Below are positions 1-64,000 of a stretch of DNA of 64,000 nucleotides, in pieces. This DNA comes from Halanaerobium kushneri (lineage in GTDB: Bacteria; Bacillota; Halanaerobiia; Halanaerobiales; Halanaerobiaceae), in contig NZ_FTNC01000002.1 in NCBI RefSeq assembly GCF_900156285.1, positions 62,001-126,000 of the forward strand, written 5' to 3'. The notes under the pieces were generated by a model. The model ran no database searches, had not been told where the DNA came from, and worked only from the letters and a program-made list of their open reading frames with translations. A program made the position numbers and the translations under genes. Within the stretch, counting starts at the first letter, position 1. Each line of letters opens with the position of its first letter.

Positions 1-489
1 GAGATCAGGAGTAAATAATAAGTCCTCTGCATTATCTATAATCCAGGGACGATTTTTTAAATCTGCAAAAAGTTGAAAAATTGTATTTAACTCCATAAAT
101 TGAATTCCAGTTTCCCGGTAAATTTCTGCTTTAGAAATTTTTTTAAATACTTCCTCCATTAACCCCTCTGTTCGCTGATCTCGATAATGATAAGGAACTG
201 ACATTAAGGTCCCGTTTTCATCTAAAAGACCATAATCCACACCCCAGGTATCAATCCCAACCGAGTCAAGTTGATTAGAGGTTTTTTTAATAGCCTTTTT
301 GATACCTGCTTTTATTTCGTTATACTGTTTTAGGGTATCCCAGTGAAAATCATTATTTAAATAGGTACCACCATTAGAAAATTTATGTAAAACTTCTAAA
401 TCTATTTTCTGGCCATCAAAACTTCCCAGTATTGTTCTACCACTTGATGCACCCAGGTCACAGGCTAATATTTTTTTGCTTTGCGTCAT
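1..489 (-). CDS. rhaB: Rhamnulokinase, N-terminal part (runs off window)
   Basis: This is an open frame of 163 codons that continues past the window edge, so only the N-terminal third is visible. It begins MTQSKKILACDLGASSGR, the FGGY-kinase phosphate-binding start, and later reads VGIDTWGVDYGLLDENG and PYHYRDQRTEG, which resemble rhamnulokinases more than xylulo- or glycerokinases. The enzyme would phosphorylate L-rhamnulose to rhamnulose-1-phosphate, the substrate of the class II aldolase at the other end of the operon. Its start lies 4 bp after the ackA stop, so it belongs to the same transcript. L-fuculokinase is the alternative. The missing part holds the ATP-binding lobe. Confidence 0.82.
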   Translation of the reverse strand, partial: MTQSKKILACDLGASSGRTILGSFDGQKIDLEVLHKFSNGGTYLNNDFHWDTLKQYNEIKAGIKKAIKKTSNQLDSVGIDTWGVDYGLLDENGTLMSVPYHYRDQRTEGLMEEVFKKISKAEIYRETGIQFMELNTIFQLFADLKNRPWIIDNAEDLLFTPDL

Positions 490-493
490 TTAT

Positions 494-1684
494 TTACACC
501 ACCTTGTTGTAGCTTTCTCTGGCAATTACTACTTCTTCATCTGTGTTAACAACTACAATTTTCACTTCAGAATCTTCAGCTGAAATTATTCCTTCCCCTT
601 TAAGATCCTGATTAGCCTTTTTATCTATTTTTATATTTAGATGTTCCAAATTACTGCAGATTTTTTCTCTTAAGAGCACTGAATTTTCGCCAACTCCACC
701 GGCAAAAACAACTGCATCCAGGCCTCCCATCACAGCTGTATAAGCACCAAGATATTTTTGAGCCCGGTGAACTGCGGTCTTAATAGCCAGTTCTGCCATT
801 TTATTACCATCTTCATATGCCTCAACTATTTTTCTGAAATCACTGCTTATCTCGGAAATTCCTTTCCAGCCGCTTTCTTTATTTAAAATTCTGTCCATTT
901 CATCAACAGAAAGATCTTCCTTTCGCATTAAATAAAGAATAGCTGCCGGATCAACATCACCAGAACGAGTTGACTGAACAAGTCCTTCTAAAGGAGTAAA
1001 ACCTGTACTTACTTCATAAGATTTACCGTCTTTAAAAGCGTTAGCAGTACAGCCGCTTCCGAGCATTAAAGAAAATAGTTTTAAATCATTTTTATCTTTT
1101 TGTAAAATTTCTGCTGCTCTATCAGTCATATAATCAAATGTTATGCCGTGGAAGCCATAACGGCGAACAGAGTATTTTTTGTAATATTTATAAGGTATAG
1201 CATAAGTGCGGACATAATCCGGTATTTCTGCATGAAAAGCATTATCAAAAACTGCAACCATCGGTGTCTCAGGTAAAATTTCTTTAAAAATTTCTATCCC
1301 TTTTAAATTAGGTGGATTATGCAGTGGTGCCAGATCAAAACTATCTCTTATAGTATCCATAACTTTTTGATCAATCATTACAGAACCAGTAAAATTCTCA
1401 CCTGCATGAACCACTCGATGTCCAACTACATCAATTTCCTGGTACTTATTTAAAACTTTAATTTCTGGTTTAATCAGTGTTTCTAAAATATGATTGATTG
1501 CTTCACCGTGATTTTTAATCTCTAAAATCTCTTTAAGACTATCATTATCATAGTTTAAATGAAAAATTGCATCTTTACTGCCCAGCTTTTCTACTTTACC
1601 AGAAGCAATTTCTTCTTCAGCTGGCATTTTTAAAATTTTGAATTTAACTGATGAACCTCCACTATTTAAAACAAAAATTTTCAT
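494..1684 (-). CDS. ackA: Acetate kinase
   Basis: This 396-residue protein has the normal family length and starts MKIFVLNSGGSSVKF, the acetate-kinase signature. It also carries the RYGFHG and VFAGGVGEN blocks. It makes ATP and a carboxylate from an acyl phosphate. Inside the BMC operon it would act just after PduL, on lactoyl- or propionyl-phosphate leaving the compartment, and it may also serve general acetate formation with the pta gene at 34800. It has no terminal amphipathic helix of the cargo type, so it is probably cytosolic. It follows pduT by about 13 bp. Confidence 0.95.
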   Translation of the reverse strand: MKIFVLNSGGSSVKFKILKMPAEEEIASGKVEKLGSKDAIFHLNYDNDSLKEILEIKNHGEAINHILETLIKPEIKVLNKYQEIDVVGHRVVHAGENFTGSVMIDQKVMDTIRDSFDLAPLHNPPNLKGIEIFKEILPETPMVAVFDNAFHAEIPDYVRTYAIPYKYYKKYSVRRYGFHGITFDYMTDRAAEILQKDKNDLKLFSLMLGSGCTANAFKDGKSYEVSTGFTPLEGLVQSTRSGDVDPAAILYLMRKEDLSVDEMDRILNKESGWKGISEISSDFRKIVEAYEDGNKMAELAIKTAVHRAQKYLGAYTAVMGGLDAVVFAGGVGENSVLLREKICSNLEHLNIKIDKKANQDLKGEGIISAEDSEVKIVVVNTDEEVVIARESYNKVV

Positions 1685-1697
1685 ACTAAAACCACTC

Positions 1698-2246
1698 CTA
1701 TAATAACTTATCCATTAGATCTTTATGTACTGAGGGAATAAATGATTTTTTGACAAGCAATCCCTTATCAGCAACATTTTTTGCCGCTGTTTCCAGAGCT
1801 ATTTCTACAGAACCAATATCTCCAGTAAATGTTAATACTGCCTTTCCTCCCATTCCCATTGCTGTTCTGACTTCAAGCAGTCTAATCTGAGCTGTTTTAG
1901 CCGCCAGATCAGCTGCAACAATAGCTGAGGCAACAGAAAAAGTTTCAATTACTCCCAGAGCTTTAACCTCTCCTATCTGAACAGCACCTGTTAAGGCAGG
2001 AATTACATCCTGATGAACATTTGCCAGAATAAAACTATCCACAAAAAATTCCTTACTTTCTTTTTGGCCAGTTTCCACAGCACTTTTTACAGAACCGACT
2101 TCTCCATGGAACATAGCCACATACTTACCCGGACAAACAGGTTGAGCCTGCAGCAGCTCTATATGAGCAGATTTGACTATTAAATCTGCTATTTCAATTC
2201 CGGCAGCAATACTATTAAATTCAAGTAGTCCTACAGCTCTATTCAT
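1698..2246 (-). CDS. pduT: Tandem BMC shell protein, PduT-like, Fe-S binding
   Basis: The protein has two BMC domains of about 90 residues each. The start is set at ATG 2246 because GAGAGGTGA lies just upstream; a longer frame to 2261 overlaps the previous gene and lacks this spacing. The fold gives a trimeric pseudohexamer in the shell. Cys38 in QPVCPGKY coincides with the PduT cysteine known to bind a 4Fe-4S cluster at the trimer pore. The stop of pduS lies inside this gene's ribosome site, so the two are translationally coupled. This supports an electron-transfer pair spanning the shell. Confidence in the family is high; the redox role here is inferred. Confidence 0.9.
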   Translation of the reverse strand: MNRAVGLLEFNSIAAGIEIADLIVKSAHIELLQAQPVCPGKYVAMFHGEVGSVKSAVETGQKESKEFFVDSFILANVHQDVIPALTGAVQIGEVKALGVIETFSVASAIVAADLAAKTAQIRLLEVRTAMGMGGKAVLTFTGDIGSVEIALETAAKNVADKGLLVKKSFIPSVHKDLMDKLL

Positions 2247-2250
2247 ATTT

Positions 2251-3573
2251 TCACCTCTCAATAACTATACTTTTTCCAAGTGATTTAATTTTTCCATCAA
2301 TTGCTGCATGTATATTTGCTCCTAAAGAATCAGCTGGTATTTCAGCAATTAAATCTCCTTTTTTTACAAGATCTCCAACTTTAACTACAGGACTTGCCGG
2401 TGCTCCAATATGCTGAGTTAAAGGAAGCTCAACTCGCTTAATCTCTACATTTTTATCAGAAAAAGGAAAATGACTATCATATTCTTTTATTCCCAATCTG
2501 GAAACCAGTCGGGATACTGGAATCTGACGATATTCGCGCATTGGATGAACTGAATCAACTTCTGGATTATCCTCGCGTCTGTAACCATTTTCTGCCAGCT
2601 GTTTTTTTACCTCTACAATAATACTTCGGGGATGAAGCCCCATTGGACAGCCCCAGGTATCACAAGCTCCACACTCACAGCAGAGATCTGCCTGAGTAAA
2701 TAAATCCTTATCTGTATCTATTCCATAAGCAACTCCACGCATAATCATATGTGGTTCAAGAGAATGTCCCAGCAAATTACGTGGGCAGACGTCAGTACAG
2801 GCTCTGCACTGACAGCAGACAGATACCGAGCGTCTAATATCATTTTCAATCGGTACACTGCGGTCGATTATAATTTTATGATCTGCAGGTAAAACCAGAA
2901 TACCTTTGGTGGTTTTAGTTACAACATCCTCTATATTTACCAGTTTACCCATCATCGGTCCACCATCAATCAATTTATAATCTTTAACTGTGGCACCACC
3001 TGCCAGATCAATTATTTTTTTAAGTGAAGTTCCAAGCGGTACTTTTAAAGTTTGCGGATTCTTAACTTCACCATTGATAGTTAAATATTTTTCGGTTAAA
3101 TTCTTTCCTTTCAAAGCTTTATTAACATTTACCAGTGTTTCAATATTAATGACAACAGTATTGACCATTAAAGGAATTCCACCTTCAGGAATAATACGCC
3201 CTGTTACTTCGTAAACAATCTGCTGTTCATCTCCAGCAGGATAAAAGTTCTCCATCTCAAAAATCTCAATCTGCTGATAATCTTTTAAAACTTTATTTAT
3301 ACTGGCTATTTCTTCTTTATATTTAGACTTTAAAGCTATAACAGCTTTTTTTGCCCCCAGCAATTCTCTTGCATCCGCTAAAGCACTGACAAATTCCCTG
3401 GCTTTATATTTCATTAACTGCTGATCAACTTCTAATAGTGGCTCACACTCAGCCCCATTGGCTATTAAAGTATCTACTTCTGCATCCAGTTTTACATGGG
3501 TTGGAAAACCAGCACCGCCAGCTCCAACAACTCCTGCATTCCTTATCAAATCAATAACCTTATTTGCTGCCAT
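2251..3573 (-). CDS. pduS: PduS-like RnfC-type Fe-S flavoprotein
   Basis: The 440-residue protein opens with the glycine-rich GVVGAGGAGFPTH segment and ANGAECEPLL, typical of the RnfC/PduS NADH- and FMN-binding domain. A SLBB-like stretch follows. Two 4Fe-4S motifs lie near residues 250-310 (CCQCRACTDVCP and CCECGACDTWGCP). In the Pdu system PduS is a cobalamin reductase that partners with PduT. No B12-dependent dehydratase is visible here, so a more general role in moving electrons from NADH to the PduT cluster is inferred. The gene sits between pduP and pduT. Confidence 0.9.
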   Translation of the reverse strand: MAANKVIDLIRNAGVVGAGGAGFPTHVKLDAEVDTLIANGAECEPLLEVDQQLMKYKAREFVSALADARELLGAKKAVIALKSKYKEEIASINKVLKDYQQIEIFEMENFYPAGDEQQIVYEVTGRIIPEGGIPLMVNTVVINIETLVNVNKALKGKNLTEKYLTINGEVKNPQTLKVPLGTSLKKIIDLAGGATVKDYKLIDGGPMMGKLVNIEDVVTKTTKGILVLPADHKIIIDRSVPIENDIRRSVSVCCQCRACTDVCPRNLLGHSLEPHMIMRGVAYGIDTDKDLFTQADLCCECGACDTWGCPMGLHPRSIIVEVKKQLAENGYRREDNPEVDSVHPMREYRQIPVSRLVSRLGIKEYDSHFPFSDKNVEIKRVELPLTQHIGAPASPVVKVGDLVKKGDLIAEIPADSLGANIHAAIDGKIKSLGKSIVIER

Positions 3574-3624
3574 TTGCTCACCTCCAATGAAACTTTTTAA
3601 TATAATAATTTAACTGGACTATAT

Positions 3625-5031
3625 TTAATATGAGAACTGAATTCCTCCACAGATTGAAGTTCTTATTTCTCTCGTATAATTTTTAGGAGTACAGATCCCT
3701 TCAAAGGTAGGTTCAGCAATTGAATGAGTATAGTTGCTGTCACCCTCAACATCGAGTCCTGCATAAGAAGGTCCATTAATAACTGAAATTGTAACTTCCA
3801 TTTTTCTTGAGAATTCCGCAATTCTGTCCAGCTGATTAGAATGCAGCATTGCTGTGTGGCCAAAATGCTGTTCTGCTGTTAATGATTTTTCTAAACCTTC
3901 AGCAAAATCATTAACTCTTACCAGAGGTAAAACCGGCAGCATCTGTTCGATCATTACCAGAGGATGATCAAAATCTACGTCCATTACTGCTCCTCTAATA
4001 TTGTCAGGTACATTTATTCCAGCATCATTTAAGATTACTGCAGCATCTTTACCTACATAATCTGGATTTACATGTTCAGGATCTTTTACAACAAGATCTG
4101 TAACTTTATTTATTTCTTCGCCTCTTAATATATAAAAATCATTATTTGCTAATTCTTTTAACAGCTGATCTGCGATTGAATTAACAGCAAAAATTTCTTT
4201 TTCAGCTATACATAAAATATTATTGTCGAAAACAGCTCCATTAATGATATCTTTTGCTGCCTGAGCAATATCAGCACTATCATCTACCAGAACTGGTGGA
4301 TTACCAGGGCCAGCAGCTATAGCTTTTTTGCCACTTGTCAGTGCCATTTCAACTACAGAAGGTCCCCCTGCAGCCATTATCATATCTGTTTCTGGATGTT
4401 TAACAACGGTCTGTACAATTTCTAAACTCACTTTATCTAAGGCAACCACAAGATTTTTTGGGCCGCCAGCTTTTTCAATTGCATCATTAATTAATCTAAT
4501 GATTTCTCTGGTCACTTCCTGTGCTCTTGGGTGAGGACAGATAAAAGTTGAATTTCCTGCAGCCAGCATACAGATAGCATGATTAACAATCTGAGCTATA
4601 GGATGAGTTGTTGGTGCAATTAAAACTACAAAACCAACCGGAACTTTTTCTATCAGAGACAATCCTTCATCACCATCTAAAACTTCAGTTTTTATATCCT
4701 CTAAACCAGGTGTTAAAGTAGCTGAATTAATAATTTTTTGTTTTTTATCCTGCCAGCGTCCTAAGCCGGTTATATCAACAGCCATTTTAGCAAGTCTTTC
4801 TGAATTTTCAACACTAATATTTCTTACAGCTTCAATTAAATCTGCTCTCTGTTCTTTCTTCATTTGCTTATACTTTTTTTGAGCTTTTACAGCTGCTCCT
4901 ACTGCTGAATCAAGATCTGAAAAAATTCCTCTTTTACCTTCAGCAATCTGAGTCTGAGCAGTACCTTTTTTTTCTATATTCTCTAATACAGTTTTAACAA
5001 TCGAAGCGATTTTATTTTCATCTACTGCCAT
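3625..5031 (-). CDS. pduP: CoA-acylating aldehyde dehydrogenase, BMC cargo
   Basis: This 468-residue enzyme matches PduP/EutE acylating dehydrogenases. The catalytic Cys is about residue 274 in FDNNILCIAEKE, and glycine-rich motifs GPGNPP and AAGGPS are present. Residues 3-20 form an amphipathic helix (ENKIASIVKTVLENIEK) joined by a Gln/Thr linker, the usual N-terminal encapsulation peptide. It would oxidise L-lactaldehyde, or propionaldehyde, to the acyl-CoA with NAD+. It lies directly after the vertex protein gene, with GGGAGTGA upstream of the ATG. The operon context favours lactaldehyde; the substrate is an inference. Confidence 0.93.
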   Translation of the reverse strand: MAVDENKIASIVKTVLENIEKKGTAQTQIAEGKRGIFSDLDSAVGAAVKAQKKYKQMKKEQRADLIEAVRNISVENSERLAKMAVDITGLGRWQDKKQKIINSATLTPGLEDIKTEVLDGDEGLSLIEKVPVGFVVLIAPTTHPIAQIVNHAICMLAAGNSTFICPHPRAQEVTREIIRLINDAIEKAGGPKNLVVALDKVSLEIVQTVVKHPETDMIMAAGGPSVVEMALTSGKKAIAAGPGNPPVLVDDSADIAQAAKDIINGAVFDNNILCIAEKEIFAVNSIADQLLKELANNDFYILRGEEINKVTDLVVKDPEHVNPDYVGKDAAVILNDAGINVPDNIRGAVMDVDFDHPLVMIEQMLPVLPLVRVNDFAEGLEKSLTAEQHFGHTAMLHSNQLDRIAEFSRKMEVTISVINGPSYAGLDVEGDSNYTHSIAEPTFEGICTPKNYTREIRTSICGGIQFSY

Positions 5032-5037
5032 TAACTA

Positions 5038-5301
5038 TCACTCCCTAATATCTATATTATCAACAATTCCAACTACAACAGCATCAACTGCTACATCATC
5101 TCTATTCAGTGCTTTGCGGGCACTACTTCCCTCAACTATCAAGACTTTTTCTCCCACTCCAGCTCCCAGGAGATCAACAGCTACAGTTAGTTGAGAATCA
5201 TCTTTAGCCTGATAATCTTTTAGCACTAAAAATTTGGATCCTACCAGTTTTTCATCTTTTCTGGTAGCAATTAAATTACCAACTACCTCCATTATTTGCA
5301 T
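5038..5301 (-). CDS. BMC vertex protein, EutN/CcmL family
   Basis: The 87-residue protein begins MQIMEVVGNLIATRKDEKL, the recognisable start of the EutN/CcmL/PduN family, and ends GIVDNIDIRE. Family members are pentamers that cap the twelve corners of the shell. The ATG has AAGGAGTGA at good spacing. Its stop codon overlaps the ribosome site of pduP, so the two genes are tightly coupled. It is the only pentamer gene in the window, which is enough for a complete shell. Confidence 0.93.
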   Translation of the reverse strand: MQIMEVVGNLIATRKDEKLVGSKFLVLKDYQAKDDSQLTVAVDLLGAGVGEKVLIVEGSSARKALNRDDVAVDAVVVGIVDNIDIRE

Positions 5302-5307
5302 TTAGTT

Positions 5308-5967
5308 TCACTCCTTAATGATCCTGGCTTTTAAACCACACTGAACATCAGCAGCATTTGCATCATCAGTATCTAAATGCATCTGTAAAACCCAGCCTTT
5401 TTTGACTCTAACCTGAACATTTCTTAAAATAACCCCTTTTTTACCTGGGATTTCAACACTGACGATCTCATCATCTTTAACATTCATTTCGGCTGCTGCT
5501 TCAGGTGGCATATGTATATGCCTGTTAGCTCTGATAACCCCTTCTTTTAGAGTTATTGATCCCTCTGGGCCAACCAGAGTTAATGATTCAGAGCCAGAAA
5601 TATTTCCCGAACGTCTTACTGGTGGTTTAATACCTAAGGTAAAAGCGTCTGTCTGGGAAACTTCCACCTGAGTGTGGTCACGAACTGGACCTAGGATTCT
5701 AACATTTTCTATACTTTTAAGTCTTGGTCCAACAAGAGTTACAACCTCATTTGAGGCAAATTCTCCCGGCTGAGCCAGGTCACTTTTTTTGGTGAGTTTA
5801 TATCCCGAACCATATAATTTTTCTAAATCACTCTGAGTAATATGAATATGTCTTACAGAAATTCCAATTGGAATCTTATATTTCGACTGATCAGATTTAA
5901 GACTCTTCTCATTAAGTGATTCTAAAACTTGATCTGTCACCATTTGAATTAAATCACTTTTATCCAC
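5308..5967 (-). CDS. pduL: Phosphate propanoyltransferase PduL, GTG start
   Basis: The protein has the two PduL beta-barrel repeats with zinc-binding histidines in SVRHIHIT and RANRHIHMP. It converts the acyl-CoA made by PduP to acyl phosphate and recycles CoA inside the compartment. The first ATG (5973) lies only 1 nt from AAGGAGG. A GTG two codons later (5967) has 7-nt spacing and is the better start. The N-terminus (DKSDLIQMVTDQVLESL) is an amphipathic helix of encapsulation-peptide type. The length of 219 residues is normal for BMC-associated PduL. Confidence 0.92.
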   Translation of the reverse strand: MDKSDLIQMVTDQVLESLNEKSLKSDQSKYKIPIGISVRHIHITQSDLEKLYGSGYKLTKKSDLAQPGEFASNEVVTLVGPRLKSIENVRILGPVRDHTQVEVSQTDAFTLGIKPPVRRSGNISGSESLTLVGPEGSITLKEGVIRANRHIHMPPEAAAEMNVKDDEIVSVEIPGKKGVILRNVQVRVKKGWVLQMHLDTDDANAADVQCGLKARIIKE

Positions 5968-6018
5968 CTGCATACCTCCTTCTCAGTAAAATATAAATAT
6001 TTATTTAAGAATATATTT

Positions 6019-6291
6019 TTACTTTGGTAATATATCATTAATTCCTTTATCAGGTCTGGCAATTACATCATAATCAACCATTTCACCGACTCTTCCTACC
6101 GCTTCTACTGCAGCATCAACAGCAGCTTTTACTGCTCCAATGTCTCCACGAATAATTACTGAAACATAACCAGAGCCAATCTGTTCATATCCAACTAACT
6201 CTACATTAGCAGCTTTAACCATTGTATCTCCTGCTTCAACTGCTCCAACAAATCCTTTTGTTTCAATCATACCAAGTGATAAACCGGCCAT
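6019..6291 (-). CDS. BMC-H hexameric shell protein 1
   Basis: This 90-residue single BMC domain starts [22 protein letters not shown] and contains the conserved KAANVEL edge region, a Gly-rich pore loop (EQIGSGYV), [11 protein letters not shown] and the terminal IARPD block. It is a canonical PduA/PduJ-like hexamer that tiles the facets and passes small polar metabolites. AAAGGAGGT precedes the ATG. It is one of five BMC-H genes in a row, which suggests facets with several pore types. Confidence 0.93.
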
Positions 6292-6304
6292 TTATGTACC
6301 TCCT

Positions 6305-6595
6305 TTAATTACTTTCTTCTTTTTTTGCCAGAAAAACTCTTTCTGTATCGCTGTGTGGTCTTGGAATAACATGGACAGATTTTATTGTTGTCAGTTTCCC
6401 TGCAGCCTGTTCTCCTGCTTCTATTGCAGCTCGAACTGCTCCAATTTCACCCTGTACCATAACGGTTATTAAACCAGAACCTGAATATATATATTCTCCA
6501 ACTAATTCTACATTAGCAGATTTTAACATCTGATCAACTGCTGCTACAGCTCCTGAAAGACCAATTGTTTCAATAAGTCCCAGAGAATTACCCAT
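6305..6595 (-). CDS. BMC-H hexameric shell protein 2
   Basis: This is a 96-residue single BMC domain (MGNSLGLIETIGLSGAVAAVD ...). The pore loop reads YIYSGSGLIT, one residue longer and more aromatic than in its neighbour, and the C-terminus extends past the RPH block with an acidic/basic tail (DTERVFLAKKEESN). Such tails often modulate assembly or cargo contact. It has a standard ribosome site and lies 13 bp upstream of the next shell gene. Confidence 0.92.
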   Translation of the reverse strand: MGNSLGLIETIGLSGAVAAVDQMLKSANVELVGEYIYSGSGLITVMVQGEIGAVRAAIEAGEQAAGKLTTIKSVHVIPRPHSDTERVFLAKKEESN

Positions 6596-6629
6596 ATTTA
6601 TCTAGCTCCTTTCCCAAAGTTATTTATAC

Positions 6630-7115
6630 TTATTTTGCTTTTGGTAGAATTTTTTCTAATTCATCATGTGGTCTTGGGATTACATGAACAGCTACTAATT
6701 CACCTAATCTAGAAACAGCTTCGCCACCAACATCAGTAGCTGCTTTTACTGCTCCTACATCTCCTCTAACCATTACACATACCAGACCGGATCCTATTTT
6801 TTCTGTTGCAACTAATTCTATATTTGCCGCTTTGATCATTGCATCTGCTGCCTCTGTAGCCGCAGTTAAACCTCTACATTCTACTAATCCAAGTGCCTGT
6901 TTACTCATTTTTTTTACCTCCTGTTTTGGTTCCGAACTTTTTTCTTCACTAACTTTTAGATCAGAATTGATTTCAACTTCTTTTTTATCAGATTTTTTAA
7001 CACTTTCATTATTTTCAGTTTTTTTAGCTTTTACTAAATATCTATCTTCTTTTTTGACAGCATCTTCATTAACTTTATCATTCTTTACTTTTTCTTTACT
7101 ATTATTTTCAGACAT
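6630..7115 (-). CDS. BMC-H shell protein with charged N-terminal extension, probable dual start
   Basis: The last 92 residues form a canonical BMC-H domain ([14 protein letters not shown] to HVIPRPH). Upstream in the same frame lie about 69 residues that are almost only Lys, Glu, Asp, Asn and Ser, predicted disordered. The long form would start at ATG 7115, which overlaps the previous gene's stop (ATGTCTGA). The codons for QEVKKM contain a perfect AGGAGGT followed by 8 nt and ATG 6908, so a short, plain BMC-H is almost certainly also made. PduB/PduB' in the Pdu system is a known parallel, where the extension ties the shell to the core. Confidence 0.85.
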
Positions 7116-7407
7116 TGCTGTAATCCACCACACTATTTAAAGAAGAATCCGGTCTGGCAATTACATTTGAGGCAATTACTTCAGTATAATTTGCAGCCTT
7201 TTCTACACCCGCCTCTACTGCTGCCTTAACCGCATCTACGCTACCTCTTAACTTAATGAAAACAACTAAACCGGGTGAACCAGGTTTGCCTTTTGTTGAT
7301 TCAATCGCTGCTAAATCAACATCTGCAGTTTTTAACGCAATATCTGCTGCTAAAATTGCTGGACTAAAACCATAAACTTCTATAAATCCAACTGCTTCTC
7401 TTGCCAT
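7108..7407 (-). CDS. BMC-H shell protein with long pore loop
   Basis: This is a single BMC domain of 99 residues. The start is set at ATG 7407, with GAGGTGA upstream; the apparent GTG further up lies inside that ribosome site. Its pore-loop region, [15 protein letters not shown], is longer than in the neighbouring BMC-H proteins (for example EKIGSGLV) and contains two prolines. This suggests a differently sized or gated pore. The same loop recurs in the second domain of the divergent protein at 8710 (EKSKGGAGTPGLIV), linking the two. The C-terminus reads VIARPDSSL. Confidence 0.88.
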
Positions 7408-7419
7408 TTTTTTCACCTC

Positions 7420-7692
7420 TTATTTTAAATATTTTGTTAAACCAGGATGTGGTCTTGGAATAATTTCAGCACAAAAAACTTCTGCCCTACCACTGACAGA
7501 GTTCTTACCTGCATCTACAGCTGCCTTTACAGAACCAACATCACCTTCTACAACAATAGTAACCAGACCACCGCCAAGATCTTTTTTGGTAGAAAGATGC
7601 TTGACACCGGCGGCCTTGACCATTGCATCAACAACATGAACAGCTGAAACTAAACCTCTAACCTCGATCAATCCAACTGACTGATTGGCCAT
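7420..7692 (-). CDS. BMC-H hexameric shell protein 5
   Basis: This 90-residue BMC domain starts MANQSVGLIEVRGLVSAVHVVD and has KDLGGGLVT at the pore loop, VEGDVGSVKAAV and the IIPRPHPGL end. It is the first shell gene after the aldolase, 20 bp downstream of it, and so probably among the more highly translated. AAAGGGGGT lies upstream of the ATG. The three-glycine pore loop suggests a fairly open pore, as in PduA-type facets. Confidence 0.92.
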   Translation of the reverse strand: MANQSVGLIEVRGLVSAVHVVDAMVKAAGVKHLSTKKDLGGGLVTIVVEGDVGSVKAAVDAGKNSVSGRAEVFCAEIIPRPHPGLTKYLK

Positions 7693-7712
7693 TTTGAGAC
7701 CCCCTTTTTTTA

Positions 7713-8495
7713 TTATTCTAGTTCAGAAATAACTTTCTTGGTAATTTCGCTTACCAGAGTTTCCAGATTATCTTCAGATATATCATTAGTACTGGAATTT
7801 AAATTACTATTTTTTTGATTAGGATTAACTTTACAGGTAGCAGGATGTTTACCCTGAACACCTAACTTTTCTCTAATTTGATATAATCTATCTACATTAT
7901 CATTAGAAATTTCTTTAATTCCACCTAACTGTCTGGCTGTTAGATTAATTTTTGCTGCCAGTTCAATAGTTTCCATTTTAAAATAAGCATTTGTCAAATC
8001 TGTACCTACTGTTAAAGCACCGTGATTTTCCAGAAGTACTCCATCATAACAGTCAAGATATTTACGTACGTTTTCTGGTATCTCCATTGTTGAAGGTGTA
8101 CCATATTCTGCAATTGGCACAGTACCCAGACTTATAATAACCTCCGGCATTATCATGTCATTAAGTGGAATGCCTGCTACTGCAAAGCCAGTTGCTGTTG
8201 GCGGATGAGCATGAACCACAGATTTAACATCATCACGCTGTTTATAAACATCAATGTGCATTTTGAGTTCAGAAGATGGTTTTAACTTACCTGAAATTAC
8301 ATTACCTTCCATATCCGTTTTCACAATCATATCGGGTGTCATAAATCCCTTACTTACACCAGTTGGCGTTGCAAGCAGTTCGTTTTCTCCAATTCTGATC
8401 GATATATTTCCGTCATTAGCAGCTACAAAACCATTCTGATAGATTCTTCTGCCAATTTCGCATATATCTTTTTTTAATTGAAATTCGTTCTTCAT
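7713..8495 (-). CDS. Class II aldolase (L-rhamnulose/L-fuculose-1-phosphate type) with C-terminal cargo peptide
   Basis: The N-terminal 215 residues are a class II aldolase/adducin domain. Zn ligands are in HAHPP (about 95-97) and ENHGAL (about 156), and the catalytic Glu is in SSELKMH. It cleaves a 1-phosphate ketose to DHAP and L-lactaldehyde. The C-terminus adds a Asn/Ser-rich linker and the helix NLETLVSEITKKVISEL, an encapsulation peptide, so the aldolase is probably core cargo and lactaldehyde is made inside the shell. It is the first gene of the operon, right behind the promoter. The neighbouring rhamnulokinase favours rhamnulose-1-phosphate; fuculose-1-phosphate is also possible. Confidence 0.9.
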   Translation of the reverse strand: MKNEFQLKKDICEIGRRIYQNGFVAANDGNISIRIGENELLATPTGVSKGFMTPDMIVKTDMEGNVISGKLKPSSELKMHIDVYKQRDDVKSVVHAHPPTATGFAVAGIPLNDMIMPEVIISLGTVPIAEYGTPSTMEIPENVRKYLDCYDGVLLENHGALTVGTDLTNAYFKMETIELAAKINLTARQLGGIKEISNDNVDRLYQIREKLGVQGKHPATCKVNPNQKNSNLNSSTNDISEDNLETLVSEITKKVISELE

Positions 8496-8538
8496 TTTAT
8501 CACCTCTTTTTTTGTTTTATTTGCTTAATTACAAATAT

Positions 8539-8567
8539 ATTATACAGTATATTTTATTTTATTTCAA
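8539..8567 (-). promoter_or_regulatory. Promoter of the BMC operon
   Basis: On the minus strand TTGAAA (8562-8567) and TATAAT (8539-8544) are separated by exactly 17 bp, an excellent housekeeping promoter. The ribosome site and ATG of the aldolase gene lie about 40 bp downstream. The whole 8496-8709 gap is A+T-rich and divergent. A plus-strand TATAAT at 8676-8681 may serve the regulator side but has no good -35. Confidence 0.75.
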
Positions 8568-8709
8568 TCTTTTTTTGGTTTTTTATTTATTTATTTTTGT
8601 TTTTTGTGTTTTTATTTACTTAAAAAATTGATTATATAAGAAAATTGTGTTAAAATTAAATCAAAATTATTAATATATAATAATGTTAGCTTAATTTGAG
8701 GTGAAAATT

Positions 8710-9318
8710 ATGGGAAGAAATTATGGAGTTTTAGAATGTAAGGGACGCTCCGCTACCTATTTTGCTCTTAATAAAATGCTTAAATTCTCAAATGTTGATT
8801 TTATAGGTGCAAAAAACAGTCTAGGTGCAGGCCTTTCTTCTGTTATCATAAGTGGTAATACAGCAGAAATAAATAATGCTTTAGAAATCGGAAAAAGAGA
8901 AGCAGCAAAAATTAATGATGTTTTAGGAGCAGTATCTATAAACAATCTAAGTAATGAGCTCGAAAAATATATTTTAAAAAAAGATAGTTCAAATAATAAA
9001 AGTAATAAAACCAATTATGCTGAAATAAAAAATGCAATAGCCTTAATTGAAGTATTTACTTTTTCAGCAGCTTTAAAAACTGCAGATCAGGTCTTAAAAA
9101 CTACCGATGTAGAATTACTGGCAATGGAAAAGTCAAAAGGTGGGGCTGGAACTCCGGGTTTAATTGTCTGTCTTAAATTTCAAGGTAGCAATGACGCTCT
9201 AGCTGCTGCAGAAAAAGTTGCCCGTAGAACTGCTGCTAAGTATTATAAATCACCAGCCTCTTCTATTCTGAGCAATCCAGCTTTAACAATTAAACAGCTT
9301 AGTAAAGAGGGGATATAA
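8710..9318 (+). CDS. Divergent tandem BMC-domain protein A
   Basis: This 202-residue protein consists of two BMC-like halves joined by a Lys/Asn/Ser linker (about residues 95-110). The ATG at 8710 follows GAGGTGA. Half 1 (YGVLECKGRSATYFALNKML) keeps the fold pattern but lacks the RPH end. Half 2 (AIALIEVFTFSAALKTADQVLKTTDVEL) closely resembles the BMC-H at 7108, including its long Pro/Gly pore loop. It would form a trimer. It is transcribed away from the shell operon, with a DeoR regulator two genes downstream, so it could be a minor shell component or part of a sensing device. Function unknown. Confidence 0.8.
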   Translation: MGRNYGVLECKGRSATYFALNKMLKFSNVDFIGAKNSLGAGLSSVIISGNTAEINNALEIGKREAAKINDVLGAVSINNLSNELEKYILKKDSSNNKSNKTNYAEIKNAIALIEVFTFSAALKTADQVLKTTDVELLAMEKSKGGAGTPGLIVCLKFQGSNDALAAAEKVARRTAAKYYKSPASSILSNPALTIKQLSKEGI

Positions 9319-9939
9319 ATGGAAAATAATTATTTGTTAATCGAATGCAGAAGTTTTAGCCCACTTATTGCTGCTGTTGATGAAGTCTTAAAAAGTACTA
9401 ACCTCAATTTTATTACATATAAAAGATATGGTTCAGCATATAATACTGCAGTATTTAATGGAAAACACAGTTCTTGTCTTAATGGCAGAGAAATTGCTGT
9501 AGAAACTGTTAAAAATATCTGCCAGCAAATACCTTCTCAAAATATAATCAAAGCTGGAGTTTCCAGACTAATTTCAACTAAGGTAATAAATAGCCCTGAT
9601 AAAAATATTATTGATTTTTTCTTTAGTAAAGATACTAGAATAGGTAAGTTTAAAACAAATAAATTAAAAGAACAAAATTATGACTCTCTTCTTTTTCTAG
9701 ATTCCAGAGGTTTAATTGCTCTAATCACAGCTGCTGATCAATTGACAGATGATTTCCCTCTAGAAATTATTGACTGTAAAAAAATGGGTTCAGGGAGATT
9801 AACATTAATTTTAGCCGGTAAAATTGATGTTTTAAAGTTAGCTTCAGCTGCTGCTAAAGAAATTATTATAAAACAGGGAAAATATATAGGCAGTAGTTTA
9901 ATAGCAAATGTTGACCAACAGATTGTAATGAGTTTATAA
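9319..9939 (+). CDS. Divergent tandem BMC-domain protein B
   Basis: The ATG directly follows the TAA of protein A. The 206 residues show two degraded BMC repeats (LLIECRSFSPLIAAVDEVLKS, then LLFLDSRGLIALITAADQL). The first keeps the edge Lys; the second has lost it (ADQLTDDFPLEI). The usual PRPH ends are replaced by unrelated sequence. Such loss suggests that it no longer tiles a shell normally, or sits at a special site in it. It lies 24 bp before the DeoR gene, so all three are probably one transcript. I do not recognise a described subfamily. Confidence 0.7.
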   Translation: MENNYLLIECRSFSPLIAAVDEVLKSTNLNFITYKRYGSAYNTAVFNGKHSSCLNGREIAVETVKNICQQIPSQNIIKAGVSRLISTKVINSPDKNIIDFFFSKDTRIGKFKTNKLKEQNYDSLLFLDSRGLIALITAADQLTDDFPLEIIDCKKMGSGRLTLILAGKIDVLKLASAAAKEIIIKQGKYIGSSLIANVDQQIVMSL

Positions 9940-9963
9940 TATATATAATAAGGAAGTGATTTT

Positions 9964-10722
9964 ATGCTAGCTGAAGAAAGACGACAGAGAATTTTAGAAA
10001 AAATAAATATTGATGGAACAGTCCATGTATCAGATTTAAGTGAAGAATTGGATGTAACTGAAGAAACAATTAGAAGAGATCTTGATGTTTTGGATGAAAG
10101 AGAATTATTATCTCGCATCCATGGAGGGGCAGTTGCGATAGAAACAAATAGTAAAGCTGAACTCAGTTTTAATGTTCGGGAAAATAAAATGAAAAATTCT
10201 AAAACTGAAATAGCAAAAAAAGCAGTTAACTTGATTGAAGAAGGTGAAACAATTTTTCTGGATGCAAGTACAACTGCCATGTATTTAGCAAGAGAACTGG
10301 CAAATCTTAATAATTTAACTGTTATTACAAATTCAATTAAGATAATGATGGAATTAATTGATTATGATAATATTACTGTAATTTCGACCGGAGGAACTCT
10401 ACGCTCCAATTCTTTTTCTTTTGTAGGGCCACTGGCTAATGAAACAGTTAAAAAATATTTTGCTGATAAGATTTTTGCCTCCTGTAAGGGAATAACTGTT
10501 CAGCATGGTGCTACAGATTCAAATGAACTGGAAATTGAGGTTAAAGAAAATATGATTAAACAGACTAATGAAATTATCATTCTGGCTGATCACTGTAAAT
10601 TAAACCAGACCGGGCTTGCTAAATTTGTTAATTTTGAAGACATTGATACTTTAATAACTGACAGTAATGCTGATATTAAAATCATCGATGAATTTGAATC
10701 TGCCGGACTAAAAGTGGTTTAA
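9964..10722 (+). CDS. DeoR-family transcriptional regulator
   Basis: The 252 residues form a classic DeoR protein: an N-terminal winged helix (RRQRILEKINIDGTVHVSDLSEELDVTEETIRRDLD) with the RIHGGAV junction, then a sugar-phosphate sensor domain containing IFLDASTTAMYLAREL and VITNS. Family members sense phosphorylated sugar intermediates. The position beside the divergent promoter makes it the likely repressor of the BMC operon, with rhamnulose-1-phosphate or a related compound as inducer. This is inferred from context. Confidence 0.92.
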   Translation: MLAEERRQRILEKINIDGTVHVSDLSEELDVTEETIRRDLDVLDERELLSRIHGGAVAIETNSKAELSFNVRENKMKNSKTEIAKKAVNLIEEGETIFLDASTTAMYLARELANLNNLTVITNSIKIMMELIDYDNITVISTGGTLRSNSFSFVGPLANETVKKYFADKIFASCKGITVQHGATDSNELEIEVKENMIKQTNEIIILADHCKLNQTGLAKFVNFEDIDTLITDSNADIKIIDEFESAGLKVV

Positions 10723-10779
10723 AAAGAAAAACCCCTTCTGGATAGAGCGGATATTATTCAATCCGTCTACCATAAGGGG
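10721..10779 (-). terminator. Terminator of the galactoside operon
   Basis: The arms CCCCTT (10732-10737) and AAGGGG (10774-10779) enclose a further stem, GCGGAT/ATCCGT. On the minus strand the hairpin is followed by TTTTTCTTTTT, so it mainly ends the GH42 operon. It may also stop deoR readthrough, though its plus-strand T tract is weak. Confidence 0.75.
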
Positions 10780-10815
10780 ATTCTATATCATCAGATAAAG
10801 ATTGTTTTTTTAATT

Positions 10816-12873
10816 TTACACTTTTTTTATAATCTCAATCTCATAACTGCCTAATTCTATTTTTTTGTTTAAATTACTTTCTTTTAATAAACTAAATTGT
10901 TTTTTATTTAAAAATATCTCCTTTTTCTGATTGCTGAAGTTCATAATAAAAACATATTCATTTTCTCCATCACTTCTTGTTTGTGCGGTTACACCTTCTG
11001 GTAATTTTACATTTAAAGGCTGATTTAAATCCAGTTTTTCAATTAGGCTTTGATAAAAATCATCTACAAACTTTTCTTCATTTCTGGAAGCAATGTAATA
11101 TGCCTTTCCGTTTCCATATTCATTTACTGTTAAAGCAGGCCGACCGGCATAAAAATCATTTTTATATTCAGCCAGAGATTTTGCTTCTTTAAGATGAATG
11201 AGATCACAGAAAATTTTTGCTGTATATTCTCCAGTCAGATTTAATTCATTTTCCTGATTAAAAATAATTGTATTACTATCATTATCATAGAGTACATCCA
11301 GCTCTTCGGACCAAATTCCAAATAAATCTTTCAATTTTCCAGGAAATCCGCCTTCAAAGCACAGATCAGTTTCATTAACAATCCCTGACCAGTAAGTACT
11401 GACAACAGTTCCTCCATTTTTAACAAACTCTTTTAAACGAGCTGCAGTTCCATTTTTAAGCATATATAACATAGGAGCCACAACTATTTTATACTTTGAA
11501 AAATCTTTTGTCTGATCTATTACATCTACGGAAATCCCTTTTTTCCAGAAAGCCTGATAATGTTTGACACAGCTTTCTACATAATTTCTTTTTTTCTGTC
11601 TTGGTCCTGAAGCTTCATTAATTGCCCAGCGATTTTCAGTATCAAAAATAACTGCAACTTCTGGCTCAACTGTGGTACCTACAATTTTATTCAGTTTTTT
11701 CAGATCTGCCCCTAAATTTTTAACATCTTTAAAAACCCTGGTATTTTCATGCCCAACGTGATCAACTACTGCTCCATGAAATTTTTCAAAACCTCCTCTG
11801 CCCTTACGCCACTGGAAATACTGTACTGAATCTGAACCATGAGCCACTGCCTGGAGGGAAGAAAGCTTATGCATGCCGGGCCTTTTAAGTTTTGCAACCG
11901 GCTGCCAGTTAGTTTTACTGGGGGTACTTTCCATAAGTAAAAATGGTTTTCCATCTTTTAGTGATCTAAAATAATCGTGCATAAAAGCTACATCTGCAGC
12001 TCTATAACTATCGCTTTCATGATCACTGTGCCAGCTTGGGTAACTATCCCAGGAAATAACATCAACCTCATCTGCAAATTTTGAATAATCAAGTCCATTA
12101 TATCTATACATAAAGTTTGTTGTTACCGGAATATCTGGACTCAGCTCCCTTAAAGGTTTAATTTCATTTTTGTAAAAATCCAGGGTCTGCTGAGTTACAA
12201 ATCTTTTCCAATCTAAAACAAGTCCGTGACTAGACTGCATACCCTGAGGGGCTGGTGATTCTATATTTTCCCAGTCTGTATAATTATGACTCCAGAATGT
12301 GGACCACCAGGCCCGATTTAAAGTTTCTAAATCACCATATTTATCTTTAAGCCAGCTTTGAAACTCTGCCTGACAGAGATCACAGTGACATTCTCCCCCA
12401 TATTCATTAGAGACATGCCACATTATAACTGCCGGATGATCTCCGTATCTTTGAGCCAGTTTTCTATTTAATTTAGCTATTTTTTCTCTGTAAACAGGAG
12501 CCGTATAGCAGTGATTATGTCTTTCTCCAAATAAATTTTTACTGCGATCAGAATTCACTCTTAAAACCTCAGGATATTTTGCTGCCAGCCAGTCGGGTCT
12601 TGCTCCACTGGGTGTTGCGAGAATTACATTAATATCATTTTCATATAAATTATCAATTACCTGATCCAGCCATTCAAATTGGTATTTTCCCTCCTCTGGC
12701 TCCAGAGTAGCCCAGGCAAAAATCCCCAGACTCATCACATTACAGTTTGCTTTTTTCATTAATTCAATATCTTTTTTTAAAATATCAGGTCGATGTAACC
12801 ACTGATCAGGATTATAATCTGCACCATGAAGCATTGAATCTATTTGTCCGTTAAATAAATCATATTTTTGCAT
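10816..12873 (-). CDS. GH42 beta-galactosidase
   Basis: This 685-residue protein has the normal GH42 length, with TIM barrel, trimerisation and C-terminal beta domains. The acid/base Glu is in HVSNEYGG and the nucleophile Glu in FLLMESTPSKTNWQ. The ECHCDLC cluster and an earlier Cys in HNHCYTAP match the structural Zn site of the family. There is no signal peptide, so it works in the cytoplasm on beta-galactosides imported by the adjacent ABC transporter, releasing galactose for galK and galE. It is the last gene of its operon. The preferred substrate cannot be read from sequence. Confidence 0.94.
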   Translation of the reverse strand: MQKYDLFNGQIDSMLHGADYNPDQWLHRPDILKKDIELMKKANCNVMSLGIFAWATLEPEEGKYQFEWLDQVIDNLYENDINVILATPSGARPDWLAAKYPEVLRVNSDRSKNLFGERHNHCYTAPVYREKIAKLNRKLAQRYGDHPAVIMWHVSNEYGGECHCDLCQAEFQSWLKDKYGDLETLNRAWWSTFWSHNYTDWENIESPAPQGMQSSHGLVLDWKRFVTQQTLDFYKNEIKPLRELSPDIPVTTNFMYRYNGLDYSKFADEVDVISWDSYPSWHSDHESDSYRAADVAFMHDYFRSLKDGKPFLLMESTPSKTNWQPVAKLKRPGMHKLSSLQAVAHGSDSVQYFQWRKGRGGFEKFHGAVVDHVGHENTRVFKDVKNLGADLKKLNKIVGTTVEPEVAVIFDTENRWAINEASGPRQKKRNYVESCVKHYQAFWKKGISVDVIDQTKDFSKYKIVVAPMLYMLKNGTAARLKEFVKNGGTVVSTYWSGIVNETDLCFEGGFPGKLKDLFGIWSEELDVLYDNDSNTIIFNQENELNLTGEYTAKIFCDLIHLKEAKSLAEYKNDFYAGRPALTVNEYGNGKAYYIASRNEEKFVDDFYQSLIEKLDLNQPLNVKLPEGVTAQTRSDGENEYVFIMNFSNQKKEIFLNKKQFSLLKESNLNKKIELGSYEIEIIKKV

Positions 12874-12930
12874 ATTTAACTCCCTTTCTTTTTCTATATT
12901 TATTCCAAAATTATTATTTTAAATAACTAA

Positions 12931-13743
12931 TTATTTAGCTGATCCGGTAACTCCCTCGGCGAAATTCTTTTGTAAGGCTAGAAAAATAATTAAAGTTGGC
13001 AGAATACTAATTCCTACAGCAAGCATTAAAACCCCATAATCTATTGTATAACCTGCTGTTAAATTTGAAATTAAGAGCGGCATAGTTCTGGCGCTTTCTT
13101 TTTGCATAATAATTAAAGGCCAGAGATAATTATTCCAGGCATTCATAAAAGTAATAACTGCTGCCGCTGCATATGTAGAACGCATTATGGGAATAAACAT
13201 TCTAAAGAAAATTCCAACTTCAGTTAAACCATCCAATCTCGAAGCTTCAATTACTTCATGAGGAAAATTACGACTGCTCTGTCTGAATAAAAAGATCAAA
13301 AAAGCCGTTGAAACTGTTGGCAGAGCAAATCCGGCAGTTGTATTTAATAAACCTAAATTACCAAATAGCATATATAATGGTACCATAATTACTGCAAAAG
13401 GAACCATCATTGAAAGTAATAAGATATTCATTAAAAAATCTTTACCTCGATCATGATAAATTTCAAAACCATAACCAGCAAGTGAAGAAACTAATAAACT
13501 TGCTAGAGTAGTTACAGCTGCATATTTAAAAGAATTCCACATCGCTCTGTAAAGATTAGTATTAGCTGTTAGTGTTTTAAAATTTTCAACTAAATTAGTC
13601 CCTGGAAATAATGTTCCTGCAAGTACATCAACACTTTTATTGGTTGCAGCAATAAACATCCACAATAGAGGAAATAAAGACAAAAATGAAATTGAAATTA
13701 AAAATAAATACTTGGATGCTCTAAATATTTTTTCTTTTCTCAT
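12931..13743 (-). CDS. Sugar ABC transporter permease, MalG type
   Basis: The 270-residue protein has six hydrophobic segments and the binding-protein-dependent permease EAA loop (EASRLDGLTEVGIFFRMFIPIMRS). It is the second membrane subunit of the carbohydrate importer. Its ATG overlaps the stop of the first permease (ATGA), so the two are coupled. No dedicated ATPase gene is nearby; a shared MsmK-like ATPase elsewhere is likely, as is usual for these operons. Confidence 0.93.
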   Translation of the reverse strand: MRKEKIFRASKYLFLISISFLSLFPLLWMFIAATNKSVDVLAGTLFPGTNLVENFKTLTANTNLYRAMWNSFKYAAVTTLASLLVSSLAGYGFEIYHDRGKDFLMNILLLSMMVPFAVIMVPLYMLFGNLGLLNTTAGFALPTVSTAFLIFLFRQSSRNFPHEVIEASRLDGLTEVGIFFRMFIPIMRSTYAAAAVITFMNAWNNYLWPLIIMQKESARTMPLLISNLTAGYTIDYGVLMLAVGISILPTLIIFLALQKNFAEGVTGSAK

Positions 13744-14654
13744 CTTTCATCACCAACCTTAAGCTGCATAAATGATAAAACAGCTACTATTATAAAAACA
13801 ACAAAAGCAATTGCTGCTGCATAACCAAACCGTGGTACATATTCAAAAGATAATCGATAAATATACTGTGACACAGATAGAGTAGCATTAGCCGGTCCCC
13901 CACTGGTAAGGTTCTGAGTTTCATCGAAAATCTGCAGAGTTCCATTTGTAGACATAATGGTTGTCAGCAGAATAATTGGTTTTAAAATTGGAATAGTTAT
14001 TTTAGTCAGACGATCAAAAGCACTTGCACCATCAATTTTTGCTGCCTCATAAATTGCCGGATCAATATTCTGCAACCCTGCCAGATAAAAAATCATATTA
14101 TATCCTGTCCAGCGCCAGGTCAGTCCAATTACAATTAGCAGTCTTGCTGTCCAGGGACCACCAAGCCAGTTAATTGGTTCAGCAAGGATATTTAAATTCA
14201 TTAAAATTGTATTTATAAAACCATCTAGAGCAAACATTGAGCGAAAAATAATTGCATAAGAAACAAGAGAAGTTGCACAGGGTACAAAGATAGCTGTTCT
14301 AAAAAAACTTCTAAATTTTAAAGTCCTATCATTTAGTATTCCAGCTAAAATCAGTGCCAGACTAAGCATAATTGGAACCTGTAAAATTAAATAAATAAAA
14401 ACATTAAACATTGATTGTTTAAAAAGACCATCCTGGAGCAGCCGCTTATAATTAAACAGTCCGGCAAATCTCAGATTATTGCCGACTCCTCCCTGAAGTG
14501 AAAGAATAAAAGCTCTAATTATAGGATAAAAATAAAATGAAAAAATCAGAAGAGCTCCAGGAATAACAAAAAACCAGCCAATCAGTTTGTGTTTTGTATT
14601 AATTGAAAAACCGTTTTTATAACTTTTAATTTTTTCGATAGTTGTATGTATCAT
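13740..14654 (-). CDS. Sugar ABC transporter permease, MalF type
   Basis: The start is set at ATG 14654, preceded by AAAGGAGGT. A longer frame would read through the intercistronic hairpin and is rejected. The 304-residue protein has six membrane segments, with the EAA loop (EAAKIDGASAFDRLTKITIPILKP) near residue 210. It partners with the MalG-type protein downstream and the solute-binding protein upstream. The beta-galactosidase next door makes a beta-galactoside the likely cargo. Confidence 0.92.
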   Translation of the reverse strand: MIHTTIEKIKSYKNGFSINTKHKLIGWFFVIPGALLIFSFYFYPIIRAFILSLQGGVGNNLRFAGLFNYKRLLQDGLFKQSMFNVFIYLILQVPIMLSLALILAGILNDRTLKFRSFFRTAIFVPCATSLVSYAIIFRSMFALDGFINTILMNLNILAEPINWLGGPWTARLLIVIGLTWRWTGYNMIFYLAGLQNIDPAIYEAAKIDGASAFDRLTKITIPILKPIILLTTIMSTNGTLQIFDETQNLTSGGPANATLSVSQYIYRLSFEYVPRFGYAAAIAFVVFIIVAVLSFMQLKVGDER

Positions 14655-14672
14655 TCTAACCTCCTTTAAAAA

Positions 14673-14699
14673 AGTTGAGGGGGATAGTCCCCCCAAACT
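14673..14699 (-). promoter_or_regulatory. Intercistronic hairpin after the binding-protein gene
   Basis: On the mRNA, AGTTTGGGGGGA pairs with TCCCCCTCAACT around a 3-nt loop, followed by TTTTTT and then the permease ribosome site. A partial terminator or mRNA-stabilising hairpin here would let the binding protein be made in excess over the permeases. Confidence 0.7.
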
Positions 14700-14709
14700 G
14701 ACTTTTATT

Positions 14710-15981
14710 TTACCACATCTGGAATTCTACAGTTGATTGTGCCTCATTTAAAGCATCCATTATATTCTGACCCTGCATTATCTGTGTAATTGCTGTACTA
14801 ACAGCATCCCTTGCTTCATAATTATAGATACCGTATTTTACTCTTGGAACTCTAGAAGCAAAATCAGTTATATCTGAATAAATTTTCTGACCACCAAAAT
14901 AAGGATGAGGTTCATTATAAACTTCACTATCACCTGCTGGTAAGTAAGTTGCCAGTGCTCCTGATGAAGGAAGTATTGTTTCGTATAATTCTTTACTACC
15001 GGCAAATGTTTGATTTAAGAAATCAGCTGCCAACTCTGGATTTTTAGAACTTGCCATTACCATCCAACTTGATCCACCCTGACTGCTGTAATTTGTTGCT
15101 CCCTCAATACTACCAAATCGAGGAATATTAGTTATTCTCCAATCTCCAGCCTGCTCCTCTACCGGCACAATTGATCCGATAATCCAGGCCCCATTCATGG
15201 TCCCAGCTACAGTTCCACTCTGAAATGAACTAATATACTGATCCCAGTCATTTACTTCAACTAAAATCTTCTTTTTTAATAATTCCTGATAAACTCTAAT
15301 CACTTCTTTTAGTGCTTCATTTTCAGTTATATATGGTTCTCCATTGCTATCAAATAACCAGTTACCTGTACTCTGCAGCATAACCATTAACAGATCAGAT
15401 TCCCCAGCAATAGCAGAAAGTAATGGTTTCCCAGTTTTTTCTCTAACTTTTGAACCTTTTTCAATAAACTCTTTCCAGGTAATATCTGTAAAATCATCAA
15501 TTGTATAACCTGCTTCTTCTAAAACATCAACTCTCATTGCATTAATTGCTGCTCCGTTATCAAAAGGAACACCATAATTTCTACCATCTACAGTAGTCAG
15601 TTCTACTTTGAAGTCTGCAAATTTATCAAAATTTATACCACTATCTGATAGGTCATAAAAGGCATCCGGAAAACTACTAACATTTTTAATTAGGGCATTG
15701 TCCTGCATTAAAACAATATCAGGTAGATCTTTTGTTTGATTTGCACTCAGAGAGGTACTCAATCTTGTCTGGATATCTTCCCAGGCAACTTCCTGTACAT
15801 CTACTGTCACATTTGGATTAATATCTTTATAAATATCTGCTGCTTTTTCCATAGCATAAATATTAAAATTAGGATCCCAGCACCAGACTGTAATTGTAGC
15901 ATTTTCCTGAGCAAAGCTCAAAGTTGAAAACCCAGCCAGCATCATCAACATTAAAAATAATACAGTTAATTTTTTCTTCAT
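14710..15981 (-). CDS. Periplasmic sugar-binding protein (beta-galactoside ABC system)
   Basis: The start is moved to the second ATG (15981), which has AGGAGG at 6-nt spacing; the first ATG abuts the ribosome site. The N-terminus is a Sec signal peptide (KKKLTVLFLMLMMLAGFSTLSFA) with an AxA-like cleavage site and no lipobox Cys, so the mature protein would be free in a periplasm. The fold is the extracellular solute-binding family 1, about 420 residues. It is the first gene of the operon, behind three operators. The ligand is probably a beta-galactoside. Confidence 0.92.
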   Translation of the reverse strand: MKKKLTVLFLMLMMLAGFSTLSFAQENATITVWCWDPNFNIYAMEKAADIYKDINPNVTVDVQEVAWEDIQTRLSTSLSANQTKDLPDIVLMQDNALIKNVSSFPDAFYDLSDSGINFDKFADFKVELTTVDGRNYGVPFDNGAAINAMRVDVLEEAGYTIDDFTDITWKEFIEKGSKVREKTGKPLLSAIAGESDLLMVMLQSTGNWLFDSNGEPYITENEALKEVIRVYQELLKKKILVEVNDWDQYISSFQSGTVAGTMNGAWIIGSIVPVEEQAGDWRITNIPRFGSIEGATNYSSQGGSSWMVMASSKNPELAADFLNQTFAGSKELYETILPSSGALATYLPAGDSEVYNEPHPYFGGQKIYSDITDFASRVPRVKYGIYNYEARDAVSTAITQIMQGQNIMDALNEAQSTVEFQMW

Positions 15982-16032
15982 TTTCATCCTCCTAAAAATT
16001 TTAGTTAAGTTACAGACCTAACCAGCAAGTGT

Positions 16033-16155
16033 TTTAAATCGATTTAAACTTTTGCTAAATCATCCCCCCTTAAGTATGTATTTACTTAAACTAAACTATT
16101 TTATCTTTAAATCGATTTAAAGTAAGAATATTAGCTTTATTTAAATCGATTTAAA
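16033..16155. promoter_or_regulatory. Three LacI-type operators before the galactoside operon
   Basis: The perfect palindrome TTTAAATCGATTTAAA occurs at 16033-16048, 16106-16121 and 16140-16155. The centres are 73 and 34 bp apart; 73 bp is close to seven helical turns, which suits looping. The middle site lies between a weak TTACTT and TAAAAT on the minus strand, a possible promoter. The same site precedes the lacI gene at 17234. Confidence 0.85.
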
Positions 16156-16204
16156 TTCTGTTTAAAGAAAATTTATTTAAAATTCCCTAAAATCAAGTTC
16201 TATA

Positions 16205-17221
16205 TTAAATATTAAGCCCAACTTTTTGAGTAGTTTCTCTTTCAATTAAAGAAACATCAAATTTAATATGCCTGGCTGCAGACTCATTTTTATTTTTAAT
16301 TTTACTCAGCAATAATTTTATAGCTTTTCTAGCCATCTTTTTATTAGGTATATCAACAGTTGTTAAAGCAGGATTATAAAAGTGTGAGAGACGAATATTA
16401 TCAATTCCACAAATGGATATTTTCTCCGGCACACTAATTCCGGAACTAACAAGAGACTGGACTAAACCAATAGCAACTTCGTCATTATGAGATAAAATTG
16501 CTGTTGGCCTCTTCGTTTCTAACTGGTCGGCAATTTTTTTGCCTAATTTATAACCATCTTCAAATGAAAGTATATTTTTAAATAAATATTGATTATCATA
16601 ATTTAAGTTATATTTCTTTAAAACTTTTAAATAACCGGTCATTCTAAATTCATTCTCCTTACCAGCAAAAGCAATTTTTCTATGCCCCAGATTATAAAGA
16701 TGTTCTGCTGCAATAAAAGCTGCTCTTTCCAGATCAGAATTAACAGAATCAATTCTATCTCCAGCATCTAAAAGTCGGTCAATAAAAACAACTGGAATAA
16801 AATTATCAGCCAATTCTTTGATCAAATCTATATTTAAATCGGAAGTACTGACAGAAGAGGCAAAAATAGCACCATCTACCTGCATACCTCGAAAAAGGGT
16901 AATATAATCCAGTTCATCTTCTTTACTTTCCACTCCACAGTAGATAATATTATAACCATTCTTTTTAGCGACAGTTTTTATTTCTTTTGCAATTTCTGAG
17001 AAAAAAGGGTTATCTATTTCTGGAATAACAAGTCCAATAATTTTCGTTTCTTTAGTCTTTAAAGCCTTTGCTCTTGCATCAGGAATATAGTTCATTTCTT
17101 TTGCCACTTTTTTTACTCTAGCTTTTGTCTTGTCATTTACCAGCTCATTATCATTTAAAGCTAAAGAAGCGGTAGCGGGAGAAACATTTGCTTTTTTTGC
17201 AACATCTTTTAATCTAATCAT
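16205..17221 (-). CDS. LacI-family repressor of the beta-galactoside operon
   Basis: The 338-residue protein begins with a LacI helix-turn-helix (IRLKDVAKKANVSPATASLALNDN) and hinge, followed by a periplasmic-binding-like sensor domain (IIGLVIPEIDNPFFSEIA, then ICGIDNIRLSHFYNPALTTVDIP). It lies between the ABC/GH42 operon and galK. Four copies of one palindrome, three before the operon and one before its own start, point to repression of both and autoregulation. The inducer is probably galactose or a galactoside. Confidence 0.92.
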   Translation of the reverse strand: MIRLKDVAKKANVSPATASLALNDNELVNDKTKARVKKVAKEMNYIPDARAKALKTKETKIIGLVIPEIDNPFFSEIAKEIKTVAKKNGYNIIYCGVESKEDELDYITLFRGMQVDGAIFASSVSTSDLNIDLIKELADNFIPVVFIDRLLDAGDRIDSVNSDLERAAFIAAEHLYNLGHRKIAFAGKENEFRMTGYLKVLKKYNLNYDNQYLFKNILSFEDGYKLGKKIADQLETKRPTAILSHNDEVAIGLVQSLVSSGISVPEKISICGIDNIRLSHFYNPALTTVDIPNKKMARKAIKLLLSKIKNKNESAARHIKFDVSLIERETTQKVGLNI

Positions 17222-17233
17222 ATGATTACCTCT

Positions 17234-17249
17234 TTTAAATCGATTTAAG
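17234..17249. promoter_or_regulatory. Fourth LacI operator, autoregulatory
   Basis: TTTAAATCGATTTAAG matches the three upstream operators at 15 of 16 positions. It lies 13 bp before the lacI ATG, which suggests that the repressor limits its own synthesis. Confidence 0.8.
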
Positions 17250-17352
17250 TTTGATTTATAAAAATAGTAACATAATTTATTTAATTAATCAAGTGTTTTT
17301 AATTTTATTTTAAGTTAAATTTTTCTGATATTTGTTTTTCCTTAAACTTTTA

Positions 17353-17392
17353 ATGAGATTGAGAAAAGGTAGTCTAAATTTCTCAATCTCAT
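17353..17392. terminator. Perfect inverted repeat after galK
   Basis: ATGAGATTGAGAAA (17353-17366) and its exact complement (17379-17392) flank a 12-nt loop. It lies just past the galK stop, so it probably ends the galE-galK side. The T tract is better on the plus strand (TTTTTAATA) than on the minus, so its efficiency is uncertain. Confidence 0.55.
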
Positions 17393-17406
17393 TTTTAATA
17401 TAACAT

Positions 17407-18567
17407 TTATAATTTACGAGCCCCATCACCGGGATTACTAACATAAACTTCAGCATCAATCCCTGTTTCTAATTTATATTTTTCTTTAATATTTTCTACA
17501 AAGTCAACTACTTTTGATTTTTTGACCAGATTAACTGTACAGCCTCCAAAACCAGCACCTGTCATTCTGGCTCCCTCTACTTCCTCTTCGGCTGCCAGCT
17601 TTACTAGAATATCTAATTCCTTACAGCTTACTTCATAGTCTTTACTTAAGCTCTCATGAGAGGCATACATTAAATCACCAAATTTCTGCATATCATCAGC
17701 TTCTAGAGCTTTTTTACTGGCCAGCACCCGAGCATTTTCGCTTACCACATGATGAGCTCTCTTATAAACATTTTCAGCCAGCTGATCTTTATATTTGATT
17801 ACAGTCTCTAAATCAACATCTCTCAAAGCTTTTATAGTTTTATCCTCTTTCTCTGACAAAAATTCTACCGCCTGGTTACATTCATTGCGTCGCTGGTTGT
17901 ATTCAGAATCAACAAGTCCTCTTTCCACTTTAGAATTACAGATTACTATCTGATAATTTTCATTTTTAAAGGGTACCAGTTTATAATCATTGCTGCGGCA
18001 GTCAATTAAAAGCGCATGATCTTTTTTGCCCAGCCGAGAAATATACTGATCCATGATGCCACACTGAACACCAACAAAATTATTTTCTGCCCGCTGGGCA
18101 AGTAAAGCCATCTCAACTCCATCAATCTTAATTTTGTGCAGATCAGTTACGGCCAGTGCTGTAACTACCTCAAGCGCTGCAGAAGAACTTAAGCCTGAAC
18201 CCTGAGGAACATTCCCAGTAAACATTAAATTAAACCCCTGCAGTGTCTCTCCCAATTTCTGAATCTCATCTATAACTCCCAACAGATAGTTGGCCCAGAC
18301 ATTTTTCTGATCGTATTCTAAATTATCCAGATCATACTCGACAAGCTGATCATAGTCCAGAGAATAAAATTTAACTTTTTTATCAGGACGCAACTGGGCC
18401 AGCATAGTAATTTCTTTTTCGATTGCCATAGGCATTACAAAGCCATCATTATAATCTGTATGCTCTCCAATCAAATTAACCCGTCCCGGTGCTTTATAGG
18501 CGCCACTTTCTAAATCAAAATCTCTAAAAGTCTTTCCAAACTTATCCCACAACTCTTGTTTATTCAT
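17407..18567 (-). CDS. galK: Galactokinase
   Basis: The 386-residue protein has the galactokinase signature GRVNLIGEHTDYNDG near residue 30, the ATP loop GSGLSSSAALEV, and the C-terminal TGAGFGGCTV motif of GHMP kinases. It phosphorylates galactose at C1. It lies downstream of galE on the same strand with a gap of about 105 bp. No galT lies beside it, which is unusual for a Leloir cluster. The galactose would come from the GH42, GH4 and GH36 enzymes in this window. Confidence 0.96.
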   Translation of the reverse strand: MNKQELWDKFGKTFRDFDLESGAYKAPGRVNLIGEHTDYNDGFVMPMAIEKEITMLAQLRPDKKVKFYSLDYDQLVEYDLDNLEYDQKNVWANYLLGVIDEIQKLGETLQGFNLMFTGNVPQGSGLSSSAALEVVTALAVTDLHKIKIDGVEMALLAQRAENNFVGVQCGIMDQYISRLGKKDHALLIDCRSNDYKLVPFKNENYQIVICNSKVERGLVDSEYNQRRNECNQAVEFLSEKEDKTIKALRDVDLETVIKYKDQLAENVYKRAHHVVSENARVLASKKALEADDMQKFGDLMYASHESLSKDYEVSCKELDILVKLAAEEEVEGARMTGAGFGGCTVNLVKKSKVVDFVENIKEKYKLETGIDAEVYVSNPGDGARKL

Positions 18568-18673
18568 TTTTCCACCTCTTTTAAATTTTAATTAAAGTTA
18601 AAATATATCTCAACTATTTACTCTAGACCTACAGATTAGGAATCCGCTGGTCTTTTTAGCTTACTAATTATTC

Positions 18674-19648
18674 TTAAAAACCACCTGATTTATGCCACTG
18701 CCAGGCTGTCGAAATTATCTTTTCTAACTCTGGATATTCTGGCTGCCAGTTTAATTCCTGCTGAATTTTATCAGAACTTGCAATTAGAACTGCCGGATCT
18801 CCAGCTCTCCTTTTGGCAACTTCGACTTCAAAATCACGGTCGGTCACTTCCTTAACTGTATCAATAACTTCCTTAACTGAATAACCTTCTCCATTACCCA
18901 GGTTATAGATTGAACTTTCCTTTCCTGCACCCAGCGCTTCTACAGCAAGCACATGAGCTGCTGCTAGATCATTTACATGAATATAATCTCTAATACAGCT
19001 GCCATCCCGAGTTGGATAATCATCACCAAAAATATATATCTTATCTCTAATTCCTAGGGCAGTCTGCAACACAATTGGAATTAAATGTGTTTCAGGATCA
19101 TGAGCCTCACCAATTTCTCCCTCTGGATCTGCCCCTGCTGCATTAAAATAGCGGAGAGAAACAAAATTAATGCCATGAATATCATCATAGCGTTTCAATG
19201 CCTTTTCAAAAAATAATTTACTTTCTCCATAGGTATTGGTTGGCACTGTCTGATTTTTTTCTTTAATTGGAATCTGATCAGGTTCACCATAAACAGCAGC
19301 TGTCGAAGAAAATACAATGTTTTTTACATCATTTTTGACCATCGCTTCTAATAAATTAATACCGTTAGCAAAATTATTTCGATAATATTTAGCTGGATTT
19401 TCCATTGACTCTCCAACCAGGCTGTCTGCTGCCAGGTGAATGACTCCTTCTATTTTATTCTCCGCCATCACATTTTCTATGTGTTTTTGATCTGAGAGAT
19501 CACCTTCTACAAATTTTCCTCCTATTACTGCCTCCCGATGGCCTTTCTGTAAATTATCAAAAGTAACTACCTGATGACCTTCTTTTAAAAGTGCTTTTAA
19601 TACATGACTGCCAATATAACCTGCTCCACCAGTTACTAAAATGTTCAT
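18674..19648 (-). CDS. galE: UDP-glucose 4-epimerase
   Basis: This 324-residue extended short-chain dehydrogenase has GGAGYIGSH at the N-terminus, the active-site YGESK with Ser/Thr upstream (FSSTAAVYGE), and RYFNAAGADP, which is typical of GalE. It interconverts UDP-galactose and UDP-glucose. It sits between the ROK regulator and galK, 30 bp after the former, probably in one operon. Confidence 0.95.
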   Translation of the reverse strand: MNILVTGGAGYIGSHVLKALLKEGHQVVTFDNLQKGHREAVIGGKFVEGDLSDQKHIENVMAENKIEGVIHLAADSLVGESMENPAKYYRNNFANGINLLEAMVKNDVKNIVFSSTAAVYGEPDQIPIKEKNQTVPTNTYGESKLFFEKALKRYDDIHGINFVSLRYFNAAGADPEGEIGEAHDPETHLIPIVLQTALGIRDKIYIFGDDYPTRDGSCIRDYIHVNDLAAAHVLAVEALGAGKESSIYNLGNGEGYSVKEVIDTVKEVTDRDFEVEVAKRRAGDPAVLIASSDKIQQELNWQPEYPELEKIISTAWQWHKSGGF

Positions 19649-19678
19649 TTTTTGTCCTCCTTAAATTTGAGTATAAAC

Positions 19679-20827
19679 TTAGATGTTTAATTCAAAAAAA
19701 TTATTTAAAACCTTTTCTGCTGCGCCCGCAGCACCGGCAAAATTCTGATAATGGGCTGTAGTAATCTTTAAATCTTTAACAGCCTGATTTAAAGACTCTT
19801 CTGCCACAATATGATAGAGAGGCTCAATTAATAAGTCTTTGTACTCAGCAAAAAGACCTCCAATTATAACTGCCTCCGGATTTAAAATGTTAACCAGATC
19901 TGAGATTGCCCTGCCAAAATATTTTAAGGCATCATTTACAACCAGTAGGGCCTCACTCTCTTCTCTTTGATAATTTTGCATTACTGTATTAAAATTAACT
20001 TTTTTGCTCAGTTCTTTTAGTTTTTGATAGCGGGAAATAATACTTTCTTTTGAGGAAAGCGCCTCCAGACAGCCACTTTTACCACAGTGACAAACAGGTC
20101 CCTTATCAGTCAGTTTCATATGACCAAATTCTCCGGCTGCATAATTATTTCCATAATACAGCTCACCTTTAAATACAAGCGCTGCCCCAATACCAGAACC
20201 AGTATTAATAAAGATGAAGTCATCTCTCCCCTGCCAAATTTCGCCTGCCGCCATCATCCTGACATCATTATCAATAAATATCGGATAATCATATTTTTTA
20301 GCTAAAATACTTTTAATATCAACCTCTCCCCACTCAAAATGCGGAGTGAAAATTGATCTACCAGCTTCAGGATCAACCAGTCCATGGATCCCGAGTCCAA
20401 TCCCAATAATTTTGCTGTTATGCTGGAATTTTTTTTGATATTTTTTGATTAGAGAAAAAGTCTGTTTTTTATATTCTTCTAAAGTATATTTCGGTGGTAA
20501 AATCTGATCTTCAGCAATTATTTCTGCTTCAATATTAATTAAAACAGCTTTGACTGCTTCAATTCCCCATTCAATTCCAATTACATAAGCCCCTTCTGGA
20601 TTTAATTTAAGCAGCATCGGTCTTCTGCCACCTCTTGATTTTCCCATTTTTGATTCTTCTACCAGATCAAGTTTAACCAGTTCTCTGACTATATTAGTTA
20701 CAGTGGCCCTTGAAACATCAAGTTTTTCTGCTATTTGAGCTCTAGAAATACCGTCTTCATTTTTGATTAAAGTAAGTATATTTTTCTGATTCTGTTTTTT
20801 CATATTTTTAAAACTGCCTTTTTCCAT
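19679..20827 (-). CDS. ROK-family transcriptional regulator (NagC/XylR type)
   Basis: An N-terminal winged helix (NILTLIKNEDGISRAQIAEKLDVSRATVTNIVREL) is followed by a ROK domain with the zinc motif CHCGKSGCLEAL. The kinase phosphate loop is replaced by GIEWGIEAVKAV, which lacks the normal DxGxT, so this is a sugar-sensing repressor rather than a kinase. It heads the galE-galK operon, and a palindrome just upstream could be its own operator. Galactose or glucose as ligand is a guess. The ATG has only a weak ribosome site, so the start is less sure. Confidence 0.88.
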   Translation of the reverse strand: MEKGSFKNMKKQNQKNILTLIKNEDGISRAQIAEKLDVSRATVTNIVRELVKLDLVEESKMGKSRGGRRPMLLKLNPEGAYVIGIEWGIEAVKAVLINIEAEIIAEDQILPPKYTLEEYKKQTFSLIKKYQKKFQHNSKIIGIGLGIHGLVDPEAGRSIFTPHFEWGEVDIKSILAKKYDYPIFIDNDVRMMAAGEIWQGRDDFIFINTGSGIGAALVFKGELYYGNNYAAGEFGHMKLTDKGPVCHCGKSGCLEALSSKESIISRYQKLKELSKKVNFNTVMQNYQREESEALLVVNDALKYFGRAISDLVNILNPEAVIIGGLFAEYKDLLIEPLYHIVAEESLNQAVKDLKITTAHYQNFAGAAGAAEKVLNNFFELNI

Positions 20828-20849
20828 TTATTCTCACATCCGTTTCTTT

Positions 20850-20868
20850 GTTAATTTATTAAATTAAC
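20850..20868. promoter_or_regulatory. Palindrome before the ROK regulator
   Basis: GTTAATTTATTAAATTAAC is a 19-bp near-perfect palindrome 23 bp upstream of the regulator start. ROK repressors bind A+T-rich palindromes of this kind, so autoregulation is likely but inferred. Confidence 0.5.
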
Positions 20869-21010
20869 TAAGTTGATTATAGCATTATTTTTTAAGTCTG
20901 TAAAGTAATTTTTGAGGTGATTTTATTATTTTAGTTAAATTGGCTGATTTATTTGCTTGAAAATTATTACTATAGTATAATAAGGAAAAGAGATAAATGA
21001 GGTGAGTCAA

Positions 21011-21730
21011 ATGTTAGCAATGTCATCATTAAGCAGTCAGCCGGTTCCTGGATGGGCTATTAAATCAAATATTAATAACAGCAACTCTCAGTCAAAGAGT
21101 ATTGATTTAGGTATTAATACTTCTGAAGATGAAGGTATTCAGAATAATAGTCTTGAGAATGCTGTAGATAATTCTTCCAGCTCTGCCGAAGGACAGAATC
21201 AAAATTATGAAAACAAAAATGAAAATAGTCCTGAAAATGAATTTAGCGATGCTGAAGAGCGGGAAATTGAAAAGTTAAAACGCAGAGATCGAGAAGTTCG
21301 GGCTCATGAGATGGCTCATCAATCTGCTGGTGGACAGTATGCAGGCTCAGCCTCTTATTCGTATACTACAGGACCTGATAATAAACGCTATGCTGTTGGT
21401 GGTTCAGTTGATATTGAAACTTCCCCTGCAAAAACTCCTGAGGAAACAGTAAAAAAAGCTGATCAGATTAAAAGAGCAGCTACAGCTCCTGCCCAGCCTT
21501 CTGGAGCAGATCTGCAAATTGCAGCCAGAGCTACTCAAATGAAAATGGAAGCACAGGCAGAATTAAACAAAAAAGAAACCAATAGCAAAGATAAAAAAAC
21601 TAGTAATTCCAGTGAAATCAATAAAAATAAGAAAAATAAATTTAAAAATAAATATTTAATCAATAAAAGAGAAAATTCTTATCATAATTCTACTCGCAAA
21701 ATATCAGCTAATCAGGGTTTTGCTGCTTAA
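21011..21730 (+). CDS. Putative metalloprotease, SprA-related / CJM1_0395-like
   Basis: The ATG at 21011 follows GAGGTGA; an upstream GTG lies inside that ribosome site. The 239-residue protein has a low-complexity Asn/Ser/Glu N-terminus, then a conserved core near residues 85-180 with HEMAHQSAGGQYAGSASY, an HExxH zinc-protease motif, and GGSVDIETSPAKTPEET. The C-terminus is Lys/Asn-rich. This core matches the poorly known SprA-related family, in which no activity is established to my knowledge. It is a single gene between regulated sugar operons and ends in its own terminator. Confidence 0.72.
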   Translation: MLAMSSLSSQPVPGWAIKSNINNSNSQSKSIDLGINTSEDEGIQNNSLENAVDNSSSSAEGQNQNYENKNENSPENEFSDAEEREIEKLKRRDREVRAHEMAHQSAGGQYAGSASYSYTTGPDNKRYAVGGSVDIETSPAKTPEETVKKADQIKRAATAPAQPSGADLQIAARATQMKMEAQAELNKKETNSKDKKTSNSSEINKNKKNKFKNKYLINKRENSYHNSTRKISANQGFAA

Positions 21731-21751
21731 GCTAAAATCAATATGAATTTT

Positions 21752-21786
21752 AAAGACTGCTAAAAAATAAAATTTTAGCAGTCTTT
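21752..21786. terminator. Bidirectional terminator
   Basis: AAAGACTGCTAAAA (21752-21765) and its exact complement (21773-21786) form a 14-bp stem with a 7-nt loop and T/A tails on both sides. It separates the plus-strand metalloprotease gene from the converging GH13 gene. Confidence 0.9.
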
Positions 21787-21793
21787 TTATTGT

Positions 21794-23482
21794 CTATGCA
21801 ACTTTCAATAAAATTGTTTCAAAGGGTCTTAACTGATAATCTAATTTCTTGTTTTTTAAATCCCTGTAATCATGGTCCGGATAATTACTTAAAATAACTT
21901 CTTCAACCAGATAATCTAAATTGAGATCGACTTTTTTGTTTTTAAAATTAGCAATTAAAACCAGTTTCTCTCCTGCTTTTTCTCTGAGGTAGGCTATTAG
22001 ATTTGGATCTGATTCCAGAATAGGCCTGTATTTCCCATCAACAATTATCTCCTGATAGGGGCTATTTTTTCTGAGCTTGATCAGTTTTTTGTAAAAATAA
22101 AAAATAGAATTATCATCTTTTAGATTTTCTTCCACATTGATTTTCTGATAATTGGGATTAACTTTTAACCAGGGCTCTGCTTTAGAAAAACCAGCATTTT
22201 GGGCAGCAGACCACTGCATTGGTGTCCGACTGTTATCTCTACTCCTTCTCCAGACAACCTCCATCACTTCTTCTTTACTGTAACCTGCTTTTAATGCTTC
22301 CTGATATAAGCCGTGAGTTGCCAGATCCTGATAATCATCTATATTTTCAAATTTAACATTAGTCATCCCTATTTCCTGGCCCTGATAAATAAAGGGGATT
22401 CCCCGCTGCAGCATAAAAACAGCTGCCAGCATCTTGATTGAATAATTATTAATTTCAGATTCAGACAGATATTTGTTTAAAGAACGGGGCTGATCGTGAT
22501 TTTCCCAAAAAATTGCTGGTCTTCTATTAGCCGAATAAGTTTTTTGAATCTCGTTTAACCTCTCTTTTAACTCAACTAAATCCCAATCTCTTTGCTTAAA
22601 CCACTCACTTCCTTCACTTAAGTCTAAATCAACATGGCGGAAATCAAAGACCAGATCAAAGGGGCCATCATCTCCAGTAAATTCCTGCATCCTTTTATTA
22701 TCTTCTGCATATAATTCTGCTACAGTCAAAATCTGGTAGTTGAAAAAAGTCTCTGCCTTTAATTCATTTAATAAGTCCAAAATTCCAGGCTGGTTGGCAG
22801 AAGCTTCAAAAATACTGCTCAGGCCGTCAGGTCCATTTACCTTTTGGTCCTTAAACTCATTCTTTTTAATATAGCTTATTGCATCTACTCTAAAACCGGC
22901 CAGTCCTTTATCCAGCCACCAGTTCACCAGCTGATACAATTTTTGCCGCAATTTTTTATTTTCCCAGTTTAAATCAGGCTGTTCTTCAGCAAAGGTATGT
23001 AAGTAATACTGCTCAGTCTGCTCATCATAGGTCCAGGCCGAGCCGCCGAAAATTGAGCGCCAGTTTGTCGGTGGGCTCCCATCTGCCTTCGGATCCCTCC
23101 AGATATAATAATCTCTTTTTGGATTAGCTTTAGATTTGCGAGATTCCTTAAACCACTGATGCTGGTCGGAACTGTGATTGATTACTAAATCCATCATAAT
23201 TCCAATTCCTCTTCTGTCAGCTTCAGCAATCAGCTCTTCCATCTCTTCCATTGAGCCAAACTGCTCGGCAATTGCATAATAATCGTCTATATCATAGCCG
23301 TTATCTTTCATCGGAGAAGAAAAAACTGGACTGAGCCAGATTAGATCTATTCCCAGCTGATTTAAGTAATCAAGTTTTTCTATTATACCAGCCAGGTCCC
23401 CAATACCATCGTTGTTGCTGTCATTGAAACTTTTAGGATAAATCTGATAAATTACTGAATCATGCCACCATTTCTCTGTCAT
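21794..23482 (-). CDS. malL: GH13 alpha-glucosidase / oligo-1,6-glucosidase
   Basis: The start is set at ATG 23482, behind AAGGATGG. The 562-residue protein begins MTEKWWHDSVIYQIYPKSF, the classic GH13_31 opening. Catalytic residues are seen in GFRVDAISYIKK (nucleophile Asp), VAELYAED (acid Glu) and FWENHDQPR (third Asp). It is cytoplasmic and cleaves alpha-glucosidic bonds of isomaltose, sucrose or similar sugars. Next to alpha-galactosidases it could split the sucrose left after raffinose or stachyose lose galactose; this is inference. It is the last gene of a three-gene minus-strand set. Confidence 0.9.
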   Translation of the reverse strand: MTEKWWHDSVIYQIYPKSFNDSNNDGIGDLAGIIEKLDYLNQLGIDLIWLSPVFSSPMKDNGYDIDDYYAIAEQFGSMEEMEELIAEADRRGIGIMMDLVINHSSDQHQWFKESRKSKANPKRDYYIWRDPKADGSPPTNWRSIFGGSAWTYDEQTEQYYLHTFAEEQPDLNWENKKLRQKLYQLVNWWLDKGLAGFRVDAISYIKKNEFKDQKVNGPDGLSSIFEASANQPGILDLLNELKAETFFNYQILTVAELYAEDNKRMQEFTGDDGPFDLVFDFRHVDLDLSEGSEWFKQRDWDLVELKERLNEIQKTYSANRRPAIFWENHDQPRSLNKYLSESEINNYSIKMLAAVFMLQRGIPFIYQGQEIGMTNVKFENIDDYQDLATHGLYQEALKAGYSKEEVMEVVWRRSRDNSRTPMQWSAAQNAGFSKAEPWLKVNPNYQKINVEENLKDDNSIFYFYKKLIKLRKNSPYQEIIVDGKYRPILESDPNLIAYLREKAGEKLVLIANFKNKKVDLNLDYLVEEVILSNYPDHDYRDLKNKKLDYQLRPFETILLKVA

Positions 23483-23515
23483 TAAAACCATCCTTATTCC
23501 TTAGTATAATGAAGT

Positions 23516-24676
23516 TTAAAGTATCTTATTTTGATTTAACTTTTTTAAATAATAGCTTAAGATTAAAGCTGCAGCCAGAATAATAACTAAAAAGACAAAA
23601 CCTGCCTCAATTGCTATAAAGTCATTAATAAATCCAACCACCCAGTTAGAAAGAACTGTTAAGCCGATCATACCGGCAGTCTGAGCAAAACCAACCACTT
23701 TAATTCCACTGCTGTCAAAACTATCTAAAATTGCAGCCTGGAGGGTCGGAACCTGCCCTGCTAAAAAGAGACCAGAAATCGGAATCAAGATTGTAAAGTT
23801 ATAGCCGCCAATTAAAGCAAGCGAAATCAGGGAGGCTGCCGCCCCACCTGTAATAATTAAAAAATTATAATAGCCAATCTTTTCAACTATAATACTGGCC
23901 AGGAATCTTCCCGCTGTAAAGCAGATAAAAAAGAGAGATAAATAAAAGCTAACTGTCAGATCAGATCTGGACTGAGCATCTCTCAAAAAAGGTGCCAGCC
24001 AGGTCACAATTGAAAACTCCACCCCGACCTGAAAAAATATAATTAGTGAAAACAAAATTACTTTTTTATCCTTGAGCAGTTCTGAGGTGCTTTTCATTAC
24101 CTTTTTTCCACTTGATTCAATCTCAGGCAGTGAAGCTGAGTTGAATTCAAAAAAGATAATCACCAGTAAAATAATTGAAAACAAAAATGAATAATTCCAG
24201 CTGAAACCAAGTTTTAAAATTGAAGTCACAAAATAAGGGGCAATAATCCCTCCGGCCCCATAAAAAAGATGAAGCAGGTTAATCATCTTACCCCGTTTTT
24301 CACTGTAAGAGATTGAAGTGAGATTTACAGCTACAATATTTAAGAGAGTTATACCTGTACCCAGAAAAAAGAAGGCAGTCAGCAGTGTATAATAATTAAA
24401 GGAAGCATAAACTCCCGCCAGAGCCAGGGTATTATAGACAACTCCATAAAAGAGAAGTTTTATCAGGCCGAATTTTTCGATTAATTTTCCGCTGCTGAAA
24501 AAGATAAGCATTGAGCCAATTGAAATAAAGGAAAGCAGAAAACCAAGTCGGCTGTAGTTGAGGCCAAAATCATCCATAATATATGGACCGACCTGCCCCC
24601 TTATATTATTCACAACTCCGTTCATAAACATGATAGTAAATGCAAGTATAATTATCCTCTTTTTATTTTTTGGCAT
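23516..24676 (-). CDS. MFS transporter, probably sugar
   Basis: This 386-residue protein has about twelve hydrophobic segments and an MFS signature loop between helices 2 and 3 (SSGKLIEKFGLIKLL). It lies between the GH4 and GH13 genes with short gaps, so it probably imports or exports a small sugar related to those enzymes. It resembles the FucP/AraJ-like branch only in general pattern. The substrate is unknown. Confidence 0.82.
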   Translation of the reverse strand: MPKNKKRIIILAFTIMFMNGVVNNIRGQVGPYIMDDFGLNYSRLGFLLSFISIGSMLIFFSSGKLIEKFGLIKLLFYGVVYNTLALAGVYASFNYYTLLTAFFFLGTGITLLNIVAVNLTSISYSEKRGKMINLLHLFYGAGGIIAPYFVTSILKLGFSWNYSFLFSIILLVIIFFEFNSASLPEIESSGKKVMKSTSELLKDKKVILFSLIIFFQVGVEFSIVTWLAPFLRDAQSRSDLTVSFYLSLFFICFTAGRFLASIIVEKIGYYNFLIITGGAAASLISLALIGGYNFTILIPISGLFLAGQVPTLQAAILDSFDSSGIKVVGFAQTAGMIGLTVLSNWVVGFINDFIAIEAGFVFLVIILAAALILSYYLKKLNQNKIL

Positions 24677-24697
24677 TATGTAAATCCCACCTTATTT

Positions 24698-25993
24698 TTA
24701 TTTATATTCAGACAGCCAGTCTCCATGGGCCTCAATTAAATCATCACATAAATTAACTATTTCGTCAATAGTTAATTCAGAAGCAGTATGGGGATCAAGC
24801 ATTGCCGCCTGGTAAATATATTTTTTCTTTTTCTCTAAGGCGGCTTTGATAGTCATTAAATGGACATTAATATTTGTCCGGTTGAGTGCAGCCAGCTGCT
24901 CTGGCAATTCTCCCACATGACAGGGAGAAATTCCACTGCGGTCAACCAGACAGGGTACTTCAACCACTGCTTTTTGGGGTAAATTATCAATCAGCCCCGT
25001 ATTTAAAACATTGCCCCCAATCTTATATGGCCTGCCAGTTTCCATAGCTTCCATGATATAAGAGGCATATTCGTGTGTCCGCTCATGTTCTAATTCCTCA
25101 TTTTTAACCAGCTCATCCCGCATCTCTTCCCACTCAGCAATCTGTTTTTCACAGCGGCGCGGGTATTCGTCCAGCGGAATATTATATTTTTCAATTAACT
25201 CCGGATATTCAGATTTAATAAAATAGGGATGATATTCTGCATTATGCTCACTTGATTCAGTTATATAATAGCCAAAACGCTTCATCAGCTCATAGCGGAC
25301 CAGATCATCGTGTGGTGTTTCTCTCGCAAAGGCCTTCTTTTTTATTTCGGGATATAAGTCTTTGCCGTTGCGGCTGATCTCTAAAAGCCAGGCCATATGA
25401 TTAATCCCTGCAATTTTATACTGCAGATTTTCGGTGCTCATCCCAAGCGGCTCCAGCAGCTGCTCGTGACAGATCTGGACACTGTGACAGAGACCGACAG
25501 TTTTGACATCTGTTGCTCTGAGCATCGCTCCAGTCAGAATGGACATTGGATTGGTGTAATTTAAAAACCAGGCATCAGGAGCCACTTCTTCTATATCCTT
25601 GGCAAAATCAAGCATCACCGGAATAGTTCTTAAAGCTCTAAATATCCCGCCAATACCCAGTGTATCACCAATTGTCTGCCGCAGTCCATATTTTTTAGGT
25701 ATTTCAAAGTCAATTACCGTTGAAGGCTCATATCCCCCCACCTGAATTGCATTGATCACATAATCTGCATCTTTAAGTGCGGCTCTGCGGTCTGTATAGG
25801 CCTTAATCCCAGCGTAACTGCCGTGGTTGCTGTTGATATTTTTAAGCATCATCTCCGAATCCTTTAAACGCTGCTCATCAATATCATAAAGAGCGAATTC
25901 TGACTCCCTTAAAGCCGGAGTTAAAATACAGTCTCCCAGAACATTTTTAGCAAATACAGTACTGCCTGCACCCATAAAAGTTATTTTAGCCAT
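24698..25993 (-). CDS. melA: GH4 alpha-galactosidase
   Basis: The 431-residue protein starts with a Rossmann fold (KITFMGAGSTVFAKNVLGD). The metal-site motif CHSV at about residue 169 is the variant associated with alpha-galactosidases in family GH4. Members use NAD+ and Mn2+ and a redox mechanism. It would hydrolyse melibiose or raffinose in the cytoplasm. It is first in the minus-strand set, with a strong GAGGAGAG ribosome site, and divergent from the AraC gene. The GH36 enzyme at 31478 has the same nominal activity by another mechanism. Confidence 0.9.
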   Translation of the reverse strand: MAKITFMGAGSTVFAKNVLGDCILTPALRESEFALYDIDEQRLKDSEMMLKNINSNHGSYAGIKAYTDRRAALKDADYVINAIQVGGYEPSTVIDFEIPKKYGLRQTIGDTLGIGGIFRALRTIPVMLDFAKDIEEVAPDAWFLNYTNPMSILTGAMLRATDVKTVGLCHSVQICHEQLLEPLGMSTENLQYKIAGINHMAWLLEISRNGKDLYPEIKKKAFARETPHDDLVRYELMKRFGYYITESSEHNAEYHPYFIKSEYPELIEKYNIPLDEYPRRCEKQIAEWEEMRDELVKNEELEHERTHEYASYIMEAMETGRPYKIGGNVLNTGLIDNLPQKAVVEVPCLVDRSGISPCHVGELPEQLAALNRTNINVHLMTIKAALEKKKKYIYQAAMLDPHTASELTIDEIVNLCDDLIEAHGDWLSEYK

Positions 25994-26079
25994 TAAAATC
26001 TCTCCTCTTTTTAGTATAATTTTTGAGTCTAAGCCTTTATTTTTTTGAAAATATATTTAATTTGTATTTTTATTATATC

Positions 26080-26091
26080 CATAGTACTATG
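26080..26091. promoter_or_regulatory. Palindrome between melA and the AraC gene
   Basis: CATAGTACTATG is a perfect 12-bp palindrome in the A+T-rich divergent intergenic region, 89 bp from melA and 71 bp from the regulator. It is a possible operator, but nothing besides symmetry and place supports it. Confidence 0.35.
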
Positions 26092-26162
26092 TTTATATAA
26101 ATGGTTTAATGTCAATATCATATGTTATTATGTTGTTTTATTCAAATTTCAGGAGGGAAATC

Positions 26163-26993
26163 ATGGCTGAAGTACAGGATTTAAATATTGAGAGGCTGCA
26201 TTTAACTGATATGGAGATTCACATCTGTGGTTCTCAACAGTGCAGTCAGGGCCACAGTTATGGTCCGGCAGTTAGAGATTATTTTCTAATCCATTATATC
26301 CATAGAGGAAAAGGAAGTTTTAAAGTAGATAAAAAAGAATTCGAGTTAAAAAGAGGTGAGGGATTTGTAATCTGGCCCCATCTTCTCTCTTATTACCAGG
26401 CGGATCAGAAAAATCCCTGGCAATACTCCTGGATTGGCTTTACCGGTTTAAAGGCTGAAGATTATCTTAAGGAAGCAGGAATCACAAAAGCAAAACCCTT
26501 TTTTAAAACCCAAAAGCCTGAACAGATATCTGCTATTTTTAATCAGATGACTGAGACCGGTAATTTAAAAAAATCAAAAGAGATTAAATTAATGGGACTG
26601 CTCTACCTCTTTTTGGCAGAACTTATTGAAAATACAGAGCAGCAGTTAAAAAATAAAGATTTAAAACAGGAGTACTTAAAAAAAGCAGTTAATTATATTG
26701 ACCGCAATTATTCCCGACCCGATCTAAAAATTACAGATATTGCTTCTTATTTAAGTTTAAACCGCTCCTACCTCTGGCAGCTATTTAATGAGCTGTTGAA
26801 TATGTCTCCCCAGCAGTATCTGATTGAATTCAGAATGGAAAAGGCTGCCCTCCTTTTAGAAAACTACAAGCTCAAGGTCAAATCAGCAGCTTTAAGTGTC
26901 GGTTATGAGGACCCCTTCAATTTTTCTAAGATTTTTAAAAAAACTATGGGGATATCTCCAAGTCATTATAAAAATGGACAAACTAATAGATAA
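26163..26993 (+). CDS. AraC-family regulator of alpha-galactoside use
   Basis: The start is ATG 26163 behind AGGAGGG. The 276 residues comprise an AraC_binding cupin (YFLIHYIHRGKGSFKVD, FVIWPHLLSYYQAD) and a C-terminal double helix-turn-helix (DIASYLSLNRSYLWQLFNEL, then AALSVGYEDPFNFSKIFKK). This layout is that of MsmR/RafR activators. It is divergent from melA and upstream of the second ABC operon, so one or both are likely targets. Confidence 0.9.
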   Translation: MAEVQDLNIERLHLTDMEIHICGSQQCSQGHSYGPAVRDYFLIHYIHRGKGSFKVDKKEFELKRGEGFVIWPHLLSYYQADQKNPWQYSWIGFTGLKAEDYLKEAGITKAKPFFKTQKPEQISAIFNQMTETGNLKKSKEIKLMGLLYLFLAELIENTEQQLKNKDLKQEYLKKAVNYIDRNYSRPDLKITDIASYLSLNRSYLWQLFNELLNMSPQQYLIEFRMEKAALLLENYKLKVKSAALSVGYEDPFNFSKIFKKTMGISPSHYKNGQTNR

Positions 26994-27091
26994 ATGCTAA
27001 AATTAATTAGAGGAATATTTTTAAAATTAAGTTAAATATATATATATATTAATCACAATTGTACTCTTATCTAAGAAAGGAGTAATAAAAG

Positions 27092-27967
27092 ATGAAAATT
27101 GGCATTTTAACTGACAGCACCTGCGATTTAAATCAGGAGATACTAGAAAAATACGGCATTGAAGTCATACCTCTTTCAGTTCATTTTGGTGAAGAAGAAT
27201 TTCAGGATGGAATTGATATAAAGCCGGATAGCTTTTTTGAAAAGCTGGATCAGAATAAAGAACTTCCTCATACTTCTCGGCCAGCACCAGCTTTATTTGT
27301 TAAAAAATATAAAAAAATGCTTCAAAAATATGATCAGCTGCTTTCAATTCATGTTTCTGCTGCCTTAAGTGGAACCTATGAATCAGCAAAACTTGCAGCC
27401 CAAGAAGTAAATGCTGAAAAGATTAAGGTTATCGACTCTGCTACTATTTCCCTGGGATTAGGAATGCTTACTGTGCTGATAGCTAAATTAATCGATAAAG
27501 ATAAGCAAATAGATGAAATAATAAAAATAGTAAATCAGGCCAAAAAAAAGCTGTATCTCTATTTTACAGTTAAGGATCTGACATATATGGAAAAAGGTGG
27601 TCGTATCGGTAAGGCCAGCTCTTTTTTAGGTTCAATATTTAGTATAAATCCAGTAATTTCTATCAGTACTAAAACTGGAAAAGTTAAACCTATTGCTAAA
27701 GTAAGAGGTCAACACAGGGCTCAAGACAGAATTATTGAACTTATCAAAAAAGATTTAAAAAATGAAAAAAATGCCTGGCTTGGTTTTGCCCATGGAAACC
27801 GCAAAGACGATCTGGAAAAAACTAAAATTAAACTGATAAAAGAACTTAAAGATGAAAAAAATATAAATTTAAAAATTTACGACAGCAGAATCAGTGCCAC
27901 TCTGGGCTGCCATGTTGGACCTACAGTCTATGCAGTTATTGTCTTGAGTGGAGATTTTTTAGTTTGA
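27092..27967 (+). CDS. DegV family fatty-acid-binding protein
   Basis: This 291-residue protein begins KIGILTDSTCDLNQEILEKYGIEVIPLSVHF, the DegV opening, and has HTSRPAP, SAALSGTYESAKLA and EKGGRIGKASSFLG. DegV/FakB proteins bind a fatty acid and present it to the FakA kinase for phospholipid synthesis. It has its own ribosome site (GAAAGGAG) and terminator, and no link to the sugar genes around it. No fakA is in the window. Confidence 0.9.
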   Translation: MKIGILTDSTCDLNQEILEKYGIEVIPLSVHFGEEEFQDGIDIKPDSFFEKLDQNKELPHTSRPAPALFVKKYKKMLQKYDQLLSIHVSAALSGTYESAKLAAQEVNAEKIKVIDSATISLGLGMLTVLIAKLIDKDKQIDEIIKIVNQAKKKLYLYFTVKDLTYMEKGGRIGKASSFLGSIFSINPVISISTKTGKVKPIAKVRGQHRAQDRIIELIKKDLKNEKNAWLGFAHGNRKDDLEKTKIKLIKELKDEKNINLKIYDSRISATLGCHVGPTVYAVIVLSGDFLV

Positions 27968-28063
27968 TATTTATTTAGTTTCAAATAAAAATGATTTTAA
28001 AAACAAACTGGTTTATAATCGATTTAATTTTCTAAATTTTAAACTTAATAACTAATATTTACT

Positions 28064-28102
28064 GACAATTATCTTTTCAAATGAGGTAATTGTCTTTTTT
28101 TT
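28064..28102 (+). terminator. Terminator after the DegV gene
   Basis: GACAATTA (28064-28071) pairs with TAATTGTC (28087-28094), followed by a run of eight T. Confidence 0.8.
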
Positions 28103-28106
28103 GCTA

Positions 28107-28201
28107 AAATTTTTTAATTTTTTTCATAATTGAAATCACCGAAATAACGGTAATTTTCAGACTTTATCCAAATTTGGTTCCAAATTTTTTAATTTTTTTC
28201 A
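28107..28201. repeat. Exact 20-bp direct repeat before the alpha-galactoside ABC operon
   Basis: A 20-bp A/T tract with the core TTTTTTAATTTTTTT and ending CA occurs exactly at 28107-28126 and 28182-28201, 75 bp apart. Between them is ACCGAAATAACGGT, a small palindrome. This is the 382-bp gap between the DegV and binding-protein genes. Spaced direct repeats suit an AraC-type activator, but low complexity could also explain them. Confidence 0.5.
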
Positions 28202-28349
28202 CCAAAAAAGCAGGATTTTTGGATTAAGTCAAGAATACGTATATTAGAGAATATTAAAAATATAAATTTTTTAACGGAGGTGGTCATTTAAAATCTTATA
28301 TTTTTGTTATTCTGGTCAAAATCATAAAAAAACTTAGGAGGAATATTAT

Positions 28350-29609
28350 ATGTCTATCAAAAAATCTTTAATCTTATCTTTAGCTCTCTTTTTTGTTCTC
28401 ACCTTAACTTTTTCATCAGCTGCGGAAGAACTTGTTTTATGGCATACCTCATTTACCAGTGAATGGTCAGGTTTAGATGAAACTGTAAATTTCTTCGAAA
28501 ATAATACTAATTTAGATGTTTCAACTGATTATGGACCTCCTCTCTATCGTGATATTTCACAGCAGTTTATCGTCCAGGCGAAAACTGGAAACCCGGATGT
28601 TGTTGAAGGGGTACTAGAGCAGATGTTTACTTATGCAAAAGCAGGTTTAATTATGCCCTTAAATGATTTCTGGAAAGGTTATGAAGATAAAGATCAGTAT
28701 TTAGATAATGTCATGGATGCAGTTACAATTGACGGAGAAATTTACGCTATTCCCTATAATACCAATGTAAGATTACTTTTATATAGAAAATCAATTTTTG
28801 AAGAATATGGTTTAGAGGTTCCTACTAACTGGGATGAACTTGTAGAAACAGCTTCCTATATTTCTGAAAATGTAGAAGGAATGGATGGATTTATGTTTAC
28901 AACTAAGGAAAGAGAAGTTAGAGCCTTCCAGGAATTTATGTCCTTCTACTTACAGCTAAACAAATCTATGTTTGATGTATCTGGTGAAAATGTAAAAGTT
29001 ACTGCAACAGTTGATCAGTTAGAAGAGGTATTAAACTTATATGACAAAATGTTTAGCTCTGGTGCAATTTCAATGGACAATCGTGGTGCTGACTGGAAAG
29101 CATTAGATTACGGATATACTTCTGGTAACCAGGCAATGGTAACTGTTGGCCCCTGGATCTGGTCCCACCGTTATGAAGATGAAGCAAGGGCTGAAGTAAT
29201 TGATGATACAGGTATTGCAGCTATTCCAGTTAATAAAAATGGAACTCCTGGAACTTATATGGAAGTTAAGCCAATTATGATAAATAAATACACTGATAAT
29301 CCAGAAAAAGCATGGAATTTAGTTAAAGAAGTAACAAATAAGGACTTCCAATTATTAGTTGACTCTAATGCTGGTGTGCTATCTCCTCGTAAAGATGTAA
29401 TGGCAGAACCAAAAATGGCAGATAACTGGTGGCTGCAGGGTTTCAGTAAATTTGCAGATACTGGTGTTGCCCTGGACCCAATCAGCTGGGAAAGACCACA
29501 AAATGCAATCATAGGTGCAATTCAGGAAGTAATTTATGATGAAGGAAGCCCTGCAGAAATTGCAGAAAAACTCCATCAAGAATTATCAGATATTGCAGCT
29601 AATTTATAA
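28350..29609 (+). CDS. Periplasmic sugar-binding protein (alpha-galactoside ABC system)
   Basis: The 419-residue protein is a family 1 solute-binding protein with a Sec signal peptide (KKSLILSLALFFVLTLTFSSAAE) cleaved at an AxA-like site and no lipobox Cys. The mature start ELVLWHTSFTSEW is typical. It is the first gene of a four-gene operon ending in a GH36 alpha-galactosidase, so raffinose, melibiose or stachyose are likely ligands. The ribosome site is AGGAGG. An intercistronic hairpin follows, as in the other two ABC operons. Confidence 0.92.
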   Translation: MSIKKSLILSLALFFVLTLTFSSAAEELVLWHTSFTSEWSGLDETVNFFENNTNLDVSTDYGPPLYRDISQQFIVQAKTGNPDVVEGVLEQMFTYAKAGLIMPLNDFWKGYEDKDQYLDNVMDAVTIDGEIYAIPYNTNVRLLLYRKSIFEEYGLEVPTNWDELVETASYISENVEGMDGFMFTTKEREVRAFQEFMSFYLQLNKSMFDVSGENVKVTATVDQLEEVLNLYDKMFSSGAISMDNRGADWKALDYGYTSGNQAMVTVGPWIWSHRYEDEARAEVIDDTGIAAIPVNKNGTPGTYMEVKPIMINKYTDNPEKAWNLVKEVTNKDFQLLVDSNAGVLSPRKDVMAEPKMADNWWLQGFSKFADTGVALDPISWERPQNAIIGAIQEVIYDEGSPAEIAEKLHQELSDIAANL

Positions 29610-29630
29610 GCTAAAAGAGAATAACCCTCC

Positions 29631-29653
29631 GGACAGGTCAAAATGGCCTGTCC
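29631..29653 (+). promoter_or_regulatory. Intercistronic hairpin after the binding-protein gene
   Basis: GGACAGG pairs with CCTGTCC around a 9-nt loop, between the binding-protein and permease genes. There is no T run directly behind it, so mRNA stabilisation or processing is more likely than termination. Confidence 0.65.
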
Positions 29654-29710
29654 TCCCTTAAAAAATTTTATCTGACTTTTAAAACTTAATTTTCTCAAGG
29701 AGGCAGCTTT

Positions 29711-30583
29711 ATGATTAATAATAAAAAAAATAATTTAAAGGGCTATTTAATTCTATTACCAACTCTTTTGGCCTTTGGCTTAATTATTTTTTATCCCACT
29801 GTTAGAGCATTTATACAAAGTTTTACAAACGCAAGTATTTACAATGAAGCAAGTTTTATTGGTCTAGAAAACTATATCAAAGTCTTAAATAACCCGGAAT
29901 TTTGGACAGCTTTTATGCACACTTTTGTTCTTGTTATTTTGGCAGTTTCCTTACAATATATTCTAGGAATGGCAATGGCACTTTTATTAAATGAAGATCT
30001 CAAAGGTTTAGGCTGGGTAAAATATACAATTATGATCCCCTGGGTTATTCCTGTAGCTTCAACTGTTGTTATGTTTGACTGGCTGGTTTTACCTGACTAT
30101 GGACTTATAAATATGATCTTAAAAAATATAGGACTAGGACATTTAACAAGATACTGGTTTGGTGATAAAAACTTTGCCTTTCCTCTAATTGTGATTATGC
30201 ATGTCTGGCGGAATATGCCTTTTTATGCTATTACTCTGTATGCAGGCTTAAAGTCAATTCCAAAATATTATTACGAAGCAGCTGATATTGATGGAGCATC
30301 AGCCTGGCATAAATTCTTTTATATTACCCTGCCAAACTTAAAATATCCATCAATGATCGTTATTGTACTGCATGTGCTCTGGACCTTTAACAACTTTGAT
30401 TTTATTTATCTTTCTACTGGTGGTGGCCCTGTTGGCTCAACTGAAGTTTTGGCAACCCAGATCTATCAGACAGCCTGGAACTACTATGAATACGGACACG
30501 CCTCAGCAATGGGTATTTTAATGATGCTGGTGATGATGGTCTTTTCCATCTTTTATATCCGTCTTGTAAGGAGTGATGACTAA
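29711..30583 (+). CDS. Sugar ABC transporter permease, MalF type
   Basis: The 290-residue protein has six membrane segments and the EAA loop EAADIDGASAWHKFFYITLPNLKYP near residue 195. It pairs with the MalG-type protein that follows directly. It starts behind AAGGAGG. No ATPase gene accompanies it, so it likely shares one encoded elsewhere, as does the beta-galactoside system. Confidence 0.93.
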   Translation: MINNKKNNLKGYLILLPTLLAFGLIIFYPTVRAFIQSFTNASIYNEASFIGLENYIKVLNNPEFWTAFMHTFVLVILAVSLQYILGMAMALLLNEDLKGLGWVKYTIMIPWVIPVASTVVMFDWLVLPDYGLINMILKNIGLGHLTRYWFGDKNFAFPLIVIMHVWRNMPFYAITLYAGLKSIPKYYYEAADIDGASAWHKFFYITLPNLKYPSMIVIVLHVLWTFNNFDFIYLSTGGGPVGSTEVLATQIYQTAWNYYEYGHASAMGILMMLVMMVFSIFYIRLVRSDD

Positions 30584-31426
30584 ATGCACCAAAAAAAATC
30601 AACTCTTATTTTAAAATATATAGCTCTAATCAGTCTAACAATGTTTATTTTAGTACCCTTTATCTGGCTTTTTTATTCATCCTTTAGAACTGAGTCAGCT
30701 ATGTTTTCTGGCAAATTTTTTGAAAATCCCAATGGCTTAATGATCAAACACTACTTTAATGTTTTTCAGTCCGGTGGCGGCACAGGTAATTTTATCGGGT
30801 ATTTTAAAAATTCAATTCTAATTGCCTCAATTACAACAATTGTAGTAGTAACGATCTCTGTTTTCGGAGCCTATTCTCTTTCCCGTTTTCAGCTGAAATT
30901 TAAAAATGCCTTTATAATTACCATGCTTTTATCCAACATGTTTCCCTGGGTACTTTTGGTAATTCCTATTTTTGGACTGCTTTTTTCTATGAATTTAATC
31001 GACAGTTATGCTGGAATAATCTTTACCCACATCATCTTAGGTCTTCCCTTTTCAATCTGGCTGATTAAAGGCTATTTTGATGGAGTACCCAAAGAACTTG
31101 ATGAGGCAGCAATGATCGATGGTCTGGGACCATTTCAGACTTTAATTAAAGTTATACTGCCGGTTGCAGCACCTGGTATAGTAGTAGCTTCATTCTATTC
31201 TTTTATGGTTTCCTGGGGAGATTTTCTCTTTGTTTCTGTTATCTCTCAGTCGATGGCAACTAAAACTCTGCCAATTGGTTTAAATAACTTTTTTGGTTCA
31301 ACTCAGGTAGCCTGGGGTTCAATCAATGCAGCCACAGTTATTTCTATAATTCCAACAATTTTATTATTCTCAATGCTGCAGAAATGGATTGTAGAAGGCT
31401 TAACAAGTGGTGCAGTTAAAGGTTAA
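30584..31426 (+). CDS. Sugar ABC transporter permease, MalG type
   Basis: The ATG directly follows the TAA of the previous permease, so translation is coupled. The 280-residue protein has six membrane segments and the EAA loop (DEAAMIDGLGPFQTLIKVILPVAAP). It completes the membrane channel of the alpha-galactoside importer. The GH36 gene follows after 51 bp. Confidence 0.93.
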   Translation: MHQKKSTLILKYIALISLTMFILVPFIWLFYSSFRTESAMFSGKFFENPNGLMIKHYFNVFQSGGGTGNFIGYFKNSILIASITTIVVVTISVFGAYSLSRFQLKFKNAFIITMLLSNMFPWVLLVIPIFGLLFSMNLIDSYAGIIFTHIILGLPFSIWLIKGYFDGVPKELDEAAMIDGLGPFQTLIKVILPVAAPGIVVASFYSFMVSWGDFLFVSVISQSMATKTLPIGLNNFFGSTQVAWGSINAATVISIIPTILLFSMLQKWIVEGLTSGAVKG

Positions 31427-31477
31427 ATAACTGAATCTAATCTATATATAAATTTAAAAACAGAAGGGAGAAAAATT

Positions 31478-33664
31478 ATGGCAATTGATTTTAACCAGAA
31501 GAAAGAATTATTTCACTTAAAAACTAAAAATACAAGTTATATAATAAAAATTATTAATGATAAATATCCTGCTCATCTCTACTGGGGTAAAAAATTAGGC
31601 GGCAGTTTAGATTTTGAAGATAAAATATTATATGGTGACCGACCTGTAATGACAATTATCAAGGAAGATAATCTTTCTTTAGAACTGCTGCCACAGGAAT
31701 ACCCGGCCTATGGAAATACAGATTATGGAGTGCCGGCTTATAAGGTCCTGCAGGAAAATGGATCCAGAACAACTAAGGCTATCTATTCTGAACACAGAAT
31801 CTATGAAGGAAAATCTGAGCTTACAGGTCTTCCTGCTTCTTATGCAGAGGCAGATGATAATGTAGAGAGCCTGGAAATTGATCTAATTGATCAGACAGCA
31901 GATTTTAAAATAACTTTAACCTACACAGTATTTGCAGACTATGATATTATCACCCGCTCGGCTAAAATTATTAATCAGGGGCAAGAAAATTTAAAACTGC
32001 AGTCTGCACTGTCGATGAGTCTCGATTTTGAAGACAGTAATTTTGAGATGCTGCAGCTTTCTGGAGCCTGGGGTAGAGAAAGATACCTCAAAACCCGCCC
32101 CCTTATCCAGGGTCTACAGCAGATTGAAAGTAAAAGAGGTGCCAGCAGCCACTATCAGAATCCATTTATTGCTCTAACTCGCCCCAATACAGATGAATAT
32201 CAGGGAGAGGTCTATGCAGCCAATTTAGTTTACAGCGGTAATTTTAAGGCTGCTGTTGAAGTTAACCACTATGATCGGACAAGATTATCCTTAGGCATTA
32301 ATGATTTTGATTTCAGCTGGCTTTTAGAAGCCGGAGAAGAATTTCAGGCACCTGAGGCAGTACTTGCCTATTCAGATCAGGGTTTAAATCAGATGTCACA
32401 GCTCTACCATAAATTTTACCGAGAGCGGCTCGTTAAAAGCAAATTCAAAGCTGAAGAAAGACCGGTTCTTTTAAATAACTGGGAAGGAACATATTTTGAC
32501 TTTGATGAAGATAAAATTGTCGAGATTGCTGCCAGTGCAGCTGAACTCGGGGTAGAATTATTTGTGCTCGATGACGGCTGGTTTGGACGGCGCAATGATG
32601 ACACTTCCTCTCTTGGTGACTGGTATGTAAATAAAAATAAGCTGCCAAATGGGGTCAGCGGTCTGGCAGAAAAAATAAATGAGCTAGGTCTTGATTTTGG
32701 AATCTGGGTTGAACCGGAGATGGTTTCTCCTGACAGTGATCTCTACCGTAAACATCCAGACTGGGTAATAGAAGTTCCTGACCGAGAAAATTCAGAGGGC
32801 AGAAACCAGCTGATCTTAGATTTTTCCCGCAGGGATGTTCAGGACTATATTATAAATATTTTAAGTGAGCTATTTGCCAGTGCAGATATCTCTTATGTAA
32901 AGTGGGATATGAACCGCAATATGACTGAGATTGGCTCAAACCAGCTTGCAGCTGAAAGGCAGTCAGAAACAGCTCACCGCTATATGCTTGGTCTCTACAG
33001 AGTCTTAGAAGAATTAACTGCTGAGTTCTCTGACATCTTATTTGAAAGCTGTGCCAGTGGAGGCGGCCGCTTTGACCCGGGAATGCTCTATTATATGCCG
33101 CAGACCTGGACCAGTGATGATACAGATGCAGTAGAAAGATTAAAGATTCAGTATGGTACATCTTTAGTTTATCCAGTCTCTTCTATTGGAGCCCATATTT
33201 CTGCTGTGCCCAATCATCAGCTCGGTAGAATTACCTCTTTAGCTATGAGAGCAGATACAGCCTATTATGGTGCTTTTGGCTATGAACTTGATCCAACAGT
33301 AATGAGTTTTAAAGAAAGAGAAATTATTAAAAAACAGATAAAGAAATTTAAATCTCTGAGAAAATTAATTCAGTATGGAGATTTCTACCGACTGCTCAGT
33401 CCATTTGAGGGTAATGAAACAGCCTGGATGACAGTTTCTAAAGATCAGAGAGAAGCTTTTGTCAGCTATTACAAAATCCTGGCTGAAGCAAATGTCTTTA
33501 CTGGCTCCTTCAAACTTAAAGGCTTAAACCCTGATTTTGATTATTATATTAAAGAAATTGATAAAACAGTGAGCGGCAGTCAGCTCCTCTACTCCGGTCT
33601 GCCTATTGGAGAGCTAAAACAGGAAGATTTCAGTTCAAAAAGCTGGCATTTACAAGTAATATAA
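31478..33664 (+). CDS. GH36 alpha-galactosidase
   Basis: The 728-residue length fits bacterial GH36 enzymes (AgaN/RafA type). The barrel shows LDDGWFGRR, the nucleophile Asp in KWDMNRNMTE and the acid/base Asp in WTSDDTDAVERL; SCASGGGRFDPGMLY is the family signature. There is no signal peptide, so it acts in the cytoplasm on raffinose-family sugars brought in by the preceding transporter. It is a retaining hydrolase, unlike the NAD-dependent GH4 enzyme nearby. Confidence 0.95.
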   Translation: MAIDFNQKKELFHLKTKNTSYIIKIINDKYPAHLYWGKKLGGSLDFEDKILYGDRPVMTIIKEDNLSLELLPQEYPAYGNTDYGVPAYKVLQENGSRTTKAIYSEHRIYEGKSELTGLPASYAEADDNVESLEIDLIDQTADFKITLTYTVFADYDIITRSAKIINQGQENLKLQSALSMSLDFEDSNFEMLQLSGAWGRERYLKTRPLIQGLQQIESKRGASSHYQNPFIALTRPNTDEYQGEVYAANLVYSGNFKAAVEVNHYDRTRLSLGINDFDFSWLLEAGEEFQAPEAVLAYSDQGLNQMSQLYHKFYRERLVKSKFKAEERPVLLNNWEGTYFDFDEDKIVEIAASAAELGVELFVLDDGWFGRRNDDTSSLGDWYVNKNKLPNGVSGLAEKINELGLDFGIWVEPEMVSPDSDLYRKHPDWVIEVPDRENSEGRNQLILDFSRRDVQDYIINILSELFASADISYVKWDMNRNMTEIGSNQLAAERQSETAHRYMLGLYRVLEELTAEFSDILFESCASGGGRFDPGMLYYMPQTWTSDDTDAVERLKIQYGTSLVYPVSSIGAHISAVPNHQLGRITSLAMRADTAYYGAFGYELDPTVMSFKEREIIKKQIKKFKSLRKLIQYGDFYRLLSPFEGNETAWMTVSKDQREAFVSYYKILAEANVFTGSFKLKGLNPDFDYYIKEIDKTVSGSQLLYSGLPIGELKQEDFSSKSWHLQVI

Positions 33665-33724
33665 GTTATTATAATAAATGAGGGTAAATATTTACCCTTA
33701 AAACTTAAAGTCAGGTGATTTATT

Positions 33725-34768
33725 ATGGGAGTAACATTAAAAGATATAGCCGAAAAAGCTGGTGTCTCGATTTCTACTGTCTCACGAGTTATTAATAATG
33801 ATCAGTCAAGACCGGTAAGTGAGCATACAAGTGAGATTGTCTGGAATTATGTAGATCAACTCGGTTATAATAAGCATAAAAAGAATAATCAGCAGAATTC
33901 AACTACCACTAAAAGTATTGGTTTTATCTTAAATGATACGCCAAAAATATACAACCACCCCTTCTTTTCAGTTATGCTGGAGGGTTTAGAAGATGAAGCC
34001 CGCAAACAGGGTTATTCTATAGCTTTTTCTTACACTCAGGCTGATCTGGAAGTTCCTGCGATTGAGCATAAGTTAGTCAGTCAGGAAGAGGCTGATGGGG
34101 TAATTATAATTGCCGAATATATTGAAGAAAAGTTTTTTAATGAGCTTAAAGACAGCTTTGAAAATATCGTTATCTTTGATAACCGCAACCCAGATATTCA
34201 TGATTATGATGCAATTAATGTTCAAAGACGGGAAGCAGCAGCTGAAATTGTAGAATATTTGGTTGAACTCGGCCATCAGGAAATTGCTTTTATTGGTGCA
34301 GCTCTGATTGGTTCAAATCATGATACAGTTGTCCATGAGGACCGCTATCTTGGTTTTGCAGATGTGATGAAGAGGCACGGACTGCCAATCAGAGAAAAAT
34401 ATGTTAAAAAAGCAGACTGGGAAATGGGATTAGCCTATGAAAAAATGAAGGAAATTCTGGAATTAGATGAACTGCCGACAGCAGTTTTTGTGGCCAGTGA
34501 TTATATGAGTATTGGTGCTATGAGGGCAATTCATGAAGCTGGTTTAGAAATTCCAGCAGATATTTCAATAGTTTCCTATGACAACATTAAAATGGCTCCA
34601 TTTACCAATCCACCTTTAACTACAGTGCATGTTCCTAAAGAAGAAATAGGAAGGCAGCTGGTTAAAACTTTAATTGACCGCATCAATGGTGATATTCATA
34701 TGCCCTTACAGATTATTGCTCCAACTGAATTAAAAATAAGAAAAAGTGCAGCTCCTCCCCGCCAATAG
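33725..34768 (+). CDS. LacI-family regulator of the alpha-galactoside operon
   Basis: The 347-residue protein has an N-terminal HTH (VTLKDIAEKAGVSISTVSRVINND) and a sugar-sensing domain with IVSYDNIKMAPFTNPPLTTVHVP. It resembles GalR/EbgR-type repressors. It lies 60 bp after the GH36 gene and on the same strand, so it probably controls this operon. The last codons lie inside the terminator hairpin. Confidence 0.92.
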   Translation: MGVTLKDIAEKAGVSISTVSRVINNDQSRPVSEHTSEIVWNYVDQLGYNKHKKNNQQNSTTTKSIGFILNDTPKIYNHPFFSVMLEGLEDEARKQGYSIAFSYTQADLEVPAIEHKLVSQEEADGVIIIAEYIEEKFFNELKDSFENIVIFDNRNPDIHDYDAINVQRREAAAEIVEYLVELGHQEIAFIGAALIGSNHDTVVHEDRYLGFADVMKRHGLPIREKYVKKADWEMGLAYEKMKEILELDELPTAVFVASDYMSIGAMRAIHEAGLEIPADISIVSYDNIKMAPFTNPPLTTVHVPKEEIGRQLVKTLIDRINGDIHMPLQIIAPTELKIRKSAAPPRQ

Positions 34769-34787
34769 GGAGACTGCACTTTTTTTG
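34741..34787. terminator. Bidirectional terminator overlapping the lacI end
   Basis: AAAAAGTGCAG and CTGCACTTTTTTT enclose an inner CTCC...GGAG stem. It lies between the converging lacI and pta genes and overlaps the last codons of lacI. Confidence 0.85.
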
Positions 34788-34799
34788 CAATTATAAATT

Positions 34800-35798
34800 T
34801 TATTTATTTTGAGCCTGTACTGCTGTAATCGCTGTTAAATTAACTACATCTTCAACTGAGCAGCCGCGAGATAAATCATTAATTGGTGCTGCCAGCCCCT
34901 GTAAGATAGGACCAACCGCATCTGCACCTGCCAGCCTTTGTACAAGCTTATAACCAATATTACCTGACTGCAGATCAGGGAATACTAAAACATTTGCTCT
35001 ACCTGCAATTTCACTTTCCGGAGCCTTTCTTTGACCAACACTTTCTACTAAAGCTGCATCTGCCTGCATCTCTCCATCAATTTTTAGATGTGGAGCATTT
35101 TCGTGGGCAATTTTTACTGCCTCACGCACATTATCTACGTTTTCATGGCAGGCACTTCCCATAGTTGAGAAAGAAAGCATAGCAACTTTTGGATCAAAAT
35201 CTAGCAAGCTCTTTGCTGTATCAGCTGTTGAAATTGCAATCTCTGCCAGCTGCTCTGAATTAGGTGCTGGATTTACTGCACAGTCCGAAAAGACCATTAC
35301 TCCCTCTTCCCCAAAGCTTTTATCTTTGAGAACCATAATTAAGGCACTGGAAACTGTTGAAATACCTTCTGCGGTTTTAACAATCTGAAAAGCAGGTCTT
35401 AAAACATTACCAGTTGCATTTGCAGCCCCAGCAACCATCCCATCTGCTTTATCAGTATAAATCATCATTGTTCCAAAATAAAGTGGATCTTTTACTGCCT
35501 TTTCAGCCTCGGCTTTAGTAATTCCTTTATGTTTTCTAAGTTGATAAAATTCGTCTCTAAATTCTGCTATGTACTCAGAATCTTCCGGATCAATAATTTC
35601 AACTCCATCAAGCTCAACTCCATATTCAGCTGCAGCCTCTTTAATTGACTCCAAATTCCCCAAAATTACTATTTCAGCAATTTTTTCAGCTTCAATTTCT
35701 GCAGCTGCTTTAACTATTCTTTCATCATCACCCTCAGCAAAAACAATTTTCTGCAGCTTAGAAGCTGCTCTTTCTTTAAAATTTTTCAGTACATCCAT
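34800..35798 (-). CDS. pta: Phosphate acetyltransferase
   Basis: The 332-residue length and motifs (KIVFAEGDDERIVKAA, DGMVAGAANATGNVLRPAFQIVKT, GSACHENVDNV) mark the short-form Pta. It exchanges the CoA of acetyl-CoA for phosphate, and AckA then makes ATP. It is the last gene on the long minus-strand inositol side, where acetyl-CoA is the expected end product, so its place is metabolically sensible. It may have its own promoter. Confidence 0.95.
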   Translation of the reverse strand: MDVLKNFKERAASKLQKIVFAEGDDERIVKAAAEIEAEKIAEIVILGNLESIKEAAAEYGVELDGVEIIDPEDSEYIAEFRDEFYQLRKHKGITKAEAEKAVKDPLYFGTMMIYTDKADGMVAGAANATGNVLRPAFQIVKTAEGISTVSSALIMVLKDKSFGEEGVMVFSDCAVNPAPNSEQLAEIAISTADTAKSLLDFDPKVAMLSFSTMGSACHENVDNVREAVKIAHENAPHLKIDGEMQADAALVESVGQRKAPESEIAGRANVLVFPDLQSGNIGYKLVQRLAGADAVGPILQGLAAPINDLSRGCSVEDVVNLTAITAVQAQNK

Positions 35799-35870
35799 TT
35801 AAATATCCTCCCTAATATACTTAATATTTTAAGAGATTAGATAATATTAATAAAAGTTTGTAGTATAAAC

Positions 35871-36650
35871 CTATAAGTTTATTAACTCAACTGCTACTTG
35901 CTTAGATTCTTTTTTAGGAAACAATTCAAAACCAAGGAAGTGACTGTAATCAAGAGTTTCTAATTCTTTAAAAATATTTTTATAATTTATCTCACCTGTA
36001 CCCGGTTCACTTCTATCGGGAGAGTCAGCAACATGGATATAATCAATCACATCAATATATTCTCTTAAATTTTCAATAATATTCCCTTCCATTATCTGCA
36101 TATGATATGCATCAAATAAGACTTTGATATAGGAAGAATCTACCATTCTTGCTAATTCTGCAGAATCTTTTGTATGAGCAAGACAATTACCGTCATGATC
36201 TTTATAAGTATTTAAAGCCTCTAAAACTAACTTAACTTCAGCTTCCTCTGCAAGAGGTGCTAACTCTGATAAAACTTTATACATATTAATAAATTTCTTG
36301 TGCTCACTTATTTCATCATAGCTATCCAGTACTACACCACCTTCTCCTAGTGCATTTGAATGAATAACGAGATTATCACAATTTAGAAATTTTGCCTTTT
36401 CAATTGAAAGCTTAATATAATTAATATAATCTTCATTTTCTTGAGGATTTACTAAAGAATAATCTTTATCTCCGGAAAAACTTGATATTTCTAGATCATT
36501 TTCTTTACACAATCTTTTTATTTTTTTTAAATTCTTATCTTCCCATGACCAAAATTCAATATAATCAAAGCCTGCTTCAGATGCTAAACTAAATCTCTCT
36601 TCAAATGGATATTCCGTAAATACTGTCTCAATACAGATTGATTTCTTCAT
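35871..36650 (-). CDS. Hydroxypyruvate-isomerase-like TIM-barrel protein
   Basis: The 259-residue protein belongs to the xylose-isomerase-like/AP endonuclease 2 fold. LFDAYHMQIMEGN and IHVADSPDRSEPGTGEI are the metal and substrate regions typical of hydroxypyruvate isomerases (Hyi), and the metal Glu is in LVLEALN. It lies after the IolJ-like aldolase on the same strand. An inosose isomerase role similar to IolI is possible, since IolI has the same fold, but the motifs are closer to Hyi. The substrate is unknown. Confidence 0.78.
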   Translation of the reverse strand: MKKSICIETVFTEYPFEERFSLASEAGFDYIEFWSWEDKNLKKIKRLCKENDLEISSFSGDKDYSLVNPQENEDYINYIKLSIEKAKFLNCDNLVIHSNALGEGGVVLDSYDEISEHKKFINMYKVLSELAPLAEEAEVKLVLEALNTYKDHDGNCLAHTKDSAELARMVDSSYIKVLFDAYHMQIMEGNIIENLREYIDVIDYIHVADSPDRSEPGTGEINYKNIFKELETLDYSHFLGFELFPKKESKQVAVELINL

Positions 36651-36719
36651 AACACACCTCCCTATTTATAATAAAATTTATTATTGAAAATAAACTAAAC
36701 ACAACTTATTTAAAAATAT

Positions 36720-36830
36720 TCAAATACTTCCTTCTCCGGATTTTATTAAAGCGTATTTAGTCAACAGAGGTACAAATATTTCTGCTGCAAGTGAAGCCCC
36801 TCCAATTTCACTCCAGAGTGATAAGACTTT
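36720..36830 (-). pseudogene. Possible relic coding fragment
   Basis: In the 281-bp gap between the isomerase and aldolase genes, one minus-strand frame reads 36 sensible codons (WSEIGGASLAAEIFVPLL, then TKYALIKSGEGSI) before a stop, with a stop also just upstream. The amino-acid choice looks like a real protein end rather than noise. I cannot assign a family. It may be the last piece of a deleted gene. Confidence 0.35.
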
Positions 36831-36931
36831 TCAATAACTTATTTAATAATAATTTATCTTCTTCAATATTAATTTTAGAGAATAAAGACCTGCTTTTCTC
36901 ACAGATCCTTATCCCCTAAATAAAATTAAAT

Positions 36932-37789
36932 TTACCAGGCTTTATTGCTGCTGCCAAGTATTTTAATTTTTTCTTTTGTCTTTTCAATTACTGCATCTCT
37001 GCCAGGTCCACAATAAGTATGAACATCATAAACTTCAGGGTCCTCTGCAAAAATTTCTTTGACTCTTTTAGTAAATGCCTGCTGGAAATCAGTATTAAAA
37101 TTAACCTTGTTCACCCCATATTTAACAGCAGTCTTTAAATCCTGATCAGAAACACCAGAAGCACCATGTAAAACTAGAGGCATATCCAGTAATCTTTTTA
37201 TTTTATGAAGCCTTTCAAAATCTAATTCTGGCTTGCCCTGATAAACACCATGAGCTGTACCAACTGCAACTGCCAGGGCATCAACTCCGGTTTTTTCTAC
37301 AAATTCCTTAGCCTTATCAGGATCAGTATACATCGCATTTTTTTCTTCAACTGTATGACCATCTTCAGTTCCAGCAATTGTACCCAGTTCTGCCTCAACA
37401 CTTACTCCAACACTGTGTGCTACCTCTACAACCTTCTTAGTCATTTCTATATTTTCCTCAAACTCTTTTGTTGAAGCATCAATCATTACAGAAGAAAATC
37501 CAGCTCTAATTGCAGCTATAATACTTTCAAATCTGCTTCCATGATCTAAATGCAGTGCCACTGGAATTGATCGATCTTTAATAATTGCTTCTGTCATTCT
37601 GCTGACAGTTTCCAGACCTATATAAGGAATAATCCTTTCACTAACCTGCAGTATTAAAGGTGCCTTCATTTCTTCAGCACCGGTAACAAAAGCCTGTAAA
37701 AATTCCAGATTATTAATATTGAAGGCCCCCACAGCATAATTATTTAAGTGTGCTTCCTGCAGAAGTTCTTTCATCGGGTTTAAATTCAT
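36932..37789 (-). CDS. iolJ: Class II ketose-bisphosphate aldolase, probable IolJ
   Basis: The 285-residue protein is a zinc class II aldolase. Metal ligands are in VALHLDHGS, LVLHGASG and the Glu of VEAELGTIAG, and the phosphate loop NFNTD is present. Its length and opening (PMKELLQEAHLNNYAVGAFNINN) match both fructose-bisphosphate aldolase and IolJ. The surrounding iolC, iolB, iolD, iolE and iolG genes favour IolJ, which splits 2-deoxy-5-keto-6-phosphogluconate to DHAP and malonate semialdehyde. FBA or tagatose-bisphosphate aldolase is the alternative; an assay would decide. Confidence 0.75.
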   Translation of the reverse strand: MNLNPMKELLQEAHLNNYAVGAFNINNLEFLQAFVTGAEEMKAPLILQVSERIIPYIGLETVSRMTEAIIKDRSIPVALHLDHGSRFESIIAAIRAGFSSVMIDASTKEFEENIEMTKKVVEVAHSVGVSVEAELGTIAGTEDGHTVEEKNAMYTDPDKAKEFVEKTGVDALAVAVGTAHGVYQGKPELDFERLHKIKRLLDMPLVLHGASGVSDQDLKTAVKYGVNKVNFNTDFQQAFTKRVKEIFAEDPEVYDVHTYCGPGRDAVIEKTKEKIKILGSSNKAW

Positions 37790-37853
37790 TTTTCTACTCC
37801 TCTCAAACCTTGATTTAATAGTTCAGCTTTAACTAATTTTATCTTAACTGTTC

Positions 37854-38984
37854 TTAACCCAAAATTGAAAGCAGAGTACCGGCTGCAATTGCAGAACCAA
37901 TAACTCCGGCAAAGTTGGGACCCATCGCATGCATTAGAAGGTGATTGGATGGATTTTCTTCCTGACCTACCTTCTGTACAACTCGGGCTGCCATCGGTAC
38001 TGCAGATACTCCTGCTGCACCAATCAGTGGGTTGACCTTACCTCCACTGAATTTATACATCACCTTACCAAATAAAACTCCTACTGCTGTACCAAAGCTG
38101 AAGGCGATTAAACCTAAAACTAAGATACCAATAGTTTCGGCATTCAAAAATGCCTCTGCACTGGCTGTTGCCCCAACTGTAAGACCTAAAAATAAAGTCA
38201 CTATGTTCATTAAGGCATTCTGGGTTGTTTTAAGTAAGCGGTCAACTACTCCCACTTCCCGCATTAAGTTACCAAACATCAGACTACCTAAAAGCGGTAG
38301 GGCTGAGGGTACTAATAAACCACCAAGTAAAGTTACAGCTATCGGAAAAATGATCTTTTCCTTTTTTGTTACATGTCTTAACTGCTCCATTTTGACCTGA
38401 CGCTCTTCTTTGGTTGTTAGAGCCTTCATAATCGGTGGCTGAATAATCGGTACTAAAGCCATATAGGAATAGGCTGCTACTGCAATCGGACCTAATAGAT
38501 GTGGTGCCAGTTGACTGGCTGAAAAGATAGCTGTCGGTCCATCAGCTCCACCAATAATTCCAATCGCACCTGCTTCTGCAGGTGAAAAACCTAAGGCTAT
38601 TGCTCCAAAAATAGTAGCAAAGATACCAAACTGGGCTGCTGCACCTAAAAGGGCAGTTTTAGGCTGGGCGATCATCGGCCCGAAGTCAGTCCAGGCTCCA
38701 ACTCCCATAAAGATAATTGGAGGATAAATACCGAGCTTAACTCCCTGGTAGAGGTAGTATAATAAACCTCCTACCTGACCATCTTTCCCGGCTGCCATCA
38801 GTCCTCCTAAGGGCAGATTAACTAAGAGCATCCCAAAACTGATCGGCACTAAAAGCAGGGGCTCATATTCTTTGACCACTGCCAGATACAAAAGTATGGA
38901 GGCAATGATGATCATTATAAATTGTCCAAGCCCCAGGTTTAAATAACCTGTTGACTGGATAAATAGTGAGATCTTATCTAACAT
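37854..38984 (-). CDS. Na+-pump decarboxylase beta subunit
   Basis: The 376-residue, very hydrophobic protein matches the beta subunits OadB/MmdB/Gcd[35 protein letters not shown] and the conserved [21 protein letters not shown] region. This subunit decarboxylates carboxybiotin and pumps Na+ outward. It is the fourth decarboxylase gene in order (A, D, C, B). The IS element after mmdA separates it from the alpha subunit gene. Confidence 0.93.
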
Positions 38985-38995
38985 GATTTAGCCCC

Positions 38996-39415
38996 CTATT
39001 CGATTACCAGCAGTATGTCTTCTGCATCAACACTGTCTCCGACTCTTACTTTGATATCTTTGACTGTTCCTGCCTCAACTGCAGTAATTTCGTTTTCCAT
39101 CTTCATTGCTTCTAAGACTATTAAGGTATCACCTTTGCTGACAGTTTCACCTTTTTTAACATTGATCTCTAAGATGCTGCCGGGCATTGGTGCCACAACA
39201 TCACCTTCACCAGCTTCAGCAGATGCTGCCATCTCTTTTTGTGGTTCTTTTTTTGGCTTTGGTGCTGCCTTTTTAGCTTTAGTTTTAGGAGCAGCTGAAC
39301 TTCTGCTGCCTGCACTGGTTGTGCTTTTTACTGCAGAACTACCAGTTTCACTTCCTATTTCTTCAACATTTACAATAAATTCTTCACCATCTACCTCAAC
39401 TCTAAATTTTTTCAT
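38996..39415 (-). CDS. Biotin carboxyl carrier subunit of the decarboxylase
   Basis: The 139-residue protein has a short N-terminal segment, an Ala/Pro/Lys/Ser linker (residues 25-70), and a biotinyl domain with Lys105 in VLEAMKMENEI. This is the MmdC/GcdC design. The biotin arm carries CO2 from the carboxyltransferase to the membrane beta subunit. It lies between the delta and beta genes with short spacing. Confidence 0.94.
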   Translation of the reverse strand: MKKFRVEVDGEEFIVNVEEIGSETGSSAVKSTTSAGSRSSAAPKTKAKKAAPKPKKEPQKEMAASAEAGEGDVVAPMPGSILEINVKKGETVSKGDTLIVLEAMKMENEITAVEAGTVKDIKVRVGDSVDAEDILLVIE

Positions 39416-39429
39416 TCTCTATTCAGCTC

Positions 39430-39768
39430 CTATCTCTTCCAGTTTTGATTACTTTTTTGAATGGATATTATCCGATAATTTTTTTGATCATTTAAACTTT
39501 CATAAATTGCTGCTGTTACTGCTGCTATCTTTTGCGGAGAAAATCCCTCTTCAGCAGCCGCAGTTTCAGCTTCAGCTGCTGACTTATTTTCAGCTTTTGA
39601 AATTTCTCTTTTCTTTTCAACCTTATTTTTGCTTTTCTTTTTCGATCCACTTTCCGGTCCAAATAGTTTTCCGCTGAAATGGAGGAAAACTGAGAGCAGA
39701 TAAAGGGAAAGGAAAACTGTTCCCATTCCTATTATCAATAACTCCAGACCAAGAACATAATTATTCAT
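39430..39768 (-). CDS. OadG/MmdD-type small membrane subunit
   Basis: This 112-residue protein has a single N-terminal membrane helix (LELLIIGMGTVFLSLYLLSVFLHF) followed by a Lys/Glu-rich stretch and the short conserved PQKIAAVTAAIYESL end of the OadG family. It tethers and stabilises the decarboxylase complex. It is the first gene after the IS1182-type element, only 31 bp away. Confidence 0.88.
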   Translation of the reverse strand: MNNYVLGLELLIIGMGTVFLSLYLLSVFLHFSGKLFGPESGSKKKSKNKVEKKREISKAENKSAAEAETAAAEEGFSPQKIAAVTAAIYESLNDQKNYRIISIQKSNQNWKR

Positions 39769-39973
39769 ACTTTCACCTACTTATTACTATTTTATAGTTA
39801 AGCGAATTTCATAATACACTTAATTTAGTTTAATTCAAAAAAATATTGTCTGCGAATCATAAAAATAAGCCTTTTAACTTGAAATTGTAGATTTTAATGA
39901 TTTACCATAGATTTACTGCTAAATTCAGACGCACTTAGCTTGGGTAACTTAAAATCATGAATTTAGAAGCTAT

Positions 39974-41167
39974 TTAAGCAGCTAAAACCTGATTTTGGAG
40001 TTTGATTTTCTTGGCTGCAATTCTTGCAGCTATCAAACTGATAGAACTTAATAGCAAATGAGTTTTAACTTTTTTGGCCCCCATTACAGTTAAGTTCTCT
40101 AAATTTAGATGCTCTTTTAGTCTGGGAAAAGTTCTTTCAACACTGGTTCTTTTGTTGTAGATCTTTCTCCAGGTTCTAGAATCTCTATGTGGAGTTGATA
40201 TATATCTTGGATTTTCTTTTGGTCTTGTTTTAGTTACCTGACCGTAATTGCTGTCAGAACACCACTTAGTTCCGTGAATACAATCAACTTTACCACATAC
40301 ATGTGGGCATCTGAATTTGTTGACTCCCTTGTAATGACCCCAGTAATACATTTTGTGTCCACCACTGCAGACTGGTGTTCCTTTAAAATCATAGAATCCA
40401 GCTGGTGGCTGTTTAGCATTACGCTTGTTGATTGGGATAATGGCCTGAGAATCCTGCTCAAAGAGAATATGCTCATAGATATCAGTAGTATCATAACCTG
40501 AATCCATAGTCCAATATTTTGGTTTAATCAAATCTCTTTCAGCTAAAAAGTCATTAACCTTTTCAACTAAAGGTATTGCCTGGGTTTTATCTGAATGATT
40601 GGCTGGAGTTAAAGTTAAAGCAATCGGTAATTCTGATTTAGTTTCAACTGCAGCATGTATCTTCCAGCCAAACCATGTTATCTGATTTTTATGAGAGTCG
40701 AATTTAGTACCCCAATCAGGGGTAAAGGAATTTTCTTTATCTATCTTTGACCTTGACTTAGCTCTTTCATAAGCTTCAAGCTTTGAAGCATCAATAGCCA
40801 TTGTCTCAGTCTCTAATAGATTAAGTTCTATACTCTGATCTAAAAGATTATTCATTAGTAATTCTAGACCATCAGTCTCAGATAATTTGCTGTAATATCG
40901 GCTGAAAGTTGCTTCACTGGGCACCCTGCCAGTGGTAGAAAAACCACAGACATATCTGAGATATGGACTTCTATCAATTTTGCTTACTAAGTCTGCTCTG
41001 GTAGGAATCTTTTCAATCTGCTGGACCAGAAAAGCTCTTAAAATAGCTTCTGGATTATATCCAGTTGGTCCTTTATTAGACTTAGGTTTTATCTTTTCAA
41101 CAATAGGTTTAAGATCAATAGGATCTAAAATACAAATTAATTTGTCTGTTTCCGATAAATTTAGCAA
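39974..41167 (-). CDS. Transposase, IS1182/IS5-like DDE
   Basis: The N-terminal DUF772-like domain (LVQQIEKIPTRADLVSKI, YLRYVCGFSTTGRVPSEATF) is followed by a DDE domain (MAIDASKLEAYE, YWTMDSGYDTTDIYEH, RTSVERTFPRLKEHLNL). The TTG at 41167 has no good ribosome site. The frame stays open and protein-like upstream (NNIRQECLFPFEEL), with an ATT codon at 41207-41209 six bases after AAGGTGA, so the true start may be ATT at 41209. No ATG or GTG is available there. The reading frame looks intact. Confidence 0.85.
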   Translation of the reverse strand: MLNLSETDKLICILDPIDLKPIVEKIKPKSNKGPTGYNPEAILRAFLVQQIEKIPTRADLVSKIDRSPYLRYVCGFSTTGRVPSEATFSRYYSKLSETDGLELLMNNLLDQSIELNLLETETMAIDASKLEAYERAKSRSKIDKENSFTPDWGTKFDSHKNQITWFGWKIHAAVETKSELPIALTLTPANHSDKTQAIPLVEKVNDFLAERDLIKPKYWTMDSGYDTTDIYEHILFEQDSQAIIPINKRNAKQPPAGFYDFKGTPVCSGGHKMYYWGHYKGVNKFRCPHVCGKVDCIHGTKWCSDSNYGQVTKTRPKENPRYISTPHRDSRTWRKIYNKRTSVERTFPRLKEHLNLENLTVMGAKKVKTHLLLSSISLIAARIAAKKIKLQNQVLAA

Positions 41168-41190
41168 TTCTTCAAAGGGAAAGAGACACT

Positions 41191-41276
41191 CTTGTCGAAT
41201 ATTATTAATAGGGCTTCACCTTCTTTCGTATTTTATGGGTGCTACTATTTAATTCGACAAGATGGGGTGAAGCCCT
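41191..41276 (-). promoter_or_regulatory. Transposase leader with interleaved stems hiding the ribosome site
   Basis: Two inverted repeats interleave: CTTGTCGAAT (41191-41200) with ATTCGACAAG (41252-41261), and AGGGCTTCACC (41210-41220) with GGTGAAGCCCT (41266-41276). The second stem contains the AAGGTGA ribosome site. The order A-B-A'-B' allows either a pseudoknot or two exclusive folds. Confidence 0.75.
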
Positions 41277-41425
41277 TTTTATATCATTAAAATCTTTGTT
41301 ATATCAAGGCTTATTTTTATGAAATTCGCTTAGTTAAATAACTTTATAGTTAAAGAATTGCATTTTTTTCTTTTAGATCAGTTTAATAACTCTGATATAT
41401 CAAAGTATTTTTAAGCGGAACTCTT

Positions 41426-42976
41426 TTAGAGTGGAATGTTGCCGTGCTTTTTATCCTGACCATCTTCTTTTTTATTGCTCATCATCTCTAAACCATTGAT
41501 CAGCTTGGCTCTGGTCTCTTCCATCTTGATGACATCATTGACCATCCCTCTTTTTGCTGCAATATATGGATTAGCGAAATTATCTTTGTAATCATCTATT
41601 TTATCCTGGCGCAGCTGCTCTGGATCATCTGCTTTAGCAATTTCTTTTCTGTAAATTACATTGGCTGCACCCTCTGGACCCATAACTGCTATTTCTGCTA
41701 TCGGCCAGGCATAGACCAGATCAGCTCTCACTGAGCGGCTGCCCATTGCTATATAGGCTCCACCATAAGCTTTGCGCATAATTAAAGTTATCTTGGGTAC
41801 TGTTGCTTCTGAGTAAGCATAAAGCACCTTAGCACCATGGCGGATTACTCCCCCATATTCCTGTTCTGTACCCGGCATATATCCCGGCACATCAACTAAA
41901 GAGATAATCGGGATATTGAAGCTGTCTAAAAAGCGGATAAAGCGAGCTATTTTAGTTGAAGCATCAATATTTAAACAACCTGCCAGATGCTGGGGCTGGT
42001 TGGCTACTATACCAACACTGCGTCCGTTGAGGCGGGCAAAGCCGACTACTGCGTTCTGAGCAAAGTAGGGCTGAACCTCCATAAAGCTATCTTTATCTGC
42101 CAGAATATCGATAACATCTCTGACATCATAAGCTTTCTGAGGGTTTTCCTGAACAATTTCTTTCAGTTCTTCAGTGCTGCGGCCCGGATCATCCTGAACC
42201 TCAAGCTTTGCCGGCTCTTCTTTAAAATTATCCGGTATGTAGGATAAGAGGCGCCTGATATTATCTAAGGCAGCTTCTTCACTGTCTTCCATAAAGTGGG
42301 CAACACCGCTGACCTGGTTGTGGGTGGCTGCTCCACCGAGTTCTTCTGCTGATACTTCTTCACCGGTTACTGATTTAATTACACTGGGTCCGGTGATAAA
42401 CATCTTTGAGGTCTGGTCGACCATAAAGATAAAATCTGTGATCGCTGGTGAATAGACTGCTCCACCGGCACAGGGACCTAAGATCGCTGTAATCTGAGGT
42501 ACTACTCCTGAAGCTTTGGTATTGCGGTAGAAAATCTCACCATAGCCGTTTAAAGAATCTATACCCTCATTAATGCGCGCTCCACCGGAATCATTAAGAC
42601 CGATTACCGGGGCACCGTTTTTAACAGCTAAATCCATTACCTCAGAGATCTTATTGGCATGTGCTTCACCAACTGAACCTCCCATAACTGTAAAGTCCTG
42701 AGCGTAAACATAGACCAAACGGCCTTCAATTGTACCATAACCGACTACAACTCCCTCTCCTGGAACTTCCTTTTCGTCCATTCCTAAAGATGTGCTGCGG
42801 TTTTCTACAAACATATTCAGTTCATTAAAAGTACCATCATCTAATAGATATTCTATTCTTTCTCTAGCGGTTTTTTTATTCTTTTTATGCTGTTTTTCGA
42901 TTCTGGCCTGGCCGCCACCAAGACGAATCGTTTCTTTTTTATTTTCTAAAGACTTTTCCTTATCTTCTACTGACAT
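41426..42976 (-). CDS. mmdA: Acyl-CoA carboxyltransferase alpha subunit of the Na+-pump decarboxylase
   Basis: The 516-residue protein is a crotonase-fold carboxyltransferase like MmdA/PccB (GGGQARIEKQHKKNKKTARERI, ARINEGIDSLNGYGEIFYRN, MGGSVGEAHANK, PEGAANVIYRKEI). It transfers the carboxyl group from an acyl-CoA to biotin. It is not OadA-like, so the substrate is malonyl-, methylmalonyl- or possibly glutaconyl-CoA rather than oxaloacetate. With no methylmalonyl-CoA mutase nearby and an acylating dehydrogenase next door in an inositol cluster, malonyl-CoA is proposed. The ribosome site is AAAGGTGG. Confidence 0.9.
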   Translation of the reverse strand: MSVEDKEKSLENKKETIRLGGGQARIEKQHKKNKKTARERIEYLLDDGTFNELNMFVENRSTSLGMDEKEVPGEGVVVGYGTIEGRLVYVYAQDFTVMGGSVGEAHANKISEVMDLAVKNGAPVIGLNDSGGARINEGIDSLNGYGEIFYRNTKASGVVPQITAILGPCAGGAVYSPAITDFIFMVDQTSKMFITGPSVIKSVTGEEVSAEELGGAATHNQVSGVAHFMEDSEEAALDNIRRLLSYIPDNFKEEPAKLEVQDDPGRSTEELKEIVQENPQKAYDVRDVIDILADKDSFMEVQPYFAQNAVVGFARLNGRSVGIVANQPQHLAGCLNIDASTKIARFIRFLDSFNIPIISLVDVPGYMPGTEQEYGGVIRHGAKVLYAYSEATVPKITLIMRKAYGGAYIAMGSRSVRADLVYAWPIAEIAVMGPEGAANVIYRKEIAKADDPEQLRQDKIDDYKDNFANPYIAAKRGMVNDVIKMEETRAKLINGLEMMSNKKEDGQDKKHGNIPL

Positions 42977-43066
42977 TTAAAAACCACCTTTCACAAATTA
43001 ATAAATATAAACTTTGTTAAAAAATTCATTAATTATCTTATACATATTCAAATTTAGACATTAAAG

Positions 43067-43115
43067 AAATAGAAGCCCACTTTTCAATTGAATCTGCAAA
43101 AAGGGACTTCTATTT
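43067..43115 (-). terminator. Terminator after the acylating dehydrogenase gene
   Basis: AAATAGAAG-CCC (43067-43078) pairs with GGG-A-CTTCTATTT (43103-43115), followed on the minus strand by TTTCTTTAA. It separates the dehydrogenase gene from mmdA, so the two may be different transcripts or partly coupled by readthrough. Confidence 0.65.
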
Positions 43116-43150
43116 TATAGATTTATTTTTTAGTATTAACAGAAAATCAA

Positions 43151-44533
43151 TTAAGCTTCTTCACCAAATAATTCTTCATCACTTGGAATCTCAGCTTCAA
43201 TTGGTTTTGAAAGCCAAGTTACATTTAAGAAATGTTTAAGAGTAATATTCTCTGTTGTAATATTACCACCCCAGGTTCCACAGCCTAAACTTAGGGTAAA
43301 GGGCATACCATTATTCCAGTTACCACTATTACCATAACTTTGAGACTGTCTAACCATAATTCTGCTTACTGGAGCAAAAGCACCCAGCTTTTCAATATGC
43401 TCATCATTTGTAGAGTGAATTCCACAGGAATGGCCTAAGCCCTGGAATCTTAAGATCTCTTCAACTCGTTTTAGGGCATTATCAAAGCCACTATATTTAT
43501 AAACTGTTAAAATCAGTGACAGTTTTTCGCCGGAATAGGGATACTCTTTACCTACCCCATCTTCTTCGACAATAAAGAATTTAATATCATCTGAAATATC
43601 AAGCCCTGCTGCATCTGCAATTATTTTGGCAGAGCGGCAGATTAAATCAATATTTAAATGGTAGCCGTCAACAAAGAATGCATCCTGCAGCTGCTGCTTT
43701 TCTTCTTTTGTTGTAAAATAACCACCCTGTTTCTGCAGTTCTTCCATTAATTCATCATAAACAGATTCCTCTACTATCAGTGAGTTTTCTGTAGAACAGC
43801 TGGTACCATTATCAAAGGTCTTACCATTCATAATTTTTTCTGCTGCATCTTCTAAATCAGCTGTTTCATCAACAATAATTGGTGCATTTCCAGGGCCAAC
43901 TCCATAAGCAGGAGTTCCCGAGGAATAAGCTGCCTTAACCATGGAGCCTCCACCGGTAGCTACTACCAGATCACTCTGTGACATCAGCTCATTTGTTGCT
44001 TCAATTGAAGGTTCTTCAATAATCTGGAATAAATCTTTTGGTGCACCTGCCTCTTCTAGAACATCTCTCATTAAGTTAACAATCTTAGTAGATGTTTTCT
44101 TGCTGCGTGGATGAGGTGAGAAAACAATAGCATTTTTCCCTTTTAAAGCAAATAAGCCTTTTACAGGAGGAGTTGCTTCACAGTTGGTTACAGGTACTAT
44201 ACCACTAATTACTCCTACTGGTTTAGCAAATTTAATAATTCCCTCTTCTTTATCTTCTTCAATTTTACCCATAGATTTTAAATCTTTAATATCATTCCAG
44301 GTTCCTTTTACTTTTTTAGTAATTTTAACCCGCTTATGTTCTACAACACCCATTTTGGTTTCTTCTACAGCTAACTCTGCAATTTCTTGAGCATCTTCTT
44401 CATTTGCTGCAGCAGCTGCTACTTTATTACATAGTTCATCAATTTCTTCTTGGCTGTAATCTGCAATCTGATCCATTGCTTTTCTTGCTCTATCTATCAT
44501 TCCAGAAACTAACTTTTTTGCTTCTTCACTCAT
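43151..44533 (-). CDS. CoA-acylating aldehyde dehydrogenase
   Basis: The 460-residue protein lies in the acylating branch (AdhE N-domain, SucD, EutE, sulfoacetaldehyde dehydrogenase). The catalytic Cys is residue 246 in FDNGTSCSTENS; GVISGIVPVTNCEATP and GVGPGNAPI are typical. It has no encapsulation helix, unlike PduP. In the inositol cluster, where IolA is missing, it is a good candidate to turn malonate semialdehyde into malonyl-CoA with NAD+. Sulfoacetaldehyde, succinate semialdehyde or acetaldehyde are alternatives. The family is clear; the substrate is inferred. Confidence 0.85.
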   Translation of the reverse strand: MSEEAKKLVSGMIDRARKAMDQIADYSQEEIDELCNKVAAAAANEEDAQEIAELAVEETKMGVVEHKRVKITKKVKGTWNDIKDLKSMGKIEEDKEEGIIKFAKPVGVISGIVPVTNCEATPPVKGLFALKGKNAIVFSPHPRSKKTSTKIVNLMRDVLEEAGAPKDLFQIIEEPSIEATNELMSQSDLVVATGGGSMVKAAYSSGTPAYGVGPGNAPIIVDETADLEDAAEKIMNGKTFDNGTSCSTENSLIVEESVYDELMEELQKQGGYFTTKEEKQQLQDAFFVDGYHLNIDLICRSAKIIADAAGLDISDDIKFFIVEEDGVGKEYPYSGEKLSLILTVYKYSGFDNALKRVEEILRFQGLGHSCGIHSTNDEHIEKLGAFAPVSRIMVRQSQSYGNSGNWNNGMPFTLSLGCGTWGGNITTENITLKHFLNVTWLSKPIEAEIPSDEELFGEEA

Positions 44534-44574
44534 TAATAAACACTCCTTTTATAATAATTAATCTTATTATTGTT

Positions 44575-44988
44575 TTATAAACTGTCAAAACGTCTAATAA
44601 TTTCATTATCGATTTCACTTTCATCAACATTTAATCCATGTTCCATTGGGTCTCCATTTTCATCAACAAAAACGAAGGTAATAAAACAATCTGCAACTAT
44701 ATCTTCTGTATTATTATTTTTATGTGCTTTTCCATAAACTACAAAACTGGTCCTGCCAGATCTAATCATTTGTGTTTCAATATTTAAAATATCACCCTTA
44801 TCAGTTGGAATATAAAAGCTGAGCTCATGTATTTTTACACAGACAATATTTTCTGGGTGTTGAGTAGTTTGAGCGCCATTAATAAAGCAGGCTTCGACAA
44901 ACCACTCAGCCATTCTTCCTGCATAAAGGGTCCCATGATGATTTAAGTTATCCGATTTTACTAAATGTGAAAAATTCATTTTTTTCAT
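44575..44988 (-). CDS. Hotdog-fold acyl-CoA thioesterase
   Basis: The 137-residue protein has the hotdog pattern HHGTLYAGRMAEWFVEACFINGAQ with a long helix, then INIETQMIRSGRTSFVVYGKAH, as in YciA/acyl-CoA hydrolases. The ATG at 44988 follows AAAGGAG. It lies 41 bp before the acylating dehydrogenase gene on the same strand, so it may release CoA from a stalled or unwanted thioester. The substrate is unknown. Confidence 0.8.
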   Translation of the reverse strand: MKKMNFSHLVKSDNLNHHGTLYAGRMAEWFVEACFINGAQTTQHPENIVCVKIHELSFYIPTDKGDILNIETQMIRSGRTSFVVYGKAHKNNNTEDIVADCFITFVFVDENGDPMEHGLNVDESEIDNEIIRRFDSL

Positions 44989-45043
44989 TAATAACTCCTT
45001 TTTAAATTCAGACAGAATGAATTAATGATTTCAGTACTTCAAG

Positions 45044-46057
45044 CTATGTCGTTTTTCTAATTTTTAATTCAGGTGTTAATATAATTTGACTTTTAAATTC
45101 TTTATCAGAATTACTTTTTATTTTTTCAACAAGTGTTTCTAAAGCAAGCTTTCCCATTTCATATTTCGGCTGAGCTACAGTAGTTAGTTTGATTTCCGAA
45201 AGTGAAGAAAAAGAAATATCATCAAATCCGATAACAGCTATATCTTCGGGAACTCTTAACTCAGCTTCCTTTATAGCCTGAATTGTTCCTAAAGCAAGTA
45301 GATCATTATAACAGATTACTGCATCTGGAAGCTTAGATTTATCAAACCTAGTTAGAATCTTTTTCATTAACTCATATCCACTTTCCTGATCATATGATCT
45401 CTTAACACTGGTTATAAATTCGTCTCTTACTTTTATATTATGCTTTGCTAATGCCTTTTTATATCCCTTAAGTCTTTCCTTATTAGCAAATCGTTCTTCT
45501 CCAGCACCTATAAATGCTATTTTCTTATAGCCTTTTTCAATTAAATGGTCTACAGCCTTTTCTGTTCCCAGAACATTATCTACAATAACAGATGTATAAT
45601 TTTCCATCGGAATAAAGGAACTGATAAAAACTGCCTTAATTTTAGATTTTAATAATTTTTTTAAATGACCCAGATCTTCAGAACTTGGGGTGATAATTAG
45701 ACCATCTACCTGTTTCTGCAGAAGTGCGTTAACATAGTGCTCTTCTCGATCTTTGTTCCAGTTCGAGTTGCAGAGGAAAATATTATAACCTGCAGTTGCT
45801 GCAGCTTCTTCTACTCCTCTGGCAACCTGGGGGAAAAATGGATTAGTTATATCAGGTATTACAAGTCCTATTGTCTTGGTCTCCTTGTTTACTAAGCCCC
45901 TTGCAATTGCATTTGGTTGATATCCCATTTCATTTGCTTTTTCAATAACTCTTTTTTTTGTGTCATCATTCACATCAGGATGATCATTTAATGCCCTTGA
46001 TACAGTAGCATAAGAAACTCCTAATTCTTCTGCGATTGTTTTTATAGTAACAGCCAA
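45044..46057 (-). CDS. LacI-family regulator in the inositol cluster
   Basis: The 337-residue protein starts at TTG 46057, behind AGGAG. It has an HTH (VTIKTIAEELGVSYATVSRALNDHPDV) and a CcpA-like sensor domain (IGLVIPDITNPFFPQVARGV, VIGFDDISFSSLSEIKLTTVAQP). It lies inside the iol block and is the best candidate to bind the four AAACGTTT sites at 56241-56430. A non-LacI repressor controls inositol genes in Bacillus, so this would be a different wiring. The target is inferred. Confidence 0.9.
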   Translation of the reverse strand: MAVTIKTIAEELGVSYATVSRALNDHPDVNDDTKKRVIEKANEMGYQPNAIARGLVNKETKTIGLVIPDITNPFFPQVARGVEEAAATAGYNIFLCNSNWNKDREEHYVNALLQKQVDGLIITPSSEDLGHLKKLLKSKIKAVFISSFIPMENYTSVIVDNVLGTEKAVDHLIEKGYKKIAFIGAGEERFANKERLKGYKKALAKHNIKVRDEFITSVKRSYDQESGYELMKKILTRFDKSKLPDAVICYNDLLALGTIQAIKEAELRVPEDIAVIGFDDISFSSLSEIKLTTVAQPKYEMGKLALETLVEKIKSNSDKEFKSQIILTPELKIRKTT

Positions 46058-46076
46058 ATTTCCCCACTCCTATTCT

Positions 46077-46568
46077 CTAATTAGTACATTCCAGTATTTT
46101 ATTATCGTGTATTATTTTAATAAATTCTTCGAAGTCCTTAAAATACTTTGTCGTTTCAAATTCTATCACAACCAACTCATTGCCACCAGAATAAACCTTG
46201 AACTTACCATTAAGCATACAAATATCAAGTTTAATACTGTCCATATTTTTATAATAGATCTTCTGCATACTATAACCTAAATAATTATCGGTTATTTCTT
46301 CAAAACCTTCCTGCAGAATTAAGATACCGTAATCAGTAGCAATTAATAATTTAGCAGGACTGAATGGTTCAGGTCTATTCTCATTATCAGATATTTCCTC
46401 TCTGACAATAAAGATTACATCAAGTATATCTTTGTTGTCCACAAACAGTGTATCATCTTTCAGCACTTTTTTTAAGATATAATGTGCTTTATATCCCTGA
46501 GAAAGTATATCAATTAATTTTTTTTCAACTCTTTCTTTAAGTTGGTCTCTATTTTTAATTTCTGTCAC
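46077..46568 (-). CDS. Hypothetical protein, possible PH-like domain
   Basis: This is an unrecognised protein of 163 residues. GTG 46568 is chosen because GGGGTGA lies just upstream; TTG 46583 is the alternative. It is acidic, with no membrane segment or signal peptide. The middle, FSPAKLLIATDYGILILQEG and IYYKNMDSIKLDICMLNG, alternates like the beta strands of a small PH-like barrel, and the end (FKDFEEFIKIIHD) looks like a capping helix. This pattern resembles bacterial PH/YokE-like domains. It lies between iolG and the LacI gene. No function is proposed. Confidence 0.6.
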   Translation of the reverse strand: MTEIKNRDQLKERVEKKLIDILSQGYKAHYILKKVLKDDTLFVDNKDILDVIFIVREEISDNENRPEPFSPAKLLIATDYGILILQEGFEEITDNYLGYSMQKIYYKNMDSIKLDICMLNGKFKVYSGGNELVVIEFETTKYFKDFEEFIKIIHDNKILECTN

Positions 46569-46598
46569 AAAATCACCCCCCAAAGCTTTTTTAGGCTA

Positions 46599-47609
46599 TT
46601 ACTTTATTTCGGAAAGTTTAACAGGTCTGTTTTCTTCTAATGATTTTTGTGCAGCTTTTGCAATTAAAATTGGTTTTATGCCATCACGGCCGTCAACAGG
46701 TACCTCAGTATCATTGACTACAGCATTAACAAACTGCTTCATTTCTTCAGCAAAAGACTCCATATATCTCTCTAGGAAGAAATATAAAGGTTTTTCTGCT
46801 TCAACTCCATCTTTGGTGCTCAGTACAGCTGTGGAAGGCTTATCATTACTTACCTCTACTGCTCCTTTTGAACCAAAAACTTCTGCTCGCTGATCATAAC
46901 CATATACTGCCTCTCTGCTGTTGTTGATTACTGCAATAGCGCCATTGGCCAGTTTTAAAGTTATTACTGCTGTATCAATGTCTCCCGCTTCACCTATCTC
47001 AGGATTAACTAAGACTTCACCAGCTGCATAGACTTCTTCAACTTCACTTCCAGACAGGAATCTTACCATATCAAAATCATGAATAGTCATATCTAAAAAC
47101 ATACCGCCAGAGCCCTTAACATATTCAATTGGAGGGGCTTCTGGATCACGTGATGTAATATTGATCAGATGTACATCACCGATTTTTCCGCTTTCTACAT
47201 TTTCTTTTACAGCCTGGAAGTTATGATCAAATCTTCTATTAAAACCAACTTGGAATTTGACACCAGCTTTTTCTACAACGTCAAGAACTTCTTCAATTTT
47301 AGCTAAATTTTTATCAATTGGTTTTTCACAGAAAACATCTTTTCCTGCTTCAGCTGCTTCAATTGACATCTGGGAGTGAGTATCAGTAGATGAACAGACC
47401 AATACTGCATCAATTTCTGGATCATCAATTATTTTTTTATGATCCTGATATACATTTTTAATTCCAAGTTCTAAAGCAGCCTTTTCTCCTTCTTCATTTA
47501 TATATGGGTCAGCTACTGCCTTTACCTCAGCATCTTTAACATAATTCATTATGCTTTCTGCATGAACTCTTCCAATCCGACCAAAACCTATAATTCCTAA
47601 TTTTATCAT
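46599..47609 (-). CDS. iolG: Inositol 2-dehydrogenase
   Basis: This 336-residue Gfo/Idh/MocA oxidoreductase has the Rossmann GFGRIGRVHAESI at the N-terminus, CEKPIDKNLAK with the catalytic Lys, and MFLDMTIHDFDMVRFL with the conserved Asp/His. The full pathway neighbourhood supports myo-inositol 2-dehydrogenase, which makes 2-keto-myo-inositol with NAD+. It lies 39 bp after iolE. Confidence 0.92.
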   Translation of the reverse strand: MIKLGIIGFGRIGRVHAESIMNYVKDAEVKAVADPYINEEGEKAALELGIKNVYQDHKKIIDDPEIDAVLVCSSTDTHSQMSIEAAEAGKDVFCEKPIDKNLAKIEEVLDVVEKAGVKFQVGFNRRFDHNFQAVKENVESGKIGDVHLINITSRDPEAPPIEYVKGSGGMFLDMTIHDFDMVRFLSGSEVEEVYAAGEVLVNPEIGEAGDIDTAVITLKLANGAIAVINNSREAVYGYDQRAEVFGSKGAVEVSNDKPSTAVLSTKDGVEAEKPLYFFLERYMESFAEEMKQFVNAVVNDTEVPVDGRDGIKPILIAKAAQKSLEENRPVKLSEIK

Positions 47610-47648
47610 TTAAAGCCCTCCTGATTATTTATATTTACTAATTATTTT

Positions 47649-48545
47649 TTATAGTCCAGTTTTTTCTTTAATAAATTCTCTGGCCTGAACAGCATATTCA
47701 AACGGATTAGCCTTTGCTGGATCCTGTTCAGCTTCTACAACCATCCAGCCCTCATAACCAGCTTCTTCCAGGGTTTCAAATAGAGGCTCAAATTTAATTG
47801 CTCCATCACCTGGAATAGTGAAAGCACCCATCTTAACTCCATCTAAGAAACTTAAACCTTTTTCTTTGACTTCTTTTACTACCTCATCTCTCACATCTTT
47901 TAGGTGTACATGTGCAATCTGATCAACATATTTTTTCAGCAGATTTTCTACAGCTGCCTGAGTACCTTCAGAATAATAAATGTGGCCGGAATCAAATAAT
48001 AAATAAACATCATCATTTGTCATTTCCATAAATTTATCAACTTCTGCAGGAGTCTGAACTCCAGTTCCCATGTGGTGGTGAAGTGAGACCTTCATTCCCT
48101 TTTCTGCAGCTAATTCGGCCAGCTGATTATAGCCTTCCGCTATTTTTTCCCATTCTTCCTGACTGAATTCAGGTTTTTCTTCAAAAATAGCTTTATCTAA
48201 ACCCTGAATACTGTAGCTTTGCTCAGAACAGCCAATTACTTCAGCACCCATTTCAGCTAAGAAATCTCTATGTTCTATAAACTTTTCAATGGTTTTTTCT
48301 TTTTTGCCCTCTGCAAAAAAAGTGCTGAACCAGGCATTACAGATCTGAATTCCTCTACTCTCTAATTTAGATTTTAATTCTTCCGGATCAGTTGGATACT
48401 TATTTCCAACTTCACTGCCTGTAAATCCTGCCAGAGCCATCTCGCTTACACACTGCTCAAAAGTATTTTCCGCTCCCAGTTCAGGCAGATCATCATTAGT
48501 CCATGCAATTGGTGCTATCCCTAATTTCACTTTGTTTTTATCCAT
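47649..48545 (-). CDS. iolE: 2-keto-myo-inositol dehydratase
   Basis: The 298-residue TIM-barrel protein opens [19 protein letters not shown], a hallmark of IolE. Metal ligands are likely in [24 protein letters not shown] and MVVEAEQDP. It dehydrates the inosose to the trihydroxy-cyclohexanedione that IolD uses. The ribosome site is GAGGAGG. Confidence 0.94.
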
Positions 48546-48562
48546 AATTTTCTTTTCCTCCT

Positions 48563-50497
48563 CTAATATTGTCTGGCTTTTTTGATTTCGTTTTCTAATT
48601 CCTGGTGTGCCTTTTTTACACTGTCTTTCTTTGCTACCTCAGGCACTCCAACTCTCCACCAGGAGTCATAACCGTGAGTCATTGTTTTTGGTAAAACTTT
48701 CACATCTATTAAAGTTGAGACCTCACTTTTTTGGGCTTCTTTAACAGCCTCTCTTAATTCTTCAATATTTTTGACAGTAAAAGTATTTACACCATAAGCA
48801 GCCGCGCTGGCAGCAAAATCAATCGGAATTAAACAGCCGTCCAGCTCTCCACTTTCCTGGTTTCTGTATCTGAATTCTGTACCAAAACTTCCCATTCCCT
48901 GAGACATCTGCAGGTTATTGATACAGCCAAAAGCCATATTGTCAAATAAAATAACATTAATTTTTTGACCTTCCTGAATACTGCTTATTAATTCAGAATG
49001 AAGCATTAAATAACTGCCATCTCCAACCATTGAATATACTTCTTTATCGCCAGCTGCAAGTTTTACTCCATATGACCCTGAAATCTCATAGCCCATACAG
49101 GAATATCCATACTCCATATGATAAGTCCCGGGTTTTTTGGGTCTCCAGAGCCGCTGTAAATCTCCAGGTAAACTGCCCGATGATCCCACAACTATCGAAT
49201 CATCAGCAAGTAATTTATCTAATTCTCCTAAAACTGCTGTCTGAGTTAATACACTTTCTGTATCAGCATTAAATTCTGTCAGTACTTCATCAATATGTCC
49301 TGCTACTTCTGGAGTAAAATTATCAGCGTTATATTCTAAATTAAATAATCTTTCTGATTCCTGCAGCCACTCAGCTTTTACTTCTTCAATTTCATTCTGA
49401 TATGAGCTGCTGTAATCAGCTTCTTTTAGGGTCTCAGTTAAAGATTCTAAGGCAAGTTTAGCATCTGCAGTTACCGGCAGAGCATCCATTTTGTAAGCAT
49501 CAAATTCGCAGACATTAATCCCTATAAATTCTACCTCCGGGTTCTGGAATAACTGTTTGGAAGCAGTTGTAAAGTCCATAAAGCGGGTTCCAACCCCGAT
49601 TACAAGATCTGCATCTCTGGCAATTTTATTGGCTGCAGAATTTCCTGTTACACCAATTCCACCGAGATTAAGTTCATGATCCCAGACAATTGATCCTTTA
49701 CCAGCCTGAGTTTCACCAAATGGGATTTTAAATTCTTCGGCAAATTCTTTAAATTCTGCTGCTGCCTCTGAATATCTAACTCCTCCACCACAGATTAAAA
49801 GTGGCTTTTTCTTTTCTTTAATCAGCTGAGCAGCCTCAGCCAATACTCTCTGGTTGGCAGGTCTTCTTTCCAGATGATGTACTCTCTTTTTAAAGAACTC
49901 TTCTGGATATTCATAGGCTTCTGCCTGCACATCCTGTGGTAAAGATAAGGTGACCGCACCTGTTTTGGCAGGATCTGTCAGCACTCTCATTGCATTAATC
50001 GCAGCTGTCATCAGCTGTTCCGGTCTATTAATTCTATCCCAGTATTTGCTTACAGATTTAAAGGCATCATTTGTTGTGATATTATAATTTTCTGGATGCT
50101 CAACCTGCTGCAAAACTGGATCGGGCTGTCTGCTGGCAAAGGTATCTCCAGGCAGTAATAATAAAGGAATTCTGTTGGCTGTTGCAGTTCCTGCTGCTGT
50201 TACCATATTTGCCGCTCCAGGTCCAATAGAAGAAGTACAGGCATAAATTTTTTGTCTATTATTTTGTTTGGCAAAGGCTGTTGCTGCATGGGCCATTCCC
50301 TGTTCATTTCGCCCCTGGCGAACTATTAAATCTCCTGAATCTTCTTCTAGAGCCTGACCGAGCCCCACAACATTACCGTGTCCAAAGATTGTAAATACTC
50401 CCTCTACAAATTTCTTTTCCTGACCATCTACTTCCAGATACTGATTATCAAGAAATTTTACCAGTGCTTGAGCAACTGTTAATTTTATTGTACTCAA
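48563..50497 (-). CDS. iolD: 3D-trihydroxycyclohexanedione hydrolase, ThDP-dependent
   Basis: The start is TTG 50497, with AGGAGG at good distance; an upstream ATG (50524) lies before the ribosome site. The 644-residue protein is colinear with Bacillus Iol[44 protein letters not shown], and the ThDP motif [12 protein letters not shown] to [14 protein letters not shown]. It opens the ring to 5-deoxy-glucuronate. It is one of the clearest identifications in the window. Confidence 0.97.
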
Positions 50498-50569
50498 TTT
50501 AACTCCTCCTATATTAAATATCAATTAAGAATTGACTTATGCTTATTTAATTATTCAAAGTCTATAAGT

Positions 50570-51361
50570 TTATTTTTCAGGCCAAATTTTAGCATCTTTA
50601 TCATAGAGCCAGGTATGCTCAGGAATATCTATTCTATCAGTCCAGGGATTAGATTCTAAATGTCTAATCATCCAGCAGATATACATTGCATATCCTGGAG
50701 CAGATGTCTGCGGATGTGATAGGCCGCCGGGAATAGTTACAGTATCATTATGAGTAACTCTAACTACATCATCATCTAAAAAGGCAGCACCAAAGCCCTG
50801 TGGTTTATTAAATCTGTAGTAATAAACTTCCGGCTGAGCATGGCTGTGGGGTGGGAAACTTGACCATTTTCCGGGATAAGTAATTGATTCACCCATAACC
50901 ATGTTAGAATAAGGAGCAGTTTCATAATCAAAAACTGTTCTTACCTTTCTGGTAGCTGTATTATTCATTAAACCATCACCAAACATATCAACCCTGCAGT
51001 CTTCTGGTTTGTAGAATACAGAATCAAAATCTTTATCATTTCTGGTCTTCTGAATCAGTACTTCTGACTGTGAAAGAGCTTCAACTTCTACCTCTACCCC
51101 TTTACTTACATGTAGTACCCAGGGCTCTTCATCAAAACAGGATTCTCTTTCTGCTTTTTCTTCTTTACCCTCCCATTTATAAATAATTTCTCCATTTATC
51201 AATAGTAAGGCCATTTCTTTTTCATCACTTTTTAGTTTGAAATTTTGATCAGCTTCAAGACTTAAAACTCCAACATCCATCAGCATTGTGCTATATTTGC
51301 CGTCTAATTCTGTAATTTTATTATAACCTAATTCAAATTCATTTTCTCTTTCTATTAACAT
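50570..51361 (-). CDS. iolB: 5-deoxy-glucuronate isomerase
   Basis: The 263-residue bicupin has the metal cupin PPHSHAQPEVYYYRF and GGLSHPQTSAPGYAMYICW, as in IolB. It converts 5-deoxyglucuronate to 2-deoxy-5-keto-gluconate, the IolC substrate. AGGAGG precedes the ATG. It lies between iolC and iolD in one operon. Confidence 0.95.
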   Translation of the reverse strand: MLIERENEFELGYNKITELDGKYSTMLMDVGVLSLEADQNFKLKSDEKEMALLLINGEIIYKWEGKEEKAERESCFDEEPWVLHVSKGVEVEVEALSQSEVLIQKTRNDKDFDSVFYKPEDCRVDMFGDGLMNNTATRKVRTVFDYETAPYSNMVMGESITYPGKWSSFPPHSHAQPEVYYYRFNKPQGFGAAFLDDDVVRVTHNDTVTIPGGLSHPQTSAPGYAMYICWMIRHLESNPWTDRIDIPEHTWLYDKDAKIWPEK

Positions 51362-51383
51362 TTTAAAACCCCTCCTAAATAAT

Positions 51384-52403
51384 CTAGTCTCTAACTACTC
51401 TTTCCCCGTATTCTTTTTTCTTTTCTTCTATAAATTCTTTGATTTCATCTGCTGTAGGCATCGCATCTGAACAGCTGTGAGCTGAGACCAGCATTGAGGC
51501 AGAAGCACTGCCAAATTCTAAGGCATCAAGAATATCCCAGTCTTCTAATAAACCATAGATGAAGGCAGAAGCATAAGCATCTCCACCACCAAAAGACTTA
51601 ATCATTTCTACAGGGAAGATCTTAACATCATAACTTTCCCCTTCAAGAGTATAGGCGGTTGATCCTTCTTTACCGTGTTTAATTACAACTAGTTTACTGT
51701 TAAAGCTAAACCAGTGTTCTGCAACCTCTTTATCAGTTCTATCTTCTTCCTTAATTATCTTTTCCATATAGTTAAACTCAGAGCGTGAGCCGATAATTAT
51801 ATCACTTTTTTCTGCCACCTTGGTATAATAAATACCTGTTTCTGCTTCACTCTTCCAGGAATAAGGGCGGTAATCAATATCAAAAATAACTTTAACATTA
51901 TTTTTAACAGCATATTCTACTGCCAGTAAAGCCGCCTGACGGGAAGGCTCAGCTGATAAAGCAGTACCCGAAATTAATAAAGCTTTAGAATTCTTAATAT
52001 AATCTTCGTTTATGTCATCTGTGCAGAGTTTTAAGTCAACTGCTTCATTGCGGTACATTAAAATACTGCTTTCTGTCTTGCTTTTAATTTCTGTAAAAGT
52101 CAGTCCTGTTTTGGCACCAGAGCTGTCAACAGGCATATTTGAAATATCAATACCTTCATTTTCAAAATACTGCAGCACATAATTCCCAAATTGATCATCT
52201 GCAACACGGCCAATAAAACCTGTCTCTTTATTTAAACGAGCCATTCCTATTGCTACATTGGCGGGTGAGCCACCTACATATTTTGTGAAAGTTTCTGTCT
52301 CTTCCAAAGTTGTGTAGAGTTCATTCGCATTTAAATCTACTGCAGCTCTTCCGAGTGCAATTAAATCATATTTTTTATTCTGATCAAAATTTATGTTATT
52401 CAC
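51384..52403 (-). CDS. iolC: 5-dehydro-2-deoxygluconokinase
   Basis: This 339-residue PfkB/ribokinase-family enzyme has VGGSPANVAIGMARL near residue 45 and the catalytic SFGGGDAYASAFIYGLL near residue 275. It starts at GTG 52403 behind AGGAGG. It phosphorylates 2-deoxy-5-keto-gluconate, which the IolJ-like aldolase then splits. It is the first catabolic gene after the transporter genes. Confidence 0.94.
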   Translation of the reverse strand: MNNINFDQNKKYDLIALGRAAVDLNANELYTTLEETETFTKYVGGSPANVAIGMARLNKETGFIGRVADDQFGNYVLQYFENEGIDISNMPVDSSGAKTGLTFTEIKSKTESSILMYRNEAVDLKLCTDDINEDYIKNSKALLISGTALSAEPSRQAALLAVEYAVKNNVKVIFDIDYRPYSWKSEAETGIYYTKVAEKSDIIIGSRSEFNYMEKIIKEEDRTDKEVAEHWFSFNSKLVVIKHGKEGSTAYTLEGESYDVKIFPVEMIKSFGGGDAYASAFIYGLLEDWDILDALEFGSASASMLVSAHSCSDAMPTADEIKEFIEEKKKEYGERVVRD

Positions 52404-52424
52404 TCAAATACCTCCTAAATCAAT

Positions 52425-53390
52425 TTATGCTTTTTTCCTTCTTAAAACATCAATGTAAACAGCAACTATAATAACTGTACCCAAAACAACTGTCTGCAGA
52501 CTAGCTGCAACTCCTAAAAGATTAAGACCATTTCTGATAACTGCAATTATCATGGCACCAATTAGAGTACCCCAGATAGTACCAACTCCACCAAGGAAAC
52601 TTGCTCCACCAATGATAACCGCTGCAATTGCATCTAATTCGTAACTTAAACCGGCATTAGGATAGGCTGCATTTACTCGACCCATTAAAACAATACCACC
52701 CATAGCTGCCATTAATCCAGAAATGGTATACACCCAGGTTAAAACCTTTTTAGTATCAATACCTGATAATCTTGCTGCTTCCGGATTTCCACCAACAGCA
52801 TAGATATGTCTACCAAGAGTAGTTTTATTTAAAAAGAAGTGAAAAAATACTACAACAGCGATTACAAGAATAAAACTAAAAGGTATCTGCCCTATATAAC
52901 CTGAACCAATAAACTGAACCCAACCAGGTAAGCCAGAAACAGGAGAAGAATTAGTTATAATCAAAGCCAGACCTCTAGCCACATTCATCATACCTAAAGT
53001 AGAAATAAATGGGTGAGGTAGGTTTAATCTTGTTAGTAAAAGTCCGTTTGTTAAACCAGCTGCTGCACCAACTGCAAGTACAATTAAAATTCCAATAACA
53101 GGATTGATTCCATAATTAACAATTGAAAGACCACCAATTGAAATAGATAACGCCAACACAGATCCAACTGAAAGATCAATACCAGCAGTCAGAATTGCTA
53201 AGAGCATACCTGATGCTACTAAAGCATTAATGGAAGCCTGCTGCAGTACATTAGTTATATTATTTACTGTTAAAAAATATGGTGAAATAAAAGATAAAAC
53301 AATTACTAAAAATAATAGTCCAAATAAAGCTCCTAACTTTTCAAAAATTATGTTTTTCCATTTAATTAAGTCATTATTTGCCTTTTCCAT
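52425..53390 (-). CDS. Inositol ABC transporter permease, RbsC type
   Basis: The 321-residue membrane protein has about ten hydrophobic segments and the RbsC-family signature LAILTAGIDLSVGSVLALS and AVGGNPEAARLSGI. It forms the channel of a ribose-type (CUT2) importer. Its place between the ATPase and iolC supports myo-inositol as cargo. Confidence 0.92.
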   Translation of the reverse strand: MEKANNDLIKWKNIIFEKLGALFGLLFLVIVLSFISPYFLTVNNITNVLQQASINALVASGMLLAILTAGIDLSVGSVLALSISIGGLSIVNYGINPVIGILIVLAVGAAAGLTNGLLLTRLNLPHPFISTLGMMNVARGLALIITNSSPVSGLPGWVQFIGSGYIGQIPFSFILVIAVVVFFHFFLNKTTLGRHIYAVGGNPEAARLSGIDTKKVLTWVYTISGLMAAMGGIVLMGRVNAAYPNAGLSYELDAIAAVIIGGASFLGGVGTIWGTLIGAMIIAVIRNGLNLLGVAASLQTVVLGTVIIVAVYIDVLRRKKA

Positions 53391-53415
53391 TTTTTAATTT
53401 TCCCCCTTAAAATTA

Positions 53416-54909
53416 TTAACTTACAGTAGCTGCACTCATGATTTTTTCTTGAGTGGCTTCTTTTACATCCATTTCCGCAGTTAGTTTTCCTTCACTGATC
53501 ACTAAAATTCTATCACTAACCCCTAAAATCTCTGGCAATTCTGATGAAACCATAATTACTGATTTACCCTGACCTATCAGCTCATTGATAATATTATAAA
53601 TTTCTACTTTTGCACCAACATCAATACCTCGGGTAGGCTCATCAAAAATAAATATCTCAGCACTGGTATTCAGCCATTTACCAATTACAACCTTCTGCTG
53701 ATTACCTCCACTTAACTGTTTTGCTTTAGTGTGAATTCCAGGAGTTTTGATTTTTAAGTTGCTTACATATTTCTCAGTGTCTGCTGCCTGCTGTTTTAAA
53801 TCTAATAAAATATTTTTCTTATATTTGTTTAAATTAGATGAAACAATATTAAATTTAACAGTCTGATCTAAAAATAAGCCCTGAGTTTTTCTGTCTTCTG
53901 TTAATAAGACCATTCCTTCTTCTAGAGCATCTTTAGGATGATTAATTTCAACTTTGCGGCCGTTAATGTAAATATCTCCACTGTCTTTTTTATCTGCACC
54001 TATAATTGTTCTAACTAATTCTGTTCTGCCAGCTCCAACCAGACCTGCAATTCCCAGCACTTCACCTCGATGAGCTGAAAAAGAAATATCATTAACAATT
54101 TTGCCGCGTTTTAAATTTTCAACTCTTAAAACTTCTTCGCCTCTATCTATATCTATTTTAGGATACTGCTCATCAATATCTCTTCCGACCATATCCCTTA
54201 CTATGTCTTCTTCTGTAACATCTGCTATATTATTAGTAGATACATACTGTCCATCTCTTAGAACAGTAACTCTATCGCCAATTCTTTTGGCCTCACTTAA
54301 CTTGTGAGATATGAAAATCATTGTTACACCTTGTTCTTTCAATTTCTCCATAGTTTTCAAAAGTTCATTTACCTCATCTTCACCCAGAGAAGATGTTGGC
54401 TCATCTAAAATCAATAAATTAACATCTACAGAAAGAGCTTTTGCTATTTCGACCATCTGCTGTTTCCCTACACCTAAATCCTGTATTTTAGCAGTAGGAC
54501 TAATATCCTGATTCAATCTTTTTAAAATATCGCTTGTTCTTTCTTCCATATATTTGCGGTCTATTATTCCTAATTTTTTATTCTTTTTAATTTCTCTTCC
54601 CATAAAAATATTTTCAGTTACATCTAACTGCTGAATTAAATTTAATTCCTGATAAATTGGTATAATTCCATTATCTAAGGCTGTTCTTAAATTGTTTTCT
54701 TTAATCTCTTTTCCATCAATTGTGATTTTACCGCTGTCTGGCTGATGAAGACCTGTTAAAATTTTAATTAAAGTTGATTTTCCAGCTCCATTTTCTCCGA
54801 TAAGAACATGAATTTCACCTTTTTTAACTTCTAAATTAACATTATCCAAAGCTTTAACTCCAGGAAAAGTTTTTGTGATATTTTCGATTTTTAAAAATGT
54901 TTCGCCCAT
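53416..54909 (-). CDS. Inositol ABC transporter ATPase, RbsA type
   Basis: The 497-residue protein has two fused nucleotide-binding domains. The first has GENGAGKSTL and LILDEPTSSLG; the second has a degenerate Walker A (GLVGAGRTELVRTI), LSGGNQQKVVIGKWL and IFDEPTRGIDVGAK. This asymmetry is standard for RbsA/MglA ATPases. It lies in the order binding protein, ATPase, permease, iolC. Confidence 0.94.
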   Translation of the reverse strand: MGETFLKIENITKTFPGVKALDNVNLEVKKGEIHVLIGENGAGKSTLIKILTGLHQPDSGKITIDGKEIKENNLRTALDNGIIPIYQELNLIQQLDVTENIFMGREIKKNKKLGIIDRKYMEERTSDILKRLNQDISPTAKIQDLGVGKQQMVEIAKALSVDVNLLILDEPTSSLGEDEVNELLKTMEKLKEQGVTMIFISHKLSEAKRIGDRVTVLRDGQYVSTNNIADVTEEDIVRDMVGRDIDEQYPKIDIDRGEEVLRVENLKRGKIVNDISFSAHRGEVLGIAGLVGAGRTELVRTIIGADKKDSGDIYINGRKVEINHPKDALEEGMVLLTEDRKTQGLFLDQTVKFNIVSSNLNKYKKNILLDLKQQAADTEKYVSNLKIKTPGIHTKAKQLSGGNQQKVVIGKWLNTSAEIFIFDEPTRGIDVGAKVEIYNIINELIGQGKSVIMVSSELPEILGVSDRILVISEGKLTAEMDVKEATQEKIMSAATVS

Positions 54910-54927
54910 AAGCTCTCCTCCTAAATA

Positions 54928-54947
54928 CGGCCCCGTTTAAGGGGCCG
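54928..54947 (-). promoter_or_regulatory. Intercistronic hairpin after the inositol-binding-protein gene
   Basis: CGGCCCC (54928-54934) pairs exactly with GGGGCCG (54941-54947) around six bases. It lies between the binding-protein stop and the ATPase ribosome site and has no T run directly behind it, so it may protect the upstream message from 3' decay. Confidence 0.7.
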
Positions 54948-54965
54948 CAATAATTTAATTACTAG

Positions 54966-55973
54966 TTAATCCAAGAGTTCTTCAATTAACTCTTCACCAA
55001 AGATAGTTTCAAGACGATCTCTACTGAAAGCCTTAGTTAAATCCTTAATAGCTGCATCTACATTATCTGCATCAATTATATTGGTTGGTACTGGAACAGT
55101 TTTTTCTACTTCTTCACCATTTAGAGTTTTTACCATCAATTCTACACCAGTATAACCAATATTATAGGAGTCCTGCTGAATTGTAGCTGTTAATTCACCA
55201 TTTCTGATTGACTTAATTGCATCTGGTGAGCCATCAAAGCCCATTACAGCAACATCTTTATCAACATTTGCACTCTTAAGTGCTCTTAAAGCACCCAATG
55301 CCATCTCATCATTTGTACCATAAACACCATCGATATCTGGATATGTTTGCAGGATATTCTGCATTACACTAACAGCCTGACCTCTTTGACTATCAGCAGG
55401 TTGAGTAGTTACTATTTCAATATCTGAATCTTTTACTGCATCCAGAAATCCTTCTACTCTTTGATCATGAATATAATCTCCAGCTGCTCCTCTTACAATT
55501 GCTATTTTTCCTTTGCCGTTTAGCTTTTCTTCCATATAATTTCCTGCCTGCTGAGCTGCTAAAAAGTTACCTGTCCCTGCAAAAGAAGTCTTACCTTCAA
55601 AATCAGCATCAGTATCTATGGTTACTACTGGAATCCCGCGATCAACTGATTTCTTTAAAACATTCAGTGCTGCAGAAGGTCTTAAAGGAGCAACAACCAG
55701 ACCATCAACCATTCTAGAAATCTGATCTTCTAATAAGTTGATCTGCTGCATAACCTGAGTTTCATTACTGGGACCAACTACTGAAACATCAACACCCATA
55801 TCTTCTCCTGCCTGCTCTGCACCGGCCTGAACTGACTTCCAGTAATCACTGTTTGTCGCTTTCAGAACTACAGAAATTCTGTATTCTTCGTCAGCTTCAG
55901 TTTGAGCAGATACTGTAACTGTTAGACCTAAGATCAATGTCATAGCTATGAATAAGTAAAATAATTTTTTCAT
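54966..55973 (-). CDS. Periplasmic inositol-binding protein
   Basis: This 335-residue ribose-type binding protein has a Sec signal (KKLFYLFIAMTLILGLTVTVSAQ) with an AxA-type site and no lipobox Cys. The mature part has the two-lobed fold (YRISVVLKATNSDYWKSVQAGAEQAGED, DGVYGTNDEMALGALRAL, VAVMGFDGSPDAI). It is the first gene of the transport and iol operon, with AGGAGG upstream. Inositol as ligand is inferred from the operon. Confidence 0.9.
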   Translation of the reverse strand: MKKLFYLFIAMTLILGLTVTVSAQTEADEEYRISVVLKATNSDYWKSVQAGAEQAGEDMGVDVSVVGPSNETQVMQQINLLEDQISRMVDGLVVAPLRPSAALNVLKKSVDRGIPVVTIDTDADFEGKTSFAGTGNFLAAQQAGNYMEEKLNGKGKIAIVRGAAGDYIHDQRVEGFLDAVKDSDIEIVTTQPADSQRGQAVSVMQNILQTYPDIDGVYGTNDEMALGALRALKSANVDKDVAVMGFDGSPDAIKSIRNGELTATIQQDSYNIGYTGVELMVKTLNGEEVEKTVPVPTNIIDADNVDAAIKDLTKAFSRDRLETIFGEELIEELLD

Positions 55974-56114
55974 TTTTATCCTCCTATTGTTTTACTAAAA
56001 TATTATTTTTGAAAACTTTCATCCCTAATAAGCAAATAATCAACTTAACCCTTAAAATTATAACCCAAACTGTGAAGCGTTATTTATTATCACCCCTTTC
56101 TAGTTTTAATTAAT

Positions 56115-56193
56115 AAAAAAAACTACCAGCCGATTAATAATCCAGGAGCAGCTTTTTGAATAAAAAGACTCCGGATTTAACCAAGTGGTAGTT
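56115..56193 (-). terminator. Strong leader terminator upstream of the inositol operon
   Basis: AACTACCA (56121-56128) pairs with TGGTAGTT (56186-56193), with inner stems AATCC-GGAG/CTCCGGATT and TTTTT/AAAAA. On the minus strand the hairpin is followed by a run of eight T. It lies between the operators and the first gene, 140 bp upstream of the ATG, so it would stop leader transcription unless bypassed. Confidence 0.75.
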
Positions 56194-56240
56194 ATAAAGT
56201 GATAGTGTTATTCCCACAAAATTTTTAATTTTCAAATATC

Positions 56241-56430
56241 AAACGTTTACAAAAACATTGAAAAATATTAATTAGTTCTTTTGAAATGGATAATATTAAA
56301 TGTTTGCAAAAATAAGTTAAGTTTTTATAAAATTGTGAATCAATATTATATTAACTATTTTCGCATATCAAACGTTTACAAAATTCTTAAAAAATAATAT
56401 TTGCTTTTCAAAAGCAAATATTAAACGTTT
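56241..56430. promoter_or_regulatory. Four LacI/CcpA-type operators before the inositol operon
   Basis: The core AAACGTTT occurs at 56241-56248, 56370-56377 and 56423-56430, and as AAATGTTT at 56298-56305. On the minus strand the sites share the form TTTTGYAAACGTTTRATAT. The steps are 57, 72 and 53 bp. All four lie in the untranslated leader downstream of both promoters. Confidence 0.8.
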
Positions 56431-56466
56431 GCAAAGGATCTCAAAAAATATTTATTTTCTAAATTT

Positions 56467-56495
56467 ATTATAATACAACATTTTTCAATTGTCAA
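56467..56495 (-). promoter_or_regulatory. Promoter 1 of the inositol operon
   Basis: TTGACA (56490-56495) and TATAAT (56467-56472) are 17 bp apart on the minus strand. The -35 lies inside the palindrome AATTGTTTGACAATT. The first AAACGTTT operator lies about 37 bp downstream of the -10. Confidence 0.8.
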
Positions 56496-56594
56496 ACAAT
56501 TTTAAGAATTAATTGATTTTTCCCTGAAATTTTTATTGACAGCTGAATTAATTCTGATCAAGCTTAAAATTCTTTATTTGTTTAACTCAATAAT

Positions 56595-56623
56595 ATTATA
56601 GAATAATAATTTTTAATTGTCAA
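56595..56623 (-). promoter_or_regulatory. Promoter 2 of the inositol operon
   Basis: A second TTGACA (56618-56623) and TATAAT (56595-56600) are also 17 bp apart, and the -35 lies in the same AATTGTTTGACAATT palindrome. The end of the ISLre2 element is only 18 bp upstream. The region 55974-56640 has no gene; it holds these promoters, the operators and the leader terminator. Confidence 0.75.
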
Positions 56624-56640
56624 ACAATTTTAAAGAATGG

Positions 56641-58378
56641 TTTGTGTCAAGCTTTTGTGGGAGACTTTTTCCTCACAAAGACATAATCTTATATTCTCTT
56701 TATTAATTATCATTTTTTAGCTTAAATTTCAGTTTATATAATCTCGTTTTTTTAGCTTTAGATTTAACTATTTTTAGACATACTACACCTTGTAAATATC
56801 AGAAACTATTTAAACAGCTTAAATTATCGGGTTGTTTGTCATTGAATCTGATATATTCTTTAATCCCTTAACCCAGTCCTGACCTGATTTTGGACCTCTA
56901 AGAGCAGGCATTGTAGCTTTTAATACTTCAGATTCTGACCTGGAATATTTCTTTTGCACATTATTATATGCTTTTCTTAAATCATTCGTTTTAAACTCCC
57001 AGTTAATCTTGTTTAAATGCCTTTCTAAGCTGTCATTTCTATCTGCTATTATTATCTTTGCTAAATTTCTTGCACCTTTTCTAGACCATCTCATTCCTCT
57101 TTTTTTGAATCTATTAGCTAAAACTTTATCTATGTTTGATTCCATTGCCCCAAGACCTCTTATTTCCTCAGGCAGACCTAAATCCTTTTTCTTTTGCTTC
57201 TGCTTTTTATCACGGATAAATTCCCAGTTTTTCAAGAGATATTTTTTTAGTTGATCTACCTTCTTTTTATCTTTCTTCTTCTGCCTGTATTGTTTTGCTT
57301 TCTTCAGATTTTCTCTTAATTTATCTATATCATTTTCTTCTATATTCTCCAGTAATTTAGGAACAAACTTTGATCTGCCAAGCTTTCTAAAAAACTTTTT
57401 GTTAAGATGATATTCGTCCAGGAATCTTACCTCTATCTGAGGTATGTATTCATTACCTGTAGTTATCCATTCAGCTCCATCTCCACATAAAACGGAAATG
57501 CTGCCATCACTGAAAGAGTAGTCTTCATACATCTCTGCTGCAGTTTCTTTCCAGAATTCATCACTGCTAAATACTCCGCCATAATATTTTTTGCCAGTCA
57601 AATTATATTCATCACTCATAGGATGTCTTTTTTCCCATCCCTGATAGCTCATCCCAAGCTTGAGTTCACCTTTTTGTTTATCATCATTTTGAAGTGGAAT
57701 ATGAATACCATCTGCTTCTACAAAAAGATGTTCTATTTCTTTTCTATCTCCATCTTTATCATCTGGGATTAACCCATCTCTAAAGAAATCAAGCTGCTTT
57801 GTTTCAGCTTCTTTACTGAGCTTCTCACCCTCTTTTTGAACCCAGTTAAAAATTGCTGTATGACTGGCTGAAGTTTCTAAAATATTATCTATTTTATCTG
57901 CAGCTTTTCTATATGGAAGCTCCTGGACCAGGTCCAGTGCTATTTCTTTTAAAGCAGGTGACTGTCTTTCATTGGCAGGAATATTTAGATACTCATCCAG
58001 AAGAAATCTAAACTTATCATTGGAATCTTTGTAGTATCTTCTTTCGATAGTCACTTCACCAAAAAGAGTGTCAATAGTTCTTTTTTTGATATCTTTAAGT
58101 TTAAATTTATCTTTATTTCTGCTCTCCATGATAGCCTGATCAATGTCTTCTAAAAGCTTTTTTAGTGCTTTTTGAGCCTGTTTACAGACGATTCTAAAAA
58201 TTTTCTTCTCTACATCCTTGAAGTTAGTCTCATTTTGTAATATTCTTAAATTAAGTTCCAAGGGGCCTCACTCCTTTCTTTTAGAATTGTCCTTGTGAGG
58301 CTCCTTCTTTATTTATGCTAAAATTCCTGCCTATTTACATAAATCAATTCTTAAATCCCACTTTTATTTTACACTAAC
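56641..58378 (-). mobile_element. ISLre2-family insertion sequence
   Basis: The direct repeat TAAAGAATGG flanks the element (56631-56640 and 58379-58388). The ends align as TTTGTGTCAAG and TTAGTGTAAAA with a shared GTGGGA further in, about 14 of 22 bases. The length is 1738 bp. The left end lies 18 bp from promoter 2 of the inositol operon. Confidence 0.85.
56819..58261 (-). CDS. ISLre2-family transposase
   Basis: The 480-residue protein matches the ISLre2 (UPF0236) family: IDTLFGEVTIERRYYKD, the AHLFVEADG-like IEHLFVEADGIHIP, LCGDGAEWI and VRFLDEYHLNKKF, and a Lys-rich segment around residues 310-360. The frame is full length and intact, so the element may be active. Confidence 0.92.
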   Translation of the reverse strand: MELNLRILQNETNFKDVEKKIFRIVCKQAQKALKKLLEDIDQAIMESRNKDKFKLKDIKKRTIDTLFGEVTIERRYYKDSNDKFRFLLDEYLNIPANERQSPALKEIALDLVQELPYRKAADKIDNILETSASHTAIFNWVQKEGEKLSKEAETKQLDFFRDGLIPDDKDGDRKEIEHLFVEADGIHIPLQNDDKQKGELKLGMSYQGWEKRHPMSDEYNLTGKKYYGGVFSSDEFWKETAAEMYEDYSFSDGSISVLCGDGAEWITTGNEYIPQIEVRFLDEYHLNKKFFRKLGRSKFVPKLLENIEENDIDKLRENLKKAKQYRQKKKDKKKVDQLKKYLLKNWEFIRDKKQKQKKKDLGLPEEIRGLGAMESNIDKVLANRFKKRGMRWSRKGARNLAKIIIADRNDSLERHLNKINWEFKTNDLRKAYNNVQKKYSRSESEVLKATMPALRGPKSGQDWVKGLKNISDSMTNNPII

Positions 58379-58462
58379 TAAAGAATGGCAGTGATTGGTG
58401 AATTGCAACATTTAATACACGGTTTTTTTGATTTCCTTGAATCACCTGTACCTTCAGTCTTT

Positions 58463-59325
58463 TTAAATACTAAAGCTTAATTTTTTTCTAAATAATTCAT
58501 CTGAGTTTCCATAGTCAACATTTTCCTAGGATATGTATTAATGAATTTTTGTATCTCTTTTACCAGGGTTCTTTTGATTCCTTTAAAACTTGTGCCTTTA
58601 GGTAAGAATCTTCGGATAAACCTATTGGCTACCTCATTTGATCATTTGAGCCCCTCTGCCAGCTGCAGTATGCATCACAGTAATACTGGCTGATCCTAGG
58701 AATACTGCTGCCTGTGAAAGACTTTTCAATCCCTTCATAATCTGCAAATTCTGCTCCATTGTCTGTGGTTATTGTTTTGAAAGTCTCCCTGAAATTAACT
58801 ACCCCAAATCGTCTTTCTATTCGATCCAGTCCTTTTACCACTGATTCTGCTTTTTTGTTTGGTATTTTTTCTATAATTTCCTGTCTGGTCTGTCTTTCTG
58901 TTAGAACCAGTAAGAAAGGCTCTCCTTTTTCTTTTAACCCCTCTACTAAATCCATCTCCCAGTGTCCAAATTCTTCTCTAGTATCAGCTTCTTCAGGTCT
59001 GTCCCTAATTGTCCGACCTTCCTTACGTCTAGTAGTACTAGCACTTTCTTCAGGTCTTTCTTTTCCAGTTTTATAGTTACCATGGGGAAGATCTTCTCTA
59101 TCTAAATCTAGAATCTCTTTATCTATATAATTATAGATTGTATTACAGTGCAATTCTATATCAAACTTATCTGATTCTCTTATGTTTTGAGCTACTGCTG
59201 CTGGTGATTTATGCTCTTTTATTCTTTTTTCAATAAACTTAGCAAGTTTAGAATTATTTCCAATTTTCAAGTTAGGTTCTTTAGCTGTTGCGTTTTGATC
59301 ATAAATTTCCTGTCCTTTTTCAGGT
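58463..59325 (-). pseudogene. IS30 transposase, C-terminal part, frameshifted
   Basis: It matches residues from about 90 to the end of the intact copy at 62924 (RRKEGRTIRDRPEEADTREE, FGHWEMDLVEG, TDNGAEFADYE). A tandem 8-bp duplication, TCATTTGA at 58634-58641 and 58642-58649, shifts the frame after WQRGSN. The remaining codons to LSFSI are present in another frame. Its N-terminal part lies on the far side of the IS6-like element. Confidence 0.9.
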
Positions 59326-59395
59326 CGTATTGTCAAAAAATCATTTAATTTATATAGTCAAAACCCTATTGTAGCAGGGATTTGAGCTTAAATAC

Positions 59396-59473
59396 TTGTC
59401 ACCCCCCTCTTTTTGAGGTATATTTAGGTTGAATAGCACCATTTTAAACCAAAAAAGAAGGGAAAGGTGACAA
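59396..59473 (+). promoter_or_regulatory. Leader stem hiding the IS6-like transposase ribosome site
   Basis: TTGTCACC (59396-59403) is the exact complement of GGTGACAA (59466-59473). The latter contains the ribosome site six bases before the TTG start. The distance of 62 nt allows a closed leader in transcripts that begin upstream. Confidence 0.6.
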
Positions 59474-59476
59474 ACT

Positions 59477-60916
59477 TTGAAAACAATTATTACTACTTTA
59501 CTTGTCTATATTCAAATTCAGTATTATATAATTTGTTATCTGATGACTTTGTTTTTAAGTAAAGACTTTATGCCCAAAGATGATATTCCTATCAGTAAAG
59601 AGTACCACCATCTTAAGGATGATGATCTACCTGTTATTGAAGTCTTAGAAAAATTTGATTATCAGAAATTAATAGCTGATTATCAAAAAGAAAATGATAA
59701 ACCACTTAAGCCTATTAGACGCCATAAAAACTCTAAAAACAAGGTTCCTGAGTCTGTGACCTGCCCCAGATGCGGTGCTCCACATGTTTATCTCTATGAT
59801 AATACTGGAGGCCGCGGACAGTACCTCTGCAAAGTCTGTAACACTAATTTTAATGATAAAAATCGTTTTTCTAAAACAGTAATCTTTAAGTGCCCTCACT
59901 GTTCACGTACCCTTGACAGGATTAAAGAGCGTAAGGATTTCTATATCTACAAGTGTAGAAATGACGACTGCTCTTTCTACCTTAAAAACTTAAGAACTAT
60001 GAGTAAAGAAGAGAAAAAACATTTTAAGAAACATCCTCACAAATTTAAAGTTAGATACATTTATCGAGAATTTGATTTTGACTTTCAGCCACTGAGTAAG
60101 GAGTCTACCTACCTGCCTAAGGTTGATATTTCAGGCATTCATTCGTCTCCACATACTCTAGGGTTAATTCTTACTTACTATGTCAATTACGGTCTTTCTT
60201 CTCGTAATGTAGCTGCTATCATGAAGGATATTCACAATGTTGATATCTCTCATCAGACTGTACTTAACTATGCTGATTCAGTTGGGTATCTTGTTAAACC
60301 CTATCTGGATAATTATCCTTATGATCTTTCTGATTCTTTTTGCGGTGACGAAACATATATTAAAGTTTATGGCAAATGGCAGTATATTTTCTTTTTCTTT
60401 GATGCTGTTAAGAAAATTATTCTCTCTTATCATGTTTCACCTAAAAGAGATACTCCCTCAGCCATTAAAGCTATTAATGACGTTCTTACTAAGATGGATC
60501 CTATACCTGATAATCTTAATTTTGTAGTTGATGGTAATCCCATCTATCTTTTAGCAAGACATTATTACTATCAACAGGGTATTGATTTTGATGTCACACA
60601 AGTCATTGGCCTGACTAATGATGACCCTGTTTCAACAGAATATCGCCCTTTAAAGCAGATTATTGAAAGACTCAATAGAACTTTTAAAAAGAGCTACAGG
60701 TCAACATGTGGTTTTAAATCCTCTCAAGGCTCAGTGGCTTATGTCAATTTATTTGCTGCTTATTTTAACTTTCTAAGGCCTCACTCAGCTTTAGAGAAAA
60801 AGATACCTGTGACTGTGCCTCAGCTCATTAATCTGCCTAATATGCCTGCCAGATGGGGCAAACTAATTGAGCTATCTCAGGAATACATACTTCATCAACA
60901 GCAGCATTCTGCTTAA
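59477..60916 (+). CDS. IS6-like DDE transposase with zinc ribbons
   Basis: The 479-residue protein starts at TTG behind AAAGGTGA. Two CxxC pairs (CPRCGAPHVYLYDN to CKVCNTNF, and CPHCSRTLDRI to CRNDDC) form N-terminal zinc ribbons. The DDE domain shows CGDETYIKVYGKWQY, NFVVDGNPIY and the Glu of IIERLNRTFKKSYR with FLRPHSALEKKIP. The IS6/IS240-like core plus the 8-bp duplication support IS6; the zinc-ribbon extension is unusual for short IS6 proteins, so it may be a related subgroup. Confidence 0.85.
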   Translation: MKTIITTLLVYIQIQYYIICYLMTLFLSKDFMPKDDIPISKEYHHLKDDDLPVIEVLEKFDYQKLIADYQKENDKPLKPIRRHKNSKNKVPESVTCPRCGAPHVYLYDNTGGRGQYLCKVCNTNFNDKNRFSKTVIFKCPHCSRTLDRIKERKDFYIYKCRNDDCSFYLKNLRTMSKEEKKHFKKHPHKFKVRYIYREFDFDFQPLSKESTYLPKVDISGIHSSPHTLGLILTYYVNYGLSSRNVAAIMKDIHNVDISHQTVLNYADSVGYLVKPYLDNYPYDLSDSFCGDETYIKVYGKWQYIFFFFDAVKKIILSYHVSPKRDTPSAIKAINDVLTKMDPIPDNLNFVVDGNPIYLLARHYYYQQGIDFDVTQVIGLTNDDPVSTEYRPLKQIIERLNRTFKKSYRSTCGFKSSQGSVAYVNLFAAYFNFLRPHSALEKKIPVTVPQLINLPNMPARWGKLIELSQEYILHQQQHSA

Positions 60917-60965
60917 CCTTTATATCTATCTAGCAGAGCCTGAGGCAGCTAAAAGCTATTTAAAA

Positions 60966-61118
60966 GCATTGGCAAAGCGAACCCTTTACAAACCGAACCA
61001 GATAAATGCTAAAATCAGTGGTTCGAGGGTTGGCTAGTTTAACCTGCCTTTATATCCATCTCCTTCACCCTCGGCAACCTCCAGCTAGCATTTAGATGGT
61101 GTTTGTCAAGGGCAATGC
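60966..61118 (+). ncRNA. Long imperfect hairpin in the IS6-like 3' region
   Basis: CCCTTTACAAAC (60982-60993) pairs with GTTTGTCAAGGG (61101-61112), and ACCAGATAAATGCTA (60997-61011) with TAGCATTTAGATGGT (61086-61100). GCATTG (60966) pairs with CAATGC (61118) further out. An alternative stem, CGAACCA/TGGTTCG, lies inside. The 284-bp region after the transposase has no gene. It could be a structured RNA, a terminator or a nested small element. Confidence 0.45.
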
Positions 61119-61200
61119 GGTCATCCCAACCATTAAAATTTACTCTAAAAACTAAATTCTTTCTTCAACATCACTTTTTCATAGATTTGTTGACATAACC

Positions 61201-61423
61201 TTTCAGGTGAATACACCTCTACTTTTTTCCATTCATAATCCCTTAATTCAACAGTCCCTTTCTTAATTTCTCGGCTTACTGTTGTCCTATCACAATTTAA
61301 TTCTCTACCTATTTCTGAAAAGTTTTTATCTTGTTGATTATATAAATGTTCTATTTTTACACGGTCTTTATAACTTAAGTGTTCACCTTTGCTTCTTTTT
61401 ATGTTACAATTACTTTGACACAT
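61201..61423 (-). pseudogene. IS30 transposase, N-terminal part
   Basis: It begins MCQSNCNIKRSKGEHLSYKD and holds the IS30 helix-turn-helix (NFSEIGRELNCDRTTVSREIKKG). At the TTTCAGGT duplication the frame leaves IS30 and reads about 18 codons into the IS6-like end (LCQQIYEKVMLKKEF) before a stop. It is colinear with the first 75 residues of the intact copy at 62924. Confidence 0.9.
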
Positions 61424-61652
61424 ATTCTGTACCCCCTAATGTTATTGTGGTTATTAACATTATACAAAAGGTACAGGTATGTGTCTATTTTTTTGTCTAA
61501 TTCAAACCGTGCATTTAATTATACAATTTACTAGAATTTTGTCTCACTCAATTATAAAATCAAGTACAAAAAAACGAATCATTGCAAAAATCGAGAAAAT
61601 CCTATCAAATTCTTATAATTTCACCTCAAAGTGAACTCCATGTCATTGTTAT

Positions 61653-62765
61653 CTATCCATACCTTTTACATGACTCTCTTTCTATTAGCTTAACAGGAAA
61701 ATATTTTTGTACAATTATTTTTTTGTTTTTATCATTCTTTTTTTCATTAATCTTTTCAACTAGTATTCTCGCTGCTTCTTCTCCAATTTCTTTTGAGGAT
61801 TGAGCAATAGTAGTTAAAGGAACTTCTAAATGACTAGAAAAATCTAAGTTATCAAAACCTATTAAAGATAAATCAGCAGGAATTTCTATATCTTTGCCCC
61901 TACTCATCTTTATAACATCCAAAGCAATATAATCATTAATTGCAATTAGTGAAGTAATACCACTTTCTTTTATATAATCATATATATTTTTATACACTTC
62001 TTTTTTTTCAAGATTATTATCATATGAAAAAATTTTATTCTCTTTTCCCAGTAATCCATAATCTTTTAAAGCTGATTTATATCCAATAATCCTATCTTCA
62101 ATACTACTGGTCTTACTAAATTCACCTTTTATAAAACCAATTTTCTTATGTCCTAATTCTATTAGATATTCTGTAGCTTTATACCCACCTAAAACATTAT
62201 CTGACATAACACAATTAGTTTTACAATCTTGAAGACCTCTATCCACTAATACAAAAGGAAACTCTTCATTTTTTAGATCTGTAATTGCATTACTCTCTTT
62301 TTGGTCTTCAGCAGGCATAATAATCAATCCCTCTATACCATTAAGACGCATCGTATGAATACTTTCAGCCTCAATTTTATAATTATCATTAGAACTTACG
62401 AAGCTCATATTGAATCCCTTTTTCTGAATAAAACTTTCAATTCCACTTAAAATATTTGCTTCCAATTCATGTTCACAGTGGGTTAAGATAACTCCAATAT
62501 TCCCATAATTTTCAGTGGTCTTTTTGTTATCATAGACAAAAGTTCCACTACCTTGAACTCTGTATAAACAACCCTCATGAACTAAATCCTGTATTGCCCG
62601 CCTTATAGTATATCGACTAACACTTAATTGTTGGGATAATTCTCTTTCAGTGGGGATAGCTTCTCCCAGTCTATATATATCCTCATTAATTTTATTTAAA
62701 ATAAATTCTTGAACCTGTTTATATAGTGTTTTAGAGCTGTCACGTTTTATTTCTTTAGATTCCAT
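61653..62765 (-). CDS. GntR/LacI-type fusion regulator, AraR-like
   Basis: The first 75 residues are a GntR winged helix (LYKQVQEFILNKINEDIYRLGEAIPTERELSQQLSVSRYTIRRAIQDL, QGSGTFV). The rest is a LacI-type sugar sensor (IGVILTHCEHELEANILSGIE, LIGFDNLDFSSHLEVPLTTIAQ). This domain order is that of the arabinose repressor AraR. The start follows AAAGGAGC. It now lies alone between two IS30 copies, so its former target operon may be beyond the window or lost. The ligand is unknown. Confidence 0.9.
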   Translation of the reverse strand: MESKEIKRDSSKTLYKQVQEFILNKINEDIYRLGEAIPTERELSQQLSVSRYTIRRAIQDLVHEGCLYRVQGSGTFVYDNKKTTENYGNIGVILTHCEHELEANILSGIESFIQKKGFNMSFVSSNDNYKIEAESIHTMRLNGIEGLIIMPAEDQKESNAITDLKNEEFPFVLVDRGLQDCKTNCVMSDNVLGGYKATEYLIELGHKKIGFIKGEFSKTSSIEDRIIGYKSALKDYGLLGKENKIFSYDNNLEKKEVYKNIYDYIKESGITSLIAINDYIALDVIKMSRGKDIEIPADLSLIGFDNLDFSSHLEVPLTTIAQSSKEIGEEAARILVEKINEKKNDKNKKIIVQKYFPVKLIERESCKRYG

Positions 62766-62857
62766 CTTTTAAGCTCCTTTCTAAAATTCATATGTACCAA
62801 TTATTATAAACAATTAACAGGTTGCTATCAAGTTTTTTATTTTATTTTCATCAAAAG

Positions 62858-64000
62858 GTGAATTGCAAGTTGCATTGCACGGTTTTTTTGATTTTTTTGA
62901 AATAACCCGCACCTTCAGTGTTTTTAAATGCTAAAACTTAATTTCGATTTAAACAATTCATTTGAATTTCCGTAGTCAAACATTTTTCTGCGATAAGTAT
63001 TTATAAATTCTTGAATCTTTTTTACCAGTGTTCTTTTGATCCCTTTGAAACTTGTGCCTTTAGGTAAGAAGCGTCTGATAAAACGGTTAGCAACCTCATT
63101 TGATCCTCTCTGCCAACTACTGTATGCATCACAATAATACTGGCTAGTTCTGGGAATACTACTGCTTGTAAAAGACTCTTCAATACCCTCATAATCTGCA
63201 AATTCTGATCCATTATCTGTAGTAATCGTCTTGAAAGTTTTCCTAAAATTAACCACTCCAAATCGTCTTTCTATTCTATCCAGACCTTTTACCACTGATT
63301 CCGCTTTTTTGTTTGGTATTTTTTCTATGATTTCCTGTCTGGTTTGTCTTTCTGTTAAGACTAGTAAAAATGGTTCTCCTTTTTCTTTCAAACCCTCTAC
63401 CAAATCCATCTCCCAATGTCCAAATTCTTCTCTAGTATCAGCTTCTTCAGGTCTATCTCTAATTGTCCGACCTTCCTTGCGTCTCGTAGTGCTTGCACTT
63501 TCTTTAGGCCTATCTTTCTCAGGTTTATAATTGCCATGTATGAGATCATCTCGATCTATATCTAAAACACCTTTATCTATATAATTATAGATTGTTTTCC
63601 AGTGTAATTGTAGGTCATAATCATCTGATTTTTTAATGTCTTTTGCAACTGCTGCAGGTGATCGTAATTTAAGTATCTGTTTTTTTATAAATTTAGCTAA
63701 ATCTTTGTTTTTACCTATTTTTAAATCTCGTCCTTTTGCAGTATTATTTTGCTCATAAACTTCCTGTCCTCTTTTGGCACTATACTCTTTTCTATAAGTC
63801 CAATCACTATTTTTTTGCTCTATTTCACCCTTTTTAATTTCACGACTTACTGTAGTTCTATGACAGTTTAATTCTTTACCTATTTCAGTATAATTTTTAT
63901 CCTGTTGATTGTATAGATGTTCTATTTTTACGCGATCTTCATAACTTAGGTGTTCACCTTTTTCTCTTTTTGTGTTACAATTATTTTGACACATATTCTG
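62858..64000 (-). mobile_element. IS30-family element, second copy (runs off window)
   Basis: The left end GTGAATTGCAA matches the split copy at 58398. The right end lies beyond the window; the last bases (ACATATTCTG) match those just upstream of the N-terminal IS30 part at 61424. The coding region is intact. Confidence 0.85.
62924..63994 (-). CDS. IS30-family transposase, intact copy
   Basis: The 356-residue protein has the IS30 HTH (HLSYEDRVKIEHLYNQQDKN, YTEIGKELNCHRTTVSREIK) and a DDE domain with HWEMDLVEG, TDNGSEFADYE and a Glu in SSWQRGSNEVANRFIRRFLP. It is full length. It serves as the template that shows both the frameshift and the split in the other copy. Confidence 0.95.
   Translation of the reverse strand: MCQNNCNTKREKGEHLSYEDRVKIEHLYNQQDKNYTEIGKELNCHRTTVSREIKKGEIEQKNSDWTYRKEYSAKRGQEVYEQNNTAKGRDLKIGKNKDLAKFIKKQILKLRSPAAVAKDIKKSDDYDLQLHWKTIYNYIDKGVLDIDRDDLIHGNYKPEKDRPKESASTTRRKEGRTIRDRPEEADTREEFGHWEMDLVEGLKEKGEPFLLVLTERQTRQEIIEKIPNKKAESVVKGLDRIERRFGVVNFRKTFKTITTDNGSEFADYEGIEESFTSSSIPRTSQYYCDAYSSWQRGSNEVANRFIRRFLPKGTSFKGIKRTLVKKIQEFINTYRRKMFDYGNSNELFKSKLSFSI

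Follow-up and report, generated by a model that had tools for sequence, protein, structure and literature searches.

In the Bacillus-type Iol pathway, IolG, IolE, IolD, IolB and IolC, together with an IolJ-type aldolase, convert inositol to DHAP and malonate semialdehyde, and IolA carries out the last step. Methylmalonyl-CoA decarboxylase (MmdADCB) is a Na+ pump linked to mutase and epimerase genes, and Na+-dependent decarboxylation of malonate is known from Malonomonas and Sporomusa, the Malonomonas malonate decarboxylase employing an ACP thioester and MadB. Among CoA-acylating aldehyde dehydrogenases, SucD of C. kluyveri acts on succinate semialdehyde, and SauS/SqwD act on sulfoacetaldehyde, the sulfonate analog of malonate semialdehyde.

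The window, that is, the entire 64,000-nucleotide stretch of Halanaerobium kushneri DNA analyzed here, contains a gene cluster that combines features of these systems. Like the Bacillus-type pathway, it encodes IolG, IolE, IolD, IolB, IolC and an IolJ-type aldolase, which would convert inositol to DHAP and malonate semialdehyde; unlike that pathway, it includes an acylating dehydrogenase (ALDH) and a biotin-dependent decarboxylase complex, with no IolA above the cut-off. The complex resembles MmdADCB in its four kinds of subunits, biotin motif and Na+-site residues, but is linked to the inositol genes and ALDH rather than to mutase and epimerase genes, and its proposed substrate is malonyl-CoA. 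Inositol catabolism via malonyl-CoA, with Mmd-driven Na+ export, appears to be the best explanation of this arrangement and is, in our judgment, likely; among the titles and abstracts listed in searches of open PMC papers, none describes such a route. Profile searches recovered all the genes named in an earlier note on this DNA at the same coordinates, on the minus strand. The features are as follows.

56235..56435, minus strand: TTTGYAAACRTTTRATATT, an operator-like repeat in four copies upstream of the operon
54966..55973, minus strand: first gene of the cluster, sugar-binding protein of an RbsB-type ABC transporter (best NCBIfam model PRK10653, 188 bits, cut-off 337 not reached)
53416..54909, minus strand: ABC transporter ATPase (AraG/XylG type)
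52425..53390, minus strand: ABC transporter permease
51384..52403, minus strand: iolC, 5-dehydro-2-deoxygluconokinase (TIGR04382, 401.4 bits, cut-off 300)
50570..51361, minus strand: iolB, 5-deoxy-glucuronate isomerase, also assigned by operon position (TIGR04378, 111.7 bits, below the cut-off of 205, E 4e-32)
48563..50524, minus strand: iolD, trihydroxycyclohexanedione acylhydrolase (TIGR04377, 982 bits, cut-off 715)
47649..48545, minus strand: iolE, inosose dehydratase (TIGR04379, 398.5 bits, cut-off 290)
46599..47609, minus strand: iolG, inositol 2-dehydrogenase (TIGR04380, 489.2 bits, cut-off 355)
46077..46583, minus strand: 168-aa protein with homologs in G015, G017 and G018
45044..46057, minus strand: LacI-family regulator, the probable regulator of the cluster, also in G015, G017 and G018
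44575..44988, minus strand: 4HBT hot-dog thioesterase (PF03061, 24.8 bits, cut-off 20.6)
43151..44533, minus strand: ALDH, CoA-acylating aldehyde dehydrogenase (NF047625, SauS, 548.1 bits, below the cut-off of 600)
41426..42976, minus strand: mmdA, carboxyltransferase (alpha) subunit, complete (TIGR01117, 855 bits, positions 4-512 of 512, cut-off 998.8)
39790..41341 (ends approximate), minus strand: insertion sequence of the IS1182 type, separating mmdA from mmdD (transposase at 39974-41167, inverted repeat pair)
39430..39768, minus strand: mmdD, OadG-type membrane subunit (PF04277, 45.8 bits, cut-off 27; TIGR01195, 38.8 bits, cut-off 36.05)
38996..39415, minus strand: mmdC, biotin carrier subunit with an EAMKM motif (PF00364, 74 bits, cut-off 22.1)
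37854..38984, minus strand: mmdB, Na+-translocating carboxybiotin decarboxylase (beta) subunit (TIGR01109, 512.5 bits, cut-off 190.6)
36932..37789, minus strand: iolJ-like class II aldolase, an extra FBA paralog (TIGR01859, 372 bits, cut-off 343)
36874..36920, minus strand: terminator-like hairpin 3' of iolJ (folding z -7.29)
35871..36650, minus strand: TIM barrel enzyme resembling xylose isomerase, probably in a separate unit (PF01261, 146 bits)
34800..35798, minus strand: pta, phosphate acetyltransferase, probably not part of the same unit (TIGR00651, 408.7 bits, cut-off 311.2)

The cluster is predicted to take up inositol or a close polyol, and is presumably expressed on inositol. The RbsB-type gene is also found in the clusters of G017 and G018. 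The LacI regulator, the 168-aa protein and the thioesterase all sit between iolG and ALDH; the 168-aa protein, which matched nothing in NCBIfam and Pfam profile searches, recurs in each of the four iol clusters found in the genus; neither the thioesterase nor the IS1182-type element has a match in the G018 cluster. The earlier note mentioned none of these features, nor the ABC transporter, the isomerase-like gene or the second mmd set of the genome described below. With the IS1182-type element interrupting the mmd genes after mmdA and a weak hairpin (z -1.3) separating ALDH from mmdA, co-transcription is uncertain. The earlier note had pta following the cluster; the gene is indeed there, on the same strand, but probably lies outside the operon, given the terminator-like hairpin after iolJ, the mere remnant of pta beside iolJ in G017 and its absence from the 8 kb available beside iolJ in G015.

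A generic LacI operator pattern gave no matches; inspection of the sequence itself then revealed the repeats. The TTTGYAAACRTTTRATATT-type pattern, allowing up to 3 mismatches, has five matches in the window, four of them in the listed upstream region, and none of 100 shuffled sequences reaches five; the pattern was derived from the window sites that it counts, and only the matches in G017 and G018 are independent. The operator-like site in G018 precedes mmdA and resembles the sites before the operon of the window; no such site occurs in the 430 bases before the G018 transporter or, with up to 5 mismatches, between ALDH and mmdA in the window, ahead of the isomerase-like gene or ahead of pta.

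IolC, IolD, IolE and IolG all exceed the curated NCBIfam cut-offs, and IolB alone of the five falls short. The absence of IolA, as the earlier note had claimed, extends to the whole genome (99.5% complete), where the best match to TIGR01722 scores 31.6 bits against a cut-off of 448.5. The aldolase that the note called IolJ-like does belong to the class II fructose-bisphosphate aldolase family, and no IolJ model is among its NCBIfam matches. This extra paralog occurs in 3 of the 38 genomes of the order that were compared, all iol-bearing (88-100% identical), and the housekeeping FBA of these three genomes, with 70-71% identity, is encoded elsewhere. Among 22 iolD genomes, 9 have IolA above the cut-off only, 6 have ALDH only, none has both and 7 have neither; this mutual exclusion proves nothing alone, because four of the six ALDH-only genomes come from one genus and the other two were found via ALDH, and the seven genomes with neither imply that other routes exist. 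In the phylum sample, ALDH is present in 2 of 18 iolD genomes, both in the genus of the window. Halanaerobium polyolivorans, of the same genus, reportedly fails to grow on inositol (PMC10536098).

In the proposed route, ALDH would replace IolA, converting malonate semialdehyde, CoA and NAD(P)+ to malonyl-CoA. C246 of ALDH aligns with the catalytic Cys, and K74 and S247 align with the carboxylate contacts of SucD, so that the Cys and both the Lys and Ser contacts expected of an enzyme for carboxylate-bearing semialdehydes are present. The counterparts of the latter two in C. kluyveri SucD, K70 and S243, hold the distal carboxyl group (PMC10249356). Despite the shared contacts, SucD (structure 8cei, 356.9 bits) is a distant relative, and the proposed substrate of ALDH is one carbon shorter and is oxidized. 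We propose that ALDH is a malonate-semialdehyde dehydrogenase forming malonyl-CoA.

The Mmd complex would then transfer the free carboxylate from malonyl-CoA onto biotin, and carboxybiotin would be decarboxylated in the membrane, with formation of acetyl-CoA and CO2 and export of Na+; acetyl-CoA would be converted to acetate via Pta and acetate kinase. A beta subunit with the Na+-site residues, a biotin carrier and an OadG-type subunit are all encoded: D148, S327 and N357 of MmdB match the Na+-site residues of oxaloacetate decarboxylase (alignment with PDB 6iva), and MmdC reaches 92.5 bits with its NCBIfam model NF047903, under the cut-off of 200. The MmdA cut-off of TIGR01117 is passed in none of the 38 genomes. 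A malonyl thioester driving Na+ pumping, as proposed here, would be shared with Malonomonas and Sporomusa, but Malonomonas employs an ACP thioester, MadB and external malonate, and the MadB model TIGR03136 scores 186.7 bits here against a cut-off of 596.9.

A second mmd set elsewhere in the genome (C15) has mutase and epimerase-like genes as neighbors. The MmdA of this mutase-linked set shares 91.7% identity with that of the window, and the mutase-linked copy in G014 shares 96.3%. At the position of PccB-422, which we take to influence the choice of acyl-CoA, all 23 MmdA rows have Ile, and this residue was discarded as a malonyl-CoA marker because it cannot separate the copies. Given the 91.7% identity and the invariant Ile, the window MmdA is not visibly specialized. 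The earlier argument from an acyl-CoA-specific alpha subunit is weak, since such specificity does not separate malonyl-CoA from methylmalonyl-CoA. Dimroth and Hilpert in 1984 reportedly described, judging by the title, carboxylation of acetyl-CoA by reversal of methylmalonyl-CoA decarboxylase. Across the order, 26 genomes have MmdA-type matches only, 10 have AccD/AccA-type matches only and two have both, and the gene order in G022 is fabH-fabD-fabF-mmdA; from this near-exclusion and gene order, the handling of malonyl-CoA for lipid synthesis probably falls to Mmd-type proteins. Another malonyl-CoA setting is found in A. multivorans, where the start of an mmdA adjoins MadM, MadL and a CoA-transferase gene. 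We infer that the Mmd of the cluster uses malonyl-CoA with Na+ coupling.

IolD above the cut-off and ALDH (76-100% identity) co-occur in the same 4 of 38 genomes. The same gene set, which the earlier note had proposed to seek in related genomes, is present in three relatives; in one of them, G018, it is rearranged (mmdA-D-C-B-ALDH) but still within the iol cluster, with an MmdA 76.6% identical to that of the window. Of the 12 genomes of the genus, the four iol-bearing ones have two mmdA loci (those of G015 and G017 counted from fragments) and the other eight have one. The mutase search likewise suggested in the note had a divided outcome: PF01642 has no match in G015, G017 and G018 (99% complete), and the window's own genome, the fourth, carries mutase and epimerase-like genes. 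Mutase is also unmatched in four of the eight genus members without iolD above the cut-off (G011, G012, G013 and G019), evidence only of a further function of Mmd in the genus, and in 11 of the 26 MmdA-only genomes regardless of iol genes, which weakens mutase absence as proof of a malonyl-CoA role. Taken together, the genome-level tests support the conversion of malonate semialdehyde to malonyl-CoA and on to acetyl-CoA with Na+ export that the earlier note had postulated.

In other phyla, Anaerovirgula and an Anaerolineae MAG carry ALDH homologs within iol operons, and a spirochaete MAG carries one as well (all 50-57% identical). Those of A. multivorans and Anaerolineae Ch9 occupy separate places in the tree; neither genome has IolA above the cut-off or an mmd match within 10 kb of the iol-linked ALDH. 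The spirochaete locus L105 has the order aminotransferase-ALDH-mmdA, in a MAG with no mutase match.

Alternative assignments of ALDH concern its substrate. SauS is the best NCBIfam model for ALDH, and enzymes of the SauS/SqwD type belong to the same family and act on an analogous acidic aldehyde, so that ALDH might act on sulfoacetaldehyde, by chance or for sulfonate use. The subthreshold SauS score is not decisive, because none of eight further homologs passes either, including the sulfonate-linked G007 protein (531.7 bits). Nevertheless, ALDH falls in a clade apart from 14 sulfonate-linked rows; at positions 406/412, all 15 sulfonate-linked rows have F/S and all 5 iol-linked rows have W or Y/F; and none of the 20 genes scanned at 34800-55973 is a sulfoacetate-CoA ligase or sulfonate gene. 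On these grounds, sulfoacetaldehyde was rejected as the substrate, and we give this reading hardly any credence. It is also very improbable that malonate semialdehyde is converted to acetaldehyde, with ALDH as an acetylating acetaldehyde dehydrogenase and Mmd serving methylmalonyl-CoA. In its favor, AdhE/EutE are relatives of the family, no solved sequence scores higher with ALDH than PDB 5j78, and mutase and epimerase-like genes are present in the genome. Yet 5j78 and AdhE, both acetaldehyde enzymes, have Ala at the positions of K74 and S247, and in eight AdhE/EutE-like rows position 74 is A or S and position 247 is A, T or I, which led us to discard acetaldehyde as the substrate; moreover, an AdhE-length homolog (C25, 865-aa frame) and a EutE-like protein (window 3625-5031) already exist, and G015, G017 and G018 lack a mutase match.

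Two further readings leave the Na+ pump without its proposed part in inositol breakdown. ALDH might be a decarboxylating stand-in for IolA that yields acetyl-CoA itself, with mmd as a displaced copy of a propionate-pathway pump; the iol-linked ALDH genes of A. multivorans and Ch9 without nearby mmd, and the closeness of the window MmdA to mutase-linked copies of the genus, agree with this. We nonetheless consider it unlikely: by type, ALDH belongs with SucD/SauS, and its score with the IolA model is only 23.1 bits against a cut-off of 448.5; mmd and ALDH remain together in two clusters of the genus that differ in gene order, as well as in L105; and three of the four genomes lack a mutase match. 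Similarly, malonyl-CoA made by ALDH might serve mainly fatty-acid synthesis, or Mmd might carboxylate, energy conservation not being the point. The near-exclusion of MmdA and AccD/AccA and the G022 fab locus favor this idea, which is quite improbable all the same, as the setting is catabolic (transporter, LacI regulator, aldolase) and the iol-linked mmdA is additional to a second mmdA locus in all four genomes.

If catabolism via malonyl-CoA is correct, it would give a physiological role to the malonyl-CoA/acetyl-CoA reaction of Mmd pumps, and K74/S247 with W or Y406 and F412 would separate probable malonate-semialdehyde enzymes from sulfoacetaldehyde dehydrogenases in annotation. More tentatively, ALDH and the Mmd pump could form a portable energy-saving module for malonate semialdehyde, used in inositol breakdown in Halanaerobiales, in aminotransferase routes such as that of beta-alanine (in the spirochaete; unlinked in Halanaerobiales G035) and, in Anaerolineae, in an unassigned sugar route; enzymes of the same Mmd type may also replace acetyl-CoA carboxylase in Halanaerobiales, one kind of enzyme making and spending malonyl-CoA against the Na+ gradient. 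The cluster would represent a second way of completing inositol breakdown, in which the energy of decarboxylation is saved as a Na+ gradient. In a salt-loving anaerobe, a step whose energy is normally lost with the release of CO2 could thus drive a Na+ pump, a gain that matters to a fermenter living in salt with few ATP per sugar.

Gene content and genome comparison support the route proposed in the earlier note, and passage of inositol through malonyl-CoA and a Na+-pumping decarboxylase is, in our judgement, quite probably the best explanation of this cluster. All the genes named there were found at their positions, every one on the minus strand. Read 5' to 3', the cluster starts with the ABC transporter, iolC, iolB, iolD, iolE, iolG, a gene for a 168-aa protein and a LacI regulator, and continues with a 4HBT thioesterase, the CoA-acylating aldehyde dehydrogenase (ALDH), mmdA, an IS1182-type element, mmdD, mmdC, mmdB, the iolJ-like gene, a TIM-barrel isomerase and pta.

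54966-55973, 53416-54909 and 52425-53390, minus strand: sugar ABC transporter genes, upstream end of the cluster
43151-44533, minus strand: CoA-acylating ALDH, between the 4HBT thioesterase and mmdA
36920-36874, minus strand: strong terminator-like hairpin 3' of iolJ, from folding

Intergenic gaps down to iolJ measure 11-64 bases, save ALDH-mmdA (174) and mmdA-mmdD (1657, which is the IS). The start of mmdD is intact despite the IS, and the transposase has the same orientation as mmdD-iolJ; the element may interrupt mmdD-iolJ expression in this H. kushneri strain. Beyond iolJ, the gaps are 281 bases (iolJ-isomerase) and 72 bases (isomerase-pta). Because of the hairpin after iolJ (-26.9 kcal/mol, z -7.29; 76 nt folded), the isomerase and pta probably form a unit apart from the iol/mmd cluster. 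The 168-aa protein (46077-46583) matches no family; each of the four iol clusters in the genus encodes it, and 36-38% identical relatives lie near another polyol cluster in two other Halanaerobium genomes (G011 and G012). Upstream of the iol cluster, 56819-63994 contains several transposase-like genes (by eye), of which 58629-59336 and 62924-63994 are related copies. A bacterial microcompartment locus at 494-8495 encodes acetate kinase, two BMC shell proteins, an RnfC-like protein, an EutE/PduP-like dehydrogenase, a PduL-type phosphotransacylase and a class II aldolase.

The reported absence of IolA extends to the whole genome (3.22 Mb, 53 contigs, 99.5% complete), where the best score against TIGR01722 was 31.6 bits (cut-off 448.5; the ALDH itself scored 23.1); the model exceeded its cut-off in 5 of 14 named control genomes. 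Among 38 genomes of the order, iolD was over cut-off in four, H. kushneri and the same-genus G015, G017 and G018, and the same four encode the ALDH at 76-100% identity, bearing out the expected recurrence of the gene set in relatives, rearranged in G018. Stand-alone ALDH homologues occur in two more of the 38, G035 (61%) and G007 (50%), neither with iol genes over cut-off. Across the phylum, 18 of 398 genomes had iolD over cut-off; 7 of the 22 iolD genomes examined have neither IolA over cut-off nor an ALDH of the window type, and therefore further routes exist. The patchy iol distribution fits the listing of Halanaerobium polyolivorans as not using inositol (PMC10536098).

Within the order, the IolJ-like aldolase is an additional FBA paralogue of H. 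kushneri, G015 and G017 only (88-100% identity), present alongside a housekeeping copy (70-71%). Downstream of iolJ in G017 (L219:3222-4003), pta is reduced to a remnant with 29 aa matched and acetate kinase to one with a 97-aa frame, perhaps the vestige of an older iolJ-pta-ackA order. In G018, the order is SBP-ATPase-permease-iolC-B-D-E-G-unknown-LacI-mmdA-D-C-B-ALDH, then an alpha-mannosidase-like gene (by eye); the cluster has no match to the IS, thioesterase, iolJ or pta, and no IolJ-like aldolase gene adjoins it. Since its MmdA is 76.6% identical to the window MmdA and 77.7% to the second G018 copy, this mmdA is, by these identities, not a recent duplicate. The window has four operator-like repeats ~260-460 bases 5' of the transporter gene, and G017 has three 5' of its own. 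The 354-base gap 5' of G018 mmdA has one such site with two mismatches, a match equalled or bettered in 64 of 20000 simulated gaps, and part of another copy is readable there; the site is absent from the 430 bases examined 5' of the G018 transporter. These sites would tie mmd-ALDH to the inositol regulon, yet they resemble general LacI-family operators.

The best-scoring solved sequences for the ALDH, whose best NCBIfam model is SauS (below cut-off), were acetylating acetaldehyde dehydrogenase (5j78) and Clostridium kluyveri SucD (8cei). In the latter, the residues that bind the distal carboxylate are Lys70 and Ser243 (PMC10249356); these align with K74 and S247 of the ALDH, S247 adjoining C246, and both positions are Ala in 5j78 and AdhE (6tqh). 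The K + S pair was found in 68 of 76 family rows (R + L in seven; the remaining row, L138, is in a wrong frame); neither residue occurs in eight AdhE/EutE-like rows. The pair is also present in three rows from a different cluster of the genus (41% identical): that of G011 (L042:859-13094) is polyol-like, with an ABC transporter, iolG-like and iolE-like genes, an acylating dehydrogenase with the K/S residues (41% to the window ALDH) and SucC/SucD-like ligase genes, and related loci exist in G012 and G020.

At positions 406/412, all five iol-linked rows (window and G015 near-identical), 8 of 10 aminotransferase-linked rows (exceptions: L105, W/M, adjoining mmdA; L116, L/S) and both transaldolase/mmdA-linked rows carry W or Y/F, and all 15 sulfonate-type-linked rows (14 different genomes) carry F/S. 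The sulfonate-type loci match a published sulfo-TK variant that includes SqwD and SqwKL (PMC12890257). A tree of 79 rows places the window ALDH in a clade of four with full support, separate from another containing all 14 sulfonate-linked rows and L116. The clade of four includes the G035 protein, encoded near an alanine-dehydrogenase-like gene, a class III aminotransferase and an M20 hydrolase. This context is readable as beta-alanine or taurine use; we prefer beta-alanine because the G035 mmd set adjoins nucleobase-permease-like and PucR-like genes (by eye; in G033 the corresponding permease matches NCS2 over cut-off) and no mutase match was found in this genome (93% complete).

A scan of 84,980 species, one genome each, yielded at least 590 stretches with at least 581 relatives, of which the best 80 were retained and their context searched by tblastn with 30 query proteins to each locus end. 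The ALDH lies within iol operons of Anaerovirgula multivorans (iolG-iolC-ALDH-iolJ-iolB-iolD-iolE; L086) and Anaerolineae Ch9 (iolB-transaldolase-like-iolD-iolE-iolG-ALDH, iolB and iolE matched at 23-26% only; L108), neither with IolA over cut-off. The three tree positions of the A. multivorans, Ch9 and window genus ALDHs suggest more than one recruitment. In Ch9, mmdA-C-B is on the ALDH contig, ~0.5 Mb distant; a spirochaete MAG has aminotransferase-ALDH-mmdA (L105), and in Anaerolineae L088 and L090, mmdA is divergent from a sugar-ABC/transaldolase-like/ALDH run, ~10 kb from the ALDH. In the stretch examined, the other 75 of the best 80 lacked both an iol operon and an mmdA match. The transaldolase-like proteins of these Anaerolineae runs (L108:4969-6099, PF00923; L088:8871-9977 and L090:8857-9978, by eye) could possibly perform the IolJ step.

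A mutase search gave a divided answer: H. kushneri has methylmalonyl-CoA mutase, flanked by a second mmdA-C-B and B12-subunit-like and epimerase-like genes (both by eye), which counts against the proposed role, but no match to PF01642 was found in G015, G017 or G018, whose listed completeness is 99% each, so that the succinate-propionate route does not explain their iol-linked pump. Two mmdA loci are present in the four iol carriers among 12 genus genomes (counts in G015 and G017 come from fragments, loci being divided across contig ends) and one in the other eight; outside the genus, two loci are likewise present in G022 and G023. Since G011, G012, G013 and G019 have mmdA with neither a mutase match nor iolD over cut-off, Mmd serves another purpose in the genus as well. 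Identities of the window MmdA to mutase-linked copies, 91.7% for that of the same genome and 96.3% for that of G014, count against specialisation; we think, therefore, that this Mmd would accept malonyl-CoA and methylmalonyl-CoA alike.

MmdB retains, as D148, S327 and N357, the Na+-site residues D203, S382 and N412 known from the beta subunit of Salmonella oxaloacetate decarboxylase (PMC7274780), and N392 is replaced by Q337. The A. multivorans contig L182 has a CaiB-type CoA-transferase gene and MadL and MadM malonate transporter genes (over cut-off), then an mmdA start (~34 residues, contig edge). G022 (L223:2296-7881) has fabH-fabD-fabF (over cut-off), then mmdA (868.7 bits, below the model cut-off) and the gene for a small protein resembling MmdC (33%). 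Together with a 1984 paper by Dimroth and Hilpert, whose title reportedly refers to acetyl-CoA carboxylation by reversal of the Mmd pump, these two settings make malonyl-CoA use by an Mmd pump likely. At loci in G035 (L192), G033 (L216), G036 (L217) and G021 (L222), mmdA and mmdC lie beside nucleobase-permease-like and PucR-like genes (by eye), three with mmdB; an FdrA-type protein accompanies them (model match in G033), with fabF nearby in G033 (by model), G035 and G036 (by eye).

Among the 38 order genomes, H. kushneri included, MmdA-type and AccD/AccA-type matches are almost mutually exclusive: 26 have MmdA-type only, 10 AccD/AccA-type only, two both and none neither, a split that follows families and compares accD/accA only, TIGR01117 not being an AccD model; Mmd may have taken the place of acetyl-CoA carboxylase. 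The proposed inositol route would link an established pathway to an established pump through an enzyme that, among curated models, scores best with one for another substrate.
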